Positions 1-33,715 of a DNA stretch of 33,715 nt are shown here, one piece after another. Each line of letters starts with the position of its first letter. The first letter of the stretch is position 1. The notes beneath the pieces were generated by a model that worked only from the letters and a program-made list of their open reading frames with translations, ran no database searches and had not been told where the DNA came from. A program made the translations under genes and the position numbers. Source of the stretch: Halalkalibacter oceani (GTDB lineage: Bacteria; Bacillota; Bacilli; Bacillales; Bacillaceae_D); the NCBI RefSeq assembly GCF_023715605.1, contig NZ_JAMBOL010000036.1, forward strand, positions 1 through 33,715, given 5' to 3'.

Positions 1-127
1 TACGCATCTTTCTCGGAACATTTCAAAACTGTTAAGGTGTAAACTTAGGAACCGCCGTATACCGAACGGTACGTACGGTGGTGTGGAAGGTCGGCTACTC
101 AACTAATGAGTAACCTCCTATCCGATT
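1..127 (+). mobile_element. 3' end of a group IIC intron (domains V and VI)
   Basis: About 48-84 folds as a domain V hairpin: ACCGCCGTA pairs with TACGGTGGT around an inner ACCGAACGGT tip. It carries the CGC triad that marks class IIC instead of the usual AGC. About 86-127 is domain VI: GGCTACTCA pairs with TGAGTAACC around ACTAA, which supplies the branch-point A, and the intron ends near CCTATCCGATT. The layout closely resembles the Oceanobacillus iheyensis IIC intron as I remember it. The reverse transcriptase and domains I-IV lie off the left edge; bases 1-47 may include the end of the domain IV ORF, but the frame is unclear. The exact 3' splice point (126 or 127) is inferred. Confidence 0.88.
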
Positions 128-173
128 AAAAATTCTCGGGAGGCTTCCGCACGTCACTGTTAAGAAAACTGAA

Positions 174-202
174 TTGACCACCCTGGTCGAAGATGTTATG
201 CT
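174..202 (+). promoter_or_regulatory. Sigma-A promoter of the TetR-ABC operon
   Basis: -35 TTGACC (174-179), a 17-nt spacer and -10 TATGCT (197-202). Start of transcription is expected near 209, inside the second operator palindrome. Confidence 0.7.
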
Positions 203-221
203 AAATTCGACCAGAGTGGTC
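176..221. promoter_or_regulatory. Tandem palindromic TetR-type operator
   Basis: Two 13-bp palindromes of the form GACCANNNTGGTC lie at 176-188 and 209-221, offset by 33 bp (about three helical turns). Each is extended by GAA/TTC on the inside, so together they form a larger inverted repeat (176-191 with 206-221, one mismatch). The left copy overlaps the -35 box and the right one the expected start of transcription, as expected for autorepression by the TetR protein encoded just downstream. That this protein is the binder is inferred from position. Confidence 0.7.
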
Positions 222-247
222 TAAAGTATGTGAGGGGAGGGATTCCT

Positions 248-883
248 TTGTTGGAACGCTTTGAGGCACTGGAGGAAACAAAACGAAAGCGTATTTTGGA
301 GGCGGCTTTTCATGAGTTTGCTGAGCATGGCTATGAGCAGGCATCGACGAACCGGATCGTGAAAGCTGCCGGGATCGGCAAGGGTATGCTCTTTTATTAT
401 TTTGAGAACAAAGAATCGCTTTATCATTATTTGATCGACTACGCGATTAAGATGTTGGATGAACACTATTTGAGTAAAATTGATTTGACGGAAACCGATT
501 TTATCGAGCGGTTGAACAAAATGGCGATTCTCAAGTGGAAAGTCTTTGCCGAACATGAAAAGCTCGGTAACTTTATGGCGACAGTTGGTCTGAATATGGA
601 AGAGCCGGCACTTCCACAACCGTTACGAAGCAAAATCGAAAACATGCAAGCATTTTTCGGGAAAGTGATGAACGACAATATTGATCATACGAAGTTTCGC
701 GATGATGTTGATGTGCAAAAAGCGTTCGATTTGATCCGTTGGTCGATGGAAGGGTATCGGATTGAGCTAATGGAAAAATTTAAAGGGAGAAAGCTGACCG
801 ATATTGATATGGAACCGTATTGGCAAGACTATTACGAATACCTCGATATTTTAAAAGCCTGTTTTTACAAGAAAGGGGAATGA
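248..883 (+). CDS. TetR/AcrR family transcriptional regulator
   Basis: A TetR-type repressor of about 211 aa, the usual family length. The N-terminal HTH is clear: an ILEAAFHEFAEHGYEQAS helix followed by NRIVKAAGIGKGMLFYYFENKESL, the recognition helix and the conserved FYYF..KE motif. The C-terminal ligand domain is family-typical in length but gives no clue to the ligand. A longer reading from GTG 230 is possible, but the ribosome site GGGAGGG (235-241) lies inside it, so TTG 248 (or TTG 251) is the likely start. It is first in an operon with the exporter genes: its stop is 2 nt before the ATPase ATG. It probably represses the operon through the two palindromes upstream and is released by the exported compound. 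Confidence 0.88.
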   Translation: MLERFEALEETKRKRILEAAFHEFAEHGYEQASTNRIVKAAGIGKGMLFYYFENKESLYHYLIDYAIKMLDEHYLSKIDLTETDFIERLNKMAILKWKVFAEHEKLGNFMATVGLNMEEPALPQPLRSKIENMQAFFGKVMNDNIDHTKFRDDVDVQKAFDLIRWSMEGYRIELMEKFKGRKLTDIDMEPYWQDYYEYLDILKACFYKKGE

Positions 884-885
884 TC

Positions 886-1779
886 ATGAGTGTACTCGTT
901 ACGCAATCATTAACCAAACAATTTGGCAGCTTCACGGCATTAAAGGATGTATCGATTGATGTCAGGGAAGGCGAGGTGTACGGGTTTATCGGCCCGAATG
1001 GAGCAGGGAAATCAACGACAATCCGCATTTTGCTCGGCGCATTAAAAGCGTCAGGCGGAAGGGCTGAGATTTTCGGGAAGGACGTCTGGCAGGATGCACT
1101 TGAGATTCATAAGCGCTTGGCCTATGTACCTGGAGACGTCCATTTGTGGCCGAATTTAACAGGCGGTGAAGTAATTGATTTATTCGGCCGGATGCGCGGT
1201 TCCTATAATCAAAAGAGAAAAAATGAGCTGATTGAGTTGTTCAGCTTCGATCCGACGAAAAAGTGTCGGACGTACTCGAAGGGAAACCGGCAAAAGGTCG
1301 CGCTGATTTCGGCGTTTTCCTCGGAGGCCGATCTCTTCATTTTGGATGAACCGACGTCAGGGCTTGATCCGCTGATGGAGAGGGTGTTTCAGGAATGTGT
1401 CGCACAGGAAAAAGCCCAGGGAAAGAGCATCCTTCTTTCCAGCCATATTTTGTCGGAGGTAGAGCGGCTTTGTGATCGTGTCGGAATCATTCGTGAAGGA
1501 GAAATGATTGAAACGGGCACGCTGGAAGAGCTGCGCCATTTAACGCGGACGAATTTGACGGTCAGAACGAAGGAGCCTCTTACCGGGCTGACGGAGCTGA
1601 AAGGCGTTCATGATGTCGAGCAGGAGGACGGCACCGTTCATCTTCAAGTAGATGGAGAAGAGCTCGATCTGGTGATGAAGCATATTAGCGGCTATGGAAT
1701 CGTCAAACTGGAAAGTGGACCGCCGACATTGGAGGATTTATTTATGCGTCACTATGAAGGGGGAGGTGCTGAAAGATGA
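886..1779 (+). CDS. ABC-2 type exporter, ATP-binding protein
   Basis: A 297-aa cytoplasmic ATPase with one nucleotide-binding domain (about residues 4-230) and a C-terminal extension typical of drug/antibiotic exporter ATPases. Walker A is GPNGAGKST, the Q-loop region precedes HLWPNLTGGEVIDLF, the signature is degenerate (YSKGNRQK in place of LSGGQ), Walker B is LFILDEPTSGLDP, and the switch histidine is in LLSSH. A degenerate signature of this kind is common in this subfamily. Start ATG 886 is preceded by GAAAGGGG at good spacing; ATG 880 is too close to that site. It overlaps the permease by 4 nt (ATGA), so the two are translationally coupled. The substrate is unknown; export of an antibiotic or other lipophilic compound is inferred from the family and the TetR partner. 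Confidence 0.93.
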   Translation: MSVLVTQSLTKQFGSFTALKDVSIDVREGEVYGFIGPNGAGKSTTIRILLGALKASGGRAEIFGKDVWQDALEIHKRLAYVPGDVHLWPNLTGGEVIDLFGRMRGSYNQKRKNELIELFSFDPTKKCRTYSKGNRQKVALISAFSSEADLFILDEPTSGLDPLMERVFQECVAQEKAQGKSILLSSHILSEVERLCDRVGIIREGEMIETGTLEELRHLTRTNLTVRTKEPLTGLTELKGVHDVEQEDGTVHLQVDGEELDLVMKHISGYGIVKLESGPPTLEDLFMRHYEGGGAER

Positions 1780-3374
1780 CGGCTTTTCACCACATGGCAG
1801 CGATGGTCCGCTTTATTGTCCGCCAGGATCGTCTGCGTCTGTTCATCTGGATGATGAGCCTTGTCGCAGCAAGTGTCGCGACGGCGTCCTCTTTTACGAG
1901 CCTGTATGCGTCGGATGAAGAAAGACAGGCGATGGCGCTGACGGTAGATAACCCGGCGATGACGGCGATGCTCGGACCGGGCTATGGTCTTGATCATTAT
2001 ACGGAAGCGGCGATGATGGCGCATCAAATGCTGATGCTGACAGCAGTCGTTGTCGCGGTGATGAACATTTTGCTCATAACAAGGCATACGCGGGCGCCGG
2101 AAGAAGACGGTCGGCTGGAAATGCTGCGTTCCCTGCCGTTCGGCAAGCTTTCACCGCTCGGCGCGGCAATGATTGTCATGACGGGAGCCAATCTTCTTCT
2201 TGCGCTGTTGACGGCTTTCGGCCTTTACGCGCTTGGGATTGACAGTCTCGATTTGCAAGGATCGTTGCTCTATGGAGCCGTCCTTGGCGGGGTCGGACTC
2301 TTTTTCGCGACAGTGACGGCGGTGTTCGCCCAGCTTTCGGAGAGCGCGAGAGGAACGCTCGGCTTCTCCTTTGCGGCTCTCGGTCTTGCCTACTTCCTGC
2401 GCGCGATTGGCGATGTATCGAGTGAGGCGCTTTCCTGGCTGTCTCCGCTTGGCTGGGCAGTCAGAACGAAAACCTATGTCGAGAATGAGTGGGGCCCTCT
2501 GCTGCTATTGATCGCCGCTGGAGTCTTGCTTTTTGCTATCGCTCTGCGCTTGCAGCTGGTGCGTGACTTGGATGCCGGGTTTATGCCGGCGCGGGCCGGA
2601 AAAAAAGAGGCTTCCGCTTTCCTGCAGGGTCCTCTTGCTCTGGCGATCCGTCTGCAACGGACGACGATGATTTCCTGGCTTGTGGCGATGGCCCTGTTGG
2701 GTGCGTCCTATGGCTCAGTTCTCGGCGATCTGGAGACGTTTTTTTCGTCCAATGAAATGATGGCAGACATGTTTGCCTCGGCAGAAGGTGTTTCCATGAC
2801 GGAGCAGTTCATTTCGATGATTATTATGGTGCTGACGATGGCAGCGGCGATCCCGGCCTTGCTTGTCATCTTTAAGTTAAAGGCGGAAGAGCGTAAACAA
2901 CGCAATGAGCATGTGCTGGCAAGAGCAGTGGCGCGGGGACGCCAGCTTGGCAGCTACGCCGGCCTTGCGCTTGCCGTCAGCATCAGTATGGCCGTCATAG
3001 CCGCGCTGGCGCTCGGGCTGACAGGAGCGGCCGTCATGGATGAGCAGATCGATGTAGGCCGGTTTGTTGGTGCGGCGCTTGCTTATGTGCCGGCACTGTT
3101 TGTCATTGTAGGTCTTGGAGCCTTTTTTGTCGGCGTCTTCCCGCAGGCAAGTGTCTTCGCCTGGCTCTATTTAGTTTTTTCCTTTATTGCAAATTACTTT
3201 GGCGAGCTGTTTCAGTTTCCGAGCTGGCTCATGCAGCTGACGCCGTTCGGACATGTGCCGCAGCTGCCGATGGATGAATTCAACTATGCTCCTGCGGGAG
3301 TGCTTCTTCTCGTAGCGACAGGATTATTCGCTCTCGCTTTCTTAGGGTACCGGCGTCGTGATATTCAAGGTTGA
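1776..3374 (+). CDS. ABC-2 type exporter, large permease (TnrB3-like)
   Basis: A 532-aa integral membrane protein with about twelve hydrophobic segments arranged as two similar halves. Residues 1-60 and again about 290-340 each start with an amphipathic stretch followed by a membrane helix and an extracytoplasmic loop (LGPGYG-like in the first half, SNEMMADMFASAEG in the second). This size and layout match the TnrB3 group (COG3559), annotated as putative exporters of polyketide antibiotics, in which one long permease works with one ATPase. The region is GC-rich compared with the window average, probably because of the many Ala/Leu/Gly codons. Substrate unknown. Confidence 0.88.
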   Translation: MTAFHHMAAMVRFIVRQDRLRLFIWMMSLVAASVATASSFTSLYASDEERQAMALTVDNPAMTAMLGPGYGLDHYTEAAMMAHQMLMLTAVVVAVMNILLITRHTRAPEEDGRLEMLRSLPFGKLSPLGAAMIVMTGANLLLALLTAFGLYALGIDSLDLQGSLLYGAVLGGVGLFFATVTAVFAQLSESARGTLGFSFAALGLAYFLRAIGDVSSEALSWLSPLGWAVRTKTYVENEWGPLLLLIAAGVLLFAIALRLQLVRDLDAGFMPARAGKKEASAFLQGPLALAIRLQRTTMISWLVAMALLGASYGSVLGDLETFFSSNEMMADMFASAEGVSMTEQFISMIIMVLTMAAAIPALLVIFKLKAEERKQRNEHVLARAVARGRQLGSYAGLALAVSISMAVIAALALGLTGAAVMDEQIDVGRFVGAALAYVPALFVIVGLGAFFVGVFPQASVFAWLYLVFSFIANYFGELFQFPSWLMQLTPFGHVPQLPMDEFNYAPAGVLLLVATGLFALAFLGYRRRDIQG

Positions 3375-3379
3375 GAAAG

Positions 3380-3423
3380 ACCAGGGTGTGTCAGCTTTTG
3401 CTGGCCGGCCCTGGTTTTTATTT
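3380..3423 (+). terminator. Terminator of the TetR-ABC operon
   Basis: CCAGGG (3381-3386) pairs with CCCTGG (3409-3414), with an additional inner CAGC/GCTG pairing, followed by TTTTTATTTT. It begins 6 nt after the permease stop. Confidence 0.8.
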
Positions 3424-3699
3424 TACAGAAGGAGGTTCTGTATCTTTAGTCCCTCCGTTTTTGAGGGGGAGAACCATCGACTGCTCAATATAAGGTCATA
3501 TTACCTGCTAAGAATCTGGACTTTAGGCCAATTGTGTAATAATTTAAAAAAGAAAGGATAATGGTGATCAGATCATCGTAAGGGAACTAGCAGGGCCTGT
3601 TAAAAGTCGGTTGCAGAGAGTTCATATGTTGATGGCGGGGTAGAGACCACGGATAAGGCTGTTAGGCGAAAACTCTTTTTCAGCGGGAGGCTTGTGACT
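3424..3699. other. Intergenic region before the BTAD regulator
   Basis: The 325-nt gap between the permease stop and the next gene holds the terminator above and then no recognisable gene. A short perfect palindrome TGATCAGATCA (3565-3575) sits downstream of an AT-rich GTGTAATAATTT stretch that could be a weak -10 region. Whether this is an operator is unknown. Confidence 0.4.
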
Positions 3700-4851
3700 A
3701 TGATCAAGATCATCGTGTTGGACGACGAACGAGTGGCTTTGCGACAGATGAAAAAGGTGCTGCAAATATTCAGCAACGTCCAGATTTGCGGACTATTCAC
3801 CGATCCGGATGAGTTTTTACAGGCTGTGCGGACGGAGCGAGTCGATCTCGTTTTGATCGATATGGTGATGCCTGATGCGAATGGTCTTGCTGTCGCCAGA
3901 ACCGCTCAGTCTCTTCGACCGGACATTTCCGTTGTATTTGTGACGGCCTATGAAAAATATGCGGCTGAGGCTTTTGAGATTGAGGCGCTGGACTACGTGC
4001 TGAAGCCGCTTGATGGAAAGCGGCTTGGCCGAACGCTACAACGTTTTCTACGGAGACAGGAGACATTACGTGATGGACAACGGAAAGGACGAAATGCGAT
4101 CTCGGTCAACTGCTTCGGCCGTTTGGTGATCGTGACGGAACAGGGAAAGGTGAGGTTTATCAACGCCAAGGCGGAAGAACTGTTTGCCTATCTGGCTCAT
4201 CACGCTGGAGGGCCGGTCAATAAAGCGAAAATCATCGAAGCGCTATGGCCGAATCGTGACGTGGTGCGGGCCCAGGCGAATTTATACAGTACGGTCTATC
4301 AATTGCGCAAAGACCTGGAAGCGTATGGATTACGAGCTGTCATCAGCCAATCGCGGAGCAGCGGCGGGAGCTATCAGCTGAATTTACCACATGCCGAAAG
4401 CGATATGGATCTCTTTGAGCAAGCCTATCAAACATGGAAGAATGGTCAGCTTGACCAATCGTTGGTTGAGAGAGCGATTGAGCACTATCATGGCGGCTAT
4501 CTCCACGAGCATGATTATCGCTGGGCACTGTCCCGCCAGCAGGAGCTTGAAGTACGCTATGCCGAGCTGTTAGAAGCGCTCGTGACCGAATATGTACGAA
4601 ATGGGCGCTTGTACCAGGCGCTGCCCTTGCTGCAAAAGTGGGCTGATTTGTTTCCGTACAGCGAGCATGTCCATGCGAAAATGATCGCTTTGTTTCTATT
4701 ACTGAAACAGCCTGAGCAAGCGAGAGCGTATTATTATAAAGTCAGTAACGAGACATATTCGGTTGAATTAGGATATGAGTTTGGCCGTTCATTTGAGCAA
4801 ATAGCGGCGAATCCGGCCGCCCTGTTTGACACATTTGGCGGTTTGGCATAG
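3700..4851 (+). CDS. Response regulator with REC, winged-helix and BTAD domains (SAPR family)
   Basis: A 383-aa cytoplasmic transcription factor. REC domain at about 1-120 with acidic pair D8/D9, phospho-acceptor D54 in LIDMVMPDANG, T82 and K102; its sequence (VFVTAYEKYAAEAFEIEALDYVLKP) is of the LytR/AlgR type. A winged-helix OmpR/SARP-like domain follows at about 128-225 (KAKIIEALWPNRDVVRAQANLYSTVYQLRKDL), then a BTAD helical-repeat domain at about 235-375 (HYHGGYLHEHDYRWALSRQQELEVRY is the diagnostic stretch). This is the architecture of COG3947. No histidine kinase is next to it. ATG 3700 is preferred over GTG 3694 because GGGAGG (3685-3690) is then 9 nt away. The regulated genes are unknown. 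Confidence 0.9.
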   Translation: MIKIIVLDDERVALRQMKKVLQIFSNVQICGLFTDPDEFLQAVRTERVDLVLIDMVMPDANGLAVARTAQSLRPDISVVFVTAYEKYAAEAFEIEALDYVLKPLDGKRLGRTLQRFLRRQETLRDGQRKGRNAISVNCFGRLVIVTEQGKVRFINAKAEELFAYLAHHAGGPVNKAKIIEALWPNRDVVRAQANLYSTVYQLRKDLEAYGLRAVISQSRSSGGSYQLNLPHAESDMDLFEQAYQTWKNGQLDQSLVERAIEHYHGGYLHEHDYRWALSRQQELEVRYAELLEALVTEYVRNGRLYQALPLLQKWADLFPYSEHVHAKMIALFLLLKQPEQARAYYYKVSNETYSVELGYEFGRSFEQIAANPAALFDTFGGLA

Positions 4852-4872
4852 CAGCAGATAAAAGAGAAAGAA

Positions 4873-4914
4873 GAGCCCATTCAAGGAGCCACTCCCGCTT
4901 CCTTGGACGGGCTC
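4873..4914. terminator. Hairpin downstream of the BTAD regulator
   Basis: GAGCCC (4873-4878) pairs with GGGCTC (4909-4914), and an inner CAAGGA pairs with TCCTTG. The plus-strand U-run is poor (AAAACTTCTACGGTTTTG), so it is either a weak terminator or an mRNA 3' stabiliser. Confidence 0.5.
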
Positions 4915-5120
4915 AAAACTTCTACGGTTTTGTTTTTAGTTTGGAACGAGTTTTGAATTGTTATGATAAACACTATCGGAAAAATAGAACTCGACAGGTG
5001 TGGGGGAAGAAATTTCATGGGGAGGGATGTCTGGGGCGTTAACAAAAATGGATGTGTTTTTCTAACGTTTGATGTTGGCATGATTTTACTATTTTAAAGA
5101 GCGCAAGGGGTAATAGCGGT

Positions 5121-5489
5121 ATGGAACGTATCTTGATTTGTGATGATTCTCGTTTTATCCGATCAGTATTGAAAGATATTTTTGTAAAGCTAGGTCATAC
5201 CGTCATCGATGAAGTGTCCAACGGAGCAGAAGCGATTCAGGCGTATGAATACTACCAGCCTTCATTAGTCACGCTCGATCTTGAAATGCCGGGAATCGAC
5301 GGCATTCGGGCTCTCCAACTGCTGGTAACATCTTTTCCTAAGGCGAAAGTGATTATCATTAGTGGGAATCGAAACAAAGAGCTTCTTTTTGAATCGTTAC
5401 GGAGCGGGGCCAAATACTACATTTCGAAACCGGTTACAGAGGATAAAATCATTGATGCTTTTCGAAAGTTAAATATATCGACGTCTTAA
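5121..5489 (+). CDS. CheY-like single-domain response regulator
   Basis: A 122-aa receiver domain with no output domain. The acidic pair is D8/D9, the phospho-acceptor is D53 in VTLDLEMPGIDG, the conserved Ser/Thr is S81 (IISGN) and the Lys is K103 (YISKPV). All phosphorylation residues are present, so it should be phosphorylatable. ATG 5121 follows AAGGGG at 10-nt spacing. The gene is monocistronic and ends in a strong terminator. It resembles CheY and the stand-alone receivers of Bacillaceae, but no flagellar or chemotaxis gene is adjacent, so its partner kinase is not known. Confidence 0.88.
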   Translation: MERILICDDSRFIRSVLKDIFVKLGHTVIDEVSNGAEAIQAYEYYQPSLVTLDLEMPGIDGIRALQLLVTSFPKAKVIIISGNRNKELLFESLRSGAKYYISKPVTEDKIIDAFRKLNISTS

Positions 5490-5540
5490 AGTGGTAGGAC
5501 ACGTAAGAAGCGATGAGCGGCACGAGCACAAAGGAAAAAA

Positions 5541-5583
5541 AGCTACCTTGAAAGGTTTTTCCGACCTTCAGGTAGCTTTTTTG
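5541..5583. terminator. Strong, probably bidirectional terminator
   Basis: AGCTACCT (5541-5548) pairs with AGGTAGCT (5570-5577), with inner GAAAGGT/ACCTTC pairing, followed by TTTTTT. An A-run on the left gives a U-run on the minus strand too, so it could also stop minus-strand transcripts from the sensor kinase operon. Confidence 0.85.
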
Positions 5584-5705
5584 TGCGTTTTGGATGGCGA
5601 GGACTGATCATCAGGCCTTCGTTAGGGTGTTGGAATAGCAAGTTAGCTATCCAGTATGGAGCCACTCTCCCTCGTTAAGATGTTAGGTAAGAGAAGCGTT
5701 TCCTA

Positions 5706-7118
5706 TCAACCGGAGAGATTGTTTTTCGGCAGAAATAAGGTGAACGCGGTTTCTTCTTTCGGCTGACTCGTCATGCGGACATATCCGTTGTGCGCGTTTG
5801 CCACTTCTTGAACGATTGCCAAGCCAAGCCCGAACCCTTCCCCGCCACGTCCTTTCGCCCCGCGATAAAATCTTTCAAAGATCAGCTTCTGCTTTTCCGC
5901 ATCAATTCCGGGACCGCGATCGGCCACTGTAATGGTGACATGGTTTTCCTCTTGCTTCAGAAATATGCCCAGATACCGGCCCTCACCTCCGTATTGAATC
6001 GCGTTTTCGATCAGGTTGTGCACGGCTCTTTCTAGCAAGGAGGCGTCGTATGCTGACAAGAGGGGTTCCTCAGGAATATGAATATCGAAGTCGATTCCTT
6101 TTTCTTCGACAATGGGGATGTAAGAGGCGGCAATAAGCCTGATCGTTTCTCCTATATCCTGCCGTACAAACCGGATATGCTGTTTGTACTTGTCGATTTG
6201 AGCGATTTCCAGCAATTTCTGCAACAGATCATCCATGTATTTCGCTCGTCGGAGCAGGTTGGTTGTATACTTTTGCTGCTCTGCCGGATTTTTCAGGAGA
6301 TGCTTGTCCAGGCTTTCGGCATACCCGATGATCATCGTCAACGGTGTGCGCAAATCATGGGAGACATCGGCAATGAGCGACTTGCGCTTCGCATCCAACT
6401 CTTCGATCCGGGCGACATTAGCGCGAATGCGGTTGGCCATCTCATTGAAGCTGCGGGTCAGCTGGCCGATTTCATCGCTGGATTGGCTTTCAATGAGCAG
6501 GGGGGCGTCATTCGTATCGAATGTTTTCATAGCATGGTTCAGTGCTGTCAGCCGGCGGTTTAACCTGAGGAAAAAGATCAGAGCGAATACATAAGGCGTC
6601 AAAATGAAGAGAGCCACGGGCAAAAGCAGTTGACCGAACTGCGCGTAATCTTGTATGTACACGAAAATCTGGCTGCCCTGCATGGCGTCATTAGCTAAGG
6701 TCATTACTAGAAATTGCTGCTCTTCTCCTGCCTGCCAATCAAACAGCAAAGCGATCTGCTCTCCTTCCTCCCACAAATAAGCAGGCATATTTACAAAGAG
6801 GTTCATTAATTCATTTATGTCATAATCAACGTTGCGACCATCCGTGGCGTAGCGCAATTGTCCATCTGCCCGCAGCCAGGCCAGTTCAATCGCAGGGTGT
6901 GAGCGATGAAAGTCATCAAGTAACTCTACTGTCCGCCCGGCTTCAGCCTCGCTCTGTTCAGCTTGACGGGCCAGTTCCTGACCGAACGCATTCAGGCTTT
7001 GGTGAGTATAGCCCTGGTTGAAAAGCCAGCCAATCACAGCAGCAATGCCAATCAGCAGCAACAGGGAGGTCAAAGAGCTGGAAAAAAGCAGCAGCCACAG
7101 TTTACCCCTGAGGTTCAT
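5706..7118 (-). CDS. Membrane sensor histidine kinase
   Basis: A 470-aa kinase of the OmpR/EnvZ class. TM1 is at about 8-33 and TM2 at about 163-184, enclosing an extracytoplasmic sensor of about 130 residues, then HAMP (185-237), HisKA with H254 in DVSHDLRTPLT, and a HATPase_c domain with N box (NLIENAIQYG), G1 (DRGPGID) and G2 (GEGFGLGL). It follows its response regulator with a 4-nt overlap (ATGA), so the two are coupled. The sensor shows no known ligand fold by eye, and the stimulus is unknown. There is no transporter next to it, which argues against a peptide-antibiotic sensing module. Confidence 0.92.
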   Translation of the reverse strand: MNLRGKLWLLLFSSSLTSLLLLIGIAAVIGWLFNQGYTHQSLNAFGQELARQAEQSEAEAGRTVELLDDFHRSHPAIELAWLRADGQLRYATDGRNVDYDINELMNLFVNMPAYLWEEGEQIALLFDWQAGEEQQFLVMTLANDAMQGSQIFVYIQDYAQFGQLLLPVALFILTPYVFALIFFLRLNRRLTALNHAMKTFDTNDAPLLIESQSSDEIGQLTRSFNEMANRIRANVARIEELDAKRKSLIADVSHDLRTPLTMIIGYAESLDKHLLKNPAEQQKYTTNLLRRAKYMDDLLQKLLEIAQIDKYKQHIRFVRQDIGETIRLIAASYIPIVEEKGIDFDIHIPEEPLLSAYDASLLERAVHNLIENAIQYGGEGRYLGIFLKQEENHVTITVADRGPGIDAEKQKLIFERFYRGAKGRGGEGFGLGLAIVQEVANAHNGYVRMTSQPKEETAFTLFLPKNNLSG

Positions 7119-7804
7119 GACGGCTCTTCCATGAAGCGGTAGCCTAGGCCGCGAATGGTTTGAATATACTGCGGTTCTGCCGGATTATCTTCTATCTTTT
7201 TCCTTAAATAATTCACATAAACTTTGACCGGGTTATTGTCACCGTGATCGAGCTTCCAAACTTGGCGAAGAATTTCCCGGGGCGTGAATACTTTGCCCGG
7301 ATTTTGCAGGAAAAGCTCCAGAAGTGCTGCTTCTATGGGAGAAAGATAGGTTTTCTTCGCCCGCTTCTGAATGTACGAACCTTCTACATCAAATATCGCC
7401 TCCCCAAGCTTGAACCGCTTGATTCGTAAGGCGGGATTGCTTCTGCGCAAAATGGCCTGGATACGTGCGATTAATTCGCCGGGACTGAATGGCTTCGTGA
7501 CGTAATCATCCGCACCGAGACCGAGAGTTTCGATCTTGTCCGCTTCCAGCTGCCTGGCACTCAGCACGATCACCGGGGTTTTTAAGCCGTGTTGCGTCAA
7601 ATGATTCAGGACCTCCCAGCCATCCATATGCTCCATCATCAGGTCCAATACGATCAAGTCGATGGATGAGCGCTCCAGAACGGACAGGGCCTGCTGACCC
7701 GATTCGGCCTCAATAACCTGCATACCGGCATTTTCCAAATGAAGCTTCAGAATGTCCCTGATTTCCTCTTCGTTATCGACGACCAATATGTTTTGAGATG
7801 TCAT
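7115..7804 (-). CDS. OmpR/PhoB family response regulator
   Basis: A 229-aa regulator. The receiver domain (about 4-118) has D10, phospho-acceptor D54 (IVLDLMMEHMDG), S82 and K104. The winged-helix DNA-binding domain lies at about 132-226 (EILRQVWKLDHGDNNPVKVYVNYLRKKIE, IRGLGYRF). One residue of the usual acidic pair is Asn (VVDNEEE), a common variant. The start is supported by CGGAGGTG upstream (7813-7820 on plus). It is first in the operon with the kinase. The target genes cannot be inferred from the neighbours. Confidence 0.92.
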   Translation of the reverse strand: MTSQNILVVDNEEEIRDILKLHLENAGMQVIEAESGQQALSVLERSSIDLIVLDLMMEHMDGWEVLNHLTQHGLKTPVIVLSARQLEADKIETLGLGADDYVTKPFSPGELIARIQAILRRSNPALRIKRFKLGEAIFDVEGSYIQKRAKKTYLSPIEAALLELFLQNPGKVFTPREILRQVWKLDHGDNNPVKVYVNYLRKKIEDNPAEPQYIQTIRGLGYRFMEEPS

Positions 7805-7839
7805 GGACGACGCACCTCCGTTCTGCTGTGCTTTTTTTC

Positions 7840-7845
7840 ATTATA
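7840..7845 (-). promoter_or_regulatory. -10 box of the response regulator/kinase operon
   Basis: On the minus strand a perfect TATAAT sits 36 nt upstream of the response regulator ATG. The matching -35 region (TAGCAA, about 16-17 nt upstream) is poor, which may mean that activation is needed. Confidence 0.5.
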
Positions 7846-8193
7846 CTCGTTTCAGAACGTTTGCTACACGCTTGGCTCATTCTTTAACCAAGCTTTAACA
7901 TTGGGCCTCACAAGCAGTACCAAAATGAACACGTTCAAATAAGGGAAGAGCCTTCAGGACTGGACAGAGCATGGGCGTGAATAGGAAGAAAAGGCGTGGG
8001 CATGTAGTAAAGGCTCTTCGGGTAGGATATTTTGTCCGGATGAAGCGGCGACGATGTTGGTAGAATAAAAAGCGAGCGGCGCTAGAAATCTGCACAAGGG
8101 TAAAGAGAAATTATAATTGGGGACCGCATAAATCGTGATATTCGAGCGTTTATGCGGTCTCATTTGATTGAGCGATTTCTGATCCGAATGGCG
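7846..8193. other. Gene-free region with an inverted repeat and a hairpin
   Basis: The gap between the response regulator and the next minus-strand gene is 389 nt (7805-8193) with no gene that I can support. GAAGAGCCTT (7945-7954) and AAGGCTCTTC (8010-8019) form a 10-bp inverted repeat closing a 55-nt interval. Confidence 0.4.
8123..8161 (-). terminator. Hairpin downstream of the 124-aa gene
   Basis: GACCGCATAAA pairs perfectly with TTTATGCGGTC around a 16-nt loop. It lies 33 nt beyond the stop of the minus-strand gene at 8194. It has no clear U-run on the minus strand (CCCCAATTATAATTT follows), so termination is plausible rather than certain. Confidence 0.55.
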
Positions 8194-8568
8194 TTAGCGC
8201 TGTGCCGACTCTCTGTATGCTTGCAGCCATTCCGGATGACGAGGTAGTAGTTTCGTGAAGGAATGAAGCAATTCGAAGCCCTCCTTACGATTATTTTGAG
8301 CGAAGTGATTTTTCATCGTTTCATAGTCTTCCGGTCTAAACATTTTCATGATTTCATTGATATCGTCCTTCGGGCTTGATGGAATCGAGACTTTCTCCGC
8401 ATCCCGCATGATCACGTCGAGCTGTCGTCCCTCATGGCTAATGTCCAGCAAGTCGTGGGGTTCTCTTAATACCGGTAATGTTTTTCCAGTGTGCAAGGCC
8501 GTCTGTTTTTGCTGGCCGCGGTGATCAAATAGCGTCGGATATGGGGTGTGCTGGTTACTTACTTTCAT
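8194..8568 (-). CDS. Hypothetical protein with a sigma-D promoter
   Basis: A 124-aa soluble, charged protein that I do not recognise. There is no signal peptide and no membrane segment. The N-terminal half (NQHTPYPTLFDHRGQQKQT) looks disordered; residues about 70-124 look helical, with the stretch MFRPEDYETMKNHFAQNNRK followed by a tail rich in aromatic and basic residues. ATG 8568 is chosen because GAGGAGG precedes it by 8 nt on the minus strand; the open frame continues upstream to 8712, but that would run into the promoter. The upstream sigma-D motif suggests co-expression with motility, chemotaxis or cell-separation genes. The function is unknown. Confidence 0.75.
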   Translation of the reverse strand: MKVSNQHTPYPTLFDHRGQQKQTALHTGKTLPVLREPHDLLDISHEGRQLDVIMRDAEKVSIPSSPKDDINEIMKMFRPEDYETMKNHFAQNNRKEGFELLHSFTKLLPRHPEWLQAYRESAQR

Positions 8569-8702
8569 TTCAGTGACCTCCTCGTCATTTCGTAATAACG
8601 GCGTTTTGCATTGATAAGAAAGTATAAAATGTTTCGAGATGGTTGGTGGCAAGAGAAAAGCTGCCTTTGGCGTTTGCTCTTTGTGAAACATCAGTACATC
8701 TA

Positions 8703-8730
8703 ATATCGGCATTTGAAACCGTTTGCTTTA
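8703..8730 (-). promoter_or_regulatory. Sigma-D (flagellar) promoter
   Basis: On the minus strand TAAA (8730-8727), a 16-nt spacer and GCCGATAT (8710-8703) match the full B. subtilis sigma-D consensus TAAA-N(14-16)-GCCGATAT. It reads toward the 124-aa gene, with a leader of about 130 nt. Confidence 0.7.
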
Positions 8731-9020
8731 ATCATCGGTATACTTGCTAGTTGAAGGAAAAATCGATCACCGCTTGCTTAAAAAATTAGAGTCGCCCAGG
8801 CTTTTGCAGTGGCGGCAATGAATATCCTCCACTTTGATGGTAAAAGGTCCGGGGTATGACCAGGTTGTGGCCGCATTCTTAGTGCGCTGTTGCCTTATTG
8901 TATGCTGCCTGTTTCTTTCTAGTCGTTCATGCTCAGCGCCTTTGGCTGGTTTCAAGAAGCGGATGTATTGTAAACTGGACGAAAAAGGCATGGTGTCTTG
9001 CTCATAAAGGAGATCTTGTA
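8731..9020. other. Gene-free region upstream of the MFS gene
   Basis: The gap 8569-9020 (452 nt) holds the sigma-D promoter and leader of the minus-strand gene and the upstream region of the MFS gene. Short open frames here lack ribosome sites. I see no convincing sigma-A promoter. Confidence 0.35.
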
Positions 9021-10163
9021 ATGTCGCGTTTGATTTATGTCCTGATTGTTGTTGTGTTTATTGATACATTTATTCAGCTTCCGATCATCTCTCCTTATGC
9101 CGTCAGCGTGGGAGCGGGGGATGTGCTGGTGGGAGCCATTGTCGCTGTTTATTCATTGGCGAATATGGCCGGCAATGTGATCGGCGGTCATTGGATTGAC
9201 CGGCTCGGCTACAAAAAAATGCTCGCCTTCGGGATGGTCACTGTCGGGCTTGTGCTGCTGCTTTATCCTCTGGCGCAAACCGGAGAGCAGCTGTTTGTCA
9301 TCCGCTTTCTCCATGGCCTCGCCGGCGGGGTTCTGATTCCGGCCGCGTTCGCGTTGATTGGAGAACGTTCCGGCGCTGGACGGAAAGGGAAAACGATGGC
9401 CTTTGCCGGCGCGGCCATCGGCATTGCGGCGATTACCGGGCCGGCGATTGGCGGGGCGCTTGCTTCACGGGGCGAATATAGCGCGGTTTTCTTTTTTACG
9501 GCAGGTTTGTTTTTTGTCGCTTTATTGGTTTGTTTTCCGTCTATTCCGCAGCAGGCCACGGCTGCTGAGCGCAGTAAGGTGAAGTGGCAGGACGTATGGC
9601 TGCTGATGAAGCAGCTTCCTTTGCTGCAGGCGTCTATGGCCGCGTTCGCGCTGATGGTCAGTAACGGGACGCTTGCCTATGCCTTGCCATTAAAAGTCGG
9701 GGAAATTGATTTTACGACGGCGACAACCGGAATGCTGCTCAGTCTTTATGGCATAACGGCGCTCGTTGTGTTTGTTACACCGCTTAACAGAATCTATGAG
9801 TGGTTTCGCGCCTGGAAGCTTGTAGTTACAGGTCTCGTTCTAATTGCGCTCTCGTTGACCATCATTCATTTCGTTCTTCAGATCGAGTGGCTCGTGCTCG
9901 CGATGCTCATTTATGGGACAGGCTTTTCCCTCGTTTTTCCGTCGATGAACCAAATGGTGGCCGATGCCTCGACGGCGGTCAACCGCGGGAAGGCATACGG
10001 GATTTTTTATGCGTTCTTTTCACTTGGCGTCGTTGCCGGTTCATTTCTGTCCGGCTTCGCGCGGGAACAGTTTGGCGCGCCATTTTTGTTCAGTGCGCTG
10101 CTGATGCTTTCGTGTACGGCGCTTCTCGTTTTGTTTTCGTTTCGTGAAAAGACCGGCGATTAA
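9021..10163 (+). CDS. MFS transporter (drug/solute exporter type)
   Basis: A 380-aa polytopic membrane protein with 12 predicted segments, at the short end for the family (usually 390-420). It has the MFS loop 2-3 motif GGHWIDRLGYKKML and the motif-C-like GPAIGGALASRGEYSAVF in TM5, typical of drug:H+ antiporters. ATG 9021 is chosen since AAAGGAGA lies 7-8 nt upstream; the frame is open further upstream without a ribosome site. It is monocistronic with a convergent neighbour. The substrate is unknown; proton-coupled export is inferred from motif C. Confidence 0.88.
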   Translation: MSRLIYVLIVVVFIDTFIQLPIISPYAVSVGAGDVLVGAIVAVYSLANMAGNVIGGHWIDRLGYKKMLAFGMVTVGLVLLLYPLAQTGEQLFVIRFLHGLAGGVLIPAAFALIGERSGAGRKGKTMAFAGAAIGIAAITGPAIGGALASRGEYSAVFFFTAGLFFVALLVCFPSIPQQATAAERSKVKWQDVWLLMKQLPLLQASMAAFALMVSNGTLAYALPLKVGEIDFTTATTGMLLSLYGITALVVFVTPLNRIYEWFRAWKLVVTGLVLIALSLTIIHFVLQIEWLVLAMLIYGTGFSLVFPSMNQMVADASTAVNRGKAYGIFYAFFSLGVVAGSFLSGFAREQFGAPFLFSALLMLSCTALLVLFSFREKTGD

Positions 10164-10187
10164 AAGGAGAGACGGGAGCCCGCTTGC

Positions 10188-10217
10188 AAAAAAACGGCAG
10201 GTGGTTCCCTGCTGCCC
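10188..10217 (-). terminator. Terminator of the YdeI-like gene
   Basis: On the minus strand GGCAG and CTGCC (10212-10216 and 10196-10200 on plus) pair, followed by a seven-base U-run (A-run 10188-10194 on plus). It lies 20 nt after the minus-strand stop. Confidence 0.6.
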
Positions 10218-10236
10218 CGCTGGAAAAAGCAATGAG

Positions 10237-10887
10237 CTATTTTTCTCTTTGTCGATACAATGCAATTGATTTGTAGTTTTGCGAAAGAATCTCAATCATT
10301 TCCTGCTGGCGTTTGTCGCGCGTTTTTTGCTGTCTGGCCGAAAAGATGTGACGGGCCCAGTCTTTTTGGTAGCCAGGAGTTAAACTTTGGTAGAAAGCAA
10401 GCTCCTTTGGGTGAGCGGCTAATAAGGCTTCCACGTCTTTTACATGCTGCTCATAATCGGCGACTTGCTGGCTTGGCGCCGTTGTTTTTTTAGCCTTCTT
10501 TTTCTCGCGCTTTAATCCGATGACGGTGAACGTCTCATCCATGCTGACCATGCGCGAAAACTTCAAGTCGCTCCCGGCGACATACCCGTCTTCGTCAACG
10601 TTCATCGCCGGGAAAATCTCATCCCGGTGAATCGAAGTACTGTAGCGTTTATTTCCTTTTTTCGGATAGGCGAAAAACAGATAGCCTTTTTCGGCTAACG
10701 CTTGTCTGGCGATCACCTGCTCCGTATAGGAGATCATTTCAGCCAGCGTTTCGATAAAAATGAAAATCGCGTCATGATGTTCAGCTAACGTCGAGGGCTG
10801 ATGAGGAAACAGCTCGTAATCCGCCGGCTCGTTAATCACCGCTAAATGGCTATATTTATGTAAACTGAGCTTTTCAATAATGGACAT
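10237..10887 (-). CDS. YdeI/OmpD-associated family protein
   Basis: A 216-aa soluble protein. The C-terminal 55 residues (LAFYQSLTPGYQKDWARHIF, then TRDKRQQEMIEIL) match the YdeI/OmpD-associated signature, a short helical domain ending in a Thr-Arg...Arg-Arg-like pattern. The N-terminal 120 residues are a separate domain without a clear name, including YLFFAYPKKGNKRYS and IHRDEIFP. The middle is a Lys-rich linker (KREKKKAKKTTAPS). Members are often annotated as bacteriocin protection, but the biochemical role is not established. The ATG is preceded by AAAAGGAGG. It is divergent from the MerR gene. Confidence 0.7.
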   Translation of the reverse strand: MSIIEKLSLHKYSHLAVINEPADYELFPHQPSTLAEHHDAIFIFIETLAEMISYTEQVIARQALAEKGYLFFAYPKKGNKRYSTSIHRDEIFPAMNVDEDGYVAGSDLKFSRMVSMDETFTVIGLKREKKKAKKTTAPSQQVADYEQHVKDVEALLAAHPKELAFYQSLTPGYQKDWARHIFSARQQKTRDKRQQEMIEILSQNYKSIALYRQREK

Positions 10888-10984
10888 TTCCGCGGCCTCC
10901 TTTTAGGCAATTGATACGTTCTTTGCCTCATTATAGCGGGAAGAAAACAGGCTGTCATCTCGAGGTTTTCTACCGGATTACCAC

Positions 10985-11015
10985 TTGCGCCTCCCGTAAC
11001 GTGATCCATTATGAT
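10985..11015 (+). promoter_or_regulatory. MerR-type promoter with a 19-nt spacer
   Basis: TTGCGC (10985-10990), a 19-nt spacer and TATGAT (11010-11015). The spacer contains the imperfect dyad CTCCCGTAACGTGAT, centred on CGTAACG. Overlong 19-nt spacers with a central dyad are the hallmark of MerR-controlled promoters, and this one lies directly before a merR-type gene, suggesting autoregulation. Confidence 0.55.
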
Positions 11016-11045
11016 AAAGATAGTCAAGAAGAAAGGGGGAAGGAC

Positions 11046-11831
11046 ATGAATGATGCGACTTATACGATCAGTGAATTTGCTCAGCGTACAGGGCTGACGG
11101 TCAGGACGCTGCGTTTCTATGAGGAAATGGAGCTATTGGTGCCGAATAAGTACAATCAGGCCGGCTACCGTCTTTACGGCTTGGATGAGCTGGCGACGCT
11201 TCAGCATATTCAGACGTTAAAGTTCATTGGCTATTCGCTGCAGGAGATTCAACGGCTCCTGAAGGAGGAAGCTCCGGCGCCGCACTCGTTTGAAAGCTCA
11301 TTATCACTTCAGCACCGGCTGTTAACGGAAAAGCGGACAGAACTGGAGAGGGCGATTGAGGCGATAGAAAGGGTACAGCATTTATTAAAGCAGGGCCATG
11401 CGCCAAACTGGGCGATGATCAGCTCGTTTTTGTACAGTATTAAGCATGAAGAAGAGCATAAGGAATGGATGAAGGAATACTTTTCCGAGGAATTGGTCGC
11501 GCAGATGTACGATCTGACGAAGGAGGAATGGCTTCATCTCGACCATGAATGGATGCAGCTGTTACAGAAAATTAAAGTGCTTGTTCAGCGAAAGATCTCA
11601 CCGGAATCGAAGGAAGCGAAAGCGGCACTGATCGGGCTAACGGAGCTCGTTTTCAAGTATGCCGACGAAGAGGAGTTTTCAAAGCAGCTAATCGAGCAAC
11701 AGGAAAGAATCCTGAACGACATGGATCATTTCCGCTTTCCGAATGTTTTTACGCAAGAGGAGGAGGCATTTTTGCACGAGGCAGCCAAGGCGCTCGAAGC
11801 AGAAGGGAAGAATGAGGGAAGCACGGACTAA
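11046..11831 (+). CDS. MerR family transcriptional regulator
   Basis: A 261-aa regulator. The N-terminal winged HTH (about 5-73) is canonical: YTISEFAQRTGLTVRTLRFYEEMELLVPNKYNQAGYRLY. A long coiled helix (about 80-118) is the MerR dimerisation helix. The C-terminal 140 residues form a helical effector domain of the size found in TipA/Mta-like regulators (EWMKEYFSEELVAQMYDLTKEEW), so a multidrug-type ligand is plausible. ATG 11046 follows GAAAGGGGGAAGG. The next gene, tag, begins 65 nt downstream in the same direction and may be cotranscribed. Confidence 0.9.
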   Translation: MNDATYTISEFAQRTGLTVRTLRFYEEMELLVPNKYNQAGYRLYGLDELATLQHIQTLKFIGYSLQEIQRLLKEEAPAPHSFESSLSLQHRLLTEKRTELERAIEAIERVQHLLKQGHAPNWAMISSFLYSIKHEEEHKEWMKEYFSEELVAQMYDLTKEEWLHLDHEWMQLLQKIKVLVQRKISPESKEAKAALIGLTELVFKYADEEEFSKQLIEQQERILNDMDHFRFPNVFTQEEEAFLHEAAKALEAEGKNEGSTD

Positions 11832-11896
11832 CGGCTTGCTGTTTGCCTGTCTGGTCGTGCTATAGTAAGAGTAAAAAGAGGATAGGACGGCGATAA

Positions 11897-12475
11897 ATGA
11901 TGAAGAAGACATGCTCATGGCCGAACGGCAATCCGTTGATGCAGGCGTACCACGATGAGGAGTGGTGCGTCCCCTCCTATGATGACCGTTATATTTTTGA
12001 GCTTTTGACACTTGAAGGGGCGCAGGCCGGATTATCGTGGCAGATTGTGCTTTCAAAGCGTGCTGGCTATCAGGAAGCCTTTCAGCACTTCGATATTGCT
12101 TATTGTGCAGAGCTGACGGACGCCGATTTACAGACGATTAAAGAGCAGTATCATGTGATTAAGCATCTTGCCAAGCTCGAGTCAGTCCGGACTAACGCGC
12201 GGGCGATTTTGAACATACAGGAGGAGTTCGGCAGCTTTTCTGATTTCTTATGGCGTTATGTGGACGGGACGCCGATTATCAATCATTGGGAAAACGAAGG
12301 AGAGATCCCCGCCCAAACGGCTTTATCAAAGCAGATTAGCACGGATCTAAAGAAGCGGAATTTCAAATTCGTCGGTCCTGTTACAACCTACTCGTTTATG
12401 CAGGCGATTGGCCTCGTTGATGACCATATTCGGATGTGTGCGTTTCATACGGCGAATCGGGTGAGAGCGAAGTGA
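11897..12475 (+). CDS. tag: DNA-3-methyladenine glycosylase I
   Basis: A 192-aa base-excision repair enzyme that removes 3-methyladenine from DNA. All four zinc ligands of E. coli Tag are present at matching spacing: C6 (TCSW), H19 (AYHDEEW), H177 and C181 (DDHIRMC). The active-site Glu is E40 in LEGAQAGLSW, and the late FKFVGPVTTYSFMQAIGLVDDH block is diagnostic. The length matches the family (about 187-195 aa). There are two adjacent ATGs (11897, 11900); either may be used. It may be cotranscribed with the MerR gene. It is followed by copy A of the dispersed repeat, which supplies a terminator. Confidence 0.96.
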   Translation: MMKKTCSWPNGNPLMQAYHDEEWCVPSYDDRYIFELLTLEGAQAGLSWQIVLSKRAGYQEAFQHFDIAYCAELTDADLQTIKEQYHVIKHLAKLESVRTNARAILNIQEEFGSFSDFLWRYVDGTPIINHWENEGEIPAQTALSKQISTDLKKRNFKFVGPVTTYSFMQAIGLVDDHIRMCAFHTANRVRAK

Positions 12476-12564
12476 CCTTTTACTCGTAAAAAGGAGGCGG
12501 AGATAAAAGGGGAAAAAATTTTTAAAATGATAAGAAAGTAGAAATTTTTCGGCTTGTTGAGGAA

Positions 12565-12682
12565 GGGCGTCGGCTTCGCGCGTTACGCGGATGGCTGAAA
12601 AAAGCCCGTTTTCAGCCATTCTTAAACGATTGTAACAGCTCCGCACAACGCTTCTAAGAAAAGCCGCTGTGCGGTTTTTTTA
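12565..12682. repeat. Dispersed 118-nt repeat, copy A
   Basis: 118 nt, from GGGCGTCGGCTTC to the poly-T and TTA end. It is 93% identical (8 differences) to copy B at 23354-23471, with no gaps. It holds two hairpins: GATGGCTGAAAA/TTTTCAGCCAT, and CCGCACAACGCTT pairing with AAGCCGCTGTGCGG before T7, which is a plus-strand terminator for tag. It sits between convergent genes, and its last three bases (TTA) are the complement of the mscL stop codon. Confidence 0.9.
12650..12681 (+). terminator. Terminator of tag inside repeat copy A
   Basis: CCGCACA pairs with TGTGCGG, and an inner GCTT with AAGC, followed by seven T. Confidence 0.8.
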
Positions 12683-13060
12683 GTTTGATTGCTTTTGTAA
12701 GGCGTCTCTGATTTCACGCAGGAGGACGACCTGCTCGTCTTCTTTTTCAATTACTTCCTCGGCGGCTTTTTTCACAAAGCGGTCTCTTGTGATTTTGTTA
12801 AAAGCTTTCACGAAAATAAACAGGGCCGCTGCAATAATGAGAAAATCGATAATAGCCTGAATGAAAACGCCGTACGTAATGCCGTGATAGGCCCATTCTG
12901 AAGTGAAATCCGTATTGCCGAAAATCAAGGCGATTGACGGCATAATGATGTTTTCCACCAGGGCGTTGACAATGCTTGTAAACGCTCCCGCTATGACGAC
13001 CGCCACTGCTAAATCCAACACATTGCCTCTCATAATAAATTCCTTAAATTCTTTCCACAT
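12680..13060 (-). CDS. mscL: Large-conductance mechanosensitive channel MscL
   Basis: A 126-aa membrane protein that opens under membrane tension to release solutes on hypo-osmotic shock; it works as a homopentamer. It has the amphipathic N-terminus [21 protein letters not shown], the TM1 pore helix with the conserved Ala/Gly pattern ([21 protein letters not shown]), a short periplasmic loop, TM2 ([24 protein letters not shown]) and a charged C-terminal helix bundle. The size matches the family. The ATG follows AAGGAGAAG. Its stop codon coincides with the end of repeat copy A. Confidence 0.97.
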
Positions 13061-13247
13061 ATTTCTTCTCCTTTTTTATGTATATAGACTCCATTGTAAA
13101 TGAACGATCTTAAATTAAAGATGATTTCTTTTGAAGGGAATGTCAACTCTGTTTGTCGAAAACAGATCTTTTTTACGATGCTTTTGTCGATAGATGTAGA
13201 ATTTGTGTTTGAAAATTAGGAAATATGGTTGACGAAGAAGCCTAAAA

Positions 13248-13291
13248 AAAGGGTTGTGCGAAAAGGTTTTTGCTTTGGCACAGCCCTTTTA
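13248..13291 (-). terminator. Terminator of the GntR gene
   Basis: AAAGGGTTGTGC pairs with GCACAGCCCTTTT; on the minus strand it is followed by a seven-base U-run. It lies just downstream of the minus-strand GntR stop. Confidence 0.8.
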
Positions 13292-13311
13292 TTATCGGAG
13301 AGAATTTCCAA

Positions 13312-14286
13312 TTAATCGAGTCCTGCCTGAGAACCGGGAAGCTCATGCAACAGGTTTTCACTGCTTGCTTCGAGTTTCATCGGATATAGCTCCACTTTGT
13401 TGGGGGCGAGCTTTTTCAATTCAGGATAGACAGCGGCCGAGGCGTAAATCCTGTCCCATTTTGCCAGTGAATCTGAAGGCCTTCCGCTTTCTTCCCAGCC
13501 GAGCGTTTCCGAACGGATTTGCTCCAGCCCTGCTTCTCGGACCCGGTTCGCCATCCAACTTCCGCCAGCTTGGCCGAGACATACAAAAGCGACCCGGGTA
13601 TTTTGCTTCAGCTTGGCCAGGTCCAGTAGAAAGGACGTTTCAACAGTGGCGCCGATGACTAAAATCCTGCTATTGAAGCGTGAGAAGCATGTTTTCACTT
13701 CCTCAGCATGATTGAGTGTCGTCACAATAACGTGATATTGTTGAGCGAGCTGGCTGCATAATTCGTTTTTTTCCTGTAAGTCTTCGAGAAATGCCGTTTC
13801 CACTTTTTCTCCGGTCTCACGTTCAATGGCCTTTCGATAAAAAGGGTGGTCATGTCCTTTGCATTCGATCAGTACAATCCGGGCCTGTGCAGAGGAGGAA
13901 GGATGGAGGAGCAAAGTGTAGGCGAGGCCGGTGGTGAAAAACTGGCGCAGATCCAGTTCTTTGGCCTCGGCTTGATCGATTGTCTGTTTGATGAGATCAA
14001 AGAGAGAAGCCTGTTCTTTATAAAGCCGGTTGGCTTGGGCGGTCACCTGCGTTCCGCGGCCTTTGCTCATCGTGACGAGTCCTTCCTCCCGCAACTGATT
14101 ATATACCCAATTGACAGTGTTGCGGTTCATTCCTAATTGATCCGCCAATTGACTTGCGGCAGGAAGCATATCTCCTGTTCTAATAAGTCCGATGCCAATC
14201 AGGCATTTTAACTGCTCACGGATTTGAGTGTTCACATTAAACGTTAACTCAGGGTTCACTCGTAAAGGCAATTGTTTTTCTTCCAC
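13312..14286 (-). CDS. GntR family regulator with C-terminal sensor domain
   Basis: A 324-aa protein. The N-terminal GntR winged HTH (about 15-85) is clear: IREQLKCLIGIGLIRTGDMLPAASQLADQLGMNRNTVNWVYNQLREEGLV. About 220 residues follow with alternating strands and helices (VIVTTLNHAEEV, RILVIGATVE, RVAFVCLG), suggesting a Rossmann-like sensor rather than an aminotransferase (MocR) domain: there is no PLP-lysine motif and it is too short. The HTH is closest to the YtrA/YhcF type. It is divergent from the HPP gene, and the same motif follows both -10 boxes, so it likely represses both. Confidence 0.83.
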   Translation of the reverse strand: MEEKQLPLRVNPELTFNVNTQIREQLKCLIGIGLIRTGDMLPAASQLADQLGMNRNTVNWVYNQLREEGLVTMSKGRGTQVTAQANRLYKEQASLFDLIKQTIDQAEAKELDLRQFFTTGLAYTLLLHPSSSAQARIVLIECKGHDHPFYRKAIERETGEKVETAFLEDLQEKNELCSQLAQQYHVIVTTLNHAEEVKTCFSRFNSRILVIGATVETSFLLDLAKLKQNTRVAFVCLGQAGGSWMANRVREAGLEQIRSETLGWEESGRPSDSLAKWDRIYASAAVYPELKKLAPNKVELYPMKLEASSENLLHELPGSQAGLD

Positions 14287-14301
14287 TACACCCAGCTCCT
14301 A

Positions 14302-14351
14302 TTATCATAGTTGACTAGTTATATTATAATGTGGAACTTTCATTTAATCAA
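14302..14351 (-). promoter_or_regulatory. Promoter and operator of the GntR gene
   Basis: On the minus strand: TTGATT (14351-14346), 17-nt spacer, TATAAT (14328-14323), then the operator ATAACTAGTCAACTATGATAA (14322-14302), which starts directly after the -10 box. Confidence 0.65.
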
Positions 14352-14374
14352 ACATAATCCCTGTAAAATAATGA

Positions 14375-14423
14375 TTGACACAATAAAGGAACTATAATAT
14401 AACTAAATAACTAGTTAACTATA
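14375..14423 (+). promoter_or_regulatory. Promoter and operator of the HPP gene
   Basis: TTGACA (14375-14380), 17-nt spacer, TATAAC (14398-14403), then the operator ATAACTAGTTAACTATA (14407-14423). This is nearly the same motif, in the same orientation relative to the gene, as the one downstream of the GntR promoter. Confidence 0.7.
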
Positions 14424-14440
14424 AATTTAGGGGTGGTTTT

Positions 14441-14956
14441 ATGGACGCAACAGAATTTTTTACGAAAATGAAAGGACAAGGCAGAAGTCCGCTTAAAGTC
14501 GTTCCGCGCAACGCAATCATTGGAGGGATTGGCGGTTTTTTTGCAATCGGCGTTTTGGCTATGCTGACAAACTGGACATCGAACTTATGGATTATGGCGC
14601 CTTTCGGGGCAAGCTGTGTTCTGGCATTCGGGCTTTGGGAGGCACCGCTTTCCCAGCCGCGCAACATTATCGGCGGGCATTTTATCTCCACTTTTGTCGG
14701 TTTGGCGTTGTTGCATCTGTTTGGTCAAAGCATGTGGGTCATGGCAACAGGAGTCGGTCTGGCAATTGCGATGATGATGCTGACAAAAACGACCCATCCA
14801 CCTGCGGGAGCTGATCCGTTAGTCGTGATAGCAGCTGGCAGCGGCTGGTCATTTCTATTGATGCCTGTGCTCGTCGGTTCGGTCATCATTGTCCTTGCCG
14901 CATTGCTGATCAACAATCTTGACCATGGACGTCGCTATCCTACTTTTTGGTGGTAA
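14441..14956 (+). CDS. HPP family membrane protein
   Basis: A 171-aa integral membrane protein with four hydrophobic segments. The name-giving HPP motif is present in TTHPPAGADPLV at about residues 121-132, with APFGASCVLAFG and PLSQPRNIIGGH upstream, all conserved in PF04982. Some plant and cyanobacterial relatives carry nitrite across membranes, but the substrate here is unknown. ATG 14441 follows AGGGGTGG. The gene stands alone and ends in a terminator; a strong promoter with a GntR operator controls it. Confidence 0.88.
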   Translation: MDATEFFTKMKGQGRSPLKVVPRNAIIGGIGGFFAIGVLAMLTNWTSNLWIMAPFGASCVLAFGLWEAPLSQPRNIIGGHFISTFVGLALLHLFGQSMWVMATGVGLAIAMMMLTKTTHPPAGADPLVVIAAGSGWSFLLMPVLVGSVIIVLAALLINNLDHGRRYPTFWW

Positions 14957-14973
14957 GCTCATTGCAATGAAAA

Positions 14974-15018
14974 GCTGGAATAAGAGGGGGATGTCTCCCT
15001 TTTATTCTGGTTTTTTTA
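14974..15018 (+). terminator. Terminator of the HPP gene
   Basis: CTGGAATAAGAGGG pairs (with G-U pairs) with CCCTTTTATTCTGG, followed by TTTTTTT. Confidence 0.85.
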
Positions 15019-15092
15019 TTTGAAACCTTTCCTAGGAACATACGAAACAAGCCGCGAATTAGTAGATTTTTTAAATAATTAATGGATTTGGG

Positions 15093-15121
15093 TTGACGTG
15101 TAATAATGTATACATTATTAT
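15093..15121 (+). promoter_or_regulatory. Promoter with embedded GTATAC operator, fused to larA
   Basis: TTGACG (15093-15098), 17-nt spacer, TATTAT (15116-15121). A perfect 20-bp palindrome TAATAATGTATACATTATTA (15101-15120) fills the spacer. The GTATAC core matches the operators before the FadR-type gene at 16228 and family preferences (TNGTATACNA-like), so that regulator probably binds here. Confidence 0.7.
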
Positions 15122-15132
15122 TTATACAAAAG

Positions 15133-16131
15133 ATGCCAGACTCGGCGATTACATTGCTTGTCGCTACCGGCAATCATCGGCCGAATACGGAAGAGGAATT
15201 AAAGGGAATGGTTGGCGAAGCTAACTTTTCCCGCTTTCGGATCGTCAACCACAATGCTTCCGATCCTGAGCAATTGGTGTATTTAGGAAAGACGAAGCAT
15301 GGGCTGGATGTTGAGGTCAACCGGCTCGTCGTCGAAGCGGATGTGACGATTACGACCGGGATTATTACGCCTCATCAGACGGCCGGATTTAGCGGCGGCC
15401 GCAAAAGTATTGTCCCGGGCGTGGCCGGGGTGAAAAGCTTAATGCAGCACCACTCCTTTCCAATTCGTTCCGAAGAACCGGTGATGGGGAAGATGGAACA
15501 TAATCGCTTTCACGAAGAAGCCGTAGAAGCGGCGCGGAAGGTCGGCGTTGATTTCATCGTCAATGTTGTCAAAAATAATGAAGGCCACATCGTCGGAGTA
15601 GTGGCCGGGGATTTAGAAGAAGCACATGAAGCCGGGGTACAAATTTGCAGGCACGCCTGGGAGCTGGAGGTACCTGAGCTTTATGACATTACGATTGTAT
15701 CGCCGGGTGGATATCCGAAAGACTTTGATATGCATCAATCGCAAAAGGCACTCGCTTCGGCGGAGATCATCACGAAGCCGGGCGGATCGATTATTTTAGT
15801 GGCGGAATGCCAGGATGGAATCGGTTCTTTCAGTAAGCTGATGGCAGAATCGAGGGATCCGCAGGAAGTGATTAGACGCTTTAAGGAAGACGGCTTCAGC
15901 AGTCAGAATCATTCCTCAAAAGCCTATATGTATGCCAGGGCGCTGGCGAAATATCATATTTACTTTATCTCCGGTCATTTGGACCCGATCGAGTTGAAGA
16001 AAATGTTTTTTGTTCCTTCGGAAACAATTGAAGCTGCTTATCACAATGCAAAGCAAATGTGTGCCTCTGTTCCTAAAGTAGCCCTGCTGCCCTATGCAGT
16101 CGATTGCCTTCTGAAAGTAAAGCCAACCTAA
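15133..16131 (+). pseudogene. 5'-truncated LarA-like (nickel-dependent racemase) gene
   Basis: About 332 aa resembling the LarA (lactate racemase) family, whose members have about 420-430 aa. It starts abruptly at PDSAITLLVATGNHRPNTEEEL, which corresponds to residue ~95 of LarA. The His of ATGxHR, the PHQTAGFSGG His, the cofactor-linking Lys in GGRKS and the His in LMQHHS are present; the N-terminal part with the Asp/Arg of the DxTRP-type motif is missing. An ATG at 15106 extends the frame but lies inside the promoter spacer; ATG 15133 has no ribosome site and lies about 12 nt after the -10 box. Probably a deletion derivative; a frameshift or assembly artefact cannot be excluded. Confidence 0.8.
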
Positions 16132-16155
16132 AAAGTAAAAAAAAGACAAAAATCA

Positions 16156-16196
16156 TTGTCTTTGAAAAATGTATACATTATACTATTAGTATACTA
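16156..16196 (+). promoter_or_regulatory. Promoter and twin GTATAC operators of the FadR-type gene
   Basis: TTGTCT (16156-16161), 17-nt spacer, TATACT (16179-16184). Palindrome AATGTATACATT (16168-16179) covers the spacer and TAGTATACTA (16187-16196) the start of transcription. The GTATAC centres are 18 bp apart. Confidence 0.65.
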
Positions 16197-16227
16197 TTTA
16201 GGTGATACAGGTGGTGATTGAAAAGGC

Positions 16228-16893
16228 ATGAAAAAGGTAGTTTCACAGTTAGCTAAAGATCGGATTGCGGCGATATTAAGAGAAGAAATTTTATCAAGAA
16301 ATTTAAAGCCCGGTCAAAAGTTACTAGAAAAAGAGCTATGCGAGAAATTAGGAGTCAGCCGCACGCCTTTGCGTGAAGCGATTCGCAATTTAGAAGTGGA
16401 AGGATTAGTGGAAAGCATCCCAAACCGGGGCTCACGGGTGAAGGTGATGACAACAAAGGATGTTGTCAATTTGTTTGAGCTGCGAATTGAGCTGGAAGCG
16501 ATGGCGACGAGGAAGTCAGTTCCCCATTTGACTGAGGCGGATATTGAAGGGCTTCATGCGATCCAACAGGAGCTGCTGGAAGCGACGGCGAGAAGCTCTT
16601 GGAGCGAGGTCGATGCGCTCAATAAAAAATTTCATTCTTTATTGAGATGCAAAGGAGAGAATGATCGGCTCCTTTCCATCATTGATCAGCTCTATCAAGT
16701 GGGAGGAATTATTCGGGTATCGACATTTTCGATTCCGGGCCGCGCTTTAAAGGCATTAGAGGAGCATGTGGACATATTGGAGGCGGTAGCTGCTAGAGAT
16801 GCTGAGCGTGCCGGCCAGCTCATGTACGATCATTTAACAGTGGCGAGAGATACGCTCTTAAAGCATTTGGAAGATCTACAGTTTTCTGAATAG
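16228..16893 (+). CDS. FadR-subfamily GntR regulator (FCD domain)
   Basis: A 221-aa repressor/activator. The GntR HTH is at about 8-72 (ILREEILSRNLKPGQKLLEKELCEKLGVSRTPLREAIRNLEVEGLVE, then PNRGSRV) and the all-helical FCD ligand domain at about 80-215, with metal-ligand candidates in NKKFHSLL, EEHVDIL and YDHLTVA. FCD members usually sense small carboxylates. It sits between the larA remnant and an AEC transporter, which fits control of 2-hydroxyacid uptake and use. It is likely autoregulated through the two GTATAC palindromes. Confidence 0.9.
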   Translation: MKKVVSQLAKDRIAAILREEILSRNLKPGQKLLEKELCEKLGVSRTPLREAIRNLEVEGLVESIPNRGSRVKVMTTKDVVNLFELRIELEAMATRKSVPHLTEADIEGLHAIQQELLEATARSSWSEVDALNKKFHSLLRCKGENDRLLSIIDQLYQVGGIIRVSTFSIPGRALKALEEHVDILEAVAARDAERAGQLMYDHLTVARDTLLKHLEDLQFSE

Positions 16894-16960
16894 CAACGAC
16901 TGTTTGTGCAGGGAGTGGGAGAAGCACCGGAATGAAAGGTGAGTAGGACAAGATGACAAA

Positions 16961-17869
16961 TTGGGATATGAAGAAGTAGTGGACATTTTATCGATTGTTT
17001 TACCGATTTTCATCATCTTTGCATGTGGCTTTTTTCTAAAGAAAAAATTTAATGGTGATATCCGGACATTGTCAAATATTAGCTTCAACTGCTTATTGCC
17101 GGCACTTGTCTTTAAAAATTTCTACAGTTCCACCATCAGCGGCGATATTGGCTGGCTCGTATTGTTTGAAGTGGTGCTCCTCCTTGCGATCATTGTGATC
17201 AGTATCATTTTGGCAAGATGCTTCCGTTTTAATAAAGAGAGGGAAACGGGCCTGCTTCTCGTCGCCTCCTTTCCGAATGCGGGGAATTACGGGAGCTCGA
17301 TTATTTTACTGGCGTATGGCCAGGAGGGCTTTCAGTGGGCAATCGCTTTTTTCGTTATTCAATCCATGATGATGAATTCTCTCGGGGTGTTATTTGCCGC
17401 CCAGGACAAAGGCGGGATTGGTGATACGCTGAAGAAGCTTTTAAAAATGCCCGTCCTCTATGCCGGATTACTGGGCTTTCTGTGCCAGTCGTTAACCATT
17501 GAGCTTCATCCGATTGTTTACCATCCAATCGAGATGCTCAGTCAGGCGATGATTCCGATGCTTATGCTGTTGCTCGGAATGCAGCTGGCAACGATTAAAC
17601 GCTTCAGCTTTGCGAAGGGGATTGCGCTCGGTGTAACGATTCGCCTCGTGCTTTCCCCCGTACTCGCTTTTCTTTTGTTGCCTTTCTTTTCGTTTGATGA
17701 GATGGCAAGCAACGTCATTCTTCTTCAGGCGGCGATGCCGGCCGCGATCGTCCCCGTTTTATTGGCGAATCAATACGGACGAGAGCCGGAAATGGTCGCC
17801 GGAATTACGCTGTTCAGTACGATTGTGTCGGCGGGAACGATCTCGTTTCTCTTATGGCTATTGCATTAA
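16961..17869 (+). CDS. AEC family transporter
   Basis: About 302 aa with ten hydrophobic segments in two five-helix halves, typical of the auxin efflux carrier (AEC/BASS-like) family, which in Firmicutes includes malate and other organic-acid permeases. Conserved Asn/Gly stretches in FPNAGNYGSSIILLAYGQEGFQWAI are family marks. The start is uncertain: TTG 16961 gives the best length but has a weakly spaced AGGA; GTG 16979 is possible; an ATG at 16953 is in another frame and stops after eight codons. It follows the FadR-type gene by 67 nt, probably in one operon. Confidence 0.85.
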   Translation: MGYEEVVDILSIVLPIFIIFACGFFLKKKFNGDIRTLSNISFNCLLPALVFKNFYSSTISGDIGWLVLFEVVLLLAIIVISIILARCFRFNKERETGLLLVASFPNAGNYGSSIILLAYGQEGFQWAIAFFVIQSMMMNSLGVLFAAQDKGGIGDTLKKLLKMPVLYAGLLGFLCQSLTIELHPIVYHPIEMLSQAMIPMLMLLLGMQLATIKRFSFAKGIALGVTIRLVLSPVLAFLLLPFFSFDEMASNVILLQAAMPAAIVPVLLANQYGREPEMVAGITLFSTIVSAGTISFLLWLLH

Positions 17870-17902
17870 ATGAACCGGGTTGACAGCGAAGAGGTCAATT
17901 GA

Positions 17903-17944
17903 AAAATAAGAACTTGCGCCTGATGGCAAGTTCTTATTTTTTTG
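17903..17944. terminator. Bidirectional terminator
   Basis: A perfect 15-bp stem (17903-17917 with 17926-17940) around an 8-nt loop, ending in TTTTTTTT; an A-run on the other side gives a minus-strand U-run. It separates the convergent AEC and SDR genes. Confidence 0.9.
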
Positions 17945-17958
17945 ATAGATGAGTTGAT

Positions 17959-18750
17959 CTAAAAAATAGTCGGTACCATCCCGCCATCCATACGAATAGG
18001 AGAGCCTTTAAATGCGGAGGCATAAGGGCTGCATAGAAAGGCAGCGAGTCGACCGATTTCAACTGGTCTAATAAAACGCTGTATCTCAGATTGAGGGAGG
18101 TTTGCCAGCATAAATGCTTCCTCCTTTTCTGAGAATGTCATCTTATTTGGATACAAGCTGTCAATGATCTGTTGTACGTTTTCCGACAGGGTTGGTCCCG
18201 GCATAATCGTATTGACTGTAACTTCTGTCCCTTTTGTTAATTTAGACAGGCTCTTGGCTAAGGATAATAGCATTGATTTGGTCATACAATACTGAGGCAT
18301 TTGCCCCGATGGCATCACCGCCTCCTCACTAGCAATAAAGAGGATCCGACCATAGCCGCGCTGCACCATGGTAGGTAAATAAAATTTGGATAATCCGTTT
18401 GCGGCAAGGACATTGGTGCGAAAGTATGTTTCCCATATTTGATCGTCAATGTCCTCATATTGCATGATTTCGTAAATTCCCATATTGTTAACGAGAATAT
18501 CAATATTCGGATACTTTTCAAATAAGGCTTCTCTCTGTTTATGATCGACCAGATCAGCGATAGCATTTTGCGGAGAGGTCTGAGGGAATTCTGCCTTTAT
18601 CTGATTGACTGTTCGTTCTACTTCGTCCTCCTTTCGGCCATTGATCACTACATTCACGCCTTCTTTGGCAAGTTCAAAAGCAATTGCTTTCCCGATACCT
18701 TTTGTTGACCCTGTAACTAAAGCTGTTTTAGTGTGTAGGTTCATTTCCAT
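17959..18750 (-). CDS. Short-chain dehydrogenase/reductase
   Basis: A 263-aa NAD(P)-dependent classical SDR. Rossmann cofactor motif TGSTKGIG at about 14-21; NNMG in place of the usual NNAG; catalytic Ser in IASEEAVM, then the Tyr and Lys in QYCMTKS; the C-terminal MDGGM motif. The residue after the first cofactor strand (INGRKEDE) suggests NADPH preference through the Arg. It is the second gene of a minus-strand operon, 21 nt after the AraC-type gene. The substrate is unknown. Confidence 0.9.
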   Translation of the reverse strand: MEMNLHTKTALVTGSTKGIGKAIAFELAKEGVNVVINGRKEDEVERTVNQIKAEFPQTSPQNAIADLVDHKQREALFEKYPNIDILVNNMGIYEIMQYEDIDDQIWETYFRTNVLAANGLSKFYLPTMVQRGYGRILFIASEEAVMPSGQMPQYCMTKSMLLSLAKSLSKLTKGTEVTVNTIMPGPTLSENVQQIIDSLYPNKMTFSEKEEAFMLANLPQSEIQRFIRPVEIGRLAAFLCSPYASAFKGSPIRMDGGMVPTIF

Positions 18751-18771
18751 TTATATCCCTCTTTCCTTGTT

Positions 18772-19806
18772 TTACTTATCACGCTTCAGAAAGCGCTCTT
18801 TTGCACGGATATCTAAATGCTGTATACGCCATTGAGAAGGTGTATCGCCTTCCCAATGGCGGAAAGCCCGGTAGAACGAACTCTCGTCTTCATAGCCAAT
18901 TAAAAAAGCTATTTCCTTAATGTCGAGTGTAGGGTTTGCCAGGTATTCCCTTGCCTGTTCATGCCGGGCTTGTATCAACAGTTGTTTGAAACTCGTTCCC
19001 TCAGCTATAAGCCGGCGTTGCAATGTGCGGTCGCTTATCCCTAATTCGCCCGCAACAGAATGAATAGAAGGACGCCCCCCTGTCAGGCTGCGTTTCATAA
19101 TCCACTTGACCTTCCTGGTGACTGAAAAGCTATCGTGTAGCTCGTCACACGACTGGTCTAAAACCGGAGTAAGAATTTCCAGTAATTCTGCGTTGTAGGA
19201 GACAAAAGGGAGGTCCAACTCACTTCGCTCCAAGGTCAGACGGTTGCAGGCTGCATTGTTCTGGATCTGACAGCCAAAGTATGCTTCAAGTGTTTCACTG
19301 TCTCCCATTGGATGGGAAAATTCAACTGCCCTTGCTTTCAATGGTTGCCCTGTACCACGGCGGCCTAGTTCAAGAAGAAAGGCCAGTGTGATCCCAACGA
19401 GCATTGGCGGTCCGGATTGCTCTGGACGGAGCCATTTCAGTTCGATTGTGCAGTGTCCATCTTCCTCTGTAATGTGTAATGATTCGGGGGGACATAGCTG
19501 TTTGTAGCGTGCCATCCTGTATAAGGCGTCGCGATAGTTGCGCGCATGGTAAGTCGCCAAGATCGGCGGCGGATATTTCGATGTTTCAAAGGAGGTTGCC
19601 AGCTGGATGATTCCTTTAGCTGTGTCGCCAATGAGATCCGAGTAACTTTGCCAAATCGCAAAATATTGAGCTGTGTTGACAGCGGGTTCTGAAATAATCG
19701 TAAGTGGTAGTTGCGCTTTCCGAATGACGTCATGAGGAGCAATCCCCAATTGTCGCAGTCCCGACCAAAATCCTTCTGGGATTTTAATTCGTGTATGAGA
19801 TGTCAT
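18772..19806 (-). CDS. AraC family regulator (OruR-type N-terminal domain)
   Basis: A 344-aa regulator. The N-terminal ~200 residues match the arabinose-binding-like domain of OruR/ArgR-type AraC proteins (PF12625), with the LGRRGTGQPLKARAVEFSHP block. The C-terminal double HTH covers about 235-335: SVAGELGISDRTLQRRLIAE, then EIAFLIGYEDESSFYRAFRHW. This type usually occurs in high-GC bacteria and mycobacteria but is also seen in Bacillaceae. The ATG is preceded by AAGGAGGG. It is upstream of the SDR gene and most likely its activator. Confidence 0.9.
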   Translation of the reverse strand: MTSHTRIKIPEGFWSGLRQLGIAPHDVIRKAQLPLTIISEPAVNTAQYFAIWQSYSDLIGDTAKGIIQLATSFETSKYPPPILATYHARNYRDALYRMARYKQLCPPESLHITEEDGHCTIELKWLRPEQSGPPMLVGITLAFLLELGRRGTGQPLKARAVEFSHPMGDSETLEAYFGCQIQNNAACNRLTLERSELDLPFVSYNAELLEILTPVLDQSCDELHDSFSVTRKVKWIMKRSLTGGRPSIHSVAGELGISDRTLQRRLIAEGTSFKQLLIQARHEQAREYLANPTLDIKEIAFLIGYEDESSFYRAFRHWEGDTPSQWRIQHLDIRAKERFLKRDK

Positions 19807-20156
19807 TCATACCGTCCCTCCTTTGTATGAAAAGAAAAGCAGCTGTGCGATTTTCTCCATCTGCACAGTATTCGTTTCGCTTTTTATTGTCACTTATTAT
19901 ACTAACGATCTCTTGTTCCTCTGTAACTAACAAATAACGCCAATTCAATTGCCGATGACGCCAGGCGGCGACCGTCCAAGAAGCAAATAAGTGGGACCGA
20001 GGCAGTTAATGAAACGTTTGTTTAAGTCGTATTCTTTGTATAGATATTGCTTTGTCGCTTATAATAAACTGGTAAATATTCACACTCTTATAAAAAGAGG
20101 TGGGGAGTTTTACAGGTGGGTACTAATTAAGGTGGTAAACAAAGGAGGAAGAAGCA
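19807..20156. other. Divergent control region, AraC gene / FMN reductase
   Basis: The 350-nt gap contains a minus-strand TATAAT (19901-19896) for the AraC gene and the promoter of the FMN reductase (next entry). An unusually long leader (about 85 nt) precedes the reductase; I see no riboswitch fold in it. Confidence 0.45.
20036..20065 (+). promoter_or_regulatory. Promoter of the FMN reductase gene
   Basis: TTGTAT (20036-20041), 18-nt spacer, TATAAT (20060-20065). Confidence 0.5.
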
Positions 20157-20711
20157 GTGGCAACAGAGAAGTTGAATATCGGGATTATTCTTGGTAGTAC
20201 ACGTGATGGTCGAGTGAGTCCGCAAGTGGGAGAGTGGGTCAAAGCAATCGCCGAGCAGCGTGGCGATGCCAACTACGAAATTGTTGATATCGCTGAGTTT
20301 CAATTGCCGTTTTTAGGAACGACAGATGGAACAGAGCCGGGGATTGCGGCGTGGAACGAGAAGCTTGCCGGTCTAGATGGCTTTGTCTTCATCGTTCAGG
20401 AGTACAATCACAGCATTACGGGAGCGTTGAAAAATGCGGTTGATTTTGCCCGTGAAGCATGGTTTAACAAGGCGGCCGGGATTGTCAGCTACGGCTCGAC
20501 AGGCGGGGCGCGTGCCGCAGAGCATTTACGCGGAATTTTGGGCGAGCTGCTCGTCGCTGATGTCAGAACTCATCCAACTTTGTCGCTGTTTACTGATTTT
20601 GAGAACTTTACAGTATTTAAGCCTGCTGAATTGCATCAAAAAAATGTGAATGAAATGCTTGATCAAGTCATTGCCTGGAGCGGGGCGTTAAAGACGTTGC
20701 GAACATCATAA
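20157..20711 (+). CDS. NADPH-dependent FMN reductase family protein
   Basis: A 184-aa flavodoxin-fold flavoprotein. The flavin phosphate loop is ILGSTRDGRVS at about 10-20; EYNHSITGALKNAVDF at about 81-96 and SYGSTGGARAAEHLR at about 113-127 are the diagnostic FMN-contacting loops of azoreductase/chromate-reductase-like proteins. Such enzymes reduce quinones, azo dyes or metals with NAD(P)H; the physiological substrate here is unknown. GTG 20157 is chosen because AAAGGAGG lies 8 nt upstream. It is monocistronic, with a terminator after it. Confidence 0.9.
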   Translation: MATEKLNIGIILGSTRDGRVSPQVGEWVKAIAEQRGDANYEIVDIAEFQLPFLGTTDGTEPGIAAWNEKLAGLDGFVFIVQEYNHSITGALKNAVDFAREAWFNKAAGIVSYGSTGGARAAEHLRGILGELLVADVRTHPTLSLFTDFENFTVFKPAELHQKNVNEMLDQVIAWSGALKTLRTS

Positions 20712-20719
20712 ATAAAACG

Positions 20720-20763
20720 AAAATCACCTATGGAAGATATCGACCTTCTGTAGGTGATTTTTT
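20720..20763 (+). terminator. Terminator of the FMN reductase gene
   Basis: AAATCACCTA (20721-20730) pairs with TAGGTGATTT (20751-20760), then further T. Confidence 0.85.
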
Positions 20764-20790
20764 GCCCTGCTTAAAAAAACAAAAATTACT

Positions 20791-20831
20791 TTGTACGTCC
20801 GATAGACAAACTAAGTTAACGGTGATATAAT
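20791..20831 (+). promoter_or_regulatory. xylA promoter with XylR operator
   Basis: -35 TAGACA (20803-20808), 17-nt spacer, -10 TATAAT (20826-20831). A xylO-like dyad, TTGTACGT-N7-ACAAACTA (20791-20813), covers the -35 box; its right half matches the Bacillus xylO consensus (TAGTTTGT-N7-ACAAACTA) perfectly, its left half at 5 of 8. Confidence 0.75.
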
Positions 20832-20839
20832 GCAATTGC

Positions 20840-20853
20840 TGAAAGCGTTTTCT
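20840..20853 (+). promoter_or_regulatory. cre (CcpA) site downstream of the xylA promoter
   Basis: TGAAAGCGTTTTCT matches the TGWAARCGYTWWCW form of cre at every position. It lies just after the -10 box, so CcpA-HPr(Ser-P) would act as a roadblock or block promoter clearance. Confidence 0.85.
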
Positions 20854-20878
20854 AAAATGGATAAGGGGAGATGGGAAG

Positions 20879-22216
20879 ATGAGCTACTTTGGCAATGTGA
20901 AGCAAATCAAGTTTGAAGGGGCAAGTTCAGACAATCCATTTGCGTATAAATACTATAATCCGGCTGAGCAGATTAACGGGCAATCGATGGAGCAGCTTCT
21001 TCGCTTTGCCGTGTCCTATTGGCATACGTTTACCGGGGAAGGAAACGATCCGTTCGGGGTTGGGACAGCTGTACGTCCATACGATCATTTATCAGGAATG
21101 GAACTGGCAAAAGCGCGTGTTGAAGCGTCATTTGAGTTCTTTGAAAAGCTTGGCGTGCCGTATTTCTGCTTCCATGACTTTGATATTGCACCGGAAGCGG
21201 ATTCTTTGAGCGAAACATTGAAAAACGTAGATGTGATCGTTGACAGAATCGAAGAACACTTGAAAACGAGCAAAGTGAAATTGCTTTGGAACACAGCGAA
21301 TATGTTCACCCATCCACGCTGGTTACATGGAGCGGCCACATCGCCGAATGCCGATGTTTTTGCTTATGCCGCCGCGAAGGTGAAGAAGGGACTGGAAATC
21401 GGCAAGCGTTTAGGGGCTGAAAATTTCGTGTTCTGGGGCGGACGTGAAGGCTATGAAACACTGCTTAACACCGATATGGGGCTGGAGCTTGATAATCTGG
21501 CGCGCTTCTTTCACATGGCGAAAGACTATGCAAAGGAAATTGGCTTTGACGGCCAGTTTTTAATTGAGCCGAAGCCGAAGGAGCCGACAAAGCATCAATA
21601 TGATTTTGATGTCGCCACCGGTCTGGCCTTTTTACAAAAATACGATTTGCAGGATATTTTTAAATTCAATGTGGAAGCGAACCATGCGACATTGGCGGGG
21701 CACACGTTTGAGCATGAGCTGCGGACGGCGCGTATTAACGGGATGCTCGGCTCAGTCGATGCAAACCAGGGAGATCCGCTGCTTGGCTGGGATACGGATG
21801 AGTTTCCGACGGATTTGTATTCAACGACATTGGGAATGTATGAAATTATTAAAAACGGTGGTCTTGGTTCAGGTGGACTGAACTTTGATGCGAAGGTCAG
21901 ACGTGGATCGTTTGATGTCGATGATCTGTTTTATTCTCATATTGCCGGAATGGACGCTTTTGCGATCGGGGCCAAGGTAGCGCAACGATTAATTGATGAC
22001 CGTGTACTGGACGATTTTATCGCGGAGCGTTACCGCAGCTACACGACGGGAATCGGCCGTGAGATCGTCGAAGGGAAAACAGACTTTCATAAGCTGGAGC
22101 AGCATGCGTTACGGATCGACAGCATCGACAATAATCAGTCCGGCAGACTGGAGCAGCTGAAGGCGACTGTGAACAAGTACCTAGTAGAAACTTTCGCGAG
22201 TGTTCACTCATCATAG
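20879..22216 (+). CDS. xylA: Xylose isomerase
   Basis: A 445-aa cytoplasmic enzyme that converts D-xylose to D-xylulose, normally a metal-dependent tetramer. It is the longer class II type. Catalytic H99 and D102 lie in CFHDFD; metal ligands are E230 (LIEPKPKEP), E266, H269 ([12 protein letters not shown]), D294, D305, D307 and D337. Every ligand expected from the E. coli/Thermotoga enzymes is present. ATG 20879 follows AAGGGGAGA. A terminator-like hairpin separates it from galM, so galM may be expressed at a lower level. Confidence 0.98.
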
Positions 22217-22230
22217 ATTCATAGATTAAC

Positions 22231-22265
22231 ATGTACTGATTGCTTAAGGCATTCAGTACATTTTT
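22231..22265 (+). terminator. Hairpin/terminator between xylA and galM
   Basis: ATGTACTGA (22231-22239) pairs with TCAGTACAT (22253-22261) followed by TTTT. Probably partial termination, as galM begins 24 nt later with no promoter of its own in view. Confidence 0.7.
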
Positions 22266-22289
22266 ATATGAGGCAGGGAAGGGGAGGCA

Positions 22290-23321
22290 ATGATGAAAGT
22301 CAGTGAACGGATATTTGGCAAAATCAACGGGCAGACAGTGAAAGCCTTTTTGCTGAAAAACGACAACGGAATGGAAGTCGGCTGTATCAACTATGGCTGC
22401 ACGATAACAAAGATTGTTGTTCCGGATAAGCACGGCAGGCTTGAAAATGTCGTCATAGGATATGAAACGCTGGAGAAATATCTCGATCAGACTGCTTTTT
22501 TTGGCTGCGTCATCGGCCGGGTGGCAGGACGGATTGGCAATGCCGAGTTTGAATTGGACGGCATCGTGCACCGCCTGGCGAAAAATGAAGGGGAACACCA
22601 TCTTCATGGCGGGAAGACCGGTTTTGATAAAGTCGTGTGGGAGGCCCGGACCGAAGAAAACGCTGATGAGCTGAAAGTAATCTTTACCCATGAAAGCCCT
22701 AATCAGACAGAAGGCTATCCGGGTCGTGTAAGCATCAAGGTGACCTATCACGTAAACAATAAAAACGAGCTGATGATCTCTTATCGGGCGGTGACGGATC
22801 AGAAAACGATTGTTAATCTGACGAACCATTCTTATTTTAACTTGAGCGGCAATGGACAAAGGGATGTGCTTCAACATAAGCTTACGTTAAAAAGCGACCG
22901 CTTTTTGCCACTGAATGAGAGTTTGCTGCCGACAGGCGAAAAGCTTGACGTGGCGAATACCCCATTTGATTTCCGGACAGGCAGACGTCTGCAGGACGGG
23001 GTCACGTCGCATCATCCGCAGAATCAGTTGGCCGGAGGCGGCTACGATCATCCATTCATTTTAAGCGCGAACCATCAGGAAGAAATCCGTTTAGTTGATG
23101 AAGAAAGTGGGAGGGAGCTAATCGTCGAAACAGATGAGCCTTGCGTTGTCGTTTATACAGCCAATACGATTGAAGAAGACCGTTGGAAAAAGCATATGGG
23201 CGTTTGCCTAGAGACACAGCATCATCCTGACGCTGTCCATCACGCTGATTTTCCGTCTATCCTTTTGGAAAAAGATGAGGAGTACCGGACGGCGACGACG
23301 TACCGCTTTGCGGTTACATAA
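22290..23321 (+). CDS. galM: Aldose 1-epimerase (mutarotase)
   Basis: A 343-aa enzyme interconverting the alpha and beta anomers of aldoses. GalM signatures: GRVAGRIGNAEFELDG with the sugar-binding Asn/Arg region, HLHGGKTGFDK, the catalytic His in NLTNHSYFNLSG, GGGYDHPF, and the catalytic Glu in GVCLETQHHPDAVHH. In this locus it would convert the beta-xylose released by the inverting GH43 enzyme chain, or beta-xylose from uptake, to the alpha form used by XylA. There are two adjacent ATGs: 22290 is only 2 nt from GGGGAGG, so 22293 may be the real start. Confidence 0.95.
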   Translation: MMKVSERIFGKINGQTVKAFLLKNDNGMEVGCINYGCTITKIVVPDKHGRLENVVIGYETLEKYLDQTAFFGCVIGRVAGRIGNAEFELDGIVHRLAKNEGEHHLHGGKTGFDKVVWEARTEENADELKVIFTHESPNQTEGYPGRVSIKVTYHVNNKNELMISYRAVTDQKTIVNLTNHSYFNLSGNGQRDVLQHKLTLKSDRFLPLNESLLPTGEKLDVANTPFDFRTGRRLQDGVTSHHPQNQLAGGGYDHPFILSANHQEEIRLVDEESGRELIVETDEPCVVVYTANTIEEDRWKKHMGVCLETQHHPDAVHHADFPSILLEKDEEYRTATTYRFAVT

Positions 23322-23353
23322 GAATGGCCCTGCCGGGAGAATGGTTCCTGACA

Positions 23354-23471
23354 GGGCGTCGGCTTCGCGCGTTACGCTGATGGCTGAAAAAAGCCCGTTT
23401 TCAGCCATCCTTAAACGATTGTAACGGCTCCGCACGCCGCTTCTAAGAAAAGCCGCTACGCGGTTTTCTTA
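23354..23471. repeat. Dispersed 118-nt repeat, copy B
   Basis: Same length as copy A with 8 substitutions and no gaps. It has the same GATGGCTGAAAA/TTTTCAGCCATC hairpin and a right-hand part CCGCACGCCGCTT...AAGCCGCTACGCGG with a less regular stem. It lies between convergent galM and xynB; its last TTA is the complement of the xynB stop codon. Confidence 0.9.
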
Positions 23472-25079
23472 ATGATGCCGCTCTTTATAGATAAAGTAAT
23501 CAAAGTCGGCGTGTAAACGTTGGCCGGACGTGTCTTGACATTGCATCCCGACAAAGGCACCGGTGAAGAAACCGCCTCCCTGGATATAGTCATCCGACAG
23601 TTTATAGGAGTGAAAGTCGATCGGGATTTCTGTCCACTCTTTGCCGGTAAAGGAGTAGGAATAACGGTAAAGGTGAGTGTCTACGTTAACGCGCAAATAA
23701 ACGTAGTCGATATTCTCCGGGATGACAATCGGGCGGTCCCGCAACGGCTGATCAAATGTAAAATGATCGCATGTCGTCAGTTCAAGCACTCTGCCTTTTT
23801 CTTCATTCCATGTTAGCTGGAGCGCGGTCCAGTTTTGCGTATTGTAATAGTTTACTAGTCCGGCCGCCTGCTGGAATGTCTCAGGGTGAAAGGCCACCTT
23901 TGTTTCGGCGGTGAAGGTGAAATGTTGCCAGCGCCTTGCCACATAGGCCTGGGTAAACTTCGATGTCAGTGATTCCCTTCCGTAGAGCCGCAGATGGCCG
24001 GGGCGTTCCTTGAGTGAAGCAATGCTCTCATCAAGCGGAATCCGCAGCGTCTGGAAATGGAGGCTCAATGTATCCTGGTCAAAATCATCCTTTTCGGCAA
24101 CGTCGTCCCATTTTACTTCGTCGATGGCCGGTCCTTCGATTTCAAGGGCCGGTTCATTGCCGCCGACGACATAAGGCCAGTCGTTTTTCCATTCAAGCCG
24201 CTGAATCGCCGTTTCTCTTCCGAGCGGGCAGAAGCCGCGCGGGTCGAGTAGCGGTTGATTTTCTCTTGGTAACGGTCTGCCTGTTAAATGAACGAGAAAC
24301 CATTCATCGGTATGCGTCTGAACGATTGAAGCGTGGCCGGCCTTTTGCAGCGGGTTTCTCGGATAAGGAAACGATGTAATAAGCGGGTTTTCCGGATGAA
24401 CGTCATAAGGTCCCCATATATTTTTCGAACGGGCGATTGTCGCCTGGTGGTCATATTTTGTACCGCCTTCAGCCGTCAGCAAATAATAATAGCCGTTGGC
24501 TTTATATACATGCGGCGCCTCGGTCAGCTTAATGTCGGTTCCTTTGAAAATGATTTCCTTTTTGCCGACCAGCTTCTGCTGTTCGACGTCATATTCCTGA
24601 AGAACGATCCCGTAAAAATTATGATGAGAGACGCGGTGATCCCAAACCATGTTTACGAAGTATTTTTTTCCGTCGTCATCATGGAATAAGGAAGGGTCGA
24701 ATCCTGAACTGTTCATATGGATTGGCTCTGACCATTCACCGTCAATCGTCTCACATGTAACGAGGTAGTTATGACAATCCTTCCATTGGCCCTCGGTCAC
24801 TTTTACGTCCGTATAGATGAGCCAAAACATCCCGTCATGATAGGAGAGGGCCGGCGCCCATACTCCGCCGGAGTCCGGGTTTCCGATCATCTGCAGCTGG
24901 CTGAGACGGTTTAACGGCCGGGAAACGAGCCGCCAGTTTTTTAAGTCCTTTGAATGGTAGATGCCTACACCGGGAAACCATTCGAAGGTCGAAACGGCAA
25001 TGTAATAATCTTCACCGGCGCGGCAAATAGACGGGTCCGGGTTGAAGCCTGGTAAAATCGGGTTTCGAATGATCGACAT
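23469..25079 (-). CDS. xynB: Beta-xylosidase, glycoside hydrolase family 43
   Basis: A 536-aa enzyme without signal peptide, therefore cytoplasmic, that cuts xylobiose and short xylo-oligosaccharides to xylose with inversion. It has a five-bladed propeller domain (about 1-320) and a C-terminal beta-sandwich (about 330-536). Catalytic residues are D15 (GFNPDPS), D128 ([10 protein letters not shown]) and E187 (KLTEAPH), the same numbers as in Geobacillus XynB3 when ATG 25079 is used as start; an in-frame GTG at 25088 is less likely. AGAGGTGA precedes the ATG. It lies 73 nt behind xylR with a weak terminator and a cre site between. Confidence 0.95.
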
Positions 25080-25105
25080 GTTTATCACCTCTGCATGTAT
25101 TTTAG

Positions 25106-25121
25106 TAAAGCGCTTACAGAT
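25106..25121 (-). promoter_or_regulatory. cre site and possible promoter of xynB
   Basis: TGTAAGCGCTTTAC on the minus strand (AGTAAAGCGCTTACAG on plus) matches cre at 12 of 14 positions. It overlaps the -10 of a possible minus-strand promoter, TTGGCA-N17-TTTACT. No xylO dyad is visible here. Confidence 0.6.
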
Positions 25122-25130
25122 CGCTGTGCC

Positions 25131-25154
25131 AAAAGGCCGGACTTTCAGCCTTTT
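25131..25154 (-). terminator. Weak terminator overlapping the xylR stop
   Basis: AAAAGGC pairs with GCCTTTT on the minus strand; the U-run is only the last four bases of the stem. It may limit read-through from xylR into xynB. Confidence 0.5.
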
Positions 25155-26337
25155 AATTTTCCTCTAAATTAATCGCCAGAAAATGCTCGGTAGAGGAGGC
25201 GGCAACCCCCAGGGCGGCTGAGCGCTTTTCTAATTTGGAAAAATCAATTTGCAAGTTTTTCTGGTGCGTGGCCAATGCATGTTTTTTCAAGCTGTCCCTC
25301 AGTATCTCTTCAAGCCATGTTTGCAAGGCGGCGAGCCGGTTGCCGATAATAATTTGTTCAGGATTAAACGTATTAATAATGTTGTTAATGCCGATTGCCA
25401 GATTTTCGCCGAGCTTTCCGATTAACTGCAAGGTTCTTTCATCCCCAGAGCTTGCCAGTTGAACAACGGCCTCCAAGGTTGCTTCTTCCCCCGTTGCAAA
25501 GATCCCTTGCTGTTCGGCCATTTGCAGCAGCGCTTTTTCAGAGGCGTAGAGCTCCCAGCAGCCTTTGTTGCCACAGTTGCAGAGCGGTCCATCAAGATTG
25601 ATCGTCATATGGCCGAGTTCACCGGATAAACCGTTATGCCCTTTATAAAGCTCGCCGTTCAAAATAAGTCCGACCCCGATGCCAATTCCGCCGCTAATAT
25701 AAATGATGTCATTGCATTTTTGGCCGATGCCGAATTTCTTTTCCCCATAAGCCCCGGCATTTGCTTCGTTTTCCACCTTTACGGGCACATGATATTTTTT
25801 TTCAAGAAGGCTCTTCAGATCAACATTTCTCCAGTTCAGGTTAGGAGCGAGCAAAATCTCCTCAGCGGTGCTTACTGTCCCGGGCACGCCAATCCCGATG
25901 CCGACGACGCCGTAGGGGCTGTCAGGCATGTTGGCCATTAATTCGTCGATTACCTCATAAAGGATGTCACTAATCTCCCTGAAGGTCGGGTGGTTCACTT
26001 TAATCTGCTTCTCATAGCAAATTACGCCTTGAAGGTCGGTAAGGACAGCGAGAACATAGTTGACGCCAATATCAATGCCAATTGAGTAGCCGGCGGTTTG
26101 ATTAAACAGCAGCATGACCGGTCTTCTTCCGCCACTTGAAACACCTGGTCCGGATTCGAGAATTAATTGTTCCTCCAGCAGCTCATTAACGAGCGAGGAA
26201 ACGGTTCCTTTATTAAGGCCAGTTTTTGTGGCGAGGGCCGCTCTGGAAACGGGAAAAAATTGTTTAATCGCATGAAGGATCAAGGACTTATTTCGTTTTT
26301 TGACGACATGTTGGTTGAACGTTTGAGTCATTTTCAT
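25153..26337 (-). CDS. xylR: Xylose repressor, ROK family
   Basis: A 394-aa repressor. The N-terminal winged HTH (about 15-75: [39 protein letters not shown]) is followed by a ROK sugar-kinase-like domain with [16 protein letters not shown], the sugar-binding [11 protein letters not shown] and the ROK signature ending in a zinc site, [24 protein letters not shown]. It resembles Bacillus XylR, which lets go of xylO when xylose binds. Two ATGs (26337, 26331) are candidates and the ribosome site is weak. It is divergent from the importer operon and in line with xynB. Confidence 0.95.
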
Positions 26338-26407
26338 GATTGGTCCACGCTTTCTTGAGTTTAGATTTAGGCTGAGTTCATTACAGTCCGCCGGTCGTCA
26401 TATGGAA

Positions 26408-26435
26408 TGCAACCGCTTCCTTGAGCACTATTATA
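26408..26435 (-). promoter_or_regulatory. xylR -10 box and cre site
   Basis: On the minus strand TATAAT (26435-26430) is followed 9 nt later by a cre that reads TGCAACCGCTTCCT on plus (26408-26421), matching TGNAANCGNTNNCW throughout. CcpA bound here could block xylR transcription. It is also about 50 bp upstream of the importer -35 box, so it could affect that too. Confidence 0.6.
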
Positions 26436-26459
26436 ACATGTATTATTCAATTTATCACT

Positions 26460-26500
26460 TAGTTTATCCACTAGACAAACGATGTTTTTCATGCTATTCT
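26460..26500 (+). promoter_or_regulatory. Importer promoter with XylR operator
   Basis: xylO-like dyad TAGTTTAT-N7-ACAAACGA (26460-26482) covers the -35 box TAGACA (26472-26477); 17-nt spacer; -10 TATTCT (26495-26500). The geometry is the same as at xylA, including the shared TAGACAAAC stretch. Confidence 0.75.
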
Positions 26501-26558
26501 AGCCTTGAGTTAGCGAATACCTAACTTCTTCCAAATAATAAGTAAGGGGGATTCCGCA

Positions 26559-27866
26559 ATGTTGAAAAGGAAAGCGGTTACATCGTTTTTTATGTTGCTG
26601 GCAGGGGTGCTGATTGCTACAGGATGCTCAAACACAAATGAAGATGCTGCAGTGGACGATAACGGAGCAGAAGGAGGCGCAACGGTAGAGTTCATGCATT
26701 TATGGCCACAGGGAAGCTCGGCAGAACATTACCGGATTGTCAATGAAATCATTGCCGATTTTGAAGAGGAGCATGGGATTTCGATTGATCTTCAAGTGTT
26801 AAGCAATGAGCAGTATAAAGATCAAATTACGGTTTTGTCCGCAGCGAATGAGCTTCCGGATGTCGGGATGACGTGGGCGGCCGGATACTTGGATCCATTT
26901 GTTGAAGGGAACAAGTTCACCCCGTTGGACGATATGCTGGAAGGCGGCCTGCGTGATGAATTTGTAGCGGGTACGCTCGAAGCGTATGAAAAAGATGGCC
27001 AGACGTACGGACTGCCTTTAGAATTAAATACGGTTTATGTTTACTATAATAAAGCGATTTTTGATGAGTATAATCTTGAAGCACCAACAACGTATGAGGA
27101 ATTTGAGCAGGTGATCGCGACCTTAAATGAAAATAACGTGCAGCCGATCGCGCTCGGCAACAGAGACCGTTGGACAGGTTCAATGTGGTTCATGTACTTT
27201 GCAGACCGGATTGGCGGAACCGATGTGCTGACAAATGCGATTAACCGCTCTGGATCATTTGAAGATCCAGCTTTAGTCGAAGCGGCGGCAAAGGTTCAGG
27301 AGATGGTCGATAACGACTCGTTTGTAAGCGGATTCAACGGATTGGCTGATGAGGAAGCAAAAAGCATGTTTATGAATGAGCAGGCGGCGATGTATATGAT
27401 CGCGACATGGGATTTGCCAAACTATACAACGAATGAGGATGTTCCGCAGGAATTCAGGGACAATGTAGGCTATTTCAAGTTCCCGACTGTGAACGGAGCA
27501 GGAGATGTCAACAGCTTTGTCGGTGGGCCTGGTGTCGGATTATTTGTCGCGGAAGACTCTGATGTGCAGGAAGAAGCGAAGCAGTTTGCCGCTTATTTTG
27601 TTGAGGAATGGGGCTCGAGAGCTGTAGCGGAAGCGGGCGTGATTCCAGCGACGATTGTCGACGGCGAAGGACTCGATTTACCTGAGATGTATGTCGAGGT
27701 ATTGGAAGATTTGAATGATGCTACGAATCTGACTCTTTATGCAGATGTTCAAATGACGGCTGCCGTAGCGCAAACGCATTTGGATTTAATTCAATCTTTA
27801 TTCGGCGGGGAGATCACCCCTGAAGAATTTGCCAGACAACATGAAGAAGCTCTTTCGGCACAGTAA
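26559..27866 (+). CDS. Sugar-binding lipoprotein of an ABC importer (xylo-oligosaccharide type)
   Basis: A 435-aa extracellular solute-binding protein, family 1. The signal peptide (LKRKAVTSFFMLLAGVLIATGC) ends in a lipobox with Cys23, so it is anchored to the outer face of the membrane by a lipid. MalE-like features follow: FMHLWPQGSSAEHYRIVNEI, SVLSAANELPDVGMTWAAGY-like region, and MNEQAAMYMIATWDLPN. Its place beside xylR, xynB and xylB points to xylobiose/xylo-oligosaccharides, comparable to XynE/BxlE; that substrate is inferred. A near-perfect cre lies in codons 4-8. Two stem-loops follow the gene. Confidence 0.92.
   Translation: MLKRKAVTSFFMLLAGVLIATGCSNTNEDAAVDDNGAEGGATVEFMHLWPQGSSAEHYRIVNEIIADFEEEHGISIDLQVLSNEQYKDQITVLSAANELPDVGMTWAAGYLDPFVEGNKFTPLDDMLEGGLRDEFVAGTLEAYEKDGQTYGLPLELNTVYVYYNKAIFDEYNLEAPTTYEEFEQVIATLNENNVQPIALGNRDRWTGSMWFMYFADRIGGTDVLTNAINRSGSFEDPALVEAAAKVQEMVDNDSFVSGFNGLADEEAKSMFMNEQAAMYMIATWDLPNYTTNEDVPQEFRDNVGYFKFPTVNGAGDVNSFVGGPGVGLFVAEDSDVQEEAKQFAAYFVEEWGSRAVAEAGVIPATIVDGEGLDLPEMYVEVLEDLNDATNLTLYADVQMTAAVAQTHLDLIQSLFGGEITPEEFARQHEEALSAQ
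26569..26582 (+). promoter_or_regulatory. cre site inside the start of the lipoprotein gene
   Basis: GGAAAGCGGTTACA matches cre at 13 of 14 positions and lies in codons 4-8, a typical place for CcpA roadblock sites in carbohydrate genes. Confidence 0.7.
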
Positions 27867-27916
27867 TACAGCTTTACTCTCGTAATCTGGCAACGAAATA
27901 ATGGCCTCACTAAAAA

Positions 27917-27950
27917 CAGCAGCTTCCATACAGTCACCAGGAAGCTGCTG
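27917..27950 (+). other. 11-bp stem-loop after the lipoprotein gene
   Basis: CAGCAGCTTCC (27917-27927) pairs perfectly with GGAAGCTGCTG (27940-27950) around a 12-nt loop. No U-run follows, so it is better seen as an mRNA 3' stabiliser than as a terminator. Confidence 0.65.
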
Positions 27951-28023
27951 AAACAGTATGACTTTTCAGTGGCCTCTTCCGTACGGACGTGTAAAAACCA
28001 GGCGCAGGCCTCGCTCGCTGCTT

Positions 28024-28073
28024 CAAGCCTGGAAAAAGGGGAAAATCAACCTTTTTATCCAGGCTCTTTTCTA
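28024..28073 (+). terminator. Long hairpin between lipoprotein and permease genes
   Basis: AGCCTGGA pairs with TCCAGGCT and inner AAAAAGG with CCTTTTT, followed by CTTTTCT. It is probably a partial terminator that lets the binding protein be made in excess over the permeases. Confidence 0.75.
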
Positions 28074-28097
28074 TTTCGCAAATAAGGGGGTATTGAT

Positions 28098-28976
28098 ATG
28101 AACAAAGTGATGTCCAATAAATGGTTTATCTCTTTCTATATTCTCCCTGCATTGTTACTCGTTGGTCTATTAATCTTCATTCCTTTAGTGTTAACCGGTT
28201 ATTATGGTTTGATGAATTGGGACGGAATTGGCGCAATGCAGTTTATCGGCCTGGAAAATTATATGAACGTTCTCCAGGATACAAACTTCTGGCAAAGTGC
28301 CGGACACTCGTTTTTATTAGCTCTATTTTCGACTGTCAGTCTTGTTATTTATTTAGCTGTTTCGATGATTTTAGCTTCCAAAATCAAAGGGGCAGATCTG
28401 TTAAGAAAGATTTACTTAATTCCGATGCTGCTCTCGTCAGTCGCGATTGCCCAGCTGTGGATTAAAATCTATAATCCTTCAAACGGAATGCTGAATACGA
28501 TACTCGCGGCATTCGGTGTGCAAAACCCGCCGCTATGGCTCGCTGATCCGAACATTGTCCTTTATTCGATCTTCATTCCGATTTTGTGGCAATATGCCGG
28601 GTTTTATATTCTGATTTATTATGCGGCGCTGAAAAGTATCCCTGAATCAATCATCGAGGCGGCGAAAATTGATGGGGCGACGCCATTTCAGATAGCGACC
28701 CGGATTAAGCTGCCTTTAATTATGGGCGTGATCAAAGTGACGATTGTGCTGGCGATTGTCGGCTCGCTGAAATACTTTGATTTGATTTACGTCATGACCG
28801 GCGGCGGGCCAAATGGAGCGAGTGAAGTGATGGCCTCTTATATGTACAAACTTGCTTTTGGTAACTATAACTTCGGCTACGGAAGCGCAGTCGGCTTTAT
28901 GCTGCTTCTGATCACCTTGATCGTGACGATCATTATCCGCAAGCTGACCGCTGACAAAGAAGAGATCCAATATTAA
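28098..28976 (+). CDS. ABC sugar importer, permease 1 (MalF type)
   Basis: A 292-aa membrane protein with six hydrophobic segments. The EAA loop that docks the ATPase is EAAKIDGATPFQIATRIKLP at about residues 191-210. It is close in size to AraP/MsmF/XynF. ATG 28098 follows AAGGGGG. It is 14 nt ahead of the second permease, and the pair would form the transmembrane heterodimer. No ATPase is encoded in the operon; in bacilli a shared MsmX-type ATPase usually serves such importers. Confidence 0.93.
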   Translation: MNKVMSNKWFISFYILPALLLVGLLIFIPLVLTGYYGLMNWDGIGAMQFIGLENYMNVLQDTNFWQSAGHSFLLALFSTVSLVIYLAVSMILASKIKGADLLRKIYLIPMLLSSVAIAQLWIKIYNPSNGMLNTILAAFGVQNPPLWLADPNIVLYSIFIPILWQYAGFYILIYYAALKSIPESIIEAAKIDGATPFQIATRIKLPLIMGVIKVTIVLAIVGSLKYFDLIYVMTGGGPNGASEVMASYMYKLAFGNYNFGYGSAVGFMLLLITLIVTIIIRKLTADKEEIQY

Positions 28977-28990
28977 AGGAGGTTTAGGCG

Positions 28991-29812
28991 ATGGGGCGTA
29001 TTGGTTATTTTTTTCTGTACCTTTGTTTAAGTGTTGTAGCTGTCTTTCAAATTTTCCCGATTATCTGGCTGTTTCTCTTTTCCTTAAAGAGCAATCGTGA
29101 AATTTTCGCCGGCTCACCATTTGCGCTTCCGCAGGAAATCAGATGGGAAAACTATTTAGCTGTCTGGGAAGGCGGAATCGGCAATTACTTTTGGAACAGC
29201 ATTTGGATTACCGGAGTTTCGATTATTTTGACGCTGTTAATTGCGAGTATGGCTGTTTTTGTGATTACGAGAATGAGATGGAAGCTGAGTAAGCTCGTAT
29301 TAGGGCTGTTTATGGTAGGGTTGATGATTCCGATTCATTCCGCGTTAATTCCGCTTTTCAGTATGTTTTTAAGTGTGAATTTAATCAATAATCCGCTGTC
29401 GATTGTGTTAACGTATACGGCTTACAACTTGCCGATCACGATCATGATTTTGCTTAGCTTTTATTATACGATTCCTAAAGAAATCGAAGAAGCGGCGATC
29501 ATTGACGGAGCGTCCCTGCACCGCCTGTTTTTTACGATTATTTTACCGATTTCCAGTCCGGTGCTGGCGACGACGGCGATTATTAATATGATTTATAACT
29601 GGAATGAGTTTGTTTTTGTAAATACGTTTATCAGTTCTGATGCTTACAAAACATTGACCGTCGGCATTCAAAACTTCGTCGGCCAATATATGACGGACTG
29701 GGGCGCGATCGGAGCGACGCTTGTCATTAGCGTGCTGCCGATTTTGATTGCCTTTCTGTTTTTCAGCAACAAAATTGTCGAAGGAATTTCATCGAGTGCG
29801 GTAAAAGGGTAG
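28991..29812 (+). CDS. ABC sugar importer, permease 2 (MalG type)
   Basis: A 273-aa membrane protein with six hydrophobic segments. The EAA loop is EEAAIIDGASLHRLFFTIILP at about residues 176-196, with the Gly at the usual place. ATG 28991 follows AAAGGAGG. It is the last gene of the importer operon and meets the minus-strand YesL-like gene; remnants of the dispersed repeat fill the junction. Confidence 0.93.
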   Translation: MGRIGYFFLYLCLSVVAVFQIFPIIWLFLFSLKSNREIFAGSPFALPQEIRWENYLAVWEGGIGNYFWNSIWITGVSIILTLLIASMAVFVITRMRWKLSKLVLGLFMVGLMIPIHSALIPLFSMFLSVNLINNPLSIVLTYTAYNLPITIMILLSFYYTIPKEIEEAAIIDGASLHRLFFTIILPISSPVLATTAIINMIYNWNEFVFVNTFISSDAYKTLTVGIQNFVGQYMTDWGAIGATLVISVLPILIAFLFFSNKIVEGISSSAVKG

Positions 29813-29815
29813 TGA

Positions 29816-29843
29816 TAAAAAAAGCCCCTACGCGCTTTTCTTA
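29816..29843. repeat. Partial copy D of the dispersed repeat
   Basis: AAAAAAGCCCCTACGCGC followed by TTTTCTTA resembles the last ~28 nt of copy B (AAGAAAAGCCGCTACGCGG, TTTTCTTA) with a few changes. It starts 3 nt after the permease stop. It can form a small hairpin (AAAAGC/GCTTTT) and may act as a weak terminator. Confidence 0.6.
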
Positions 29844-29868
29844 AAAAGAATAAAAATTTTGGAGGGCG

Positions 29869-29909
29869 GGGCGTCGGCTTCTAATAAAAACTGCTATGCG
29901 TTTTTCTTA
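29869..29909. repeat. Short copy C of the dispersed repeat (internal deletion)
   Basis: GGGCGTCGGCTTC, the left end of copies A and B, is joined directly to CTAATAAAAACTGCTATGCG and TTTTTCTTA, corresponding to their right end. About 77 nt are absent; the join falls at CGGCTTC/CCGCTTC, a short direct repeat in the full copies. The element provides the last codons and stop of the minus-strand YesL-like gene. Confidence 0.75.
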
Positions 29910-30499
29910 TGTATTCGTTGAAACGCATCAAGGGCGACCCACATCGTGATGAAGCTATAGAAGCTGGCACCGAATACGACAGCCAACGCCGGAATGACGG
30001 TGGCGAGCAAATAAAAGCCGCCGAGGCCAAGGATGATGAATAAGGTATGGAGAGGGCTGACGAGCATCGTTAAGAAGGCATTCCTGATCAGCTGAAAAAC
30101 AGGCAAGTCGAAATGCGCATAGGCCGGGAAAAGGTAAAACAGTATGAGAATAAATAACAGCATCCCTCCAAGCAAAGGGGCAGATGTCCAGATCAGCAGC
30201 TCGCCGATATTAGCCTGAAGAAAAAAGAGATTGAAGATGAAGATAAATGAAATGAGATAGATGATAATGCCCAGCCGGTTGCTTTTACGAAACTCCTGCT
30301 TGTAAAGCTGCCAAAATGTATGAAAGACAGGCTGGTCGCTTTTCCCTTTCAGCCATTGGCGAATAACAGAAAACATCGCCACGGTAGCCGGGAATAATCC
30401 TACGACGATCCCGCCGGTTAACGTAAAGAAAATCCACAGCACATTTAAATAGGCAAAACGTGTGATCCATTCAAGGATACTGTATAATGCGCGCCCCAT
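29894..30499 (-). CDS. YesL family (DUF624) membrane protein
   Basis: A 201-aa protein with four to five hydrophobic segments. The opening (ILEWITRFAYLNVLWIFFTLTGGIVVGLFPATVAMFSVIRQWLKG) is the YesL/DUF624 hallmark. Such genes regularly accompany oligosaccharide ABC importers in bacilli, but their role is not known. The ATG follows GGGAGG on the minus strand. The last residues (KKNA) come from repeat copy C, so the original C-terminus may have ended a few codons earlier. It is convergent with the importer and divergent from xylB. Confidence 0.88.
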   Translation of the reverse strand: MGRALYSILEWITRFAYLNVLWIFFTLTGGIVVGLFPATVAMFSVIRQWLKGKSDQPVFHTFWQLYKQEFRKSNRLGIIIYLISFIFIFNLFFLQANIGELLIWTSAPLLGGMLLFILILFYLFPAYAHFDLPVFQLIRNAFLTMLVSPLHTLFIILGLGGFYLLATVIPALAVVFGASFYSFITMWVALDAFQRIHKKNA

Positions 30500-30536
30500 A
30501 ATCGGCCTCCCTGCAATAAAGATACAGGATCTATTA

Positions 30537-30568
30537 TATAATGCTTTATTCGTTTAATAAACAAACAA
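30537..30568 (+). promoter_or_regulatory. xylB -10 box and XylR-like operator
   Basis: TATAAT (30537-30542), with a poor -35 region, is followed by TTATTCGT-N7-ACAAACAA (30546-30568). It matches the xylO right half at 7 of 8 and the left at 5 of 8, between the -10 box and the ribosome site. Confidence 0.45.
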
Positions 30569-30584
30569 AGGGGGAGGAAATGCG

Positions 30585-32084
30585 ATGAACTATGTAATCG
30601 GAATTGATTTAGGAACAAGCGCCGTCAAGCTGCTGCTCGTCAATCAGCAAGGGGCAGTGGCGGCAGAGGTTTCCAAAGCTTATCCTTTGATCCAGCAGAA
30701 AGCAGGCTACAGCGAACAGGAGCCGGACATATGGGTAAAGCAGACGATTGCCGGATTGAGCGAGCTGCTCGATCAGTTTACCGGAGATCGCTCACAAATT
30801 GTGGGACTCAGCTTCTCCGGCCAGATGCACGGGCTTGTGCTGTTGGATGAGAAGCAGAAGCCTTTGCGCAATGCAATTCTCTGGAATGATACGCGGACTA
30901 CGGCGGAATGCCGGGAAATTTATGAGACGGCCGGCAAGGAGCGGCTTCTCCAGGTGACGAAAAACCCGGCGTTGGAAGGATTTACTCTGCCGAAAATTTT
31001 ATGGGTGAAAAAGCATGAGCCTGCGCTTTTTCAAAAAGCGAAAACATTTGTCCTGCCAAAGGATTACGTCCGGCTAAAGCTGACCGGACAGCTTCATATC
31101 GATTATTCCGATGCGGCCGGGACGCTATTGCTCGACATCGCCAAAAAAGAATGGAGTCCCGAGCTTTGCCGCCTGTTCGGGCTGGCGCCTGACTTTTGCC
31201 CGCCGCTGATCGGTTCGCATGAAGAGGTGGGCACCGTTTTGCCAGAGGTGGCTGAACGTGCCGGGTTATCTGCGCAAACGCGCGTATTTGCCGGCGGGGC
31301 CGATAATGCGTGCGGAGCGATTGGCTCAGGCATTCTTGAGGAAGGAAAGACGCTGGCGAGTATCGGAACGTCCGGCGTTGTGCTTTCCTATGAATCAAGC
31401 GGGGATAAAGATTTTCAGGGAGTCGTTCATTATTTTAATCATGGCGCCCCTGACTGCTTTTATACGATGGGTGTGACGCTGGCCGCCGGCTTCAGCCTCA
31501 GCTGGTTTAAAGAGGTGTTTGCGAAGGATGAAAGCTACTCCGAACTGCTCGAAGAAGTCGATACGGTTCCGCCTGGCGCCAATGGACTGCTGTTTACCCC
31601 GTATTTGGCCGGGGAACGAACGCCGCATGCCGATTCGGTGATCCGCGGCAGCTTTATCGGCATTGACAGCTCGCATGAACGGAAGGACTTCGTTCGCGCG
31701 ATCGTGGAGGGAATTACATTTTCCTTGCATGAATCGGTGCAAATTTTCCGTGAGCAGGGCAAGAGGATTGATACGATTGTCTCCATCGGCGGGGGCGCGC
31801 AGAACGAAACATGGCTGCAAATGCAGGCCGATATTTTTGAAGCGACGATCGTTAAGCTCTCAAGCGAGCAGGGACCGGGGATGGGGGCGGCGATGCTGGC
31901 CGCTGTCGGCTGTGGCTGGTTTCCGAGCCTGCGTCATTGTGCCGCTGCATTCTTGAAGGTCGAAAAAGAATTTCAGCCTGTCCAAGACAACGTGGAGCAG
32001 TACAAGGAACTGTTCCGGCTTTATCAGGCTGTCTATTTGAATACGAAGGAATTGAACAACAGCTTAGTCAAATTCCGAAAATAG
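30585..32084 (+). CDS. xylB: Xylulokinase
   Basis: A 499-aa FGGY kinase that phosphorylates D-xylulose to xylulose-5-phosphate with ATP. The N-terminal phosphate motif is GIDLGTSAVK with D8, the substrate loop FSGQMHGLVLLD with the xylulose-contacting MH, ILWNDTRT, and the catalytic base D240 in FAGGADNACGAIG; the C-terminal ATP domain has SIGGGAQNETWLQMQADIF. The length matches E. coli/Bacillus XylB. ATG 30585 follows GGGGGAGG. Monocistronic, with a strong terminator. It is separated from xylA by the importer block, unlike the xylAB operon of B. subtilis. Confidence 0.97.
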   Translation: MNYVIGIDLGTSAVKLLLVNQQGAVAAEVSKAYPLIQQKAGYSEQEPDIWVKQTIAGLSELLDQFTGDRSQIVGLSFSGQMHGLVLLDEKQKPLRNAILWNDTRTTAECREIYETAGKERLLQVTKNPALEGFTLPKILWVKKHEPALFQKAKTFVLPKDYVRLKLTGQLHIDYSDAAGTLLLDIAKKEWSPELCRLFGLAPDFCPPLIGSHEEVGTVLPEVAERAGLSAQTRVFAGGADNACGAIGSGILEEGKTLASIGTSGVVLSYESSGDKDFQGVVHYFNHGAPDCFYTMGVTLAAGFSLSWFKEVFAKDESYSELLEEVDTVPPGANGLLFTPYLAGERTPHADSVIRGSFIGIDSSHERKDFVRAIVEGITFSLHESVQIFREQGKRIDTIVSIGGGAQNETWLQMQADIFEATIVKLSSEQGPGMGAAMLAAVGCGWFPSLRHCAAAFLKVEKEFQPVQDNVEQYKELFRLYQAVYLNTKELNNSLVKFRK

Positions 32085-32131
32085 GCTGTGTATTTAAAGA
32101 AGACTGAAACAAAGCTGGTTAGCCATACTAG

Positions 32132-32174
32132 GGGCCCTGCAAGAGGCTGTTTTCACCTTTTGCAGGGCCCTTTT
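32132..32174 (+). terminator. Terminator of xylB
   Basis: GGGCCCTGCAA (32132-32142) pairs perfectly with TTGCAGGGCCC (32160-32170), followed by TTTT. Confidence 0.88.
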
Positions 32175-32279
32175 CATATGCATAGTGCTTGAGGTAAATG
32201 TGCAAGTATAATAAAGTTGTTTAAGCATTCTAGCACTAACGAAGCAGAATAGTTTAACAAAAATGATTAGCACAGAATG

Positions 32280-32307
32280 TTGATAAGGGTATGAATTAGT
32301 GTATAAT
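32280..32307 (+). promoter_or_regulatory. Promoter of the DinB-family gene
   Basis: TTGATA (32280-32285), 16-nt spacer, TATAAT (32302-32307). Confidence 0.55.
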
Positions 32308-32357
32308 CGGAGGAATATTCTGTTAGTTGCTATTTTTAAGAGGGTGGGGGGAATTTA

Positions 32358-32846
32358 GTGGAAAAAAATGAATATGAGTGGGTAAAACAAACAAGGCAGA
32401 TTTTATTAGAACAGTGTACAGAAATAAAGGAAAATGATTTCACAAGAGAAAGTGGGTTTGGTTTTCAGAGTATAAGGGATACATTAGTCCATGTGGCTGG
32501 TTGTTATCATGCTTGGCTTGGTTCCTTCGTACTTTCAGAAACAACATCACCACTATTAACAAAAGAAGCAATAGAAAAGATGCAGATAGGTGATATTCAA
32601 CTCTATTTTCAACAAGCAGACAAATATGTAGATGCTGTATTTGAACGATTTACTGTAACATTTGACGATAATATCGAAAAAGAACTTTCTTGGAAAGAAG
32701 GAAGTGGAACTGTTAGAAAAACACCACATCAATTACTGATCCATTCTATTACGCATGAATTTCATCATAAAGGACAAATTGTAGCAATGCTACGTCTATT
32801 TGGTTACATACCTAAAAATACGGACATATTAGGACTTTCCGAATAA
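32358..32846 (+). CDS. DinB family protein
   Basis: A 162-aa four-helix-bundle protein of the DinB/YfiT metalloenzyme superfamily. The metal-binding histidines are visible in TLVHVAGCYHAWLGSF (helix 2) and HSITHEFHHKGQIVAMLRLFGY (helix 4), the diagnostic C-terminal block. Some relatives are thiol-dependent transferases (bacillithiol S-transferase type), but this member cannot be assigned. GTG 32358 is the start, preceded by AGGGTGGGGGG. Codon use is clearly more AT-rich than in the xyl genes, suggesting a different origin or weak expression. Confidence 0.88.
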   Translation: MEKNEYEWVKQTRQILLEQCTEIKENDFTRESGFGFQSIRDTLVHVAGCYHAWLGSFVLSETTSPLLTKEAIEKMQIGDIQLYFQQADKYVDAVFERFTVTFDDNIEKELSWKEGSGTVRKTPHQLLIHSITHEFHHKGQIVAMLRLFGYIPKNTDILGLSE

Positions 32847-32929
32847 AGCTTTCTTCAACAAAAGGGTGGGGAAAAGCTAAGCTGTGACTCCAGCTGTTTA
32901 GCATGCAATAAAAAAGAAAGGCTGATGTA

Positions 32930-33511
32930 ATGAAGGCAATCAAGCAAGGAGAGTTCCTGTTATTTGCGATACTTTCCATCTTTATCACGATAGTTTCAGG
33001 TTGTAGCCCTATCGTTGAGGAGGATACAACTACTCAATTTAAAACGGTACAGGAAGCGGCATTAGAAAGTGAGCTTGCAGCAGCTGATGTTTTTCATACT
33101 GAAGAATTAAATGAAACGGCATTTGCTTTTTACCAGTCTCCGGAGGGGTATGGAATTCTGCACTTTTCATTGAAAGAAGACGGTTGGGATTATCAAGGGA
33201 GTTCAGGCTACGCTACTGATGAGGAAAGAAAGCCTTTTTCTTTTGGGCAGTCGACGTGGCATAAAGGGGAAGTTTCCATGGAAGGTGAAAGCTCCTATAC
33301 AACTGTATTTTTCGGGGAAGTGAGTGACGCTGAAATTAATAAAATGACGATTGAATATAACGATAGGAAACGTGATGCAAGTCTAATACGAAATAACGGG
33401 AGAACCTATTGGTATCTTGTTTCGGAACAAGATGACGGTAATGAAGGAGTAGACACGGTTTTTGCTTATTCCACTGATGGGGAATTGCTTTATCGGGAGG
33501 GGAATAACTAA
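32930..33511 (+). CDS. Small lipoprotein of unknown function
   Basis: A 193-aa exported lipoprotein. Signal peptide of about 24 residues with lipobox IVSGC and lipid-anchored Cys25. The rest is a soluble, acidic domain rich in aromatic residues and beta strands (YQSPEGYGILHFSLKEDGWDYQG, SSYTTVFFGEVSDAEINKMTIEYN), like other small Bacillus lipoproteins of unknown role. ATG 32930 follows AAGAAAGG. AT-rich like the DinB gene. Its terminator carries the group II intron. Confidence 0.82.
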   Translation: MKAIKQGEFLLFAILSIFITIVSGCSPIVEEDTTTQFKTVQEAALESELAAADVFHTEELNETAFAFYQSPEGYGILHFSLKEDGWDYQGSSGYATDEERKPFSFGQSTWHKGEVSMEGESSYTTVFFGEVSDAEINKMTIEYNDRKRDASLIRNNGRTYWYLVSEQDDGNEGVDTVFAYSTDGELLYREGNN

Positions 33512-33565
33512 ATACCACTTCTTAATTAGACTTCACTACGTTGGTGCTGTATGTAGTACTGCTTT

Positions 33566-33594
33566 GAGCTTGAGAAACCTCAAGCTCATTTTTT
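33566..33594 (+). terminator. Terminator of the lipoprotein gene, intron target
   Basis: GAGCTTGAG (33566-33574) pairs perfectly with CTCAAGCTC (33579-33587) around AAAC, followed by ATTTTTT. The intron begins right after it. Confidence 0.9.
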
Positions 33595-33595
33595 G

Positions 33596-33715
33596 GTGTG
33601 CCCGGCATGTGCATGGGCTATAGGGTTCAAGTCCCGAGCAGTGAAGGTCACTGTAACTGTTAGCCAACGACAAGGGTGTCTAGGGTGACCTAGAATCTGA
33701 AGGAAGTCCGAGGCA
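33596..33715 (+). mobile_element. 5' end of a group IIC intron
   Basis: The intron begins GTGTGCCCGGCATG (33596), a GUGYG-type 5' splice site, and continues with domain I landmarks of IIC introns: CTATAGGGTTCAAGTCCCGAG, GTAACTGTTAGCC, AAGGGTGTC and AATCTGAAGGAAGTCCGAGGCA. The remainder runs off the window. The insertion is immediately behind a transcription terminator, the known target preference of class IIC. Orientation is the same as that of the left-edge fragment. Confidence 0.92.

Follow-up and report, generated by a model that had tools for sequence, protein, structure and literature searches.

The repeat in the window

The window (the whole stretch of DNA analysed, 33,715 nucleotides of Halalkalibacter oceani) carries a small structured repeat at the 3' ends of mscL-like, xynB-like and YesL-like open reading frames (ORFs). 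A repeat search of the window gives two copies, A (12564-12682) and B (23353-23471), of 119 nt each and 93% identical without gaps, in agreement with the equal length and identity given in the preliminary description of this DNA. The distance from A to B is 10.8 kb. The whole unit is longer on the left, with model matches at 12531-12682 and 23318-23471, and alignment of 30 copies with their flanks places its start at TAAGAAAGTATAAAATTTTCGGG, about 32 nt further left than first read, and its end at TTTTCTTA. The unit is about 150 nt long and consists of a left end, a covarying cruciform core and a terminator hairpin, with short ends TAAGAAA..TTTCTTA. The first reading did not include the left 32 nt, the conserved core, the upstream terminator or the replication-strand bias. 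The terminal hairpin is predicted from its form to act as a terminator. Copies of the A/B type are called fam1, and the window's own Halalkalibacter genome is called G000. The features in the window are as follows.

12531..12682, + strand: copy A, full unit (R1 match, 158.6 bits; alignment)
12564..12656, + strand: copy A core, cruciform (R2 match; family covariation)
12655..12682, + strand: copy A terminal hairpin with T-run, last letters TTA (sequence; predicted fold)
12519..12523, + strand: T-run immediately left of the copy A left end (sequence; statistics on upstream T-runs)
12680..12682, - strand: stop codon of the mscL-like ORF, the final TTA of copy A (ORF list)
23318..23471, + strand: copy B, model match, whose left 35 nt consist of the galM stop with its terminator hairpin in place of the usual left end (R1 model match; sequence)
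23327..23357, + strand: galM-side hairpin GCCCTG..CAGGGC, running into the copy B core (sequence; retained in the sister genome G007)
23469..23471, - strand: stop codon of the xynB-like ORF, the final TTA of copy B (ORF list)
29841..29909, + strand: copy C, an internal-deletion derivative with left end and terminal hairpin and without core (R1 match, E 1.6e-6; core present at the G007 site)
29816..29843, + strand: second hairpin of right-end type, directly before copy C (sequence)
29894..29896, - strand: TAG stop of the YesL-like ORF, within the copy C terminal hairpin (sequence; ORF list)

In copies A and B the final TTA is the stop codon of the facing gene, as had been described. Copy C had been said to end likewise, but the YesL-like ORF reads through its final TTA (29907-29909) and stops at the TAG inside the hairpin. 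Copy C has lost about 74 nt of core, and the same core is still present in the sister genome. A short left-end-like match at 8606-8679 was rejected as a further copy, being at chance level (E 0.37). At two places elsewhere (L043 and L058), fam1 cores have a different, native-looking terminator as the right hairpin, pointing to swappable modules. Another fam1 copy (L030) lies between a leader terminator and its downstream gene; we take this leader, from its motif, to be T-box-like.

Family size, core structure and distribution

A first-pass BLAST search of G000, in which 40 of 82 candidates were scored, gave at least 52 matches at E<=10, and a covariance model built from 22 copies gave at least 128 at E<=1, related sub-families included. 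Copy numbers from model scans are lower bounds. The many copies found show that A and B are not a local pair. From the 128 model matches, 55 fam1 copies were chosen by eye. The matches fall into several sub-families with one common core and differing ends. Across 100 aligned matches (95 distinct), 27 of the 32 core pairs have changed on both sides and 91.4% of cells pair; the covariation score is 0.353, compared with 0.155 after shuffling and no more than 0.083 when the structure is slid, in an alignment that was fitted to the model and favours it. Rfam scans of ten copy-bearing stretches gave no family at its gathering score over the element and no group II ribozyme there; mir-210 and isrK were rejected as its identity, their scores being far under their thresholds. 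The sole significant Rfam match is a c-di-GMP-II riboswitch (L176:65-149, - strand, 56.2 bits), which lies some 1.3 kb away from a G007 fam1 copy.

Model matches at E<=0.01 are present in 12 of the 13 genomes of the genus. Of 199 genomes of the order searched with a core-only model, R2, 13 have matches, and these belong to 7 of 97 genera and to 5 families; nine of the 13 have at least 20 or at least 21 matches each, and the other four have one to four. In Alkalihalobacillus (G039, with G084 and G149 of the same genus), left ends of fam1 type and terminal hairpins recur, and one G039 copy (L360) is identical to a copy in a record of Alkalihalobacillus bogoriensis (L264), which identifies G039 as this species. 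Copy A had no blastn match in either the phage or the plasmid collection, and a phage or plasmid origin was rejected on that absence in both.

A second sub-family, used as a control, is about 165-175 nt long, has the ends GARGCYRCTGAAAAA, shows clear 8-bp target duplications and is present in at least 40 copies in G000. Several of its copies lie directly upstream of a ribosome-binding site (L078 among the places), and at L079, L086, L088 and L089 its copies are nested at CTCACAAC in the hairpin arm of another core family (CCCGTTGTGAGAAACCCACTCACAACGGG). Tandem arrays of core plus hairpin with a period of about 150-165 nt are found at L206, L207, L054, L208 and L209, the first two being in H. 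alkaliphilus (G006:C3, near 99.8-100.5 kb and 123.9-124.5 kb).

Insertion sites in related genomes

The sister genome G007 (H. oceani P106), whose DNA is about 92% identical over the region, has a degraded copy at site A, an intact copy at site B and a full core at site C. In the stretches examined, R2 has no match at site C in six other genomes of the genus, nor at site B in the three with the galM-xynB order; by eye, the other genus genomes mostly have another hairpin at sites B and C, and none is visible in G003. Four genomes were searched for the right flanks of 20 copies from G000, of which G007 has 19; of the right flanks of 14 G007 copies, 13 were found in G000, one within a local repeat. 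Side by side, the two sister genomes have many sites in common, several decayed remnants and some empty sites. This insertion polymorphism bears out the earlier proposal of a mobile, terminator-bearing cassette.

The empty sites also reveal where the element enters. At three G007 copies (C80:166690, C22:64882 and C80:144957) the element starts within a few bases 3' of a host T-run, and the G000 counterparts, with no R2 match, keep the same terminator and T-run. Three further empty sites lie away from any terminator T-run, namely the G000 sites matching C91:66669 and C80:114910 of G007 and the G007 site matching C91:128598 of G000. The TAAGAAAG left end is intact in 24 of 85 copies (55 from G000 and 30 from G007, orthologs included); 20 of these 24 have T5 within 18 nt upstream and 14 have a terminator-like hairpin upstream, whereas among 678 positions drawn at random 3' of genes the numbers are 59 and 124. 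The T-run could be partly the element's own, yet the three empty sites carry it in the host.

Target duplication stands at the null level as a population property in 52 fam1 copies of G000 and in 52 copies of G084, and the same method detects clear 8-bp duplications in 19 copies of the control sub-family. C91:128598 is a single ambiguous case, for which a 9-bp duplication is one possible reading. Duplication of TA, as by IS630/mariner elements, was rejected as the sole account, the sister sites being without a simple TA gap. Judged by comparison of the sister sites, the element is mobile and inserts as a unit without target duplication.

Gene context and stop codons

Gene calls come from a small coding-score finder written for the purpose. 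Of the 55 G000 copies (E), 31 are flanked by same-direction gene pairs (>E>), 15 are arranged as >E<, 5 as <E>, 3 as <E< and 1 is at a contig end. The preliminary description proposed that the element targets convergent gene ends. This holds in G084, a genome of another family, where 31 of 52 copies lie in convergent junctions compared with 19 of 160 background junctions of at least 40 nt (p 3e-11); in the element's own genome the excess is not significant (15 of 54 classifiable copies versus 45 of 256, p 0.09).

The stop-codon register noted for copies A and B extends genome-wide in G000 and to G084. In G000, the stop of the facing gene is the last TTA of the element in 13 of the 18 copies that have a gene facing the right end, two of the 13 (C102:117298 and C91:66757) being trimmed model matches extended by eye. 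A T-run abuts a TTA stop at 7 of 94 background convergent ends (p 1e-8), of which two are fam1 remnants in our judgement. The exceptions to the register are C39:45116, C36:67336, C32:45992, C32:1587 and copy C of the window. For G084, 52 of at least 149 matches were examined (ranks 1-54, with two array members skipped). Of 39 facing copies, 26 have a TTA stop where the terminal hairpin ends, 17-29 nt past the core; in the background, counted by a measure that is not quite the same, a T-run meets a TTA stop at 2 of 42 ends (p 2e-9). Counted by eye the G084 number is 29, which adds L386, L399 and L415, all with another hairpin; at L389 and L398 the stop is inside a longer hairpin arm.

The first reading also had the element supply the stop, which the sister genome does not support. 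At C91:128598, C102:117298 and C50:2226, R2 finds nothing in G007, and the C-terminal residues and the stop are unchanged there; at these three sites the stop is therefore native and is abutted, not supplied, by the element. The stop is also the same at the G007 site of C11:122825 and the G000 counterpart of G007 C69:45753, but these sites are not clean because related cores lie nearby in the other orientation. The C-terminus of the xynB-like product differs from its relatives by a few residues, so at copy B the stop may be either native or the element's own. Sequence comparison shows, for a gene facing the right end, that the element usually abuts its TAA stop.

Replication strand

By GC skew, 53 of the 55 G000 copies are leading-strand, compared with 324 of 411 genes and 184 of 250 gene 3' ends (p 6e-5); when only contigs with an independently measured skew are counted, 34 of 35 are leading (p 0.001). 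The control sub-family has 22 leading and 15 lagging copies, with 3 of 40 unplaced. In G084, 46 of 52 copies are leading, which exceeds neither the share among genes (222 of 266, p 0.53) nor that among gene ends (128 of 157, p 0.29). All six lagging copies have the left end GCTAAAACA and apparently form one sub-family, as judged by eye and post hoc; a text pattern for removing one G084 sub-family caught 4 copies and missed others, and because the pattern was incomplete the raw figures are used. Convergent junctions provide a cleaner strand test because gene direction is symmetric there. Between convergent genes, where chance is one half, copies point with replication in 15 of 15 cases in G000 (p 6e-5) and 29 of 31 in G084 (p 5e-7). 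Among the matches listed for G149, for which only coordinates and strands were compared, those before 1.7 Mb are on the + strand and those after 2.7 Mb on the - strand, save one close pair at 3.508 Mb.

Proposed mechanism of insertion

Comparison of genomes shows insertion as a unit, no duplication at the population level, several copies 3' of a host T-run and mostly one replication orientation. The reading we favour, with a probability of about 0.6, is that of a structured mobile repeat, about 150 nt long and non-autonomous, which enters terminator or stop sites on a strand set by replication. Its terminator target, lack of duplication, preference for one strand and folded core, together with the absence of a group II ribozyme over the element in the Rfam scans and of a Y1 transposase in G000, lead us to propose mobilisation in trans on the replication-exposed strand as the likeliest route. 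Some enzyme acting on the replication-exposed single strand would recognise the folded core or the hairpin, as with endonuclease-less group IIC introns or IS200/IS605-type elements, and its target would be the T-rich terminator/TTA sequence. Once inserted, the hairpin would serve as a terminator for both flanking genes, and such insertions may be harmless or useful for that reason. The tandem arrays may come from re-insertion or from recombination between hairpins. A Y1/RAYT partner has no positive link with the element: the Y1 transposase domain PF01797 has 0 matches in element-rich G000 and 12 in G002, which is nearly element-free, and it is matched in 12 of 13 genus genomes. A Y1 enzyme might once have been present and since lost. 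Counted against the favoured reading are this Y1 result, with no mobilising enzyme found, the raw strand share in G084, the three insertions away from a T-run and the p of 0.09 for convergent junctions in the own genome.

An ordinary MITE moved by a DDE transposase, by cut and paste through short terminal repeats and with a target duplication that is eroded or only TA, is unlikely. The ends TAAGAAA..TTTCTTA, the 8-bp duplications of a control sub-family with the same core and the possible 9-bp duplication at C91:128598 are what such an element would have, but the method that detects duplications in the control finds no signal in either set of 52 copies, and fam1 orientation tracks replication while the control is split between the strands.

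Somewhat less likely still is a host 3'-end module, either a terminator or a 3' UTR RNA, that is selected at gene ends and copied by recombination without being mainly mobile. The strong covariation, the 3'-end placement with its exact stop register and a hairpin module that varies yet stays a hairpin would all fit such a module; presence and absence between close relatives with intact flanks, decayed copies, arrays and ordinary terminators at the same junctions in relatives speak against it. A recent local duplication confined to the window, which the identity and spacing of A and B might suggest, has practically no chance of being right and is already refuted by the genome-wide family and by the sister genome, where B and a degraded form of A occupy the same sites.

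Relationship to known elements

The nearest described kind, compared by published description only, are the BOX, RUP and SPRITE repeats of Streptococcus pneumoniae, which in the available portion of the source are small repeats whose RNA is predicted to be structured and which are enriched between convergent genes (PMC3049150). The same portion describes SPRITE as terminator-like and near gene 3' ends, counts 36 cases of a BOX copy encoding the stop codon of a gene, and has all three mirroring the coding bias, with 61-63% on the leading strand (PMC3049150). As far as that description goes, the present element differs in three respects: almost every convergent copy is oriented with replication, the register to the stop is exact, and several bacterial families have the core in common. 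The excerpts available for bcr1 of the Bacillus cereus group describe a multi-copy, mobile-like chromosomal repeat (PMC6542083, PMC2267715) whose mobility is linked to TTTAT repeats (PMC6542083); by this description it resembles the element in size and copy number. Bhal-1 and Bhal-2 of Bacillus halodurans, stem-loop families of 74-76 bp in many copies according to the part of the source at hand (PMC2267715), are, again by description only, also structured multi-copy repeats in an alkaliphilic Bacillus relative.

Group IIC introns are described, in the accessible part of the source, as inserting at intrinsic terminators, with endonuclease-less introns priming from the replication fork (PMC4424553). 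To the extent of that description, the element resembles them in its insertion 3' of a terminator T-run, as seen for 20 of 24 intact left ends and three empty sites, with exceptions; it differs in having no group II ribozyme by Rfam, a length of only about 150 nt and no reading frame. Single-stranded DNA elements of the IS200/IS605 type such as IS608 target the lagging-strand template and have structured ends, according to the section of the source available (PMC6006769). The element shares with IS200/IS605 or REP/RAYT systems the lack of target duplication and a replication-strand bias, the latter with the limit that the raw G084 share is not above genes; unlike them, it resides in a genome without a Y1 transposase. 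Elements of the IS200/IS605 type are not known to make a target duplication. Among open-licence papers, judged by title and the start of the abstract, none was found that describes the element.

Significance

Other small repeats have been described at the 3' ends of genes. This one combines a covarying core in five families, a near-uniform replication orientation between convergent genes and a stop register exact to the single nucleotide. It is possible, although we regard it as doubtful, that widespread, replication-directed, structured mobile elements enter single-stranded DNA at terminator/TAA sites, install bidirectional terminators at the stops of head-on genes and so reshape convergent transcription in several families of Bacillales. 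The finding makes it testable how a non-coding element would sense replication direction and terminator sites, and whether convergent genes may get their terminators from mobile DNA.
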